Shown piece by piece: positions 1 to 60,000 of a DNA stretch of 60,000 nucleotides. The DNA is from Bolinopsis microptera (lineage: Eukaryota; Ctenophora; Tentaculata; Lobata; Bolinopsidae). The DNA lies in NCBI RefSeq assembly GCF_026151205.1, contig NC_087079.1:18100945-18160944 (forward strand). Reading direction: 5' to 3'. Made by a program: the position numbers and the translations under genes. The notes under the pieces were generated by a model. The model saw nothing but the letters and a program-made list of their open reading frames with translations, was not told the DNA's origin and did not search any database. Position 1 is the stretch's first letter; the number at the start of each line of letters is the position of its first letter.

Positions 1-840
1 AAAGATTAATTAGTAACCCTGTAATTAAAGTTGTGTTAATTAGTAACCCTGTAATTAAAGTTGTGTTAATTAGTAACCCTGTAATTAAAGTTGTGTTAAT
101 TAGTAACCCTGTAATTAACGTTGTGTTAATTAGTAACCCTGTAATTAACGTTGTGTTAATTAGTAACCCTGTAATTAACGTTGTTTAATTAGTAAACCTG
201 TAATTAAAGTTGTGTTAATTAGTAACCCTGTAATTAAAGTTGTGTTAATTAGTAACCCTGTAATTAACGTTGTTTTAATTAGTTACCCTGTAATTAACGT
301 TGTGTTAATTAGTAACCCTGTAATTAACGTTGTGTTAATTAGTAACCCTGTAATTAACGTTGTGTTAATTAGTAACCCTGTAATTAACGTTGTTTAATTA
401 GTAACCCTGTAATTAAAGTTGTGTTAATTAGTAACCCTGTAATTAAAGTTGTGTTAATTAGTAACCCTGTAATTAACGTTGTGTTAATTAGTAACCCTGT
501 AATTAACGTTGTGTTAATTAGTAACCCTGTAATTAACGTTGTGTTAATTAGTAACCCTGTAATTAACGTTGTTTAATTAGTAAACCTGTAATTAAAGTTG
601 TGTTAATTAGTAACCCTGTAATTAAAGTTGTGTTAATTAGTAAACCTGTAATTAAAGTTGTGTTAATTAGTAACCCTGTAATTAAAGTTGTGTTAATTAG
701 TAACCCTGTAATTAACGTTGTGTTAATTAGTAACCCTGTAATTAACGTTGTGTTAATTAGTAACCCTGTAATTAACGTTGTTTAATTAGTAAACCTGTAA
801 TTAAAGTTGTGTTAATTAGTAACCCTAGTAATAAACGTTG
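1..840. repeat. 30-bp minisatellite, about 28 copies
   Basis: Tandem 30-bp units containing TTAATTAGTAACCCTGTAAT followed by TAACGTTGTG or TAAAGTTGTG. Units differ by single bases; a few are 29 bp. The array resumes at 2,263-2,390 after an insertion. It lies in the CFAP54 intron just before the first exon seen in the window. Open frames of the LISNPVINVV type across it are only repeat translation. Confidence 0.95.
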
Positions 841-2262
841 TTTGTTTTTTTTTGTTTGAAAACCAGTTTTTTGCTGGTACCCATAAGGGCTTTGGAACCA
901 ATATATAATAAATTGTATGAATAAATCAAATCCCCGTGGGGCACGCGACATTCAAGATCTAGTTGCAAGCACATGTTATAAAACATTGTAAAATAGCCTC
1001 AAGACCAGAACTGCATATTGCTTGGGCTTTCAGCCCAGTTTGCTCAACAGTTCGTGGCCTACTTACCTAACTTAAAACCTTAGTGCAATGCTTGCAACAA
1101 CTAAAATCCTACTCTATAACTAAGTTACCCTATTACGTATAATCTAGAAGAGTGATGCAAAAAGTCAACTGATAACGCAACACAGTCTAATCATACTCTT
1201 ATCAGTAGTTCCTCTAACCTCTGTTCTCAGTTATACAAAAAGTTTTAACTCCATGAAATTAACGTCAAACACATACACAAATGCTTGACTTTCTCAAATA
1301 ATTAGTCACTCAGCGACACAAACTTTGTTGTTTTTTATGTAATATTTCTTGCTCGGGTCCTTCTTGATTCCCTCTTTCATTTCCTGTACGAGCTTTTGGC
1401 GAGGGATTCGCTCATCCTGCGACCTGTCTGGAGATAAGTAGAGTTTGTTGTAGTTGAAATTGTAGTCTGCCACATCAACCGATTTCAAGACTTTTGCTCT
1501 GCTCAGAAATTCACGTACAATTTCAGGATCTCGCAAAGTAACTTTTATCGGCCGTGATCGAGGGCTGTCAGACTTCTTTACTCCCACTCTCTCAATGTTT
1601 ATTATAGTCGGCCTTCCAATGAACTTCATAAAACCCCAAATATCACCCACGAGATCCCGTTCGTTCATTTCTTGCTCTTCACATTCGAGCTGTTCTGGGG
1701 CCCCGAAGATGATAAAGTTTTTCGACCGATCATCTTCTGTAATCGCCGATTTCACAGCCATTTTGATTTTAGCTGGAGAGATATCATTAGCTACGCTGTT
1801 ATTCTTCACAACATCTGTAAACAGTTTCATTTCTGTTTTCACTGTCTCCTTCACTGAAGCTAGTTTACCAGATTTGCATTGGATGAGCTCGTTCTGAGTT
1901 TTTATCTGTTCTGATTTCTGTTGGTCAAGCGTCTCTGCTGCTGATCTCAAAACAGTTCTCGATTTACATATCATAGACCCCATCTTCAAAACTATTTCGG
2001 TTATTACATCCTTTGTCACGCCTTTTGGCTTGAACAAGTCATGAGTGAGGTCCTCTAGTTTCCTGCAATTAAGTTTCGCTAAAACCGAGTCTGATAAGTC
2101 CTCAATCTGTTTCTCCATTTCGTGAAGAGTACTGACCGAAAATTCCATATTGTGTATACTTCGTGTATAGCAAAGCTGCACAGTAAAAGGCAGTGCAATT
2201 ACCTATTTACTGATAAGAGACAACTGATATCAACTCACAAGCGAAAAGATTGATTGCAAACT
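841..2262 (-). mobile_element. Retroposed insertion interrupting the 30-bp minisatellite
   Basis: About 1.4 kb of unrelated sequence splits the 30-bp minisatellite. On the minus strand it contains one long intact ORF and ends in an A-rich tail (the T-rich run on + at 840-856). This is the layout of a retroposed copy. Target-site duplications cannot be read because the flanks are themselves repeats. No reverse transcriptase follows the ORF, so it could be a truncated non-LTR element, a nonautonomous derivative, or a retrocopied gene. Confidence 0.55.
1306..2181 (-). CDS. Intact 291-aa ORF resembling LINE ORF1-type nucleic-acid-binding protein
   Basis: Single-exon ORF. Residues about 12-130 are charged and heptad-like (LHEMEKQIEDLSDSVLAKL, then ETLDQQKSEQIKTQNELI), suggesting a coiled coil. 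Residues about 150-285 look like the RRM-like and C-terminal region of ORF1 proteins of non-LTR retrotransposons: RSKNFIIFGAPE, then RPIKVTLRDPEIVREFLSRA, then YLSPDRSQDERIPRQKL, and a lysine-rich tail. In such proteins this region binds RNA and chaperones nucleic acid. No ORF2 endonuclease or reverse transcriptase follows. The frame is fully open, which argues for a recent insertion or retained function. A second Met at residue 12 could be the true start. The family call is from memory of the motif pattern. Confidence 0.55.
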   Translation of the reverse strand: MQLCYTRSIHNMEFSVSTLHEMEKQIEDLSDSVLAKLNCRKLEDLTHDLFKPKGVTKDVITEIVLKMGSMICKSRTVLRSAAETLDQQKSEQIKTQNELIQCKSGKLASVKETVKTEMKLFTDVVKNNSVANDISPAKIKMAVKSAITEDDRSKNFIIFGAPEQLECEEQEMNERDLVGDIWGFMKFIGRPTIINIERVGVKKSDSPRSRPIKVTLRDPEIVREFLSRAKVLKSVDVADYNFNYNKLYLSPDRSQDERIPRQKLVQEMKEGIKKDPSKKYYIKNNKVCVAE

Positions 2263-2390
2263 GTTGTGTTAATTAGTAACCCTGCAATTAACGTTGTGTT
2301 AATCAGTAACCCTGTAATTAACGTTGTGTTAATTAGTAAACCTGTAATTAACGTTGTGTTAATTAGTAACCCTGTAATTAACGTTGTGTT
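2263..2390. repeat. 30-bp minisatellite, right-hand block (4 copies)
   Basis: Same unit as the array at the left edge. The last unit runs straight into the 3' splice region of the first visible CFAP54 exon. Confidence 0.95.
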
Positions 2391-2392
2391 AG

Positions 2393-2555
2393 ATGTAACT
2401 ATCCCAGACTCAACATGAAGCATATAAACGGATCCTCTATCACCCTGATCCGGCACCTGATTGAGAGTATCCTGGTTTCAGTGGATATTGCTATTAGAGA
2501 GGGAGCCCTGTTTTGCAATGTCACGTGTGATCAGGGTCCTTTCAAGACTAAACAG
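2393..2555 (+). CDS. CFAP54 exon 1 of those in window
   Basis: Encodes LNMKHINGSSITLIRHLIES, then a helix ending at GPFKTKQ. The donor CAG|GTGGGA is strong, phase 0 at its end. The acceptor is uncertain: TTAG at 2,391-2,392, or CCCAG at 2,406-2,407. Both keep the frame open. Confidence 0.65.
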
Positions 2556-5500
2556 GTGGGAGATTGTAATACTAATATTATATATTGTAAAGTTGTAATA
2601 CCAATTATATGCGTTATCATCACTTTAATAAAATTGATCCACTACAGATACGATGCATCTTCTTTCATCACAACAACATTTCAGCTAGCAAGACTGGGCC
2701 TATGCGAGAAGCTCCTGGTAGCAATAGAGCTGTCAGGCCGTATTAACGACACTCAGCTAGGAACCCAAGCCATTATCCAGACGTACGGTCTACTTGCTCC
2801 CCTTATTCATCATAACATCATGTGTTATCCTGCACTCAAGGTACGGTCTACTTGCTCCCCTTATTCATCATAACATTATGTGTTATCCTGCACTTAAGGT
2901 TAGGACTGTTACAAAAAGTTCGATCAAATTGATGATGTAAAACTTACTATCTTGCAAGCTCTGAATCTTACAGTTTAAGATTTTATTTGGATCGTAATAA
3001 CTTGTGCTGTGTCCTCTGATAATTTGAATAGCAAACATGATAATATAGCATGATATTTTACAACTCCTAGTCATGAACTTACCTTTCATAATTGAGCATC
3101 AAATCATAGTCTATCAAATTTAAATTATCAATTCAACAATATTAACAAAATTTGATAATTGAAAATAACTTGTTTCCTCTGATAAGGTACTGTTGTATTG
3201 TCACGCTGCTTTGACAGAGCTTCCTGGGGTAGTAAAACAGAAGAAACACGCTGGAAACATACAACACATGACAGGAGTCATCACTTTCTATCTCAGCAAG
3301 GTTAATTACTTAATTAGTTAATTGGCTGATAATTGATTTGTTAATTTTTTCAATGAATTCGAATGATTATGGCTGAATTTAGTGGCCGGAAATTGTATTG
3401 CTATTTCGATAATAATCTGTGTTCATCATAACTCTTGAGCCTTACAAGCTAATAATTAGTCGATTAATTAGCTAATTAGCTAATTAGTTAATTAACTCCA
3501 CATCCCACCAGACGCTGCACCAATGGGGAGAGTTAGAGGGAGCAGCCCTGATAAGTGAGAATGGGCACGAGCTACTTACCCAGTTTGATTGTTTGTATGA
3601 TGAACTTAGTGAACAGTCTCATGCTATCACTCCTAATAACAAGAAGAAACCTGTTAAGAGAACTGATAACACAGGGTAAGTAGTCACATAGTGGTCACAT
3701 AGTGGTCACTGGTCACGTAGTGGTCACATAGTGGTCACATTAGTGGTCACTGGTCACATTAGTGGTCACATAGTGGTCACATAGTGGTCACATAATGGTC
3801 ACATTAGTGGTCACGTGGGATAGCTGTAAGTTTTTGTTTATCAGTTTAGGGGGGGCCGGGGGGGGGGGGGGGTATCAAAGAAGGAATATAACCTTTTTAT
3901 TAGTTGTTTATTTCTGTTTATTTGTTGACCAATGACTTATTAAACTTAAAAAGTTACCTGAATAACAGCACAACTTGACCACCACATCTAATCAGAAAAG
4001 AAAAGAAAGGGAACCTGAAAGACATGATCCAGGACCCAGGAGGTGCGCCAATCCTTAAGAGTGACACAGTTAAAGCGTTTGAAGCGCACGTGCTGCGTCA
4101 CAGTGCAATCTACCCCACTAACAGCAGCGGAGATCCGGACTTTACCGGACAGGAGGACTTTAACTTGCTCTACACTGCTGTCGCTAACTTGTCCAGTCAT
4201 CAAGCTCAAAAAGAAGGTTTGATTTAACGGATTGCTGGGCTGTGTACTTCTGGTATCTCCTTTTCTTTTATAGGTCACTTATCTTTCTTCCATCTTATCC
4301 TCCTATCTCCCTTGTGTACTGTACTTCTAGTATCTCCTTTTCTTTTACAGATCACTTATCTTTCTTCCATCTTATCCTCCTATCTCCCTTGTTTATTCTA
4401 TCTGATATCTCACCTAGACCTCTTATCTCCATCTCTCCAGTCTCTAATCCCCTCAGTGTACAAGTTCAGACTCTTATATCTCCAGTCTCTAATCCCCCTT
4501 CCCTCAGTGTACAAGTTCAGACTCTTATATCTCCAGTCTCTAATCCCCCTCAGTGTACAAGTTCAGACTCTTATATCTCCAGTCTCTAATCCCCCTTCCC
4601 TCAGTGTACAAGTTCAGACTCTTATATCTCCAGTCTCTAATCCCCCTCAGTGTACAAGTTCAGACTCTTATATCTCCAGTCTCTAATCCCCCTTCCCTCA
4701 GTGTACAAGTTCAGACTCTTATATCTCCAGTCTCTAATCCCCCTCAGTGTACAAGTTCAGACTCTTATATCTCCAGTCTCTAATCCCCCTCAGTGTACAA
4801 GTTCAGACTCTTATATCTCCAGTCTCTAACCCCCCTTCCCTCAGTGTACAAGTTCAGACTCTTATATCTCCAGTCTCTAATCCCCCTCAGTGTACAAGTT
4901 CAGACTCTTATATCTCCAGTCTCTAATCCCCCTCAGTGTACAAGTTCAGACTCTTATATCTCCAGTCTCTAATCCCCCTCAGTGTACAAGTTCAGACTCT
5001 TATATCTCCAGTCTCTAACCCCCCTTCCCTCAGTGTACAAGTTCAGACTCTTATATCTCCAGTCTCTAATCCCCCTCAGTGCAAGTGTACAAGTTCAGAC
5101 TCTTATATCTCCAGTCTCTAATCCCCCTCAGTGTACAAGTTCAGACGCCGGTCCCGGTTCCTGGAGCTGTATGTGCGTGTGCTGGAGAAGGCCCTGCTAG
5201 AGAGTAGAGTCTCTAATCCCCCTTCCCTCAGTGTACAAGTTCAGACGCCGGTCCCGGTTCCTGGAGCTGTATGTCCGTGTGCTGGAGAAGGCCCTGCTAG
5301 AGAGTAGACCCGACCTAGTGGTGGACTGGTGCAGTGAGGCTGTGGCCTGGTTAACACGACGTAACGACCTTCTCATCGCTCAGAAGGCTCTTAATAAAGA
5401 CGTTAAACCGGCTAAGAATCTAGAGGTAATGGCTGTGTAGCTGTGTTTATAATCTAGAGGTTTTCATTTACTTTTTGAATTAATGGCTGTGTTTGGGGTC

Positions 5501-8500
5501 TCGAGGGTTTCATTAACTATTTGAATTAATGGCTGTGTTTAGGATTGGCATTTTTCTTTTTTCGGTAAATGAACAGGACTTTGATATATTATTTTTACTT
5601 GCTGTATGATACATTAATAATATGCAGATGCTGAAACAGACTGTGATGGCTAAAGGATCTGATGCTGCTCTTGCTAAGAAGAATGATAACAAAACCCCTG
5701 GCGTCAAAAATATGTCCAAAAAGGAAGGGGTGAGTAATGCATTAGTGAACATTTTAGCCATCCAGTAAACTTGTCAATTGATACTTTTCGAATTTTATTT
5801 ATTTTTCAATTTTCAATATTTTTTCAATATGATGCTCACTTTCTCTAATTTATTTGCTGATCGCTGTGCAAGTTAAGCCTTTAACATTTTGAATAGGAAT
5901 GCGCCGATAAAACTCGATATATCGGTGAGAAGGATGTAATTTATTTGATATATAATTTTAGATCAAGCCATTTAAACTTCTGGGTCAGCCGGATGAGAAT
6001 AAAATGCAGGTATGTTACTCTAGTGCAGTGCTCTTATCTCGTTAACATTACCTTATATGGTAGTGTTACCATAGTGACACTACCATATAAGGTGTGTGAC
6101 TCTAGTTCTCTTCTCTTCCAGCATGACTCTCAAGTCTAGATTGTAGACCTTATAATATGCATGTTTTGAGCTTCTTGCTCTGGATTTTTCTATTTTAACC
6201 AAGTTCCATAACGTTTCATAAAAACTTATACACTCTTAAACAAATTTGTTTCTTAGAAAATTTGTACCCTTATATATATATATTAGTGTTTAGAATTTAT
6301 TTGTTTTTATAAACTTTTAACTAGATCAATAGTGTATTGAACTTAAGTCTGATTTATACATATAATAAGAATCTGATATATATATAAGAATCTGATCGGT
6401 AGGAACTTTCGACAAATTGTAAATAATCCAGAAATTTTAGAGATTTTGTTATGATTACTTCAATACAAATACATAATAATGCTGTGACCGTGTGTTAACA
6501 TGATGACTACCCAGGCTGCAGAGCTACTCAGAGCCATCCTGCCAGATACCTGGAGAAGATCCTGTAGAATACAGAGACTACGTCTTATTACCCACGAGGA
6601 GATGCCCTGGAGAGCCCAGGTTTGCTGCTGAAGCATGAAATTGTAACTTTAAGTCGTTTCATAGTGCTTTCTAATGGAATTATTTGACCTTGAGGTCATA
6701 AATTTAAGTCTTTGCAACCTTCAGCTTCTGTTCGTGTTCTCAATTTAAATAATTAAATACAGATTCAAATAAATGTGATATTTTATTTCGTCTGATAGAG
6801 CTACTTATTATATATATATTAAGTATAGAGTACTATATAAATATAGAACTACTTTTCAGCTGAACGTGATACTTGCCGCCTCCTGTTACCAACAATTCAA
6901 AGATAAGATGGACACTAGAGTCAAGTCTTTTAATGATGCTGCTGATTTTAGTCATGGTACTGTGGTGGCTTTATCATTATACTTTATTGAACTTACTTAC
7001 GCAAACTTTAATACTTAGGCAAACTTTACTGATGCAAACTTTACTTAAGCAAACTTTACTGATGCAAACTTTACTGATGCAAACTTTACTTAAGCAAACT
7101 TTACTGATGCAAACTTTACTCAAGCAAACTTTACTGATGCAAACTTTACTTAAGCAAACTTTATTTAAGCAAACTTTACTGATGCAAACTTTACTCAAGC
7201 AAACTTTATTTAAGCAAACTTTATTTAAGCAAACTTTACTGATGCAAACTTTACTCAAGCAAACTTTACTGATGCAAACTTTACTGAAGCAAACTTTACT
7301 CAAGCAAACTTTACTGAGGCAAACTTCACTGATGTAAACTTTACTGATGCAAACTTTACTTAAGCAAACTTTACTGATGCAAACTTTACTCAAGCAAACT
7401 TTACTGATGCAAACTTTACTTAAGCAAACTTTATTTAAGCAAACTTTACTGATGCAAACTTTACTCAAGCAAACTTTACTGATGCAAACTTTACTGATGC
7501 AAACTTTACTGATGCAAACTTTACTGAGGCAAACTTCACTGATGTAAACTTTACTGATGCAAACTTTACTTAAGCAAACTTTACTGATGCAAACTTTACT
7601 CAAGCAAACTTTACTGATGCAAACTTTACTTAAGCAAACTTTATTTAAGCAAACTTTACTGATGCAAACTTTACTCAAGCAAACTTTACTGATGCAAACT
7701 TTACTCAAGCAAACTTTATTTAAGCAAACTTTACTGATGCAAACTTCACTGATGTAAACTTTACTGATGCAAACTTTACTCAAGCAAACTTTACTGATGC
7801 AAACTTTACTTAAGCAAACTTTATTTAAGCAAACTTTACTGATGCAAACTTTACTCAAGCAAACTTTACTGATGCAAACTTTACTGATGCAAACTTTACT
7901 GATGCAAACTTTACTGAGGCAAACTTCACTGATGTAAACTTTACTGATGCAAACTTTACTTAAGCAAACTTTACTGATGCCAACTTTACTTAAGCAAACT
8001 TTACTGATGCAAACTTTACTTATGCAAACTTTACTTAAGCAAACTTTACTGATGCAAACTTTACTGATGCAAACTTTACTTAAGCAATCCGATGGAATCG
8101 ATGTAATATCATGTATTCGTTATATATATTACCGTTTCTGTGATATGCTAACAATTATAATTGGAAAAGCAAGTTATAAAATAAATTCTGTTAAAACTGA
8201 TGGTGGTGACCTTCAGAATGTTCAAAGTCACAGTTGTGTAACAGTAGCCTCCCAGGCGGAGAGTACGACTTGTTGCCTAGCAACATGTTCGTGGTGGGTG
8301 ACGTTGGGAGCATGATGAACAATAGTGATGATCCTATTGAGGATATTCTGCGCGAGGTCAATTAGTAAATCTTATACTACTTTCGTTTTGCAGTTTATTC
8401 TTTCATTCTCATACCATTTTGTGATACTTATGTTTTATAATTTAATCTGTTTTCGCTCTTTTGAGTGGGTCAATCATATAATTGATGTTTTGGGACAAAG

Positions 8501-11500
8501 AGATTCATCACTCAGTTTTTCAAACAAATAGTTGTCGACGTTTCGTCCCACGCCTTATGTTTTATAAAACATAAAACTTGTCTATTAATAGCCAAGATAT
8601 TATCAGCTCTGTAGTTGATGAAGTAACTGTGAGGTGTTGAGCTACGATAACATTACCTTATATGGTAGTCAGTGGACAGTGAGTGTTGTCATAGTAACAT
8701 ATCTCAATGCAGGGTCACGTGAACGTTTCGCCCTCACTGGAGAGGGAGAAAACTAACCTGACAGCTCTGATGAGCAAGAAGGGGAGTGTCAGCTCTGTTA
8801 CCTCAAGGTATAATATAAATTAGTGATTTACGATGCAGTTTCACGTTTTGCAGCTCCTTATTCACTTTCACATTCTAATTCTATTGATTATGTTATTTTT
8901 GTTTAAATCTTTATTGATAACATTTGATCTGAACTGTACATGAATCATGATAGTCTGAGTACATATTACCTAATGTAACCCTTGTAAGTTCTAGTTAATA
9001 CCTAATAATAATACCTAAGTCCTAATACCATGCTGGTAAAGTTTTTAGATACAACTGAATCTGACCTGTACTGGACATGGTACTTTGACCACCTAGTCCT
9101 AATATATAATACCTAATATTCTAATACGATCCTGTTATTTTGTAAGATATTATTTAATCTGATCTGAACTGGACGAACAAGGCGTTTCAGACAAAGCAAG
9201 TACTGTCTCTCAAGCGACAAAGCAAAAGAGATAAAGATGAGTTACAGCAGCTACCTAGTGCAGACCTTTGTGAGTCTGACCCAGGCTCTGGTGCTCGCTC
9301 ACCGGGGTGCACATTGGGGGCTGCTGCAGAACATTGCTTCTCAACTGTGGAGAATTGTCATGGACCTTCACATGAAGATGAAGGTGACTTTAATTTTTAA
9401 TAGTTTTGCAGTGATTACGAAAATAGTTAAAGGGTAAAGATTGTGTTAAGTTATGTAGATTAAGGGATATTTTGAGCCCTTCAGCATGTTCGCTGGTGGT
9501 ATTAAAGCGTAGCTAATTATCGGAAAACACATAGTTAGTATATGGTTTATGATTGATTACTAATTACTATGATTGTGATTCTCTTTGAACATTGTGGTAG
9601 AATAATTGTATGTAATTTCTATAAAACGTTTCAGACCCTGCCAACTTCTACAAGAGAAGCGTTGGGTCTCACTGACCAGGCTATCAATGATCTCACTATT
9701 TCAGACCCTGCCAACCTCTACAAGAGAAGCGTTGGGTCTCACTGACCAGGCTATCAATGATCTCACTATTTCAGACCCTGCCAACCTCTACAAGAGAAGC
9801 GTTGGGTCTCACTGACCAGGCTATCAATGATCTCACTATTTCAGACCCTGCCAACCTCTAAAAGAGAAGCGTTGGGTCTCACTGACCAGGCTATCAATGA
9901 TCTCACTATTTCAGACCCTGCCAACCTCTACAAGAGAAGCGTTGGGTCTCACTGACCAGGCTATCAATGATCTCACTATTTCAGACCCTGCCAACCTCTA
10001 CAAGAGAAGCGTTGGGTCTCACTGACCAGGCTATCAATGATCTCACTATTTCAGACCCTGCCAACCTCTACAAGAGAAGCGTTGGGTCTCACTGACCAGG
10101 CTATCAATGATCTCACTATTTCAGACCCTGCCAACCTCTACAAGAGAAGCGTTGGGTCTCACTGACCAGGCTATCAATGATCTCACTATTTCAGACCCTG
10201 CCAACCTCTACAAGAGAAGCGTTGGGTCTCACTGACCAGGCTATCAATGATCTCACTATTTCAGACCCTGCCAACCTCCACAAGAGAAGCGTTGGGTCTC
10301 ACTGACCAGGCTATCAATGATCTCACTATTTCAGACCCTGCCAACTTCTACAAGAGAAGTGTTGGGTCTCACTGACCAGGCTATCAATGATCTCACTATT
10401 TCAGACCCTGTCAACCTCTACAAGAGAAGCGTTGGGTCTCACTGACCAGGCTATCAATGATCTCACTATTTCAGACCCTGCCAACTTCTACAAGAGAAGT
10501 GTTGGGTCTCACTGACCAGGCTATCAATGATCTCACTATTTCAGACCCTGCCAACCTCTACAAGAGAAGCGTTGGGTCTCACTGACCAGGCTATCAATGA
10601 TCTCACTATTTCAGACCCTGCCAACCTCTACAAGAGAAGCGTTGGGTCTCACTGACCAGGCTATCAATGATCTCACTATTTCAGACCCTGCCAACCTCTA
10701 CAAGAGAAGCGTTGGGTCTCACTGACCAGGCTATCAATGATCTCACTATTTCAGACCCTGCCAACCTCTACAAGAGAAGCGTTGGGTCTCACTGACCAGG
10801 CTATCAATGATCTCACTATTTCAGACCCTGCCAACCTCTACAAGAGAAGCGTTGGGTCTCACTGACCAGGCTATCAATGATCTCACTATTTCAGACCCTG
10901 CCAACCTCTACAAGAGAAGTGTTGGGTCTCACTGACCAGGCTATCAATGATCTCACTATTTCAGACCCTGCCAACCTCTACAAGAGAAGTGTTGGGTCTC
11001 ACTGACCAGGCTATCAATGATCTCACTATTTCAGACCCTGCCAACCTCCACAAGAGAAGCGTTGGGTCTCACTGACCAGGCTATCAATGATCTCACTATT
11101 TCAGACCCTGCCAACCTCTACAAGAGAAGCGTTGGGTCTCACTGACCAGGCTATCAATGATCTCACTATTTCAGACCCTGCCAACCTCTACAAGAGAAGC
11201 GTTGGGTCTCACTGACCAGGCTATCAATGATCTCACTATTTCAGACCCTGCCAACCTCTACAAGAGAAGCGTTGGGTCTCACTGACCAGGCTATCAATGA
11301 TCTCGCTATTTCAGACCCTGCCAACCTCTACAAGAGAAGCGTTGGGTCTCACTGACCAGGCTATCAATGATCTCACTATTTCAGACCCTGCCAACCTCTA
11401 CAAGAGAAGCGTTGGGTCTCACTGACCAGGCTATCAATGATCTCACTATTTCAGACCCTGCCAACCTCTACAAGAGAAGCGTTGGGTCTCACTGACCAGG

Positions 11501-14500
11501 CTATCAATGATCTCACTATTTCAGACCCTGCCAACCTCTACAAGAGAAGCGTTGGGTCTCACTGACCAGGCTATCAATGATCTCACTATTTCAGACCCTG
11601 CCAACCTCTACAAGAGAAGTGTTGGGTCTCACTGACCAGGCTATCAATGATCTCACTATTTCAGACCCTGCCAACCTCTACAAGAGAAGCGTTGGGTCTC
11701 ACTGACCAGGCTATCAATGATCTCAATATTTCAGACCCTGCCAACCTCTACAAGAGAAGTGTTGGGTCTCACTGACCAGGCTATCAATGATCTCACTATT
11801 TCAGACCCTGCCAACCTCTACAAGAGAAGCGTTGGGTCTCACTGACCAGGCTATCAATGATCTCAATATTTCAGACCCTGCCAACCTCTACAAGAGAAGC
11901 GTTGGGTCTCACTGACCAGGCTATCAATGATCTCACTATTTCAGACCCTGCCAACCTCTACAAGAGAAGCGTTGGGTCTCACTGACCAGGCTATCAATGA
12001 TCTCAATATTTCAGACCCTGCCAACCTCTACAAGAGAAGCGTTGGGTCTCACTGACCAGGCTATCAATGATCTCAATATTTCAGACCCTGCCAACCTCTA
12101 CAAGAGAAGCGTTGGGTCTCACTGACCAGGCTATCAATGATCTCACTATTTCAGACCCTGCCAACCTCTACAAGAGAAGTGTTGGGTCTCACTGACCAGG
12201 CTATCAATGATCTCACTATTTCAGACCCTGCCAACCTCTACAAGAGAAGCGTTGGGTCTCACTGACCAGGCTATCAATGATCTCACTATTTCAGACCCTG
12301 CCAACCTCTACAAGAGAAGTGTTGGGTCTCACTGACCAGGCTATCAATGATCTCACTATTTCAGACCCTGCCAACCTCTACAAGAGAAGTGTTGGGTCTC
12401 ACTGACCAGGCTATCAATGATCTCACTATTTCAGACCCTGCCAACCTCTACAAGAGAAGTGTTGGGTCTCACTGACCAGGCTATCAATGATCTCACTATT
12501 TCAGACCCTGCCAACCTCTACAAGAGAAGTGTTGGGTCTCACTGACCAGGCTATCAATGATCTCACTATTTCAGACCCTGCCAACCTCTACAAGAGAAGC
12601 GTTGGGTCTCACTGACCAGGCTATCAATGATCTCACTATTTCAGACCCTGCCAACCTCTACAAGAGAAGCGTTGGGTCTCACTGACCAGGCTATCAATGA
12701 TCTCACTATGAAGCCTATGTATCACATGGCTGACTTCATGTTGGACTACGTTGAGAACATAATCTCATGCAATGAGGTGAGAATACATTAGCTCAGTTTG
12801 TGAGGTATTATAGTGTACACATTTTAATACTTTAAACACTTTTAATACTTTGAAAGCTCCTGCTAATACTATCTTTTCGTATCACTTATATATATGCTTT
12901 AAATAATCCCCATCCAGCTTTAAACACTACTATATACATATATTATACAGTTTGTTCGTAATAGTTTAAAAAACCTAATCACTTGATAATAACTTAATGG
13001 TTAATTGCAGGATATAGAGGACCCCAGTACGATTGTAGGTAAAGCGGAGGATATTGACGGGGGAGCCTCGCTACACTTCGATAAGTTTGATGACACCTCC
13101 TTCGTTCACATCCGATGGGTGCGTTATTTATTAATTAATTGTTTATTGATTAATTGTAAAGTTGAGGTGTACAATTATGAACACTTTTATTTAGTGGTGA
13201 GGAGAATGATGTTAAATATTCCTATAAATAGTAATACATGTTAGGTCAAATTATAAGACAACATTGTTCCTCATTTAAAACACGAAATGAACTGCAATTA
13301 GTTAACATTAATTAAACTAATCAAAATTAAATTAAAAAAGTAATGAAATATGTTTACTGATGTAACTGATCATGATGCTTAATATCCAGATCGAAAGCCT
13401 ATTTAACATAAACGTTAAAGCAAAATGAAGTCAAAAATGATTTTTAAAAGGCATTTCGAGAAAATCTGAGCTTTTTGAAAAATCTGAGAACTTTAAAATA
13501 AAAGTTGAAATTGGTCCTAATCAACCTATTATGTTATATTCAAAATCTTAAATTTGTTATCATATTAACATGTTGTGGTATTGCTGTATCACTAAATCGT
13601 ACCTTTACTGTAAAATCTCAAGTCAAATATCTAAAATTAGGACCATTGTAGTTGATAAAATTGAACGCACTGAAAGGCGTTCGGCAACGTTAAATTATTA
13701 TTAAATGCTAGTGTTCACAGTTTTCTATTTCCTGCCTTTCGTGGATAGTGGATACGTGTGTTTAAGGTTCCATCTGGGATGTTGTTAGTTTCATTCCAAG
13801 ATGTAAGGTTCCTTCTAGAATGTTGAGTTCCTTCTGGGATGTTGTTAGGTTCCTTCTGGGATGTTGAGTTCCTTCTGGGATGTTGTTAGGTTCCTTCTGG
13901 GATGTTGAGTTCCTTCTAAGATGTTGTTAGGTTCCTTCGTGCATGTTGTTTTCCTTCTAGGATGTTGTTAGGTTCCTTCTGGGATGTTGGGTTCCTTTTA
14001 GGATGTTGGGTTCCTTCTGGGATGTTAGGTTCCTTCTGGGATGTTGAGTTCCTTCTGGGATGTTGTTAGGTTTCTTCTGGGATGTCAGGTTCTTTCTGGG
14101 ATGTTGTTAGGTTCCTTCTGGGATGTAGAGTTCCTTCTAGGGTGTTGTTAGGTTTCTTCTGGGATGTTGGGTTTTCTTCTGGGATGTTGTTAGGTTCCTT
14201 TTGTGATGTTCGGTTCCTTCTGGGATGTTGTTAGGTTCCTTCTAGGACGTTGAGTTCCTTCTGGGATTTTAGGTTCCTTCTGGGATGTTGAGTTCCTTCT
14301 AGAATGTTGTAAGGTTCCTTCGAGGATGTTGTAGGTTCCTGATGGGATGTTAGGTTCCTTCTGGAATGTTAGGTTCCTTTTGAGATGTTGAGTTCCTTTT
14401 ATGATGTTGTTAGGTTCCTTCTGGGATGTTGGGTTCCTTCTGGGATGTTATGTTCCTTCTGGGATGTTGTAATCTCTCCTTCTGGGATACAAGATATGTG

Positions 14501-17500
14501 ACTTTCAGATGATCATCTTTTGAGTCTTGCAGATGCTCTGAAATATTTAAATCTAATTAATTACGTGGGTATAATAATTGTAATAGTTGATAACGATATT
14601 CCCGTGTGTAACGGCTCTCGTTAAAAACATACAAATTGGATTGTATTGTGTAACAAAGTTAATATTCACGACTTTTTAATGCTACGAGCAGGACTCCGTC
14701 TTACCCACGTCAAAAGACAACGATATTTATTTATTTACTGATTTTGACACTACTTGGGGGTCCAAATTACAGGACCTAAAGTTCTTATTCTTTGGGCAAT
14801 TTTATATTTCTTCATTCTGGTCGTTTATATTTCTTCGAACTGGTCGAAAGGCCATAAATGCATTCAGCCCAGTCAAAAAAGTTTCCATGGTTTATCTCTC
14901 ATGGTTTTCACGAATCACAGAAAGTGGTGTTAAAATTGATAATGTTAAAGGTTCATCATCAAGTTCAAACTTACATATAAACTTTGTTGATACTCGGTAG
15001 GCTAGGGTTATCAAGCTATGATTCTGGTGTCTTTAATGGTTTTTTTTTCTGAAAAGGTAAAAGCTCTTAAGTTTATCGTCATTACTTTCTATCTTTTTAT
15101 TAGAAGACTTAGGTAACCATAAACTAAATCTTTTGTTTTAGAAATTATCGATACAAATAAATATCTAGATGCTTTTCGTCGTAAGCTAAAAATAAAAATG
15201 GTTTTATTATTAAATATTGATCCGAAATTGTGGAATAAGAGCTTTTATTAGGATTGCCTCATTCGGAAGAACCAATACTGGAGGAGATATAATGGAGAAG
15301 AGTCTTTTGTAAATTCTCTCGCTTGCTTGCCGATCTTGCTGCTCTGAAATTTAACAATTCAACAACTCATTATTATGAATAATTGAATGATTATCGGAGA
15401 TATTGGTGATAATCTGGTTGATCTATGTCAAAAACTTTATAAAAACTTTCGTTCTCCTTCAGATATTATATAACTCACCTTCCGGCTTCCTGTATGCGTT
15501 GATTTCCATCAGCAGGCAGGGGGGGGGGGAGCTAACTGTATGGACTACATGAAATATTGAGTGGTGGTGGTGGTGGGGGGGGGGGGAGCTAACTGTATGG
15601 ACTACATGAAATATTGAGTGGTGGTGGTGGGGGGGGGGAGCTAACTGTATTGACTACATGAAATATTGAGTGGTGGTGGTGAGGGGGGGGAGCTAACTGT
15701 ATGGACTACATGAAATATTGAGTGGTGGTGGTGGGGGGGGGGGGGGAGCTAACTGTATGGACTACATGAAATATTGAGTGGTGGGGGGGGGGGGGGGAGC
15801 TAACTGTATGGACTACATGAAATATTGAGTGGTGGTGGTGAGGGGGGGGAGCTAACTGTATGGACTACATGAAATATTGAGTGGTGGTGGTGGGGGGGGG
15901 GGGAGCTAACTGTATGGACTACATGAAATATTGAGTGGTGGGGGGGGGGAGCTAACTGTATGGACTACATGAAATATTGAGTGGTGGTGGTGAGGGGGGG
16001 GAGCTAACTGTATGGACTACATGAAATATTGAGTGGTGGTGGTGGTGGGGGGGGGGGGGAGCTAACTGTATGGACTACATGAAATATTGAGTGGTGGGGG
16101 GGGGGAGCTAACTGTATGGACTACATGAAATATTGAGTGGTGGTGGTGAGGGGGGGGAGCTAACCTGTATGGACTACATGAAATATTGAGTGGTGGTGGT
16201 GGGGGGGGGGGGGGGAGCTAACTGTATGGACTACATGAAATATTGAGTGGTGGTGGTGAGGGGGGGGGGGGGAGCTAACTGTATGGACTACATGAAATAT
16301 TGAGTGGTGGTGGTGGGGGGGGGGGGGGGGAGCTAACTGTATGGACTATATGAAATATTGAGTGGTGGTGGTGGGGGGGGGGGGGGGGGAGCTAACTGTA
16401 TGGACTACATGAAATATTGAGTGGTGGTGGTGAGGGGGGGGGAGCTAACTGTATGGACTACATGAAATATTGAGTGGTGGTGGTGAGGGGGGGGGGGAGC
16501 TAACTGTATGGACTACATGAAATATTGAGTGGTAGTGGTGGGGGGGGGGGAGCTAACTGTATGGACTATATGAAATATTGAGTGGTGGTGGTGGGGGGGG
16601 GGGGGGGGAGCTAACTGTATGGACTACATGAAATATTGAGTGGTGGTGGTGGGGGGGGGGGGGGGAGCTAACTGTATGGACTACATGAAATATTGAGTGG
16701 TGGTGGTGAGGGGGGGGAGCTAACTGTATGGACTACATGAAATATTGAGTGGTGGTGGTGGGGGGGGGGGGGGGAGCTAACTGTATGGACTACATGAAAT
16801 ATTGAGTGGTGGTGGTGAGGGGGGGGGGGGGAGCTAACTGTATGGACTACATGAAATATTGAGTGGTGGTGGTGAGGGGGGGGGAGCTAACTGTATGGAC
16901 TACATGAAATATTGAGTGGTGGTGGGGGGGGGGGGGGGGAGCTAACTGTATGGACTACATGAAATATTGAGTGGTGGTGGTGGGGGGGGGGGAGCTAACT
17001 GTATGGACTACATGAAATATTGAGTGGTAGTGGTGGTGGGGGGGGGGGGGAGCTAACTGTATGGACTACATGAAATATTGAGTGGGGGGGGGGGGGGGGG
17101 GGGGGGGGAGCTAACTGTATGGACTACATGAAATATTGAGTGGTGGGGGGGGGGGAGCTAACTGTATGGACTACATGAAATATTGAGTGGTAGTGGTGGG
17201 GGGGGGAGCTAACTGTATGGACTACATGAAATATTGAGTGGTGGTGGTGGGGGGGGGGGGGAGCTAACTGTATGGACTACATGAAATATTGAGTGGTGGG
17301 GGGGGGGGAGCTAACTGTATGGACTACATGAAATATTGAGTGGTGGTGGTGGGGGGGGGGGGAGCTAACTGTATGGACTACATGAAATATTGAGTGGTGG
17401 TGGTGAGGGGGGGGAGCTAACTGTATGGACTACATGAAATATTGAGTGGTGGTGGTGGGGGGGGGGAGCTAACTGTATGGACTACATGAAATATTGAGTG

Positions 17501-20500
17501 GTGGTGGTGGGGGGGGGGGGAGCTAACTGTATGGACTACATGAAATATTGAGTGGTGGTGGTGAGGGGGGGGGGGGAGCTAACTGTATGGACTACATGAA
17601 ATATTGAGTGGTGGGGGGGGGGGGAGCTAACTGTATGGACTACATGAAATATTGAGTGGTGGTGGTGGGGGGGGGGGGGGGGGAGCTAACTGTATGGACT
17701 ACATGAAATATTGAGTGGTGGGGGGGGGGGGGGAGCTAACTGTATGGACTATATGAAATATTGAGTGGTGGTGGTGAGGGGGGGGGGGGAGCTAACTGTA
17801 TGGACTACATGAAATATTGAGTGGTGGGGGGGGGGGAGCTAACTGTATGGACTACATGAAATATTGAGTGGTGGTGGTGGGGGGGGGGGGGGGGGGGGAG
17901 CTAACTGTATGGACTACATGAAATATTGAGTGGTGGGGGGGGGGGGGGGAGCTAACTGTATGGACTACATGAAATATTGAGTGGTGGTGGTGGGGGGGGG
18001 AGCTAACTGTATGGACTACATGAAATATTGAGTGGTGGTGGTGGGGGGGGGGGGGAGCTAACTGTATGGACTACATGAAATATTGAGTGGTGGTGGTGAG
18101 GGGGGGGGGGAGCTAACTGTATGGACTACATGAAATATTGAGTGGTGGGGGGGGGGAGCTAACTGTATGGACTACATGAAATATTGAGTGGTGGTGGTGG
18201 GGGGGGGGGGGGGGAGCTAACTGTATGGACTACATGAAATATTGAGTGGTGGGGGGGGGGGGGAGCTAACTGTATGGACTACATGAAATATTGAGTGGTG
18301 GTGGTGGGGGGGGGGGGGGAGCTAACTGTATGGACTACATGAAATATTGAGTGGTGGGGGGGGGGAGCTAACTGTATGGACTACATGAAATATTGAGTGG
18401 TGGTGGTGGGGGGGGGGGGGAGCTAACTGTATGGACTACATGAAATATTGAGTGGTGGTGGTGGGGGGGGGGGGGGAGCTAACTGTATGGACTACATGAA
18501 ATATTGAGTGGTGGTGGTGAGGGGGGGGGGGGAGCTAACTGTATGGACTACATGAAATATTGAGTGGTAGTGGTGGGGGGGGGGGGGGAGCTAACTGTAT
18601 GGACTACATGAAATATTGAGTGGTGGTGGTGGTGGGGGGGGGGGGAGCTAACTGTATGGACTACATGAAATATTGAGTGGTGGGGGGGGGGAGCTAACTG
18701 TATGGACTACATGAAATATTGAGTGGTGGTGGGGGGGGGGGGGGGGAGCTAACTGTATGGACTACATGAAATATTGAGTGGTAGTGGTGGGGGGGGGGGG
18801 AGCTAACTGTATGGACTACATGAAATATTGAGTGGTGGTGGTGGGGGGGGGGGGGGGAGCTAACTGTATGGACTACATGAAATATTGAGTGGTAGTGGTG
18901 GGGGGGGGGGAGCTAACTGTATGGACTACATGAAATATTGAGTGGTGGTAGTGGGGATTGTGTCTGGAATCTAACTGTCGTTCTGGGGACAAAATGTATC
19001 CATTTTGGTGTAATTTTTACTGGTTGCTTATGACTTTGAGTAACAATTTTCAAAATATCTAACTAAAATTTTGGAAACCAATTTTTTTGTAAAATATAAA
19101 ATCTAAGCAGCATGATAACTACAAAATTAATTTCATTGAATTGACACGAGTATTTTGATGTTAACTGGGTGGTTTAGATATGGTACCAAAAGTTTTAGTT
19201 TAGGGTCGGACCCTAAATGTTCAGCGCAAGAAGGATCAAAATTTCAGGACAGTTGGGTATCAAGTTTATCATGTGCTCCATACATTTAGATCCTCCTCTC
19301 CCTACTGCTATAAGTCAACTCTACAATCTTCGTTCCTGTGTCTTCAAAAACTTTCCTGAATCCTGCGATTGGAAATTATTAACAACTAATTTTTCAAATT
19401 ATGACAGTTATCTACTGTGTTTTTGACCATTTAGTAAGAGTAAATATTAATAACGCAATGAAAGTGTGTTTATGTAAAATATCAAAATAAAAGTGAGTAC
19501 TCCCTGTATAATTGTACTCTACTGTCACTAGTTAACTTCGTCACGTGGTTGAGTTGGAAGTTCCCTATTTTGAAGCTGAAAGCAAGAGGTTTAAAATTAA
19601 GATATTGCTCATTCAGTTTAATATAATTATAAGTCATGGATGTAGTTTCAATTAGTGCCATAGTATTTCGAAACCCCATTATGCCAATAACTATATAACA
19701 GTGTTTGAGGACAGCGTAATAGAAATAATTAACATTTACCATTGCATTTCATGATCTGAAAAGAAGAAGGGGGGCGGGCTAAGGATGCAGATGGTACGCT
19801 GATAAGATATCATAATATAAAGCTTAAATGAACTAATTCATGACGACTGATGGAGAAGGGTCCTCTGTTCCTTTTTATTACGCCTGAAATTAAACTTTGG
19901 TCAGTATAAGTCATTACACGTGGTGTGACGTCATTACAGTATCATCAGCAGTAAAACGTTGTTAACCAAGCTAGGATATTATGTTTACAATATGTTATGT
20001 AAAATATGTACGTGACAATGATTCCACTTTCAAAAAAAAATCATTATTTAACAAGTTAACATAGCCTATGCTACCCTACACCATGGTGGAGGGTTCATCT
20101 TTTATCACGTTACTTTCTGTGTAGAAATTCCTGCTTCATTGTAAAGTTATGTACCTGAATTTGAGTGTTGACTACAGATACTTTCCGAAATTATCATTGA
20201 AGCTTGCAAGGGATAAATTCAGAAGGGTAAATACATTTCAAAAAAATATTTTGAGCAGATATGTATTTGGAACGTTTCCTTGTTATGTTTGAATTGATAT
20301 CTAAGTTAACAGTCAGTAGAGTAGGCCAAAAATTATTCAAAGTTTTCATCCAAATTTGGCGCGGTGAGCGGTCAATATTTGGCGATAATACGGTAAGTTA
20401 AAATGCTCGCGCAATTCCGTAGCTATCGTGCAGTAAACCATGGCAAACCTGAATGTAATTTTTTATTTTACCCAATTTGCATGTGGGCGGCATACATACA

Positions 20501-23500
20501 TACATAAACGAAGACACCTTTCGATTATAATGGAGATTACACATTGCTATGTAGATACTAGATAACGAATATTATTATTTTTATTTACCTAGGCTGAAGC
20601 AACAAGGCTCTTTTAAGAAGGTGAACTCTGTCCCTGCTGTGCAAGTCACTTTATTGCTCCCTTTGTTGAGAGCCCCTGGGTCAGAACAAGTCACTTCCAC
20701 GACGGTGCCTGGGTCTACTGGAAACTTAGCTGCTGTCTCAATCGTACTGGTCCACTCAGCCTTCAGTCTAGTACATCCTGAAAAAATTGCCCTTGATAAT
20801 TAAAAGAAGTTTGATAGTTTATATTTTTTATACAGGGCTCGATTATACCATAAAAGACAACAGGTTGTATTCAAAAATATATCAAATATTATACGTCACG
20901 TTCACAGGCACTTCGAACTATTGTGCACGTATTACAATCAATATTTTTTTTAGTTCTTAGATTTATTCTGGAATTGCCAAGTTACCTGCTAGAGGTCTGT
21001 AGAAATCAGTCGCAGTGTCACTGGAAGAAAACCGTATCTTTGCAATGCTTCTGCTCCAGAAAATGCTCCATTGACTGTTACTACACGTTGAGTCTGACAT
21101 CAGGGTGTTGATCATCTCCTTCTCGTTACAGTGTACCACTAGTGTAATACCTGAGGTTCTAGTTAACGTTACCCTCCATACCTTGTCTGTTGCAGTAGGT
21201 AGGTCAGTAGGGATGTTATTGAACTCAATCCTGCAACCCGAGATAGCGTACTCAGGAGAGGAGCTGAAGTAGAGGAAGAGTTCTCCTGCAAGGTCTTCCT
21301 GTGAAGAGAACCGCACACTCACGAAATCTCCACTCCCTAGCGTGCTATCAGTCTTTATTTCAAGAGAATACTGCTCCAGATTGAAGTCTATATAAACGTC
21401 ACGTTGTACTGCTATCCAACCTGTTGTTATAACCACGTTATTATCTAAAAGCAGATTACAGTACATCAGCTGGTAGATAATAATATCACGAGTAAAATAA
21501 AAAAGCAATTACTGGACGATTGTTGTGCTATGAATTTATTGGCTCGATAATTAATTTGACACGTCTTGATAGTTCATTTGACTGAGATATTATTTTACAA
21601 ATATTATTTGACTGATAACAATATAAAGATATAAACCATGGTGAATGGTGAATGGTTCATTATTATTGATTATCCTACCTTCATTTAGATCCTCAGCAGC
21701 ATTCTCAATAAAGAGAAGGGACAGCAGTAATACTATACACATTGTTGATCAAATTGTTCTTGATGCCTAATAATATGATACGAAATAATACATATGTAGG
21801 AAACTTCTAACGTTAGTGCAGTAAAAAAGAACTGCAATGAATAATCTAGCAGTCATTCAATCTTTTCGATTTTTACTGCCACACTTATTAGGCTTATCTA
21901 CTCAAATATCTACACAATTCCCTGCGCAGTACGTGCCAACAAAATAATTGGATTTATACCGCCTTGATAGTAATAGTATATAAATATCTTACTATATAAG
22001 TATATATAAAGCGAGACGATATATATATAGATATCACCGGAGCCTTGAGGGCGGTACTAAATATTGCACGCGCATGCGCGTGCAATATTTTATATCTCCA
22101 CGAGGGCCCCAGCCCGAGGCTGAGATATTTTGGCACGGAGGGCCCAACGGGCCCGAGTGCTATACGATAGTTCCGCTCTCATGGCGAGGAATGATATCGT
22201 GTATATCCATGAGCGGGCGCTTTACAGTTTTGAACAATCATAGCAAATAGAAGTAAAAGATTTCGAACTAAAGCTGCAAATTTAATAGAAAATCATGCTT
22301 TAGTAATGATGCAGAACAGGGCAACATTACTGATTACATAACACAATAGAAGAATTGAAATCCCACGTACTATAATGGTATTACACACCAACCATATTGA
22401 TGAACAGTCAACGGGACTAACCCTAACCCTAACCCTAACCCTAACCCTAACCCTAACCCTGACCCAGGACACTGACCCTAACCCTAACCCTAACCCTAAC
22501 CCTAACCCTAACCCTAACCCTAACCCTAACCCTAACCCTAACCCTAACCCTAACCCTAACCCTAACCCTGACCCAGGACCCTAACCCTAACCCTATTCCT
22601 AACCCTGACCCAAGACCCTGACCCAGGATCCTGATCCAGGACCCTGACCCTAACCCGATCAATTGACCCCAGTGTAATTACATGGGGGGGTCAATTGTCG
22701 GGGGGTCAATTGTCGTACTCAGCCCTAGATTTCGCGACAATTGACCCCAGTGTAATTACATAGGGGTCAATTGTCGGGGGGTCAATTGTCGGGGGGTCAA
22801 TTGTCGGGGGGTCAATTGTCGGGGGGTCAATTGTCGCGGTACCCTCGCCATAACTTTAACAACTGTGTAACTATAAACTGAATGCCATTTGCAGTTACCA
22901 AGAGAGCTCAAGATAACGAAGCACGAAGGGACATTGAATATATACATATATTTTACGTTGAGTAAAAGATCAAATTCATAACATCAATATTAGTGGTAGA
23001 CGGTATAGTTTCAAAACAAAAAACAGGGCAAAATTTCTATCGGGAACACAATAGAATTACACGTAAAGTTCCGGCCTAAAATTTCAAGAATTATTACTCG
23101 AAATAGCTTGAGCAATTATGGAAATGGAAATCAGTTGAAATAAACAATGGAGCGTGTATGGTGTATACTGTATAAACATCAACTCTAGACTTAAAGTCGC
23201 CACTAATTGTTGCAACCATGGTAACACGTCACGTGTTCAATGTCAGCCAATCATATTGCACTGCGTGGTATAGGGACTGAGGGTGATAAGTGATATAGTG
23301 CATTCCTTGAGCCGTGGGAACCAAGATGTAGTGTCAGTGACATAAATATGGTGTACGTGTGACACTAAACTATTAAACTTTAACTATTACAAGACACGTA
23401 ACGTGTCTTGTAATAGTTAAAGTTTAATAGTTTAGGCCCCAAAAATTTGTTTGAAAGTGAAAGTGCTCCGGGCTGTATTGTTACTTGTCACGTTAAGTGT

Positions 23501-26500
23501 CGTCTGCTCGCGTGCTGTATTTTAAGCGGGCTGGACGCACACTGTGTCTTGTTACATCGGGCTGCGAGAGGTCAGAAGACAAAATATAGCCCGCTGGTGG
23601 ATATATATACATATCACCGGAGACTCGGGGGCGGCACAAAATATTGCACGCGCGTGCGCGTGCAATATTTCATATGTCCCCGAGGGCGCTAGCCCAAGGA
23701 GGACATATTTTCGTATAGCACGGAGGGCCCATCGGGCCCGAGTGCTATACGATTTTTCCGCCCGCGGGTCGAGGTGATGTGGATTATATCCACCAGCCTG
23801 AGTTTTTTCTTACAGATATTAGTTTTTACTTTAGTTTCTTCAAGAGATCCGTTTTTAATTTAGTTTTACTTTTACTTTCAACATGTTTCTAATGAAATTG
23901 AACGAACAAATAAAACAGGGGTTACAGTTGATCGAAATTAGAATTTAGAAATTCTCAAGTGTAGTTGTAATGCCACTAATTAGATGATCGTTTACTAAGT
24001 TTTATAAATGTAAATATATCAACAATGTAATATATCCACAAGTGGGCGTTTATCACGAAGCTTCAGTTTCCAACAATCACAGCAAATTAATGTACAAGAT
24101 TTCAGAAATTTTACGAGAAAATCATGTTGCTTTTAGTTTAAGATGTAGAACAGGCCAAAATGACTGACTATAGAACGAAAAACCGGCCGCTATCAAACAA
24201 TGTTTCAGCTCATTGTTTCATGTACATATAATTTTATTGTAAACGATCAAAATATAGGCCCTGTCTCCCTATAACGTCTCCACGAATTTGGTAACCATAG
24301 TAACAGTGTGTCACGTGTTAATTATGAGCCAATCATGGCAACCTACGTGATATAAGGTGAGCTCAGAGTTCAGAGTTGATACATTCTTTACATCCACATA
24401 TTGCCGTGGGAACTATTAAAGTGTACTGTGTAGTGTGTAAGTGTGGATCAATAACACTGTTCGGTGTTCAGATTTCATGTCATCTGCTCACGAGATGTAT
24501 CATCAGCCCTACCGGACACAAAAATATATCGCTACTGGACAAATTTAGAAATTAGAATTTAGAAATTAAAATTTAGAAATTAGTAATTTAGAAACAGAAA
24601 CTACACTAATTAGCTCACTGTACGATTATTGCAATTGAATTCATCGTTAATGAATTAAACCGGTTTCAACTATAGTTCTAAGTAACTTGTATTGTAAGTT
24701 GTTGTCTTATGGAATTTCACATGGAGACGATACAGAAACTGAAAATATTTTAGAGAACTCCGGGCTATATTGCTACTGGTCAAATTAAATGTCACTTGTT
24801 AGCGGGCTATATCATGAGCGGGCTGTAGAGATATCGGGCCCTTTGACAGCGGGCTGGTGAGAGCCCGCTATGCGAAAAAGCGCACGCTGGTGGATATATA
24901 ACCTTAAGCGGGTCTGGGGATTGGGCGAGGCACAAGTCTTAACATGCTTAAATAAATATAATGGCAAGTACCCACTACCCATTAAAGAACAAAAATATGT
25001 TCATTAACATGAGAAAATAAAATAAACTCATTTCGTTCACTGCGAGCACAAATTTGTGAGAAATTAAAGTCTGTCTGTAAAAATATTATTTTTCACCATA
25101 AGTTCTTCCTTAAACATGATCAAATAAAAACGAATGGTAAGAATTAATGATAGAGAATAAGACTTTTATAAGCTCCCCAATGCGATCATACACTAGGTCA
25201 GGATGGCGTTAACCCTTTACGTTTATGTGCAGCATCCGGCATCAATTGAATCATTTTTACGCTTTCAGTCATCAGTGTTCAAGATATGAGAGCGTGCAAA
25301 AGAAAACCTTGAACCTAACCCCCAAATACTAATAGTGTACTGATCTATGAAAAAAGGACCGAGATGAACTTTGTGTGTCACGTGCACCCATCGCCTTGCA
25401 CCCGCCCGCGCCCAAGATATGATGCCTCTTACGAGGTTCTAAGATAAGCTGAAACTAATGCACGATTAAGCTCATGAGTTGGGGCAGCCCATTGATTTGT
25501 GAGAGAATCAGGTCTCACCTGTAGCACTGTAGGTTTGAATATTCATTGTTACTAGAAAATCTGGGCCAGCCAAGTGGTCTGAGAAAGAATCAGGTCTAAT
25601 CTCCTTATAGTACTGAGCAGATTTGAATATATGAATATTAATTGTTTCCAGAAAACCAGGCCGGAGAGCTTTGCAGTACATGTCACACGCCATGCAATAA
25701 AAGAATGAAGGTAAGGGATCGTGAATGGTGCATATAAAGATCATTTAAAGATTTAATGATATCATGCTCACAAAATACTTACAGCCCAACAGGCAACACA
25801 CCTAAAATACAGGCACGTAGCCAGGGGGGGGGGGCTAGGGGGGGCTGCAGCCCCCCCCGGAAAAATTTGAACCCCAGAAAAAAGATAAGCCCCCTAGTCC
25901 CCATGGTCGCCTGGTAACTGGGCTGTGTTTATGACTGCAGTCAGTCAAAGATTTGAACTGTGCATTAGTAAATATCTGTCATAACATCCAAGCAAGACTT
26001 CTATAAATAGTCAATAGTGTCCCCTAGACCGTAGGAAATGTCAAAATCTTAAGAGGATGAGGCCTAAGTAAGTCGTAAATTTTGATTGAAGAATGCAGAT
26101 TGCTGTTGTGAAGTTACCAAATTTACGTGAGTACTTGATTCTTTTCAATCCCAGTTTATTGCTGTCCTACAAATTTCTTTAATATGCCAAATGTCGTCTA
26201 AAACACCCTATTTCGCAAACATTTTCCGGGGGGCTGCGCCCACCTAGCCCCCGACAAGGGGATCTGCCCCTGGACCCCGATGGGGGCTGCGCCCCCAGAC
26301 CCCTGCCACCCCCAAATATTAATGGTGTACTGATATATGAAAAAAGGACCGAGGTGATATTTGTGTGTCACGTGCACCCATTGCCTTGCACCCACCCGAT
26401 GCCTCTTACGAGGTTTTCAGATAAGCTGAAACTAATGCATGATTATCATTAAGCTCATGAGTTGGGGCAGCCCATTGATTTGTGAGAGAATCAGGTCTCA

Positions 26501-29500
26501 CCTGTAGCACTGTAGGTTTGAATATTCATTGTTACTAGAAAATCTGGGCCAGCCAAGTGGTCTGAGAAAGAATCAGGTCTAATCTCCTTATAGTACAGCA
26601 GATTTGAATATATGAATATTAATTGTTTCCAGAAAACCAGGCCGGAGAGCTTTGCAGTACATGGCACACGCCATGCAATAAAAGAATGAAGGTAAGGGAT
26701 CGTGAATGGTGCATATAAAGATCATTTAAAGATTTAATGATATCATGCTCACAAAATACTTACAGCCCAACAGGCAACACACCTAAAGTAATGATCCCAC
26801 TCGTGAATTTTGAAATTCTAACTGGACCGAATTTTATCATCTTCGCAAAAACCGTAGTCTTTGAATCTGTTTAACGTTAACTAGTTAACTGGACAAAGGA
26901 ACAGTTGTTGAGTTAGCTGCACCTTCACTGTCTCGTCTACGAAAAGATGATGAGTCTGACAAATAGTCAATGCACTGTTAGGAAATAGCGCAAGTAAAGG
27001 AGCGCAAAAGATATTTTCTGTGAGTTTTTATCGTTTCCTATATACCTGTGTCATTCTATTCACTACATTCGGCCCATTGTGTGATAAGGACTGAGCTGTC
27101 GAGAATCTTGATCGGAGTGGCGCTCAGAATCTATATTCTAACATAATAGCCTGGGGTCCCCAGGTAAAGTGTTGTTAGGAAATAGTGAACTGAGATGTTT
27201 TACACAGATTCACTGAATATGGTTTTTACGAAGACTGTAAATTCTCTTATCTATATAATATATACATGGATCCGTGCCATTTAACTGACATCACGGCATC
27301 AACTTTAACGCAACTTTCCGCAAAAACCGTAAAAGATATACAACATGAACTTTTTTGACTGGGTCAAATGCTTTAAAAATCAGTATGAAAAAATAAAAAT
27401 TGGCCAAGGAATAAGAATTTTAATGCCCAAAATTTGTACCCCCAAGTGGTGTCAAAAATGCGAATTAAATAGGTAATACTTATTTTAGTCTCTTGAGTCT
27501 TGACACCATTATAGGGTTATACAGGTTCCTGCTAGTAAGTATAACGCACAGGGTTTATATCTATAGAGACAACAATTTCGAGTGCGAAGTAATAGAGATT
27601 GTTATGAAAATAACGCTGACGTGCTTTATAGCATGATGGTTTATTTTAATATATAATAACCTTAAGGGTGCCAGTGTTTTGTGTTATAAACTCTTCTGGG
27701 ATGTTGCTAAGTGCTAGGGCTAATTCGTTTTAATATTCACCTTTCATTCTAGCTATATGCGATCAGTATGAAAAATATAAAATGAGATTGGGACGTATAT
27801 TATATTTATACTACAGGGTGAGTTCAAAATAGTGTGTGGAATGTAAAAGTCGATAATTATTTTTATGAAGGAGCAAATTTTGAAAGGTGAATTGCTATAA
27901 TCAGTTCATAAACGTTACAAATTTCATTCTTGCCTCTCATTTGATTCTAACTCATAATTTGGTTGATTTTGGCATTTTTCCAAAAAATTGTATATTTGTC
28001 CTAATATGGGGTTCTCAAATCGCGTGTCCTGAAAATCGAGTCTAAAAATCTATCTTCTCCTAAATTTTTTGAGCAATCACCCGGCGCGGAAACTTTCAGG
28101 ATATGTTCTAGGGATCATTTAAAAGAGATGAGCGCGACAGAATTTTGAGATAGGCCTTTAAAAATTAAACATTTTTTTGTACTAGATTATTAAAATTAAG
28201 TTACTATGACAGTTGAAATTGGTGTTCTATTTATAAATAGTTCTGCAATTCACAACGTTGAATGAATATCAATAAGTGGCGTCGAGTTAAGCCTGGCAAG
28301 CGAAAAAAGGCGGAGTTGATATCGTGTCATGAAGTTCATCAAAGTAGACGACTAAAATACATGTAAACAGTGCAATTGCTACTTTCATGCATTTACTGTC
28401 AAATTTCAAGTCAAATATTTAAAGTTAGGACCATTGTAATTGATAAAATTTAATGCACTGAAAGGCGTTCAGCCACGTTAAATTATTATTAAATGCTAGT
28501 GTTTAATGGTGAGGAGAAAAATGTAAAAAAATATTCCTACCAATACATGTGATACATGTTAAGTCAAATAAGACAACATTGTTCCTCATAAACACGAAAT
28601 GAACTGCAATTAGTAAACATTAATTAAACTAACCAAAATTCAATTAAAAAGGAATGAAATATGTTTACTGATGTAACTGATGCTTAATATCCAGATCTAA
28701 AGCCTATTTAACATAAACGTTCCAAAGCAAAATGAAGTCAAAAATGATTTTAAAAAGGCATTTCGAGAAAATCTGAGCTTTTTGAAAAATCTGAGAACTT
28801 TAAAATAAAAGTTGAAATTGGAATTCTGATCCTAATCAACCTATTATGTTATATTCAAAATCTTAAATTTTTTATCATATTAACATGTTGTGGTATTGCT
28901 GTATCACTAAATCGTGCCTTTACTGTCAAATCTCAAGTCAGATATTTAAAATTAGGACCATTTTAGTTGATAAAATTGAATGCACTGAAAGGCGTTCGGC
29001 TACGTTAAATTATTATTAAATGCTAGTGTTCACAGTTTTCTATTTCCTGCCTTTCGTGGATAGTGGATACGTGTGTTTAAGGTTCCTTCTAGGATGTTGT
29101 TAGTTTCATTCCAAGATGTAAGGTTCCTTCTAGAATGTTGAGTTCCTTCTAGGATAATGTTAGGTTCCTTCGTTGATGTTGGGTTCCTTCTCAGATGTTG
29201 TTAGGTTCCTTCTGGGATGTTGGGTACCTTCTGGGATGTTGTTAGGTTCCTTCTGGGATGTTGGGTTCCTTCTGGGATGTTGTTAGGTTCCTTCTGGGAT
29301 GTTGAGTTCCTTCTAGGATGTTGTTAGGTTTCTTCTAGGATGTTGGGTTCCTTCTGGGATGTTGTTAGGTTCCTTCTGGGATGTTGAGTTCCTTCTAGGA
29401 TTTTGTTAGGTTCCTTCTGGGATTTTGGGTTCCTTCTGGGATGTTGGGTTCCTTCTGGGATGTTGTTAGGTTCCTTCTGGGATGTTGAGTTCCTTCTAGG

Positions 29501-30971
29501 ATTTTGTTAGGTTCCTTCTGGGATGTTGAGTTCCTTCTAGGATGTTGTTAGGTTTCTTCTGGGATGTTGGGTTCCTTCTGGGATGTTTTTAGGTTCCTTC
29601 TGGGATGTTGAGTTCCTTCTAGGATTTTGTTAGGTTCCTTCTGGGATGTTGGGTTCCTTCTGGGATGTTGTTAGGTTCCTTTTGGGACATTGAGTTCCTT
29701 CTGGGATTTTAGTTTCCTTTTGGGATGTTGAGTTCCTTCTAGGATGTTGTTAGGTTTCTTCGAGGATGTTGTAGGTTCTTTATGGGATGTTAGGTTCCTT
29801 TTGGAATGTTAGGTTCCTTCTGGAATGTTAGGTTCCTTCTGGGATGTTGTAATCTCTCCTTCTGGGATACAAGATACGCGACTTACAGATGATCATCTTT
29901 TGAGTCTTGCAGATGCTCTGAAATATTTAAATCCAATTAATTACGTGTATTTGGGGGTGTGGGTGTATTAATTGTAATAGTTGATAACGATATTCCCGTG
30001 TGCAATGGCTCTCATTAAAAAATACAAATTGGAGTGTATTGTGTAACAAAGTTAATATTCACTACTTCATTCTTTAATGCTACAAGCAGCAAAAGACAAC
30101 GATATTTATTTAGTTAGTGATTTTGACACTACTTGGGGGTCCAAATTACAGGACCTAAAGTTCTTATTCTTTGGGCAATTTTATATATTTTCTTCAAAAT
30201 GGTCGAAATGCCATAAAAGCATTCAGCCCAGCCACAAATGTTTCCAGGGTTTATCTCTCATGGTTTTCACGAATCACAGAAAGTGGTGTCAAAATTGATA
30301 ATGTTAAAGGTTCATCTGTGCATCAAGTTCAAACTTACATTTAAACTTTGTTGGTACTCGGTAGGCTAGGGCTATCAAGCTATGATTCTGGTGTCCTTAA
30401 TGGTGTTCTTTTTTTCTGAAAATGTAAAAGCTCTTAAGTTGATCGTCATTACATACAATATTTTCTATTGCAGCGCGTCATTTTCGAGAAGACAGAGGTA
30501 ACCGTAAACTAAATGATTTCTCTGGAATCTTTTGTTTTTTAATCGATTCAAATAAATATCCATACTTTTTCTTCGTAAGCCAAAAATAAAAATGGTTTTA
30601 TTATTAAATATTGATCCGAAATTGTGGAATAAGAGCTTTTATTAGGATTACCTCATTCGGAAGAACCAATACTGGAAGAGATACAAGGGAGAAGAGTCTT
30701 TTGTAAATTCTCTCGCTTGCTTGCCGATCTTGCTGCTCTGAAATTTAACAATTCAACAATTCATTATTATGAATAATTGAATGTTTATCGGAGATATTGG
30801 TGATAATCTGGTTGATCTATTAATGCTTTTCATGCAAACAAGAGAAAACGAATCTTTTATGTCATGTTTCCAAAACTATGTCAAATACTTTATAAAAACT
30901 TTCGTTCTCCTTCAGAGATTATTAAACTCACCTTCCGGCTTCCTGTATGCGTTGATTTTCATCTGCAGGCT

Positions 30972-31011
<40 letters not shown>

Positions 31012-34000
31012 ACTAACTGTATGGACTACATGAAATATTGAGTGGTGGTGGTTGGGATTGTGTCTGGAATCCAACTGTCGTTCTGGGGACAAAATGTATC
31101 CGGAAGGGTGTAATTTTCACGGGTTGCTTACGACTTTGACTAACCATTTTCAAAATATCTAACTTAAATTTGGAAACCAAATTTTTTGTAATATATTAAA
31201 TTCTAAGCAGCGTTCTAAGCAGTATAACTACAAAATTAATTTCATTGATGTGAAACAAATATTTAGATGTTAAGTGGGTGGTCTTGATATGGTACCAAAA
31301 GTTGCAGTTTAGGGTCGGACCCTAAATGTTCAGCGCAAGAAGGATCAAAATTTCAGGACAGCTGGGTATCAAGTTTATCTGCATGTGCTCCATACATTTA
31401 GACCCCCCTCTCCCTACCGCTACAAGTCAACTTTATAATCTTTGTTCCTGTGTCTTCAAAAACTTTCCTGAATCCTGGGATTGGAAATTATTAACAACTT
31501 ATTTTTCCAATTCTGACAGTTATCTACTGTGTTTTTGACCATTCAGTAAGAGTAAATATTAATAACGCAATGAAAGTGTGTTTATGTAAAATATCAAATA
31601 AAAGTAAGTACTCCCTGTATAATTGTACTCTACTGTCACTAGTTAACTTCGTCATGTGGTTGAGTTGAAAGTTCCCTATTTTGAAGCTGAAAGCAAGAGG
31701 TTTAAAATTAAGATATTGCTCATTCAGTTTAGTATAATTATAAGTCATGGATGTAGTTTCAATTAAAGCCATAGTATTTCGAAACCCCATTATGCCAATA
31801 ACTATATAACAGTGTTTGAGGACAGCGTAATAGAAATAATTAACGTTTACCATTGCATTTCATGATCTGAAAAGAAGAAGGGGGCGGGTTAAGGATGCAG
31901 ATGATACTCTGATAAGATATTATAATATAAAGCTTAAAGGAACTAATTAAAAAAATAAATAAATAAAAATATGCAACCTACTAAAACCAATGGAGCCCTC
32001 CTCGGAGTCATTCCTCTCGCATTTGCGAAAGTCGTCTTAAAGGTGTAAAATGAGGTCAGGATTTGTTCCCGCCAAGCTCTTACATCGCTAATTGTTGATC
32101 ATCGGCCTTCACTGAACGTAAGTTTTTTTAGAGTGGAGGCCAACCGTCAGCATGGGATGCAGGGCCAAGCGGGAAACAACGTCAAGGCCCCTTTCTACTT
32201 GGGCCATGTTGGTTTTGGCAGATACTGTGGTAATAAAATATGAAGTGAATGTGTGAAATGAAGTGAGTGAAAAGGGTGTAAGTGAGTAAAGGAACTAATT
32301 CATGACGACAGATGGAGAAGGGTCCTTTGTGAACGGTCCTCTATTACTTTTTATTACGCCTGAAATTAAAACTTTGGTCAGTATAAGTCATTACAGTATC
32401 ATCAGCAGTAAAACGTTGTTAACCAAGCTAGGATATTATGTTTACAATATGTTATGTAAAATATGTACGTGCTAATATCATTGACAATGATTCCACTTTG
32501 AAAATAAAATCATTATTATACATATAGCATATGCTACCCTACAGTCTACACCATGGTGGAGGGTTCATCACGTTACTTTCTGTGTAGAAATTCCTGCTTC
32601 ATTATTAAGTTATATACCCGAATTCGAGTGTTAACTACAGATACTTTCCGAAATCATCATTGAAGCTTGTAAGGGATAAATTCAGAAGGGTAAATACATT
32701 TCAAGAAAATATATTGAGCTGATATGTATTTGGAACATTTCCTTGTTATGTTTAATTTGATATCTAAGTTAACAGTCAGTAGAGTAGGCCCACAATTATT
32801 TTAAATTTCCATCCCAATTTGGCGCGGTGAGCGCAATTCCCTAGTTATCGTGCAGTAAACCATGGCAACCCTGAATGTAATGTTTTATTTTACCCACCTT
32901 TCAATATATATAATGGATATAATATATGTAAATGTTTTTGCCATGAAACGGACCAAACTGATCCTAACTCATATTCCACTCATCATAGCATATCGCTTCA
33001 GCATGTACAAAGGGCATAACCTCAATCAGTTTAATGTAGTGAAATGACTGGTGTGAATGAAGTAGTGTACTAATACAAGTTGGAGAGGATCAGGTAAGCT
33101 TAGTCAGCATCCATGATGTTACAAACCCTCTGGGACATTACTGCGCCCAGTCTCCAAAGTTACAGTAAATTCCTACTACGGACAAACAAACACAGACAAA
33201 ACACCAACAAGAAACTGATATACACTAGCTAGCTCAGAGAGGAAATGAGTACCGGCTCAGGAGGTATGTCAAAACAGGGCGCCCTTTCGAACACTACTCG
33301 GGCTAGAATCAGTGCAATTCGGACACTACTATGCAACTGAACCATGCAAAACTATATAAGTACACCTATGCTGGCAAGGCAATAGGTCAGACTGCCAGTC
33401 CTGAAAACCAGTTCTATGATAAGGGTCACGCAAGCCCCGAAGGGTTAATACAAAATCAATAAATGTTTTTGCCATGAAACGGACCAAACTGATCCTAACT
33501 CATATTCCACTCATCATAGCATATCGCTTCAGCATGTACAAAGGGCATAACCTCAATCAGTTTAATGTAGTGAAATGACTGGTGTAAATGAAGTAGTGTA
33601 CTAATACAAGTTGGAGAGGATCAGGTAAGCTTAGTCAGCATCCATGATGTTACAAACCCTCTGGGACATTACTGCGCCCAGTCTCCAAAGTTACAGTAAA
33701 TTCCTACTACGGACAAACAAACATATAATATATGTAAAAAGATAACAAAAATTGCACTGCCTAAATCGAATTCAAGAAATCGTTGTTCAGTTGTTTAAAT
33801 TGCATCTAACACATTATGTTCATAATGAAGTTAAGATATAGCATTTTTCTTACCAAAAACGCAATCATCCTCCGATGTAGAACCAGCAGCTGAGATCATG
33901 TTTTCAGGACAATCAGAACATGAAGAAGCTCCAGCAGCACTGAAAGAGTTTTCTCCACATTGCTGACATCCACTTTCCGTCATGTAGCTTCCAGCCGAGC

Positions 34001-37000
34001 AGGGAGCTGTAACAAATATCATTAGCAGTCTCGAGAGAAACAACCACTGCTTAAATGATAATTTAAAAAGCTAACAACGATTGCACTGCCTAAATCGAAT
34101 TCAAGGAATTGTTGTTTAGTTGTTTACATTGCATCACATTATGTTCATAATGAAGTTAAGATATAGTACTTTTCTTACCATAAACGCAATCATCCTCTGA
34201 TGTAGAACCAGCAGCTGAGACCATGTCTTCCGGACACTCAGAACATGAAGAAGCTCCAGCAGCACTGAAAGTGTTCTCTCCACATTGCTGACATCCACTT
34301 TCCGTCATGTAGCTTCCAGCCGAGCAGGGAGCTGTAACAAATATCATTAGCAGTCTCGAGAGAACCAACCACTGCTTAAATGATAATTTAAAAAGCTAAC
34401 AACGATTGCACTGCCTAAATCGAATTCAAGGAATTGTTGTTTAGTTGTTTACATTGCATCACATTATGTTCATAATGAAGTTAAGATATAGTACTTTTCT
34501 TACCATAAACGCAATCATCCTCTGATGTAGAACTAGCAGCTGAGACCATGTCTTCCGGACACTCAGAACATGAAGAAGCTCCAGCAGCACTGAAAGTGTT
34601 CTCTCCACATTGCTGACATCCACTTTCCGTCATGAAGCTTCCAGCCGAGCAGAGAGCTGTAACAAATATCATTAGCTGTGTAGAAGGAACCAACCACTGC
34701 TTAAATGATAATGTAAAAAGATAACAAAAATTGCACTGCCTAAATCGAATTCTAGAAATCGTTGTTTAGTTGTTTAAATTGCATCACATTATGTTCATAA
34801 TGAAGTGAAGATATATCATTTTTCTTACCATAAACGCAATCATCCTCTGATGTAGAACCAGCAGCTGAGACCATGTCTTCCGGACACTCAGAACATGAAG
34901 AAGCTCCAGCAGCACTGAAAGAGTTCTCTCCACATTGCTGACATCCACTTTCCGTCATGAAGCTTCCAGCCGAGCAGGGAGCTGTAACAAATATCATTAG
35001 CAGTCTCGAAAGAACCAACCACTGCTTAAATGATAATCTAAAAATATAACAACGATTGCACTGCCTAAATCAAATTCAAGGAATTGTTGTTTAGTTGTTT
35101 ACATTGCATCACATTATGTTCATAATGAAGCTTCCAGCCGAGCAGGGAGCTGTAACGGATATCATTAATTAACAGTGGAAAAATAACCAAATACTACTTA
35201 TAAAATGATATTATACTTATTAAATGATAATCTAAAAAGATAACCTCAATAATTGTGCTGCTTTAATAGAATTCAAGGAATCGGATTTAATTTGTTTCCT
35301 TCGGAACACAGTATGTTAATAATAGATTATAGAACTTTTCTTACCATAAACACAATCATCCTCTGATGTAGAACTAGCAGCTGAGACCATGTCTTCAGGA
35401 CATTCGGAACATGAAGAAGCTCCAGCAGCACTGAAAGAGTTCTTTCCACATTGCTGACATCCACTATCCGTCATGTAGCTTCCAGCCGAGCAGGGAGCTG
35501 TAACAAATATCATAAGCAGTCTCAAAAGAACCAACCACTGCTTAAATGATAATTCAAAAAGATAACAACGATTGCACTGCCTAAATCGAATTCAAGGAAT
35601 TGTTGTTTAGTTGTTTACATTGCATCACATTATGTTCATAATGAAGTTAAGATATAGTACTTTTCTTACCATAAACGCAATCATCCTCTGATGTAGAATC
35701 AGCAGCTGAGACCATGTCTTCCGGACACTCAGAACATGAAGAAGCTCCAGCAGCACTGAAAGAGTTCTCTCCACATTGCTGACATCCACTTTTCGTCATG
35801 TAGCTTCCAGCCGAGCAGGGAGCTGTAACAAATATCATTAGCAGTCTCGAGAGAACCAACCACTGCTTAAATGATAATTTAAAAAGGTAACAACGATTGC
35901 ACTGCCTAAATCGAATTCAAGGAATTGTTGTTTAGTTGTTTACATTGCATCACATTATGTTCATAATGAAGTTAAGATATAGCATTTTTCTTACCATAAA
36001 CGCAATCATCCTCTGATGTAGAACCAGCAGCTGAGACCATGTCTTCCGGACACTCAGAACATGAAGAAGCTCCAGCAGCACTGAAAGAGTTATCTCCACA
36101 TTGCTGACATCCACTTTCCGTCATGAAGCTTCCAGCCGAGCAGGGAGCTGTAACAAATATCATTAGCAGTCTCGAAAGAACCAACCACTGCTTAAATGAT
36201 AATCTAAAAATATAACAACGATTGCACTGCCCGCCAATTTGATTTGTTTCAATTGTTCGAATTATAATGGATATTACACATTTTAGGTATATAAAGAATA
36301 TCATTATTATTATTTACCTAGGCTGAAGCAACAAGGCTCTTTTAAGAAGGTGAACTCTGTCCCTGTTGTGCAAGTCACTTTATTGCTCCCTTTGTTGAGA
36401 GCTCCTGAGTCAGAACAAGTCACTTTCACGACGGTTCCTGGGTCTACTGGAAAATTAGCTGCTGTCTCAATCGTACTTGTCCACTCAGCCTTCAGTCCAG
36501 TACATCCTGAAAATAATTGCCCTCCATAATTAAAAGAAGTTTGATAGTTTATATTTTTTATACAGGGCTCGATTATACCATAAAAGACAACAGGTTGTAT
36601 TCAAAATTATATCAAATATTATACGTAACGTTCACAGGCACTTCAAACTATTGTACACGTATTACAATCAATATTTATCTTAGTTCTTAGATTTATTCTG
36701 GAATTTCCAAGTTACCTGGTTGAGGTATATAGAAATCAGTGGCAGTGTCAGAGGAAGGAAACTGTATCTTTGCAATGTCCCTGCTCCAGTAAGTGCTCCA
36801 TTTACTGATATCAGGTAGTTGATCACCTTCACCTCGTTACAGTGTACCACTAGTCTGATACCTGAGGTTCTAGTTAACGTTACCCTCCATACCTTGTCTA
36901 TTGCAGTAGGTAGGTCAGTAAGGAAGTTAGCGTGGACCGTGCTGCAACCCACGATATAGTACTGAGGAGAGGAGAAGAAGTAGAGGAGGAGTGCTCCTGC

Positions 37001-40000
37001 AAGATCTTCCTGTGAAGTGTAGAAGTACACAAACACTGTATCGTTACTCCCTAGCGTGCTATTAGTCTTTATTTCAAGAGAATACTGCTCCAGATTGAAG
37101 TCTATAAAAACCCCACGTTGTACTGCTATCCAGCCTGTTATTATTATCACGTGATTATCTAAAAGCATTATATAACAGTACATCAGCTGGTAGATAATAA
37201 TATCACGAGTAAAATATTATCAATTACTCGACGATTGTTGTGCTATGAATATATTGTTTCGATAATTAATTTGACAATTGATAGATCATTTGACTGAAAT
37301 ATTATTTTACAAATATTATTTGACTGCTAACAATGTAAAGATATAAACCATGGTGAATGGTGAATGGTTCATGATTATTGATTATCCTACCTTCATTTAG
37401 ATCCTCAGCAGCATTCTCAATAAAGAGAAGGGACAGCAGTAATACTATACACATTGTTGCATCACATTGTTCTTGATGCCTAATAATATGATACGAAATA
37501 ATACGGATGCAGGAAAATGGGCCACATTATACAGGGTGGGCCAAAAGTCAGTGTGCAAACGTTGGCCTTAATAGCTCAGTCAATGAGTGCCCAATTGAAA
37601 CAATTCTTTCTGGTATGACTTACTACCACCGTCCACCACTCGTTCGAGGAATTTGTCAAATCGAAAAATATTCGTGTACAACAAATAACGACAATAATCA
37701 ACAATAAAAGAATAAAGAGCCATATTATTAGATATCGAATTTTAATGAATTACTGCTCAGATAACAGATTGCATCAGTTGCACTGTCAAACATCGGTAAT
37801 ACATTTGAAAGAGCACCACTAAGATTAACGGCAAGGAGAAATCCGCAGTATTTTGAAATTAAGTTTAACAGATTACTTATCACCGATTATAGCCTGCCTA
37901 AGATGGGACCACGATTATATAATACTATAATAACAACACGATAACGAAATAAATAAAAGCCTTTCCTTTGGGGTCGTTCACATATTACGTAATTAGCCGA
38001 GGGGGAAGGTGGTTTGCAAATGATTGTAACGCTAGTGTAATTTTGACAATATCTATGTGTAAAACTGATTACGGAGGGGGGGGGGGGGGGGTAAACATTG
38101 TCCCAAAAGTGATAACGTAATACGTGAACGACCCCTTTAGCGTACCTAAGTTACAGGATAAATTTATTGATTTGTTTTTAAGGATACAGTTGTACGAAAT
38201 TTACTCGATAAACAAAATGTTGACGCTGAAAACCTTTCTTGGACCGAGAAGAATTTTGTTCTTTACAACCTGTAAACGAATTACCAACAAAATATAACAG
38301 CTATAGTAAAAATTTGAGTTTAATTCTAACGTTAGTGCAGTAAAAAAAAGCACTGCGATGAAGAATCTAGCAGTCATTCAATCTTTTCGATTTTTACTGC
38401 CACACTTATCTACACAAATATCTACACAATTCCCTGCGCAGTGTGTGCTAACAAAATAATTGGATTTATACCGCCTTGATAGTATATAAATATGATTATA
38501 AATAAATCATATAAAATACAAATGTATCATGATTATCATAATATAATTGTATGTAATATCCTATTGAGGCTCATGCTAACCCATCGCGCGTTTACTACTT
38601 ACTACTACTAGTTGCTTTTATTTGATGTATACTAAGATCGCAAGTGCAGAGACGCGTGAGAAATAGGTTTAATCTAGAGAGATTTAGGTAGGTAGGTGGC
38701 ATATATCGTGATGTTATAAGGGCTAACTTATACATTATATTGCATATTATTATATTATACAAAGTGGTCCGAGCAATTCAAACATCTGCATCAAAATTAC
38801 TTGGTTCAGAAACTTAAAGTGACATTATAACACGTATACACCATAAAGATAACAGAGCCGTACTGCAGAGCCGTACAGAGCTGGGGCAGAGCCGTACAGA
38901 GCCGTACAGAGCCGTACAGCAGAGCCGTACAGAGCCGTACAGCAGAGCCGTACAGAGCCGGGGCAGAACCGTACAGAGCCGTACAGCAGAGCCGTACAGA
39001 GCCGGGGCAGAGCCGTACAGAGCCGTACATAGCCGCACAGCGCCGTACAGAGCCGTACAGGGCCGTACAGAGCCGTACAGAGCCGTACAGAGCCGTACAA
39101 AGCCGTACAAAGCCGTACAGAGCCGTACAGAGCCGTACAGAGCCGTACAGCGCTGCAGAGCCGTACAGAGCCGTACAAAGCCGTACAGAGCCGTACAAAG
39201 CCGTACAAAGCCGTACAGAGCCGTACAGAGCCGTACAAAGCCGTACAGAGCCGTACAGAGCCGGGACAGAGCCGTACAGAGCCGTTATACAGAGCCACCC
39301 CTCTCGATTAATGCCCGATGGAAAGTGAGCTTCTTCTTCTTGTCAGGTTCCTTTTAAGAAACTGAACTATCTGTTAGTAACTCCATTCTTTGTTCGCTGT
39401 CATCTTCTCTATTTTAAATTGTGCAGTCGCTATAAATTACAATCAGAAATCGATATATCCAAGGGTCAAGTATTCCAGAAAAATAAATGGAAAATATATC
39501 ATATATTAATGAAGAGAAGGAAAAAAAGATTTTTGTTTTGAACTTTAACAAATTACCATCCCTGCCTAAGTCTGCTCCAGTTGACACTGCGGACCTCTCC
39601 TCAGTTAATATCTTTTCATTCTACTGACATATCTTAATTTCATGATGCTCACTAAATCAGCTGGGTCCACTGCTACCCGTAACATTTCACAATGCAAAGG
39701 CTCAACTATCCGTTAGTAGCTCCATTCTTTGTTCGCTGTCATCTTCAATATTTTGAATTTCGGCGTTTCTATGAATTACAATCTCGAATTAGTATTTGAA
39801 AAAGGAAAAAGTCTAGAAAAATATACGGAAAAAAACATGATGTTTGGAGGGATTATCCCCGCCTGACGACGGACCACTCCTCAGTTAATATCTTCTGACA
39901 CGTCTTAATTATTTTGCTAGCTTCACTCCTGTGTGTTAGTTATTGTTCACATTTACAGCATAATTTCAAGGTAGTCTGGAATAACGCACTACATAATGGT

Positions 40001-43000
40001 TTGAGTTTTAGGATTTTTCTATATTATAAGCCAATGTTTTGACATAGGGACAGTGAACATGGAATTGACTGAGATCGGAAATACATAGCTATTTGAAATG
40101 AAATGAAATGAGGTATTTATATCCCGCTCATATGATTAACCAACAACACAAGGAAGGTGGTTAACCATGTCAGAGCGGCTGACTGTGAGTGATGTGAGGA
40201 ATTTACCGTGACACTTGACAGACGTGACATTTTTCCACTTTTAAAAGTTCAAACGAAAGTTACTGACGACCGGGATGTTTTTACGGGTGATAGCAAATTT
40301 TAGACTTTGTGGCTATCTGGACTGGCCAAGGCTAATTTCTGCCGATCCATTCTTGCATCATAATAATATGTAATTCATACGTTTTTCCAATCGATAAGAA
40401 AAAACCAATTAAAAGTAAGTTGTGTCGGGACAAAAATATATTTCGTTGTCGAGTCATCTCCTCATCGCCAGTATTTTGGAAAGATTATCAGTTCTGAAAT
40501 TATATACAGATTACATCAGTTAGGAAATAATTATCGTCCAAAATACTGATACTGTGGTACAATTTTTGCGGTTCTCTAAATTAGTCACCATGCCTTTTTT
40601 CTGTAAATCTTGTCTCAATTGTTTTTATAATGAGTTTCTCCCTTACAGCTGCACCGCTACGTTATGGGAGACTCTAAAGATCCTCTACACTAATAATCAG
40701 TTCGAGAAACTCGCCTACATTGGCACCAGATTCAACCAGCTCACCAAGTCAGTATTTTGTTTCATAGACTATTGGGTGAATAACTGTGGCCTCTATAATA
40801 TGACCACTAATACGATATTATACAATATGGGTATTAATGTCATGGTTCAGTTTGTGACTCAAGAGCAGCCCTTATTCTCCAGTTGCTACTGGATATGATT
40901 AAATAAGTCATTGGTAACTCAAATCACAGAGGGCCGTAGGTTGTGGTCGCTAGTCCCCAACCCTGTGGATCCACGCCCAGATTTCTATCAGTGCGTAATA
41001 TATGGAAATAGTGTTATCTCAGCTTCTGAAGGTCTTAGAGACTCATAGTTGAGTTTAAAATGACCGCAATGCTCATGTTTATATTGGCATCATGAAAGCC
41101 CAAAATGATTATTTTTGGACAAAATTCAGAAAAACTGATTCTCACTTGGGGCGCGAGTAAAACTAAAATATCTACTAGAGAAATTAAGTGTAATTGGATG
41201 ATAAGTTCAGTGTCTAGTGTCTAGCAACGTTTATAAACACAGGATCCTTTGTAGGGTCATTCTGCATCAGAATTGATTAAGGTACGCAAAATTTTAATTA
41301 GTAGTTTCAAACCCTAGGGTGCAAAACTTCTAAATTACCCCCAGGCGCAAATATGACTTTTCTATCTCGGCAATTTTACCCCCTCCCCCCATCCGTAATC
41401 AAACGTAATCAAACTAATCAAGACCTACCCCCACCCACCCCCCCCCCCCCCCCTCAATATTCGTTCATGAAATTTCAGAATCACATAGAATTGCCTGATG
41501 ACCTTAAGTTTTGGAGTGGAATTTTGAGTTAGTCCTTTAAATTTGCCGGGAATCTTTTAGAATTTTTTAAAGAATTTTTTAAAATAATTTTTTCGAATTT
41601 GCTTTCCCCCTCCCCTCGGGGGGTAAATGGGTTGGGGTATTTTGGGGTAATTTAATCGAAAACCAACCCATGTAACAGAATCTACTTCGGGGACCCCTTT
41701 TTGCTAACTCCCCTTGAGTTCCCTTTCTAACCAAAAAAAGCTTCCCAAATTTAAAAATTTTAGATCTTTCTAGCAACCCTGATATGAATCTTTCCCCCCT
41801 GCTCTAACCAGTAAAACCAGATGCAAAAACACCAAATTTCCCGGGTTTTCCACCTAATTTGGGTACCTCTAAAAAAAGCTTTTTATCTACCACCAAAGTT
41901 CCTCCAACTTCTGCCGGTCCCAGCAACCTTTTCTTGGCAAAGGGGGTACTTCTTGCCCTGTCAGCAAACCCTCATAAACCCTTTTTTTCTGGGGGGGTTT
42001 TTGAGGTTGGGTAGAAACAGCAAGTTTCCAAAGACTGGAAAGGTTGGAAAGCACCGGGGGGTTTGCACCATATCAGAGGGTTTTTTACAAAATGCAAAAA
42101 TTTTAAAGTTTCGGTGGGAGCGGGGAGAGTTGGCATGGTTTTTAAAAGGGTTTTAAATTAAATTCTGCTCAATAAGGTTGGAATTTGGGGTTGATTAGCC
42201 AAAATACCACGTCTGGGCGAAATTCCCAAATTTTTATTTAAGGGCCTTTTTAAAACCCACTTTTCTTCTGCATGGGGGTTTACTAATTTAATTTTTTTTT
42301 TAAGGATGTATTTGGGAGAACCACCTGTATTTTAAATTTCTAAAAATGGGGGGAAAAGTAAATTTTACAACCCACCAAATTTTCCAAAATTTTTTAAAGT
42401 CCCCTTTTATTTTAAAATCACTAGGGTTTTAGCTAATCTACAAAAAAATTTCCCGGGGGTCCCCCGGGTAAGATTTCCCAGTAAACAAACACCTGCTCAA
42501 AATTTCTTTTTTAAATTTGATCCTTTAAAACCCATTCAATGTTTTTTTTCTCCTAACAGCAAAAAGGGATTTGTCCATAATATTTTTTGATTTTTTAGCC
42601 ATCCCAAAAAATTTTCTAATACAGTAACAAAAGTTTTTATTTCGTGAACTCCGACAATTAAAAATTAAAAAGGGCTACGTATGTTAAACAAAAAATTTTT
42701 TGCACTGACCCAAAAATTTTTAACACACCTTTACTCAGATTTTTTAATCTTTGGGCAATTTAAAAAAACATTTTTTTTTTTTTTTACATAAGACATGTGG
42801 GTAAAACCAAATTTCTGTGCATCCGAAATTTCAAACAAAAGTATTTTTTTTTTTGTTTATATTTTGTATTTAAAGGGCGTTTTACAAATTACGTAACACG
42901 GAGGGGGGGGTTTAGTTTTCCCCAAATTGGGGTTCCCTTTTTGGGGGCAAATTTTAAAAAATCCCGGGAAATTGAAATGGACTAACTCAAAATTTTCCCA

Positions 43001-46000
43001 TCCAAAACTTTAAAGGGCTCATCAATTTTAAAGGGGATTTTGAAAATTTCAGGGAAAAATTTACGGGGGGGGAGGGGGAAAATTTTCCAGATAGAAAAGT
43101 CAAAATTTTCGCTTTTGGGGGAAATTTAAAACTTTTGACTTTTGCACCCCAAGGTTGAAACTACAATAGAATTTGCTACCAAAAAATTCTGATGCAGAAT
43201 GCCCCTCAAAGGACCGTTTTAAAAACTTTGTGACACAACACTGAACTTCATATCCAAACACTAATTTCTCTAGAAATTTTTTTTTTTTTACTCGCCCCCA
43301 ATAGAATCGTTTTTCTAATTTTTTGTCCAAAAAAATCTTTTTTGGGCTTTCATATGCCAAAAAAACATTCATTGCGGTCTTTTAAACTCAACTAGGGTCT
43401 CTAAGCCCTTTCAAAGCTGAATACAAATTTCCCATATACCACCTATATAAAAATAGGGGCGTGGCTCCACAGGATTGGGGACAGCAAAACAACAAAGCCC
43501 CCTTTGTGATTTGATTACCAATCATTTAACCATATCCAGACAAAAAACTCTAACACAAAGTGTACACCAACCCCCCCCCCTCTAGGGGGAAAATTAGTTG
43601 GGGGGTTGCATGTTATTTTTTTTGAACCAAACTATAGTTATAATGAACTTCTACCCCCCCCCCCCCCCCCCAGTAGGCCAATTGTTTGGTGCAAACTTTT
43701 TAAACCCCCCCCCCATAGGACCAATTGTTTGGTCAACTTTACCCCCCCCCCAAGACCAATTTTTTGGTGTAACAGTGACCCCCTCCCATAGTACCTTTGT
43801 TTGGGTGCTAACAAGGACCCCCCCCCCCCCATGGGTCCAATTTTTGGGTGCTAACTATGTCCCCCCCCCCCCCAGTAGGTACCAATTGTTTGGGCTAACT
43901 AGAAAACCCCCCCCCCAGTGGGGTCCCAAATTTGTTTGGTGCTAACTATGTGACCCCCCCCCCCAGTAGGTACCAATTGTTTGGTGCTAACTATGTGACC
44001 CCCCCCCAGTTAGTTACCATTGGGTTGGTGGCTAACTAAGTAACCCCCCCCAGTAGGTACCAATTGTTTGGGTGCTAACTATGTGACCCCCCCCCCCCAG
44101 TAGGTACCAATTGTTTGGTGCTAACTAAGTAACCCCCCCCCCCCAGTAGGTACCAATTGTTTGGTGCTAACTATGGACCCCCCCCCAGTAGGTACCAATT
44201 GTTTGGTGCTAACATTTGACCCCCCCCCCCCAGTAGTACCAATTGTTTGGTGCTTACCATGTGACCCCCCCCCAGTAGGTACCAATTGTTTGGGTGCTTA
44301 CTACGTGAACCCCCCCCCCCCCAGTAGGTACCAATTGTTTGGTGCTTACTATGTGACCCCCCCCCCCCCCAGTAGGTACCAATTGTGTGGTGCTTACTAT
44401 GTTGCCCGCCCCCCCCCCAGTAGGTACCAATTGTTTGGTGCTTACTATGTGACCCCCCCCCAGTAGGTACCAATTGTTTGGGTGCTAACTATGTGACCCC
44501 CCCCCGCCCCCCAGTAGGTACCAATTGTTTGGTGCTAACTATGTGACCCCCCCCCCCCAGTAGGTACCAATTGTTTGGTGCTTACTATGTGACCCCCCCC
44601 CCAAGAGGGACCAATTGTTTGGTGCTAACTATGTGACCCCCCCCCCCCCAGTAGGTACCAATTGTTTGGTGCTAACAATGTAACCCCCCCCGGCCCTAGT
44701 AGGTACCAATTGTTTGGTGCTAATTATGTAACCCCCCCCCCCCAGTAGGTACCAATTGTTGGTGCTATTATGTAACCCCCCTAGTAGGTACCAATAGTTT
44801 GGTGCTATATATGTGACCCCCCCCCCTAGTAGGTACCAATTGTTTGGTGCTACTTATTGTAACCCCCCCCAGTAGTAACCATTTGTTTGGGTGCGTACTA
44901 TGTGACCCCCCCCCCCCCTATAGGTACCAAATTGTTTGGTGCTAACTATGTAACCCCCCAATAGGTACCAATTTTTTGGTGCTAACTATGTAACCCCCCC
45001 CCCCAGTAGGTACCAATTGTTTGGTGGCTAACTATGTGACCCCCCCCCCCTAGTAGGTACCAATTGTTTGGTGCTAACTATGTGACCCCCCCCCAGTAGG
45101 TACCAATTGTTTGGTGCTAACTATGTGACCCCCCCCCCCCCCCCTAGTAGGTACCAATTGTTTGGTGCTAACTATGTGACCCCCCCCCCCAGTAGGGTAC
45201 CAATTGGTTTGGTGCTAACTATGTGACCCCCCCCCTAGTAGGTACAAATTGTATGGTGCTAACTATGTAACCCCCCCAATAGGTACCAATTGTTTGGTGC
45301 TTACTATGTGACCCCCTCCCCCAGTAGGTACCAATTGTTTGGTGCTAATTATGTGACCCCCCCAGTAAGTACCAATTGTTTGGTGCTAACTAAGTAACCC
45401 CCCCCCCAGTAGGTACAAATTGTTTGGTGCTAACTATGTAACCCCCCCAATAGGTACCAATTGTTTGGTGCTTACTATGTGACCCCCTCCCCCAGTAGGT
45501 ACCAATTGTTTGGTGCTAATTATGTGACCCCCCCAGTAGGTACCAATTGTTTGGTGCTAACTAAGTAACCCCCCCCAGTAGGTACCAATTGTTTGGTGCT
45601 TACTATGTGACCCCCCCCCCCCAGTAGGTACCAATTGTTTGGTGCTAACTATGTGACCCCCCCCCTAGTAGGTACCAAATTGTTTGGTGCTAACTATGTG
45701 ACCCCCCCCCCAGTAGGTACCAATTGTTTGGTGCTAACTATGTGACCCCCCCAATAGGTACCAATTGTTTGGTGCTAACTATGTAACCCCCCCCCCTAGT
45801 AGGTACCAATTGTTTTGGTGCTAACTATGTAACCCCCCCCCAATAGGTACCAATTGTTTGGTGCTAACTATGTGACCCCCCCCCCCCCCCCCAGTAGGTA
45901 CCAATTGTTTGGTGCTAACTATGTAACCCCCCCCCCCCCTGTAGGTACCAATTGTTTGGTGCTAACTAAGTAACCCCCCCAGTAGGTACAAATTGTTTGG

Positions 46001-49000
46001 TGCTAACTATGTAACCCCCCCCAATAGGTACCAATTGTTTGGTGCTAACTATGTGACCCCCCCCCCCCAGTAGGTACCAATTGTTTGGTGCTTACTATGT
46101 AACCCCCCCCCCCCCCCCCCAGTAGGTACCAATTGTTTGGTGCTAACTAAGTAACCCCCCCAGTAGGTACAAATTGTTTGGTGCTAACTATGTAACCCCC
46201 CCCAATAGGTACCAATTGTTTGGTGCTAACTATGTGACTCCCCCCCCCCCCAGTAGGTACCAATTGTTTGGTGCTAACTATGTGACCCCCCCCCCCCCCC
46301 TCAGTGATGTGTTCGGAGAACAGACCTACCCTCTGATAATCTACAGCAAGAGAAAGTTAGTGGACAGAGTAGCGGAGTACAACGAACCGTGGCACACGGA
46401 GACCAGTAGTGTCAGTATTCGCAGTACTGTCACTCCTGTTCAAGGTATGTGGCTGTGTGTCCGTCCCTTTGTAAAGTTGTAATTAGCAGTTATACTAAAT
46501 CTGTTCAGATTTTTTTTTACATATGCAACCTACTAAAACCAATGGGGCCCTCCCCGGGGTCATTTTTTAATTATTTAAAAAAAACTATTAAAAGTAACAT
46601 AGAAAATAGATCCCGTAGACTGATGATAACTTTTAACTACTAATCAGAGCTATTTAAACCTGGTTTCAATAATGTTTTGAAGCACATGGGCTGGGATACA
46701 CTCAAGCTACAAAATAATACCTACTCCCCTTTCAGCTGCGCACGAGAACATATCACCCCAAATAGTTGAAGCACTGCGTCTGTGCTCCGTCCCCCTAGAT
46801 CTGGAGGTGGACCAGGAAGCGCTAGCTAGCGTGCTGAGTGTCCGCTCCCACACTGCACTCTCCTTACAGTACTGCAGACAACTCCTACTCTGTTATCTCG
46901 CCGGATACGGCAAGGGTTAGTTTTATGGTTTTTGTTGATATTTCTCAAGGCGAGGGTTATCTTTTCCCTCATACATAACACGTGTTCCCCACATAACACG
47001 TGTTCCCAAATGACAAGTGGTTCGCACATGACGTCATAACACGTGTTCCCCAGGTAACCTAAAGCCGAGTAGCTCCCCACATAACACGTGTTCCCCACAT
47101 AACACGTGTTCCCCACATAACACGTGTTCCCCAGGTAACCTAAAGCCGAGTAGCTCCCCACATAACACGTGTTCCCCACATAACACGTGTTCCCCAGGTA
47201 ACCTAAAGCCGAGTAGCTCCCCACATAACACGTGTTCCCCAGGTAACCTAAAGCCGAGCAGCTCCCCACATAACACGTGTTCCCCAGGTAACCTAAAGCC
47301 GAGTAGCTCCCCACATAACACGTGTTCCCCAGGTAACCTAAAGCCGAGTAGCTCCCCACATAACACGTGTTCCCCAGGTAACCTAAAGCCGAGTAGCTCC
47401 CCAGTCTCCTCCTTCCACCCCGGTACAGCAGGAGCCAGTAAACTATACGATAAACCTGGAGACTTGTTCGTATCACCTCTCTCTACCTCCTCCTACGGGA
47501 TCATAGTGTCTACTTACGAGAAAACTATAGGTTTGTTAGTGGCTGAACATTAGTATAGTGATTGGGACTCTAGATGAAATAAATTGGTTAATTATTGACT
47601 TATTAGTCATTGTATGTTATTTATTTAAACAACATTCTTTCACAACAATCTAAAGCTCGCGTCACGGTATGTTTCCTATCTAATTACTATAAATGATCCC
47701 AGAAATGCTGCAAGTAAAGGGAAAGACTGATTTAGCAGTTCAGGCGATGCACGAGCTAGGAAATGTTCTCTTCCACTCTGGGAATACTAAGTTAGTTATA
47801 TCTAATTTATTCGTTACCTATAAATTATATACTCGGGTTCAGGCGAGAAAATATGGCATCTATACCTCTTCATAATGTCGAACATAATCTTTCAAATTTC
47901 ACCAGAACAATAATAATTAGTATTATTGAAAATCAGCACTTCACTTACACTGTATATCAACACTTTCACTTTCACTATTACAGGGGAGCGTTCAAATGGT
48001 GGTGTGACGCACTGGACACACTGCTCCACATGACCAACTCCATGCAGAACTGGCACAGCTTCACTCCTGAAACCCTTCTCAACAAGTGCCAGATATGGGG
48101 CTGTTTGCTCGGCGCCTGTATCGCTTCTAATATTTCTCAGTGAGTCTAAAAACAGTTAGTTAGCCAGTACACTAATTTGTTTTGGCAACATATTGTTATT
48201 TGAGAGTCCTGATAAGCATGTGGTAAAGATGATGGTTATTCCCCATTATCTGTTTCTGCTTCTTCCAGTTCTCTTGATATTTGAAAAAACGGATAGCAGA
48301 ATGATTGATTACTACTTGATTTAAAATGTATTATCAACTAACAAATGGCTAATTAAGAATTATGATGATAACGTCGCACTGACCCTGATGACGTCACACT
48401 ACCCCCTGATGACGTCACACTACCCCCTGATGACGTCACACTACCCCCTGATGACGTCACACTACCCCCTGATGACGTCACAATGCCCCCCTGATGACGT
48501 CACAATGCCCCCTGATGACGTCACAATGCCCCCTGATGACGTCACAATGTCCCCTGATGACGTCACAATGCCCCCTGATGACATCACAATGCCCCCTGAT
48601 GACGTCACAATGCCCCCTGATGACGTCACACTGCCCCCTGATGACGTCACACTGCCCCCTGATGACGTCACACTGCCCCCTGATGACGTCACACTGCCCC
48701 CTGATGACGTCACACTGCCCCCTGATGACGTCACACTGCCCCCTGATGACGTCACACTGCCCCCTGATGACGTCACACTGCCCTCCCAACAGGTATATAG
48801 TGAGCCACAGTGTAGATGACAAAGTAGACGCGTGTCTCCTTAGTGCTCAGCTCTTTAAAGCACTGTTCCATGCATCCCTGCCTCACCCTGCATCTGACTA
48901 CCAATATGTTAACCACGAAATAGGTCAGTTAAGAAATATGTCTAGGGAACATGTCTAGTTAACCGTTACTTTCTGAAAATACAAGAATTACAAGTAGGTA

Positions 49001-52000
49001 ACCCTTTTTTTCGTGGAGCAAAAATGTGTTTTTTCTTCACACTTTCACAGAATGACAACAGTATATTATTAAATATCAATAATTAATTAATTAATTAATT
49101 AATTAATTAATTAATTAATTACAGGAGAAGGTTTCAACATCCCCGCCCTGATACCCGGAGTAGACCTGCTATCTGACCAGTTCAGATGCAGTGCTAGTGT
49201 GCTTGTTGGGTCTCTACACTACGTGTCCGAAACTCTTGTTAGACACCAGTTCGCTAGTCAGGTTTACAGTTACCATAGTTACACTAATAGTTACCATAGT
49301 TACACTACTACTAGTTACCATAGTTACACAGTTTACAGGATAGCTAGTCAGGTTTACTCATAGTTTAATTAGTTAGTTATTTAATTTGCTAATTAGTCAG
49401 GTTTACAGAATAGTTTAATTAGTTAGTTATTTAAGTTGCTAATTAGTCAGGTTTACTCATAGTTTAATTAGTTAGTAACTTAAGTTGCTAATTAGTCAGG
49501 TTTACTCATAGTTTAATTAGTTAGTAACTTAAGTTGCTAATTAGTCAGGTTTACTCATAGTTTAATTAGTTAGTTATTTAAGTTGCTAATTTCATGGCTA
49601 ATTATTCAGTAAGATTAATAAGAGTGTAACTTTGTAACGGTTGATTATTTCAGGCTCTACCAGTACTGTCACTATATCACTACGTTGCCATGTCTCTTCT
49701 ATCCGACACCAAACATCTTATTCTTGCTAGAATACTCAAGGTTGGTCATTTTATCGTTTATAACTTTATAATCATATTCTCACTGTTTAATGAGCTTGCT
49801 GGTCACGAAATTTAGTATTTATTATAAATAATATTGATATAGTTTAGATATTTCCTAAATACATTTTTTGATAAAGTTGACAGAAACAAGTTGACTGATA
49901 AGCTACTAACTCTGTACAGGTGGAAGCACTGACACAGTTATCCATGTTAACAGATGCTCTGCAATTGTGGAGTCTGGTATCTCAAACTGAGGCGATGCCC
50001 ACCCCTCCTACTTCTCATGGCAATAACATTTCCAACAAAACTGTGAGTTAATAATTAATTAATTGATCATTTGTAATGATTATACAACTTTCTCTTGCTG
50101 ATTGCACATTATTCGGCTTTTCCTTTGTGGCTTACTCTTTGAACATGCTGAACAGCACTAGACACTGTTTAGGTACCGGAAAAGCTTCTTCTGCTTTCCT
50201 GTTCTTCGCTACTTAATTCCATTTACCTTGACATTCTCATGTAATCATTTTCGTGTTTCAAAGAATCTCAGTAATTTCAGTTATTTTTTGGTTCTTTCAA
50301 AAAATGTTTATTAGTTGAGTTTGCAGGAGAATTATGTACCAGTAACAGCTGTATCCCTATGGGTGGGTCACATATCTCACTTGTTCGTATAGTGTAACTC
50401 CTGTAACTAGTGTAACTAGTGTAACTCCTGTAACTAAAACATTTAGATCTGTTGGCGAGCCTGTATTGACACGTGTTATTCTGTGTCACGTGTCTGTATT
50501 GACACGTGTTACTCTGTGTCACGTGTCGTCGTGACACGTGTTACTCTGTGTCACGTGTTACGTGTTATTCTGTGTCACGTGTCGTCGTGACACGTGTTGA
50601 TGCAAATATGGCTCCCCACCAGTATCTAGATTTATTTAGCAGTATATTATTGAAGTTTGTTTTATAAAAAGTGAAAAACTTGTGACGTTGGCATGGTTTA
50701 AGTCGATTGTTTTGTATGGGCATTTCCCTGTGTAACTAAACCATTAAGCTTTATGTTTTACTGCATACGTGATCATTTAAGAGCTCCAATATTATACCAA
50801 GGAGCAATGAGCATGAACAAACGAGGGAGCAAGTGAGATATATGGTAATTTCTTAACTTAAAGTGCAAATTTCGGAGGGAAATGAAATTAAGTTAGGAAA
50901 TTACCATTATTTTCACTTAGTTGAATATTAGACAATGGTTAGTGTTGTACCGAATAAAAAGTGAAAACTTGTGAATTTGGTGTTTATTAAATCGAGTAAC
51001 ATGTGAGTTGTGATGTTATGTAAACTTTTAAATGAATAACTTATGACGGTGGCATGGTTTGCGCCAATAATAATCTCTCGGTGAAGCATCGAAAGTTATA
51101 TTTATAAGTTTACTGTTCGAATGATTATAAAAGTCATCCTCAGTTCTCAGAGTTATAAATCTAAATATCTCGCAGAATGTTCCAGAGTACAACATAACAG
51201 AACCACTAAACAGTACCCAGAACGTACAAGCTGTGGAGCATGCTATAAAGTGCAAGATCCCCCCAATCCCTCAACCCCCCTTCACTACTAACCTATCAGC
51301 ACTTGCGCAGCTGGCGCACGCTGGGTTGATGCTGGCTATTGCGCAGCGGTCCTCTGTTGTGCCTATGTACAGTGAGGGCAGTGAGAGTCAAAGTAAGAAT
51401 GTCTCCTGGAATATAAACAAATTCACTGACAATTGTACTGAACTGACCATTACTTGTCTCCTGGGATATAAACAAATTCACTGACCATTGTACTGAACTG
51501 ACCATGTACCGACCATGTATTTTTAATTCCCTGTTATCCCTTCAAATAATGATTATTCCCACAGCTACAGAATCTGCCATCAAGTACAAACTGTGTAATT
51601 CGGCTGAAGTTATACTCATGCACCTCTCCAAATGTGCTGATAAAGGTAATTCAGTATGCCATATTTTGAAAGTTTGAACTGACTAAACAGCTCTACACTT
51701 CTGAAAATTTCCTCAACTTCTTTTTGAGTTTTAAATTTCTCCCTTCAGAAGACGCCCACTACTGTGAAATAGAGATAGGGGTGAGTTCCCGTAGGTTGCT
51801 GTGCACTATCGCACTGGAGAAACAACTGGGGGCTACCATAGTTAACCTCAGTAACTACGGGCTCTCACTTCTCCAGCGCTCTTATCAGCTTGACAGGTCT
51901 GTAGCTTACATTTCTGTTGTTTTTAGAGATAGATACATCTTAGTTTTCGGTGATTAATGATTGTGATGACGGAGTTTAAAACATTGTATTGTGAACTTAT

Positions 52001-54206
52001 TTTCTACGTGCTTCTGTTACACTTAATTTGACATTGAAACAATCTTGTAACAATCCTGATTTGTCAACCTTGCGATCCTACTATAACATTATATTATTAG
52101 ACAAGAGGTAGTTTCCTACGATGAGATGTGCAGTAAGAGGCGGCTGGACAGTCTGGCCTGGCTACAGTTAAAATGTGCTATGATCCAAGGGTTTGGCCTC
52201 ATGACCACCATGTACGGTAAGTCATCCACTTACAAGGTCCCAATGCAACTTGGACCTTGATTTTTTTCTTTCAGTCTCAACTTCAGAAATCGTCGCTTGT
52301 CTTGCAAGTGTTTTTATGGCAGTGGTGCATCGTCTTCTCTTATCATTCCATGAACCTACAAAATTCCAGGTGCGAATGATTGCAAGCAAATATGTGCCGC
52401 CACGAAAGAGGAATCTCAGCTATTCAATTCGAGTGAAATGCAAGCCTGGATATCACTGAAAGACCTTGTCTTGGATATCAACGCCAGCAACACTTTCCAA
52501 GTTGAGGTAGGCGTCTCATTTCCAGCAAAAAAACTTGATAACATTCGAAACATTCCTTTGATAAATTCAAATATTCACGTCCATAGTCATTCAACCATTA
52601 TATTCATTATGCATCGTGAAGCTGTCCAGCTCGCAAGGTGGCGGCTTATTTAGCAGAATTGACAAGGCGGGAGGTCTACTGCGCGGCTCAGTTGGCATGG
52701 TAACGCTAATCAAATGTTATGAAGAACAAATTTATTTTCGCGCGTTTTGTCCACATGTTAATTAAATTCTTTAATTTCACGGCTGTTATTTGATTAATAA
52801 ATAAATATTTATTAATTATTCTATAAAAAAGGCGTGCCTGAATAAATGCGTTCACCCTGATTTTTTGTGAACCTTAATTTCAAGATAGCAGTTTTTAAAA
52901 TGTTTAGGATCAAGATAAGAAGAATTGCTACTTGTTAGTTGTTTGGCAAATCATCTTCATCACTATTTTTAGAGTCAGATACAGCCTCTTTTTAAATGCT
53001 CATGCCATTTTTCAGCGTCAGATAAAAGAAGGTCTCTCCAGGATGGTGGCCCCATCCTGTCTGGGTGCCAGTGTTAGTGTTGGTACTATCCTGTACTGTG
53101 CTTCTAGAGCTACTAATAAGGAGGACTCTCTATCCAGGTCAGCAACTGAATGGTTTAAATGTTTGTAACAAATTGTACTGTGTTTAATTAGCATAAATAA
53201 GCCACGGTATGTGCAATTTTTAAAAATCGTCTCCGTCACTTCGGCCTTCGTATCAAGAAAATGTAAGTTAGTTTCAGTTGTACCCACTAAATGTTAATAT
53301 GTGATATCTATGTTAATCTTATCGTTTACTTATATTTTGCTTTTTTACGGAGCGAATCTGCGAAGTCCAGGTAATTGCTAGATCCCCTCTTCCGCCAACT
53401 AGCACGTGATAATGGTGAAGACTGAAAACCAGCATCAGTGTGCCGTGGACAATATTGATAGATCTATTAGCAATTAATAGGATTAATCTACTAATTACTA
53501 GTAGCATTCTTGTCATGCTATCAGTATATTTCAAGAATCCTCGCGGGCAAACTGGCCACTGGGTTACATCAAAACCTCCAACTTTCTCATGATTTTCAGT
53601 AACTAACCTCCAAAACTAATACATATTGCAGTCAGGGAGTACCACATAGTATGGTAACCTCTACATGCTCCATCCTCCATTACATGCTTTATTACAGTAA
53701 CTAACCTCCAAAACTAATACATATTGCAGTCAGGGAGTACCACTTAGTATGGTAACCTCTACATGCTCCATCCTCCATTACATGCTTTATTTCAGTAACT
53801 AACCTCCAAAACTAATACATATTGCAGTCAGGGAGTACCACTTAGTATGGTAACCTCTACATGCTCCATCCTCCATTACATGCTTTATTTCAGTAACTAA
53901 CCTCCAAAACTAATACATATTGCAGTCAGCGAGTACCACATAGTATGGTAACCTCTACATGCTCCATCCTCCATTACATGCTTTATTTCAGTAACTAACC
54001 TCCAAAACTAATACATATTGCAGTCAGGGAGTACCACTTAGTATGGTACCCTCTACATGCTCCATCCTCCATTACATGCTTTATTTCAGTAACTAACCTC
54101 CAAAACTAATACATATTGCAGTCAGGGAGTACCACATAGTATGGTAACCTCTACATGCTCCATCCTCCATTACATGCTTTATTTCAGGTTTCGACCTGGA
54201 AAATAA
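2393..54206 (+). CDS. CFAP54-like ciliary central-pair protein, C-terminal part, 31 exons traced
   Basis: CFAP54 (Chlamydomonas FAP54) is a protein of about 3,000 residues in the C1d projection of the axonemal central pair, where it works with FAP46, FAP74 and FAP221 to control ciliary beating. The identification rests on collinear blocks that I recognise: LSGRINDTQLGTQAIIQTYG (exon 2), the alpha-helical RFLELYVRVLEKALLE block (exon 5), ALVLAHRGAHWGLLQNIASQ (exon 12), LWETLKILYTNNQFEKLAYI (exon 15), GAFKWWCDALDTLLH with WGCLLGACIASNISQ (exon 20), LFKALFHASLPHPASDYQY (exon 21), and ALIPGVDLLSDQFR (exon 22). Every listed exon is bounded by AG and GT. Phases match at all junctions except exon 14 to 15. 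The exons sum to about 1,345 codons, so the N-terminal half lies left of the window. Codon use is GC-richer than the AT-rich introns. Alternative: another large axonemal protein such as CFAP46, which I consider less likely. Confidence 0.8.
2685..2840 (+). CDS. CFAP54 exon 2
   Basis: Acceptor CATTTCAG|CTAGCA; reads LARLGLCEKLLVAIELSG and onward to HHNIMCYPALK, phases 0-0. An earlier AG at 2,647 would be out of phase with exon 1. The donor AAG|GTACGG is used because the duplicated copy downstream reads into a stop. Confidence 0.8.
2783..2898 (+). repeat. 58-bp tandem duplication of exon 2 end with its splice donor
   Basis: The last part of exon 2 with its donor is present twice in tandem. Copy 1 ends CTCAAG|GTACGG at 2,840; copy 2 ends CTTAAG|GTTAGG at 2,898. 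Reading on into copy 2 gives a stop at 2,871-2,873, so the upstream donor must be used for a full-length protein. Confidence 0.85.
3512..3675 (+). CDS. CFAP54 exon 3
   Basis: Acceptor CCCACCAG; reads TLHQWGELEGAALISENGHE to KKKPVKRTDNTG; donor GG|GTAAGT, end phase 2. The lysine-rich end suggests a flexible linker. Confidence 0.8.
3680..3880. repeat. Degenerate TGGTCAC minisatellite and poly-G run
   Basis: Repeats of AGTGGTCACAT with variable spacing occupy about 3,690-3,820. A G-run of about 25 bases interrupted by CC follows at 3,848-3,872. Both are intronic, just after exon 3. Confidence 0.85.
3996..4216 (+). CDS. CFAP54 exon 4
   Basis: Acceptor CTAATCAG; reads KEKKGNLKDMIQDPGGAP, then ANLSSHQAQKE; donor GAAG|GTTTGA, end phase 1. 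Confidence 0.8.
4437..5231 (+). repeat. 46/51-bp minisatellite carrying 16 copies of the exon 5 splice acceptor
   Basis: Units alternate between 46 and 51 bp; the difference is a 5-base pyrimidine insertion. Each contains CCCTCAGTGTACAAGTTCAG, which is the pyrimidine tract, AG and first bases of exon 5. CAGTGTAC-type sites begin at 4,454, 4,505, 4,551, 4,602, 4,648, 4,699, 4,745, 4,791, 4,842, 4,888, 4,934, 4,980, 5,031, 5,077 (altered), 5,129 and 5,229. Only the last leads into the full exon. Confidence 0.9.
5132..5207 (+). pseudogene. Truncated duplicate of the start of exon 5
   Basis: Seventy-six bases match the start of exon 5 with one mismatch (GTGCGT for GTCCGT), then break into repeat sequence after GAGAGTAG. 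It has an acceptor but no donor, and reads to a stop, so it is a broken exon copy within the minisatellite. Confidence 0.85.
5232..5425 (+). CDS. CFAP54 exon 5
   Basis: Acceptor CTTCCCTCAG, phase 1; reads YKFRRRSRFLELYVRVLEKA, then VVDWCSEAVAWLTRRNDLLI and AKNLE. Donor GAG|GTAATG, phase 0. Helical repeat-like sequence. Confidence 0.85.
5628..5729 (+). CDS. CFAP54 exon 6
   Basis: Acceptor ATATGCAG; 34 codons from MLKQTVMAKG to NMSKKEG; donor GGG|GTGAGT; phases 0-0. Charged, probably a linker. Confidence 0.8.
5962..6009 (+). CDS. CFAP54 exon 7 (48 nt)
   Basis: Acceptor AATTTTAG; reads IKPFKLLGQPDENKMQ; donor CAG|GTATGT; phases 0-0. A small exon that gene predictors may miss. Confidence 0.75.
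6050..6093. repeat. Hairpin with 17-bp arms containing CArG-like CCTTATATGG
   Basis: Arms ACCTTATATGGTAGTGT and its reverse complement are separated by 10 bases. A related half-copy (CATTACCTTATATGGTAGT) lies near 8,649 in another intron, which suggests a small dispersed element. Confidence 0.7.
6515..6619 (+). CDS. CFAP54 exon 8
   Basis: Acceptor CTACCCAG; reads AAELLRAILPDTWRRSCRI, then LITHEEMPWRAQ; donor CAG|GTTTGC; phases 0-0. Confidence 0.8.
6860..6956 (+). CDS. CFAP54 exon 9
   Basis: Acceptor CTTTTCAG; reads LNVILAASCYQQFKDKMDTR, then FNDAADFSH; donor CATG|GTACTG, end phase 1. Confidence 0.8.
6995..8087. repeat. 15-bp minisatellite (GCAAACTTTACTGAT), about 72 copies
   Basis: Units are GCAAACTTTACTGAT or variants (ACTTAA, ACTCAA, ATTTAA), with higher-order blocks of about 210 bp that repeat the same variant order. 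It lies inside the intron between exons 9 and 10, which it enlarges. Long frames on both strands (QTLLK.. and SKVCISKVCL..) are repeat translation. Confidence 0.95.
8256..8356 (+). CDS. CFAP54 exon 10
   Basis: Acceptor CCTCCCAG; phase 1 start. Reads GGEYDLLPSNMFVVGDVGSM and ends PIEDILRE; donor GAG|GTCAAT, end phase 0. Confidence 0.8.
8713..8807 (+). CDS. CFAP54 exon 11
   Basis: Acceptor CAATGCAG; reads GHVNVSPSLEREKTNLTALM, then KKGSVSSVTS; donor AAG|GTATAA, end phase 2. Ser/Lys-rich linker. Confidence 0.8.
9191..9383 (+). CDS. CFAP54 exon 12
   Basis: Acceptor CGTTTCAG; phase 2 start. Reads QSKYCLSSDKAKEIK, then LVQTFVSLTQALVLAHRGAH, then LWRIVMDLHMKMK; donor AAG|GTGACT, phase 0. One of the most recognisable CFAP54 blocks. 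Confidence 0.85.
9631..12700 (+). repeat. 70-bp minisatellite, 44 copies, built from the exon 13 acceptor and exon start
   Basis: Copies start every 70 bases exactly from 9,631 to 12,641, without indels. Each unit is TTTCAG plus the first 61 or so bases of exon 13 (ACCCTGCCAACCTCTACAAG to CTATCAATGATCTCACTA). The first copy is preceded by a different intron end (ATAAAACG), all others by CTCACTAT. Units differ by rare substitutions such as AAGC/AAGT. Because 70 is not a multiple of 3, reading from any earlier copy meets TGA in the next unit. Confidence 0.97.
12645..12776 (+). CDS. CFAP54 exon 13
   Basis: Uses the 44th (last) acceptor CTATTTCAG. Reads TLPTSTREALGLTDQAINDL, then MYHMADFMLDYVENIISCNE; donor GAG|GTGAGA; phases 0-0. 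Any earlier acceptor gives a premature stop. Confidence 0.85.
13011..13118 (+). CDS. CFAP54 exon 14
   Basis: Acceptor AATTGCAG; reads DIEDPSTIVGKAEDIDGGA and ends DDTSFVHIRW; donor TGG|GTGCGT; phases 0-0. It precedes the 27.5-kb intron. The phase does not fit the best acceptor of exon 15. Confidence 0.8.
13770..14475. repeat. GGTTCCTTCTGGGATGTTG minisatellite (left copy)
   Basis: Degenerate 20-24-bp units with alternating TTAG, G or AG spacers. The equivalent array in the right duplicate is 29,080-29,845. Confidence 0.95.
15516..18952 (+). repeat. G-rich satellite, roughly 65 units of about 50-58 bp
   Basis: Each unit is GAGCTAACTGTATGGACTAC, ATGAAATATTGAGTGGTGGT, then a run of about 8-25 G. 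Unit cores are almost identical; only the GTG and G-run lengths vary. The orthologous spot in the right duplicate (30,971-31,053) has a single unit. The G-runs are on the strand that matches CFAP54 pre-mRNA, so G-quadruplexes could form in the RNA. Confidence 0.97.
18953..20588. other. Intronic duplicated sequence, no gene recognised
   Basis: Shared with 31,054-32,900. Two open frames are conserved between copies (19,217-19,426 + and 19,482-19,742 -), but they overlap on opposite strands' neighbourhoods, lack recognisable domains and the minus frame differs at its end between copies, so I do not call genes. Confidence 0.6.
20589..20777 (-). CDS. Secreted mosaic gene, left copy: sushi (CCP) exon
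   Basis: A 189-nt exon with symmetric phase 1-1: TTTTTTCAG acceptor, GTAAAT donor. It encodes about 63 residues with the CCP pattern: Cys near the start, P-x-D-P-G-T-V-V-V-T-C in the middle, G-S-N-K-V-T-C, then F-x-F-x-K-x-P-C-C. CCP modules mediate extracellular protein binding. It is the last exon I can find in this copy; the 153-nt repeat exons of the right copy are absent, so the gene may be truncated. Confidence 0.75.
20986..21420 (-). CDS. Secreted mosaic gene, left copy: 145-residue extracellular module exon
   Basis: A 435-nt exon, phase 1-1. It begins GWIAVQRDVYIDFNLEQYSL and ends DTATDFYRPLAG. Internal features are SSQEDLAGELFLYFSSSPEY, WRVTLTRTSGITLVVHCNE and FWSRSIAKIRFSSSDTATD. 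The pattern matches a module common in secreted proteins of marine invertebrates, with a WSRD-like and DTASDFYR-like ending. I do not have a secure family name; it resembles the farnesoic-acid O-methyltransferase-type fold (Methyltransf_FA) in its WRVTLTRT..GI segment. The frame is fully open here, unlike in the right copy. Confidence 0.7.
21679..21742 (-). CDS. Secreted mosaic gene, left copy: signal-peptide exon
   Basis: ATG at 21,742; encodes MCIVLLLSLLFIENAAEDLN, a typical signal peptide with a cleavage site near ENAA. Donor GAAG|GTAGGA, end phase 1, matching the next exon. The same exon occurs at 37,391-37,454. Confidence 0.7.
22005..22200. mobile_element. Nested-palindrome foldback element, copy 1
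   Basis: Contains a perfect 32-bp palindrome (22,059-22,090, core GCACGCGCATGCGCGTGC) and a second inverted pair around GGGCCCAACGGGCCC. A close relative lies at 23,591-23,798. No coding sequence. Confidence 0.65.
22414..22665. repeat. Interstitial telomere-like (CCCTAA)n tract
   Basis: About 35-40 repeats of CCCTAA, interrupted by CCTGACCCAGGA variants towards the right end. Standard animal telomere motif, but in the middle of an intron. Confidence 0.95.
22675..22840. repeat. GGGGTCAATTGTC short repeats with inverted partners
   Basis: At least seven GGGTCAATTGTCG copies, plus inverted CGACAATTGACCCC-type copies flanking the segment AGTGTAATTACAT. Directly adjoins the telomere-like tract. 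Confidence 0.8.
23365..23435. repeat. 71-bp perfect palindrome (35-bp arms, 1-base spacer)
   Basis: Left arm CTAAACTATTAAACTTTAAC and onward to GACACGT; the right arm is its exact reverse complement, with one A between. Could extrude as a cruciform or form a hairpin in RNA. Confidence 0.95.
23591..23798. mobile_element. Nested-palindrome foldback element, copy 2
   Basis: Outer inverted ends GCTGGTGGATATAT and ATTATATCCACCAGC flank inner palindromes (AAATATTGCACGCGCG..., GGGCCCATCGGGCCC). Another lone GCTGGTGGATATATA end lies near 24,885. A nonautonomous DNA element is likely. Confidence 0.7.
24291..24304. promoter_or_regulatory. X-box-like RFX motif
   Basis: GTAACCATAGTAAC fits GTNRCC-N2-RGYAAC. 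It is followed by TGTCACGTG (E-box) and GAGCCAATCA (CCAAT box). A diverged cousin of this module is at about 23,205-23,260. Within repeated DNA, so function is uncertain. Confidence 0.4.
25317..26787. repeat. About 485-bp direct repeats flanking a GC-rich foldback
   Basis: 25,317-25,806 and 26,305-26,787 are direct repeats (shared AAAAAAGGACCGAG, TTGGGGCAGCCCATTGATTT, CAACAGGCAACACACCTAAA). Between them is a segment starting CACGTAGCCAGGGGGG with inverted GCAGCCCCCCCCGGAAAAAT / ATTTTCCGGGGGGCTGCGCC ends, a look typical of DNA-transposon relics. No ORF. Confidence 0.7.
26800..28500. other. Intronic sequence without recognisable gene
   Basis: AT-rich, no long ORFs, no clear repeats apart from a segment at 28,390-28,500 that is shared with about 13,610-13,710 and 28,925-29,030. 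Confidence 0.6.
29080..29845. repeat. GGTTCCTTCTGGGATGTTG minisatellite (right copy)
   Basis: Counterpart of 13,770-14,475, with a different number and order of variant units, so the arrays have evolved independently since the duplication. Confidence 0.95.
30971..31053. repeat. Single unit of the G-rich satellite with a run of about 40 G
   Basis: One TAACTGTATGGACTACATGA unit with flanks matching both ends of the 3.4-kb array in the left copy. This is either the unexpanded state or a collapse. Confidence 0.9.
31949..32287. mobile_element. SINE-like retroposon, 339 bp, with 13-bp target duplication
   Basis: AAAGGAACTAATT occurs at both ends (31,936-31,948 and 32,288-32,300), and once at the empty site in the left duplicate (AAATGAACTAATT, near 19,827). 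The left end is A-rich ((AAAT)n); the core starts ATGCAACCTACTAAAACCAA. A fragment of the same family is at 46,515-46,572. Confidence 0.85.
32933..33723. mobile_element. Nonautonomous element with 260-bp direct terminal repeats and 15-bp target duplication
   Basis: Terminal repeats 32,933-33,192 and 33,464-33,723 differ at one base. Each begins TGTTTTTGCCATGAAACGG and ends GGACAAACAAACA, thus TG...CA. The 271-bp interior has no ORF and contains ACTATATAAG. TATAATATATGTAAA flanks both sides (32,918-32,932 and 33,724-33,738). The layout is LTR-like, but 15 bp is too long for a retroviral-type integrase, so a Penelope-like or other mechanism is possible. Absent from the left duplicate. Confidence 0.8.
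33854..34006 (-). CDS. Secreted mosaic gene, right copy: ephrin-receptor-like exon g
   Basis: A 153-nt exon, phase 1-1 (TTACAG acceptor, GTAAGA donor), with about 51 residues and six cysteines: PCSAGSYMTESGCQQCGENS, FSAAGASSCSDCPEN, then EDDCVF. The pattern is that of GCC2/GCC3 (ephrin-receptor-like) modules of extracellular proteins. This is the most 3' and most diverged of the seven copies (NMIS for DMVS). Confidence 0.75.
34179..34331 (-). CDS. Ephrin-receptor-like exon f
   Basis: Same 153-nt phase 1-1 exon, 325 bp upstream of the previous one; reads CGENTFSAAGASSCSECPED. The introns are near-identical too, so the whole 325-bp block was duplicated. Confidence 0.75.
34504..34656 (-). CDS. 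Ephrin-receptor-like exon e
   Basis: Exact 325-bp spacing from exon f. Variant ALCSAGSFMTESGCQQC lacks the usual proline. Confidence 0.75.
34829..34981 (-). CDS. Ephrin-receptor-like exon d
   Basis: Again 325 bp on. Reads APCSAGSFMTESGCQQCGEN; all six cysteines present. Confidence 0.75.
35128..35149 (-). pseudogene. Relic of an eighth ephrin-receptor-like exon
   Basis: Only the first 22 or so bases of the exon with its acceptor remain. The upstream intron's ATGAAG joins the exon's own ATGAAG, so about 131 bp were lost between 6-bp microhomologies. Confidence 0.75.
35345..35497 (-). CDS. Ephrin-receptor-like exon c
   Basis: Variant APCSAGSYMTDSGCQQCGKN; flanking introns are more diverged than the others. 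Phase 1-1 retained. Confidence 0.75.
35670..35822 (-). CDS. Ephrin-receptor-like exon b
   Basis: 325 bp from exon c; reads APCSAGSYMTKSGCQQCGEN and ends STSEDDCVY. Confidence 0.75.
35995..36147 (-). CDS. Ephrin-receptor-like exon a (most 5')
   Basis: 325 bp from exon b; reads APCSAGSFMTESGCQQCGDN. It follows the sushi exon in gene order. Confidence 0.75.
36318..36506 (-). CDS. Secreted mosaic gene, right copy: sushi exon
   Basis: 189 nt, phase 1-1; CTGLKAEWTSTIETAANFPV, then DPGTVVKVTCSDSGALNKGS, then EFTFLKEPCC. Near-identical to the left copy exon at 20,589-20,777. Confidence 0.75.
36716..37134 (-). pseudogene. Secreted mosaic gene, right copy: 145-residue module exon with frameshift
   Basis: Homologous to 20,986-21,420 but 419 nt against 435. 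A 19-nt gap after CTGATATCA, partly offset by other changes, shifts the frame. After LISVNGALTGAGTLQRY it no longer gives the WSRD...DTATDFY ending, which is still visible in another frame. The exon then exits in phase 0, and the following sushi exon would be read into a stop within five codons. This copy is therefore either a pseudogene or carries a sequencing error. Confidence 0.7.
37391..37454 (-). CDS. Secreted mosaic gene, right copy: signal-peptide exon
   Basis: Start at 37,454; same MCIVLLLSLLFIENAAEDLN peptide and GAAG|GTAGGA donor as the left copy. Confidence 0.7.
37515..38325. mobile_element. Insertion of about 0.8 kb in right duplicate, with MITE
   Basis: Absent from the left copy, where GGAAA runs straight into TTCTAACGTTAGTG. 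It starts near TACAGGGTGGGCCAAAAGT, a look shared by Tc1/mariner-type ends, and contains the MITE at 37,970. No transposase ORF. Confidence 0.6.
37970..38135. mobile_element. MITE, 166 bp, with inverted GGGGTCGTTCAC ends
   Basis: Ends GGGGTCGTTCACATATTACG and CGTAATACGTGAACGACCCC are inverted. The interior has a run of about 17 G. A diverged relative may lie at about 42,880 (ACAAATTACGTAACACGGAGG). Confidence 0.75.
38140..38850. other. Intronic sequence without recognisable feature
   Basis: The end of the right duplicate lies here; the rest is AT-rich with no ORF or repeat of note. Confidence 0.6.
38855..39298. repeat. 10-bp minisatellite AGAGCCGTAC, about 43 copies
   Basis: Regular CCGTACAGAG units with occasional GGGGCAGAGC or AGCAGAGC variants. 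Long minus-strand frames (YGSVRLCTAL) are repeat translation. Confidence 0.95.
39358..39930. repeat. Diverged direct repeat pair
   Basis: About 39,358-39,640 and 39,700-39,930 share GCTCCATTCTTTGTTCGCTG-type sequence and CTCCTCAGTTAATATCTT. No coding potential. Confidence 0.65.
39931..40634. other. Intronic sequence before CFAP54 exon 15
   Basis: Includes a GAAATGAAATGAAATGAGG run near 40,095 followed by ATCCCGCTCATATGATTAACC, possibly a SINE relic. Otherwise nothing recognised. Confidence 0.5.
40649..40747 (+). CDS. CFAP54 exon 15
   Basis: Strong acceptor TTTCTCCCTTACAG; reads CTATLWETLKILYTNNQFEK, then LAYIGTRFNQLT; donor CAA|GTCAGT, end phase 2, which fits exon 16. With this acceptor it needs a phase-2 predecessor, whereas exon 14 ends in phase 0. 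A weak TGAG acceptor at 40,633-40,634 would restore the frame and add FLPYS. Confidence 0.75.
40889..43545. repeat. Imperfect inverted repeat (arms about 40,889-41,552 and 42,955-43,545)
   Basis: The right arm is the reverse complement of the left arm with many indels and homopolymer changes. Examples: AAAGGACTAACTCAAAATTC against GGACTAACTCAAAATTTTCC, and TTCTGATGCAGAATGACCCT against TTCTGATGCAGAATGCCCCT. The centre (41,553-42,954) is unusually rich in runs of three or more identical bases. This may be low-accuracy consensus. Confidence 0.7.
43640..46303 (+). repeat. C-rich satellite, about 58 units of 45-47 bp, ending at CFAP54 exon 16
   Basis: Unit: AGTAGGTACCAATTGTTTGG, TGCTAACTATGTGA, then a run of 6-20 C. 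Each C-run plus AG resembles a 3' splice site. The last one, ending CCCCTCAG, is the acceptor of exon 16. The left end (43,640-44,050) is more degraded. Confidence 0.97.
46305..46444 (+). CDS. CFAP54 exon 16
   Basis: Phase 2 start after the C-run; reads DVFGEQTYPLIIYSKRKLVD, then YNEPWHTETSSVSIRSTVT; donor CAAG|GTATGT, end phase 1. Confidence 0.85.
46515..46572. mobile_element. SINE-like fragment
   Basis: ATGCAACCTACTAAAACCAA followed by TGGGGCCCTCCCCGGGGTCA matches the start of the element at 31,949. Confidence 0.7.
46736..46915 (+). CDS. CFAP54 exon 17
   Basis: Acceptor CCCTTTCAG, phase 1; reads AHENISPQIVEALRLCSVPL, then LQYCRQLLLCYLAGYGK; donor AAGG|GTTAGT, end phase 1. Confidence 0.85.
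47046..47377 (+). repeat. 45/63/81-bp in-frame minisatellite with seven exon 18 acceptors
   Basis: GTAACCTAAAGCCGAGTAGC begins at 47,054, 47,135, 47,198, 47,243, 47,288, 47,333 and 47,378, each after TTCCCCAG. All spacings are multiples of 3 and no stop occurs, so each acceptor gives an in-frame protein with 15-residue repeats (GNLKPSSSPHNTCSP). Units also carry the E-box palindrome ACACGTGT. Confidence 0.95.
47378..47530 (+). CDS. CFAP54 exon 18
   Basis: Taken from the last GTAACC acceptor; reads NLKPSSSPVSSFHPGTAGAS, then LFVSPLSTSSYGIIVSTYEK; donor ATAG|GTTTGT, phases 1-1. Another in-frame acceptor is at 47,403-47,404 (27 nt shorter), and six lie upstream. Confidence 0.8.
47703..47790 (+). 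CDS. CFAP54 exon 19
   Basis: Acceptor GATCCCAG, phase 1; reads MLQVKGKTDLAVQAMHELGN, then VLFHSGNT; donor TAA|GTTAGT, end phase 2. Helical tetratricopeptide-like sequence. Confidence 0.8.
47984..48139 (+). CDS. CFAP54 exon 20
   Basis: Acceptor CTATTACAG; reads GAFKWWCDALDTLLHMTNSM, then IWGCLLGACIASNIS; donor CA|GTGAGT, end phase 2. A diagnostic CFAP54 block. Confidence 0.9.
48377..48780. repeat. 21-bp minisatellite with about 19 CRE (TGACGTCA) motifs
   Basis: Unit CCTGATGACGTCACACTGCCC and close variants. Nearly every unit has the palindromic CRE/ATF site TGACGTCA; one has TGACATCA. It fills the intron between exons 20 and 21, ending 12 bases before the acceptor. Confidence 0.95.
48793..48923 (+). 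CDS. CFAP54 exon 21
   Basis: Acceptor CCCAACAG, phase 2; reads YIVSHSVDDKVDACLLSAQL, then FKALFHASLPHPASDYQYVN; donor ATAG|GTCAGT, end phase 1. Confidence 0.9.
49078..49120. repeat. (TTAA)n microsatellite abutting exon 22 acceptor
   Basis: About ten TTAA repeats running to 4 bases before the exon, which uses TTAATTACAG as acceptor. Confidence 0.9.
49125..49261 (+). CDS. CFAP54 exon 22
   Basis: Phase 1 start; reads GEGFNIPALIPGVDLLSDQF, then LVGSLHYVSETLVRHQFASQ; donor CAG|GTTTAC, end phase 0. The acceptor lacks a pyrimidine tract. Confidence 0.85.
49253..49600 (+). repeat. Minisatellite repeating the exon 22 splice donor
   Basis: The exon end and donor AGTCAGGTTTAC occurs at the true site and five more times (about 49,346, 49,395, 49,445, 49,494, 49,542), in units of about 50 bp with TAGTTTAATTAGTTAGT. 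Three GTTACCATAGTTAC copies lie between the first two. Confidence 0.85.
49654..49740 (+). CDS. CFAP54 exon 23
   Basis: Acceptor TTATTTCAG; reads ALPVLSLYHYVAMSLLSDTK to ARILK; donor AAG|GTTGGT; phases 0-0. Confidence 0.85.
49920..50042 (+). CDS. CFAP54 exon 24
   Basis: Acceptor CTGTACAG; reads VEALTQLSMLTDALQLWSLV, then SQTEAMPTPPTSHGNNISNK; donor ACT|GTGAGT; phases 0-0. Confidence 0.85.
50385..50600. repeat. Cluster of TGACACGTGT / ACACGTGTCA palindromes
   Basis: About eight CACGTG E-box cores within inverted and direct GACACGTGTTACTCTGTGTC units, preceded by CTAGTGTAACTC repeats. In the intron after exon 24. Confidence 0.85.
51176..51392 (+). CDS. CFAP54 exon 25
   Basis: Acceptor ATCTCGCAG; reads NVPEYNITEPLNSTQNVQAV, then TTNLSALAQLAHAGLMLAIA, then PMYSEGSESQ; donor AA|GTAAGA, end phase 1. 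A tandem duplication of about 53 bp follows in the intron (51,402-51,510). Confidence 0.85.
51565..51645 (+). CDS. CFAP54 exon 26
   Basis: Acceptor TTCCCACAG; reads TESAIKYKLCNSAEVILMHL, then SKCADK; donor AAG|GTAATT; phases 1-1. Confidence 0.85.
51749..51896 (+). CDS. CFAP54 exon 27
   Basis: Acceptor CCCTTCAG; reads EDAHYCEIEIGVSSRRLLCT, then LSNYGLSLLQRSYQLD; donor ACAG|GTCTGT, end phase 2. Confidence 0.85.
52101..52216 (+). CDS. CFAP54 exon 28
   Basis: Acceptor TATTATTAG, phase 2; reads QEVVSYDEMCSKRRLDSLAW, then LQLKCAMIQGFGLMTTMY; donor TACG|GTAAGT, end phase 1. Confidence 0.85.
52275..52369 (+). CDS. CFAP54 exon 29
   Basis: Acceptor TTTCTTTCAG, phase 1; reads STSEIVACLASVFMAVVHRL, then LLSFHEPTKFQ; donor CCAG|GTGCGA, end phase 0. 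Reading on past the donor reaches a stop at KCKPGYH, so splicing is required. Confidence 0.75.
53016..53137 (+). CDS. CFAP54 exon 30
   Basis: Acceptor ATTTTTCAG; reads RQIKEGLSRMVAPSCLGASV, then YCASRATNKEDSLS; donor CCAG|GTCAGC, end phase 2. Confidence 0.8.
53597..54187 (+). repeat. 98-bp minisatellite, six copies, carrying the last exon's branch site and acceptor
   Basis: Units start at CAGTAACTAACC (53,597, 53,695, 53,793, 53,891, 53,989, 54,087). Each has branchpoint-like TAACTAAC, then ACATATTGCAG|TCAGGGAG and the first 66 bases of the last exon. Only the last unit continues into GTTTCGACCTGG and the normal stop. Confidence 0.95.
54122..54206 (+). CDS. CFAP54 last exon and stop
   Basis: From the sixth TGCAG acceptor, phase 2: SQGVPHSMVTSTCSILHYML, then YFRFRPGK and TAA. 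A second acceptor (TTTCAG, 54,186-54,187) in the same phase would give only FRPGK and stop. Earlier copies of the TGCAG acceptor give an end of YFSN and stop instead. Confidence 0.75.
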
Positions 54207-54332
54207 GCAGCTGTCACTCGCATTTAATCTAGTATCTCAGTATTCGTCTTAATTATTTAATTGACCGCAAACAGATTGCGTGCAATTTTGTTATTTAACA
54301 CTAATAATACAGTACCTTATATATGCGTAACT

Positions 54333-54338
54333 AATAAA
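54333..54338 (+). terminator. Poly(A) signal AATAAA for CFAP54
   Basis: AATAAA 127 bases after the stop codon; canonical hexamer. It lies between two convergent genes. Confidence 0.6.
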
Positions 54339-54400
54339 CTTAGTTCTAGTAGTAGTTTACATCTTGTTACTGACCTTATCCTCTGTGAAAAATCGTATAC

Positions 54401-54544
54401 TCACACGAAGTGATTAGATAGCATCAAACAATTTATCATCTTGAACCCTGTCGGGCACCTTTTTACTGTTTCTTCATTTGTGTGAGAAACTACCTCGTAC
54501 CGTACATCAACGTTATTCCGTTTATCGTTACATGTTGCGCGAGC
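54401..54544 (-). CDS. PCSK9-CHRD-like secreted protein, exon 2 (terminal)
   Basis: Acceptor AATTTTTCAG, phase 0. Reads ARATCNDKRNNVDVRYEVVS, then KRCPTGFKMINCLMLSNHFV and TGA. The ARATC and CPTGF..C spacing matches the Cys/His-rich C-terminal domain of PCSK9 and relatives (ARCC, then a Cys block with GH-L-GC). It is tail-to-tail with CFAP54; stop codons are 195 bases apart. Confidence 0.65.
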   Translation of the reverse strand, partial: ARATCNDKRNNVDVRYEVVSHTNEETVKRCPTGFKMINCLMLSNHFV

Positions 54545-54776
54545 CTGAAAAATTAAATGCAGTTAAGTAAAGAAATAAGGGAGTTCAAGTTATTAATCAA
54601 ATCCTTTTCTGTCGTATATTGATAAAAGAAGTGGGTTGAGCGACGAAGGGGCGATACTAAATCTATTTTTTAGATATGAGGTTAACATTGCGTCATTTGA
54701 TATGAGTATTATAATACATGAATACCATGGTATTCACCAAACATGGAAACAACTTTACAATTTGCTTTATGCTTAC

Positions 54777-55016
54777 TTTAACGGAAATACCATTAACCCC
54801 ATTCTGTGCAACACAGTTCCCATTGACAATCTGCAATCCATCGTGGTTATCAGAGTCATTTTCTAAAACTATTTCACAGTTCACCAGGACCGACCCCTCT
54901 GGACACGTAGCAACCGACTTAACGTCATTTATTTTCCCGCTCCAATCTCCATCTTGTTGTAAACATTTCCCGGACCAGGGTGCAAGTAGCAGTAGCAGGG
55001 TTATTTTCAATACCAT
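54777..55016 (-). CDS. PCSK9-CHRD-like small secreted protein, exon 1
   Basis: Start at 55,016: MVLKITLLLLLAPWSGKC is a signal peptide. The mature part has DVKSVATCPEGSVLVNCEIV, then NDSDNHDGLQIVNGNCVAQN, then GVNGISVK, followed by GTAAGC (end phase 0). CVAQNG.NGISVKARATC strongly resembles the C-x-A-x-N-G-GG-x-GV-x-A-x-A-x-C core of PCSK9 V-domain repeats. The total is 127 residues in two exons, without protease domain, so it is a stand-alone secreted module; its ligand is unknown. The longer upstream frame to 55,157 probably is 5' UTR. Five X-box motifs lie 200-490 bp upstream. Alternative: another Cys-rich secreted family. Confidence 0.65.
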
Positions 55017-55189
55017 GACTTGTAAATATCTATATGTTGGACGTGTTGATGAATACATTGTGAAGATTTGAATAGCGCAAGTATAATACATAGAAGAAGG
55101 CAAATTATAAAATGGTACACTTGTCTGTAGAAAGCTCAACCGAAGAGAAATAACCACTGATAATTAAAATATGAGTTGTGTGACTTTAT

Positions 55190-55527
55190 AGATAACGACC
55201 TAACGAGGGCTGGTAATATTGGTAACCATAGCAACACTTCGCTCAGTGGACTCTGTAGATAACTACCTAACGAGGGCTGGTAATATTGGTAACCATAGCA
55301 ACACTTCGCTCAGTGGACTCTGTAGATAACTACCTAACGAGGGCTGGTAATATTGGTAACCATAGCAACACTTCGCTCAGTGGACTCTGTAGATAACGAC
55401 CTAACGAGGGCTGGTAATATTGGTAACCATAGCAACACTTCGCTCAGTGGACTCTGTAGATAACTACCTAACGAGGGCTGGTAATATTGGTAACCATAGC
55501 AACACTTCGCTCAGTGGACTCTGTAGG
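55190..55527. repeat. 67-bp minisatellite, five copies
   Basis: Units TAGATAAC[T/G]ACCTAACGAGG, then GCTGGTAATATTGGTAACCA and TAGCAACACTTCGCTCAGTG, nearly identical. Located between the PCSK9-CHRD-like gene and its pseudogene. Confidence 0.97.
55222..55503. promoter_or_regulatory. Five tandem X-box (RFX) motifs
   Basis: GTAACCATAGCAAC matches GTNRCC-N2-RGYAAC perfectly, at 55,222, 55,289, 55,356, 55,423 and 55,490. RFX factors bind X-boxes to drive ciliary genes. The nearest start is the minus-strand gene at 55,016. Function is inferred. Confidence 0.55.
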
Positions 55528-55744
55528 GCGTAGGCGACGATTTAATTACGGTTATATATTTGTCTTGAAGAAGTCCATGTGGATAATTTCTGACCGCTTA
55601 ATTAGTCGTGGACCAATAATATGGTAGTTATAAATTGAGCAGACCTTCAGATAGAGCTAATAACCAAGTATGTTTTAGTGGTACACTTGTAGTAGTGGTA
55701 TACCCTGTATTGATAATAATGAGAGTGATTACCTTACCCACTGC

Positions 55745-55985
55745 AGTTAGAGATGTGACTGAGAGGTATCCTAAATCCATTGCCTGGATTGGGCTGACAT
55801 AAGATCAGAGCTGCTAAATCATGATTATGACGGTGAAAGAAGAGTACTTCATCTGCATACAAATGAATTATGTCACAATTAACCAGGACCCATCTCTCTG
55901 GATATTGAGCTATCGGTTAAGCATATTGTAAAGTGTCATTTTGCTTATTACTCTGTAAACAGTGTCTCCAAAACCTCTTCATCGC
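55745..55985 (-). pseudogene. Decayed paralogue of the PCSK9-CHRD-like exon 1
   Basis: On the minus strand it aligns as WRHCLQSN, an internal stop, then IAQYPERWVLVNCDII and NHDLAALILC. This parallels WSGKCLQQ, VATCPEGSVLVNCEIV and NHDGLQIVNGNC of the intact gene. The stop and frame drift show it is dead. Confidence 0.7.
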
Positions 55986-56239
55986 AAGTCTATCACATTA
56001 TAAGAGTTTTAATATACAATATACATGCTGTGCAATAAGTTCTAACTTCGTGAAGTCTGCGTAGGAATTTTGAGAAAATTCCAACCATAACTTTAAGATT
56101 CTTGCCAGTATTCTTTGGTAGCCTATTGTTACTTTAAACCTTGGGCGATAATACTAGCTTATCAGAGTTTACTACAATAAAAGCCGAAAGATTTTTAGGA
56201 AGAGTTTCTGGACCCTGTTCATTTTCCACGCCCACTTGT

Positions 56240-56310
56240 ACCAGAGAGCTAACGACATTACTACGCACGTGACATTACGCACGTGACATTACTACGCACG
56301 TGACGCTAAT
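56240..56310. repeat. Three ACGCACGTGACATTA repeats
   Basis: GCACGTGAC (E-box core CACGTG) three times with CATTACTACG spacers, about 600 bases upstream of the lectin gene start. Possibly part of its promoter. Confidence 0.5.
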
Positions 56311-56907
56311 GAGCATTTCGTTCGTTATTCTAGACGTATTAGAGAGGGGGGAGGTGGTGGTTCTGGAAACACATGCTTGATACATACAGCTGCTATCATG
56401 GGGTGGCGACAACAGATGTGCTTCCTTTTGTGTCTGCAACAGCTCTCTGTCAAGTTCAGTACCCGGTTCATCAGTCTAAGAAGATGTTTACTAGTTTCTG
56501 TTACAATACCAGGGGAGACTTCTACTAAAGATTGTAAAACGTTAAGATTAGTTCCTGACTAGAACACTATTTACTGAAGTATCTTCCGACTGACTAGAAC
56601 ACTATCTGTATTTATATTTTTATCTGTATTTACTGAAGTATCTTCCGACTGACTGGTAAAGTTTCTGTAGCTCTGTTCCGTCCTCATTAATTCGAATACA
56701 TAGATATATTTCTTTGTCGTTGCTTTAATATGTTTAATACTTTAATAGCTGTTTGATACAGTTGCTGGTTTATCAGTTGACAGTTCTAGAATTTGTGTTT
56801 TTCTAAGAATATAGATCAATTGATAAATGTACATTCATTTTGTAATCTGCATCCAGTAGCATTCCAAGAGTTGTAGGCCGACTTATTATTTGTCCACAAC
56901 CCAGAAT

Positions 56908-57192
56908 ATGGTAACTGCTGTCGCACGCACATGGCTGCTTCTTCTCAGCTCCTTAACACTCTCACAAGGCCTTTATTACGAAATTGGAGAATTCTACATA
57001 TTTGGGCTAGGCTGTCCTAATACCTTTATAACCATCACCTCTGCGAGATACTACGCTCCGGGTGTGGAATGGTGCCAGTATGGCGACGTGAGCTACGCAA
57101 CTGGAAACCGTTGCAACCTCAGGACATCCTGCACAATCAACTCTTCTCCCGGGGTGTTCTACCCGGACACTTGCCATGGTTACTGGAAGAGG
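56908..57192 (+). CDS. Secreted lectin/ephrin-like/sushi mosaic gene, exon 1: signal peptide and rhamnose-lectin (SUEL) domain
   Basis: MVTAVARTWLLLLSSLTLSQ is a signal peptide. Residues about 35-95 have the Gal_lectin/SUEL pattern: ITITSARYYAP, CQYGDVSYATGNRCNLRTSC, then VFYPDTCHGYWKR, completed by IHYEC in the next exon. Such domains bind rhamnose or galactose in egg lectins, latrophilins and many innate-immunity lectins. Donor AGG|GTTGAG, phase 0. Without splicing the frame stops at 57,227-57,229. Confidence 0.7.
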
Positions 57193-57348
57193 GTTGAGAT
57201 ACACTACGAGTGTCAGGCCTGTCAGTAACACCTTAGTAACACCCTAGTAACACCCTAGTAACACCCTAGTAACACCCTAGTAACCCGGACACTTGCCATG
57301 GTTACTGGAAGAGGGTTCAGATACACTACGAGTGTCAGGCCTGTCAGG
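57160..57348 (+). repeat. 66-bp exon duplication separated by 11-bp minisatellite
   Basis: CCGGACACTTGCCATGGTTA to GCCTGTCAG occurs at 57,163-57,228 and 57,285-57,350 with one base change, GTTGAG to GTTCAG. Between the copies are five TAACACCCTAG units. The first copy supplies a donor, the second an acceptor. Confidence 0.85.
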
Positions 57349-59697
57349 CAGCTACCTACTTTATAGAGGGCTCAGGTTGTTACTGGTGTGGAGAGAACAC
57401 CTACAATCCAGGTGGGCTTCAGACCAGCTGTACTCCCTGTCCTGCTGGGACAACTGTTTCAGCGGGTACAGGAGCTCATGTTGGGCACTGCACGTGGCTT
57501 CCTTGCGGTGCTCGTCAATATCTGGACCAGTCTAGTGGGTGTCAGAGTTGTGGGGAGGCGACTTACAGTCCTGGTGGAACAGTTTCCTCCTGTACTGGGT
57601 GTCCTGAAGGGAGATATGTAGGAGCAGGACTCGGCACCTCGGAGTCGGACTGCCAGCCATGTGGACAATGGACTTATCGGGATAATACTATGACGAGCTG
57701 TACTGGATGTAACGAAGGGAAGACTCCGAATACGGGCAAATCTGCTTGTGAACCATGCGAAGAAGGAACGTATCGGGATAATTCTATGAATAGTTGTGAC
57801 GAATGTGACGTAGGAAAAACACCAAACTCCGATAAGAATGCCTGTGAGCCATGTGAAGAGGGGACATATCGAGATAATTCTATGAAACTCTGTGAAAGAT
57901 GTGAAATAGGAGATGAACCCAACCCTGATAAAACGGCTTGCGAGCCATGTGAAGAAGGAACGTATCGAGATAATTCTATGAATAGTTGTAACGAATGTGT
58001 CGTAGGAAAGACACCAAACTCCGATAAGAATGCCTGTGAGCCATGTGAAGAGGGGACATATCGAGATAATTCTATGACACTCTGTGAAAGATGTGAAATA
58101 GGAGATGAACCCAACCCTGATAAAACTGCTTGTGTTCCATGCAAGGCAGGGACCTTTAAAGACGGTTCTCTGGCTGTATGTCAACAGTGTCCCACAAACA
58201 GCTACAGTGCAGAGAGAGCAGGGCTCTGTACCACGTGTCCTAGAGGATCTCGTGCTTCTCAAGATCACACTCGTTGCGTCTCCTGTGAGGGTCTACCTTC
58301 AACCTGGAAGGAGATGAGGACAGAGACACAGTTCCCCCTCCCACCTGGAGCTGAAGTATCCCTGAAGTGTAGTCCCGGACACACTCTGACTGGAGACAGC
58401 ACTGTGACATGTGTAGAGGAAACAGGGTGCAGTCCCGGACACACTCTGACTGGAGACAGCACTGTGACGTGTGTAGAGGGAACAGGGTGCAGTCCCGGAC
58501 ACACTCTGACTGGAGACAGCACTGTGACATGTGTAGAGGAAACAGGGTTCTCCTTTACTAAAACCCCTTCTTGTGAGCTAGATAAGTGTGGGTCACTGCC
58601 GGACACACCAAACCTACAAACAAAGACAGAGTTTCCGGTGCAGTATGGTGTTGTGGTTACAGTGAACTGTGAGACTGGATACTATCTGTCAGGATTTGAG
58701 ACCATCACCTGCATCAAGGATAAGAATTACAGGTCTCATGAGGATCCTACCTGCATTGTAAAGACCTGCACTGGTCTCCCGGTAACCCCAAACTTGCACG
58801 CAAGTGTGCAGTGGCAGACAGACACAGAGTTCCCAGTAAGGTACGGCACCATAATACCAGTGCAGTGTTTAGAGGAGGGGACGCTGAGAGGGGACCTTGT
58901 GATCACGTGTCAGCAGGACAGAGAGTTTCTCTTCCAGAAGAAACCTCGCTGTAACGACGTGGGAACCTGCGCTGAAGTGCCGTTAGACAGTAACCTCTAC
59001 ACTGCCTCCCAGTTCCCTGTGAACGCAGGGACAACAGTGGATGTGAACTGTGTGGCTGGGTACTCCTTAGCTGGATACAGAACCATCACCTGCATCCAGG
59101 ACGCAGACTACAGCTCAACCGGCAACTTCCCCAGCTGTATCATTGACAAGTGCTCTGAGTTACCGGATAATATCTTCAACATGAAGACCAACCCTCCACT
59201 CCCAGTGGACTACGGAACACTAGTTGAACTGGAGTGTATCCAGGGATACAGTCTATCAGGGAGTGTTCTTATCACCTGTATAAAAGATAAGAACTGGGAG
59301 TATGAGGACACTCCTCACTGTGTATTAAACACGTGCACACAACTCCCAGCAGCCCTATCAGACATGACTACTACCAGCACCTTCCCCGTGATAGTAGGAA
59401 CAGAGGTGGAAGTAGCCTGTAAGCCGGGTCACACTCTAGCCGGGGACAGTACCATTACCTGTGAGCAGGAAGTGCTCTTCGACATGGAGCAGCGACCTAC
59501 TTGTACCATAGATCATTGCAAAAGATTGTTGACAGAGAACTATCTCTTCACTGAATCCAGTTTCCCTGTTGTATACGGGACCACGATCTCAGTGTCCTGT
59601 GAGCCAGGTTACTCCGTGATGGGGAGTAAGGAGATCACCTGTGAGAAGGGCATCGTGTTCAGTCACCAGACATCCCGTCCTAAGTGTGTCAACCCAG
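57321..59697 (+). CDS. Secreted mosaic gene, exon 2: ephrin-receptor-like and sushi repeats (continues off window)
   Basis: Frame open for 2,377 nt from the GGGTTCAG acceptor to the donor CCAG|GTGAGA. First come about six or seven ephrin-receptor-like modules of 31-50 residues (CYWCGENTYNPGG, CEPCEEGTYRDNSMNSCDEC and variants ending in NKNACEPC-type segments), up to about 58,290. Then about seven CCP/sushi domains of 60-65 residues follow. They carry hallmarks such as VTVNCETGYYLSGFETITC, VDVNCVAGYSLAGYRTITC and VSCEPGYSVMGSKEITC. The first sushi domain has an internal 20-residue triplication. The product looks like a secreted adhesion or pattern-recognition protein. The long frame after 59,697 is probably intron. 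Confidence 0.8.
58369..58548 (+). repeat. 60-bp coding tandem repeat, three copies
   Basis: In-frame repeat of 20 residues CSPGHTLTGDSTVTCVEETG inside the first sushi domain; copies differ at a few bases. Adds two extra copies of two cysteines each. Confidence 0.95.
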
Positions 59698-60000
59698 GTG
59701 AGACTTATCACTTTATTGATCACACAATTTATCATGTAAAGTTCTATCCATTCTTAAAGATTTACATTGAAGTTCTCAACTAAGTAACAAACTCTACATA
59801 TAGATTGTTATATGTCTAGTCTATAAAGATTATAGTTTTGACACGTCTTAACTCTTATGAAGTCTGTAGAGTTTAACAATGTTTGACAATGGTCCTATAT
59901 GTGTAAAACTTCACGTTTGGTCGTCATATATTACGTTCTATTGTTTAACTGTTATCAAATATGTCTTCATGATGTTTGTCTGGCAACGTTATCGACATCA
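59698..60000. other. Probable intron at right edge
   Basis: After the GTGAGA donor the sequence is AT-rich with no module pattern; no further exon is visible. Confidence 0.6.

Follow-up and report, generated by a model that had tools for sequence, protein, structure and literature searches.

Tandem-repeat arrays at splice junctions of a CFAP54 gene in the ctenophore Bolinopsis microptera

Results

A repeat-rich CFAP54 gene

The window, a stretch of 60,000 nucleotides from the ctenophore Bolinopsis microptera (contig C8, 18100945-18160944, 307-367 kb short of the contig end), lies within a gene for the ciliary protein CFAP54. This identity, named in the original prediction from the letters of the DNA, was confirmed initially by a match to PDB 9ijj_H (E 2.5e-27, and 2.8e-91 with a longer query) and by tblastn with two proteins: P0002, the B. 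microptera RefSeq protein ‘cilia- and flagella-associated protein 54-like isoform X2’, and P0001, the Mnemiopsis leidyi ortholog (82% identity across 68% of the query). The tblastn alignments, supplemented by a small gene finder trained on CFAP54, yielded a model of 53 exons and 104 splice junctions that occupies positions -10068 to 74844 relative to the window, extending 10 kb upstream and 15 kb downstream of the window. Exon numbers beginning with E refer to this protein-anchored model and were matched as best possible to those of the original prediction, whose list was without exon 40649-40747, the donor duplication at 2840, a weak one at 5425 and three arrays outside the window. The gene finder picks decoys inside arrays, and its exon calls beyond CFAP54 and a neighboring CH-domain gene are weak.

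The reading frame of CFAP54 is intact through E27. From E28 onwards the joined exons fall out of frame, since the assembly is one base off the Mnemiopsis frame before approximately position 40668, near the start of that exon; exon-wise matches persist downstream, and the difference is likely an assembly indel. P0002, which represents isoform X2, begins at 13090 in E27, in a different frame.

Repeat units contain splice junctions

Arrays were called by TRF, which at a score of 80 gave 43 non-redundant rows in CFAP54, one of them a homopolymer. An array was considered spanning when it covered 5 nt or more to either side of a junction and adjacent when it lay at most 12 nt away on the intron side; both limits were set after inspecting the arrays. 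Copies of a splice site were counted when 10 nt of exon edge were kept with at most one mismatch, together with the AG or GT. By this rule, the repeat unit contains the junction at 9 of the 104 CFAP54 junctions, comprising four acceptors (16, 44, 7 and 3 copies with AG) and five donors (17, 16, 2, 2 and 2 copies with GT), although the E18 donor does so only weakly (Table 1). Seven TRF rows span a junction; at donors 5425 and 49261 the unit contains the junction but no TRF row crosses it. Five arrays adjoin a junction from its intron side at a distance of at most 12 nt; one of the five, at 49268, belongs to donor 49261. Three junction arrays lie beyond the window, at donors -8116 and -2346 and acceptor 66095, and the CH-domain neighbor has one further junction-spanning array, a 46-bp acceptor array.

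Table 1. Positions of junction-associated repeats and of two exons of CFAP54, in window coordinates.
Feature	Position	Strand	Repeat	Description
E3 donor array	-8116		43 bp x17	TRF, spanning
E11 donor array	-2346		61 bp x19.5	TRF, spanning; 16 GT copies
E13 acceptor array	2263..2391	+	30 bp x4.3	Intron-only unit; ends 1 nt before exon 2393-2555
E14 donor duplication	2783..2900	+	58 bp x2	Duplicated exon end; donor 2840 duplicated at 2898
E18 acceptor array	4434..5146	+	46 bp x15	Unit is intron end, AG, 15 nt of exon
E18 real-acceptor repeat	5125..5308	+	100 bp x1.8	77 nt of exon and 23 nt of intron end; exon 5232-5425
E18 donor weak echoes (TCTAGAG/GT)	5453..5540	+	46 bp x1.9	
E26 acceptor array	9629..12709	+	70 bp x44	Unit is TTTCAG and 64 nt of exon
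Exon E26	12645..12776	+		Protein-anchored exon model
Exon E28	40649..40747	+		tblastn and gene finder; 1-nt frameshift; absent from the original prediction
Array before E29	43661..46296	+	45 bp x59	C-rich, intronic; ends 8 nt before acceptor 46305
E31 acceptor array	47035..47403	+	45 bp (TRF x5)	7 AG copies; exon 47378-47530
Array before E34	48366..48783	+	21 bp x20	Intron-only; ends 9 nt before acceptor 48793
E35 donor-side arrays	49268..49591	+	49 bp x5	Donor 49261; unit holds CTAGTCAG/GTTTAC
Intronic array	53594..54187	+	98 bp x6.1	Ends in TTTCAG; no exon there
E50 acceptor array	66095		93 bp x2.7	TRF, spanning; 3 AG copies

The most extensive series was found at E26, where the 44 acceptors that the original prediction had announced were indeed counted. 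The exon body continues from the last copy only (exon start 12645), the copies score 4.1-5.3 by position weight matrix with the real acceptor at 5.2, and seven sites vary among them. At E18, with 16 AG copies, the real acceptor 5232 sits in the 100-bp repeat rather than the 46-bp one. The array before E29 has an intron-only unit whose C-rich composition matches an acceptor tract, and the E13 unit belongs to the family of an array at 6-841. Across the spanning units the exon share ranges from roughly 0.2 to 1.0 and the junction occupies no fixed place in the unit, which is what random breakpoints would give.

The original prediction had arrays ending exactly at eight exon borders. For seven of the eight an array end does lie within 9 nt of the border, but at ‘exon 1’ (E13), ‘exon 16’ (E29) and ‘exon 21’ (E34) the arrays adjoin it and stop 1, 8 and 9 nt short. 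The eighth, a ‘last exon’ at 54188, was rejected as it is without protein support: both proteins go from an exon ending at 53137 to one starting at 61805, and the 98-bp array at 53594-54187 is therefore intronic. Without it, units made of intron end, AG and first exon bases are found at three (E18, E26 and E31, the ‘exon 5’, ‘exon 13’ and ‘exon 18’ of the prediction) of the at least four exons proposed. The array at ‘exon 22’ was correctly read as repeating a donor, that of E35 at 49261. The broader statement that the arrays multiply functional splice signals describes some of them, whose copies look usable, as at E26, while others merely abut a junction.

Frame consequences of copy choice

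Use of a decoy acceptor leads to a stop codon in the exon at E18 (15 of 15 decoys), E26 (43 of 43) and E50 (2 of 2), and use of the second copy at the donors of E3, E14 and E18 likewise leads to stops. The next copy with a GT at E11 reads open, yet out of phase. Each of the six E31 decoys leaves the frame open and in phase, at 45 nt per full unit, and so does the second donor copy of E35 at 49351, which would add 30 codons; purging therefore does not enforce the choice of copy at E31 and E35. At all nine junctions the Mnemiopsis protein P0001 fits a single copy, as does the Bolinopsis protein P0002 at E31, E35 and E50; the other six junctions are judged by the Mnemiopsis protein alone. From frame and protein models we infer that the surplus copies are hidden by splicing and that the spliceosome apparently selects the copy directly joined to the exon body.

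None of the TRF arrays is confined to a CFAP54 exon. The accepted exonic arrays elsewhere, few as they are, have units that are multiples of three (192 and 60 bp in a gene nested in a CFAP54 intron, and 66 bp in a merely predicted exon of the sampled stretch L015). Most junction-spanning units are not (43, 61, 58, 46/100, 70, 49 and 46 bp, as opposed to 45 and 93 bp). Purging would explain the absence of frame-breaking exonic arrays in CFAP54.

Array placement compared with chance

Array positions were compared with two nulls, both of which assume uniform birth; the choice of CFAP54 for its arrays biases the comparison towards an excess. In the per-intron null, arrays stay in the introns where they lie, and the position of the source unit is random. 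At TRF cut-offs of 50-200 this null expects 4.4-6.0 spanning arrays among 30-56, where seven were seen (P 0.12-0.39), and at a cut-off of 300 it expects 3.2, where six were seen (P 0.067). Spanning and adjacent arrays taken together give P 0.034-0.082. Because the introns are short, several junction-spanning arrays are expected from random birth.

In the whole-gene null, arrays are collapsed and source units are uniform over the tolerated positions of the gene. Here 7 of 41 arrays span a junction against 3.27 expected (P 0.036), and when the three longest introns are removed the expectation is 4.43 of 23 (P 0.13). Adding the two donors at which only the unit contains the junction (nine in all) gives P 0.003, or 0.019 without the three longest introns, values that are not like-for-like since the null counts only TRF-type spanning. 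Five adjacent arrays were seen against 1.24 expected (P 0.008), or 1.84 without the three longest introns (P 0.03).

These comparisons do not bear out the proposal that the arrays are other than random intronic repeat growth. Nor do they sustain the idea that array birth is linked to exon borders, against which the per-intron P values, the variable position of the junction in the unit and an array at the stop codon (see below) all speak. Splice-site seeding as the main cause finds no clear support and was rejected on the per-intron null; a mild preference for junctions may exist.

Arrays with a period of at least 10 cover 26% of the 150 kb surrounding CFAP54. Contig-end samples, taken 0.35 Mb in, have a coverage of 22% (five stretches of 10 kb) and 11% (18 stretches of 1.5 kb), while at 4.9 Mb it is 5.1% in the 9 of 10 stretches that were usable (L025 is all N and L029 half N; the genome sample totals about 0.18 Mb). 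The end effect is uneven, since 11 of the 18 short stretches have no arrays and one of the five 10-kb stretches reaches only 1%. None of 25 interior arrays and of 24 chromosome-end arrays, the latter taken from the 10-kb stretches, convincingly spans a predicted junction, and therefore such arrays are not everywhere and CFAP54 sits in a repeat-rich region. Arrays also overlap predicted exons in L013 (21 bp), L017 (24 bp), L023 (31 bp, a length not divisible by three), L028 (21 bp), L029 (86 bp) and L032, cases left uncounted because those exons are repeat-coded or weak; an array in L015 (85 bp, 5 nt off a predicted donor) was likewise uncounted.

A second assembled copy and the CH-domain neighbor

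CFAP54 is assembled twice. The second copy, of which L052-L057 are pieces, lies at C8:17984594-18049299 and matches E2 to approximately E39, whereas its 3' end is found on another contig (C1:8139767-8154252, minus strand). Because its placement is broken across contigs, the second copy is probably the other haplotype, although it may be a paralog; the duplication suggests haplotype sequence that was both retained and misplaced.

Array lengths differ between the two copies. The window copy has 17 units at E3, 44 at E26 and 9 at E53, where the second has 6, roughly 37-38 and roughly 19, the last two by coordinates; E31 has seven in each (L056 in the second copy). The E11 array is present in both, with at least eight units within 501 nt in the second copy, in which the 21-bp array before E34 is longer and the E13 array again lies against the acceptor (L054). 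By coordinates, the 46-bp array of E18 is missing from the second copy, which has, earlier in that intron, matches at a spacing of mostly 52 bp. At the E14 donor, the second copy is without the 58-bp duplication and carries a 51-bp one of its own that combines about 37 nt from the end of the exon, one of them mismatched, with 11 nt of intron and three extra bases. Two different duplications at one donor hint at a hotspot.

The neighboring gene was assigned by its CH domain (Pfam CH, E 1.2e-19 for two joined exons; the array-bearing exon alone gave 2e-5, just under the cut-off). In L017 its acceptor array comprises 29.1 units of 46 bp at 99% identity, whereas in L051, from the second copy, a single unit lies between two AGTT repeats 46 bp apart. 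L051 looks unpolished, as does L055, a further piece of second-copy sequence.

When the arrays of E18, E26, E53 and the CH-domain gene were used as queries, matches were limited to the two assembled copies, in a search that skips very common words. Partial relatives were found for E31 (65-68% on C10), both arrays of E35 (71-75%, several contigs) and the 11-bp part of E50 (72-78%). Since these have relatives on other contigs, the three arrays need not be purely local births; repeats that were abundant in the genome beforehand may have contributed to them. The 21-bp array before E34 also has related repeats on other contigs. The repeat at 49268-49329 belongs to a dispersed minisatellite family, covered by many of the 285 matches listed for a 626-base query, on many contigs and often with 42-bp spacing.

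An array across the stop codon

The E53 array, nine 64-bp units at 74771-75357, begins within the coding part and extends over the stop codon of the CDS. It is a natural control, as its surplus units are hidden by the stop and no splice site is needed. All nine units carry CTGCAG/GT. The C-terminus of P0002 reads ...KKVLPKAAAGGVGSKRATPGNKEPAS, which the first unit of neither assembled copy encodes: that of the window assembly gives ...AAAGGPGSKRATPGNKEPAT and that of the second copy ...AAAGVPGSKRATPGNKEPAT. When copies 1 and 6 are joined at their AG/GT, however, the last 30 residues of P0002 are reproduced. The implied intron, 74792-75111, is 320 nt long, or 5 x 64. Just one further copy, located two units on, is similar, and it ends in P, not S. 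An allelic origin of the P0002 ending is unsupported by the second copy, whose first unit does not encode it, though alleles of other individuals could possibly do so. RefSeq models generally use RNA evidence.

Discussion

Taken together, the arrays of CFAP54 are likely ‘mirage’ minisatellites, born by chance and tolerated because splicing hides their surplus copies. Short tandem duplications would arise anywhere in this repeat-rich chromosome-end region, probably with a few bases of microhomology as the seed. Those inside exons would be purged for breaking the frame, except where the unit length is divisible by three, and those within introns would survive. Duplications that span a junction would survive as well, because the exon-contiguous copy (the last of an acceptor series, the first of a donor series) would still be recognized and the surplus would leave with the intron. 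Once born, arrays would expand and contract as VNTRs. Of this account, the anatomy of the arrays, the effect of decoy use on the frame, the differences between the assembled copies and the single-unit state in one neighbor were observed, whereas the site that the spliceosome uses, the manner of birth and the role of purging in CFAP54 are inferred.

The principal alternative to chance birth, in which exon borders are prone to tandem duplication on account of splice signals, R-loops or the splicing machinery, draws on the whole-gene excesses (P 0.036 for spanning arrays, 0.008 for adjacent ones) and on the E14 donor, where the two copies carry different duplications and the one in the window has a GT common to its breakpoints. 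We nonetheless regard such seeding as unlikely. The per-intron null gives no clear excess of spanning arrays, the junction moves about within the unit, an array of the same type crosses a stop codon, none of the 25 interior arrays convincingly spans a predicted junction, and the L051 breakpoints are an AGTT repeat, not a splice signal.

Misassembly, which could have inflated copy numbers or invented arrays outright, deserves mention since the locus is present twice with the second 3' end on another contig, so that the scaffolding is imperfect here; the 1-nt frameshift of E28 and the unpolished look of L051 and L055 point the same way. Yet arrays of the same unit recur in both copies at E3, E11, E26, E31 and E53, and the units carry internal variants (as at the seven variable sites of E26), which makes an artefact very unlikely. 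We consider it likewise very improbable that introner-like or transposon-borne repeats were inserted at splice sites. Abutting arrays do belong to dispersed families (the 21-bp repeat and that at 49268-49329), and the partial relatives of the E31, E35 and E50 arrays could be cited in its favor, but the E18, E26, E53 and CH-gene queries found only the two assembled copies (very common words being skipped), and the spanning units contain local exon sequence.

Splice-hidden arrays have a precedent in amphioxus, where two reports describe mirage minisatellites in Adh3, the globins BflGb6 and BflGb9, PGBD5 and TnC (PMC3087553; PMC3902484; Canestro 2002 as cited therein). There, units span exon-intron boundaries at either end, many with AG/GT, copy number differs between haplotypes and the normal protein is apparently kept (PMC3087553; PMC3902484). 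The CFAP54 units resemble them in spanning boundaries at both 5' and 3' exon ends with AG/GT kept in many copies. Copy number in CFAP54 differs between the two assembled copies, which are probably haplotypes but may be paralogs. Protein models of CFAP54 fit one copy per junction, and the C-terminus of P0002 implies splicing inside the E53 array. The present case differs in its ctenophore host, in affecting nine junctions of one gene, in reaching 44 copies (BflGb6 has 6 and 3), in an array that crosses a stop codon and in the single-unit state of the neighboring gene. Titles and abstract openings, including PMC11797021 and covering few subscription journals, gave no report of such arrays in ctenophores. 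With CFAP54, a little-known phenomenon of amphioxus is extended to a ctenophore, an argument that splice-hidden arrays are no peculiarity of lancelets.

Ordinary intronic minisatellites and subtelomeric VNTRs form homogeneous arrays and give more cover near chromosome ends. The arrays of the CFAP54 region are likewise homogeneous and denser near contig ends, in a small sample, but their units include coding sequence and splice signals. The gene offers many natural series of near-identical acceptors and donors, one of 44 copies, for testing exon definition, and it presents apparent before and after states of array birth, with one unit versus 29 in the CH-domain gene and an array missing versus 16 copies at E18.

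The E53 array is a candidate for intron birth through splicing between repeat units. Intron gain by duplication across a border has been described for potato RdRp (PMC4974935). As in intron gain by tandem duplication, where duplication of a border or of an AGGT-bearing exon segment supplies the splice sites, the E53 units carry CAG/GT; unlike it, E53 is a many-copy VNTR, and its intron, implied by the RefSeq protein, is putative. It is conceivable, if doubtful, that this array is an intron being born and, more generally, that genes at ctenophore chromosome ends harbor a large reserve of splice-hidden VNTRs that yield both new introns and, as at E31 and E35, in-frame protein repeats. If so, the length of the five-unit E53 intron would vary with copy number.

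Additional repeats at the locus and in the genome sample

The nested gene, which shares its strand with CFAP54 and lies in intron 53138-61804, is an open frame with Sushi and Ephrin-receptor-like domains (57273-59780, plus strand; Sushi E 1.9e-40), and its in-frame exonic repeats occur in two (192 bp) and three (60 bp) copies. At 57162-57350 in this gene, a stretch of about 60 nt ending in CTGTCAG is present twice with an 11-bp x5.5 array (AGTAACACCCT) between the copies, perhaps another donor- or acceptor-side array.

Intron 27 contains a telomere-like CTAACC array (x34, 87% matches) at 22417-22624, about 0.34 Mb from the contig end, and two arrays of a 325-bp satellite-like repeat at 33735-36231. 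Its stretches 13765-18956 and 29080-31013 are similar, sharing a common 41-bp-type array and neighboring open frames, and are perhaps a duplicated mobile element. Elsewhere in the genome sample, a 65-bp x5 array (L032:7676-8008) has a unit that reads as an acceptor, a 31-nt exon-like stretch and a donor (ACAG...GTGAGT).
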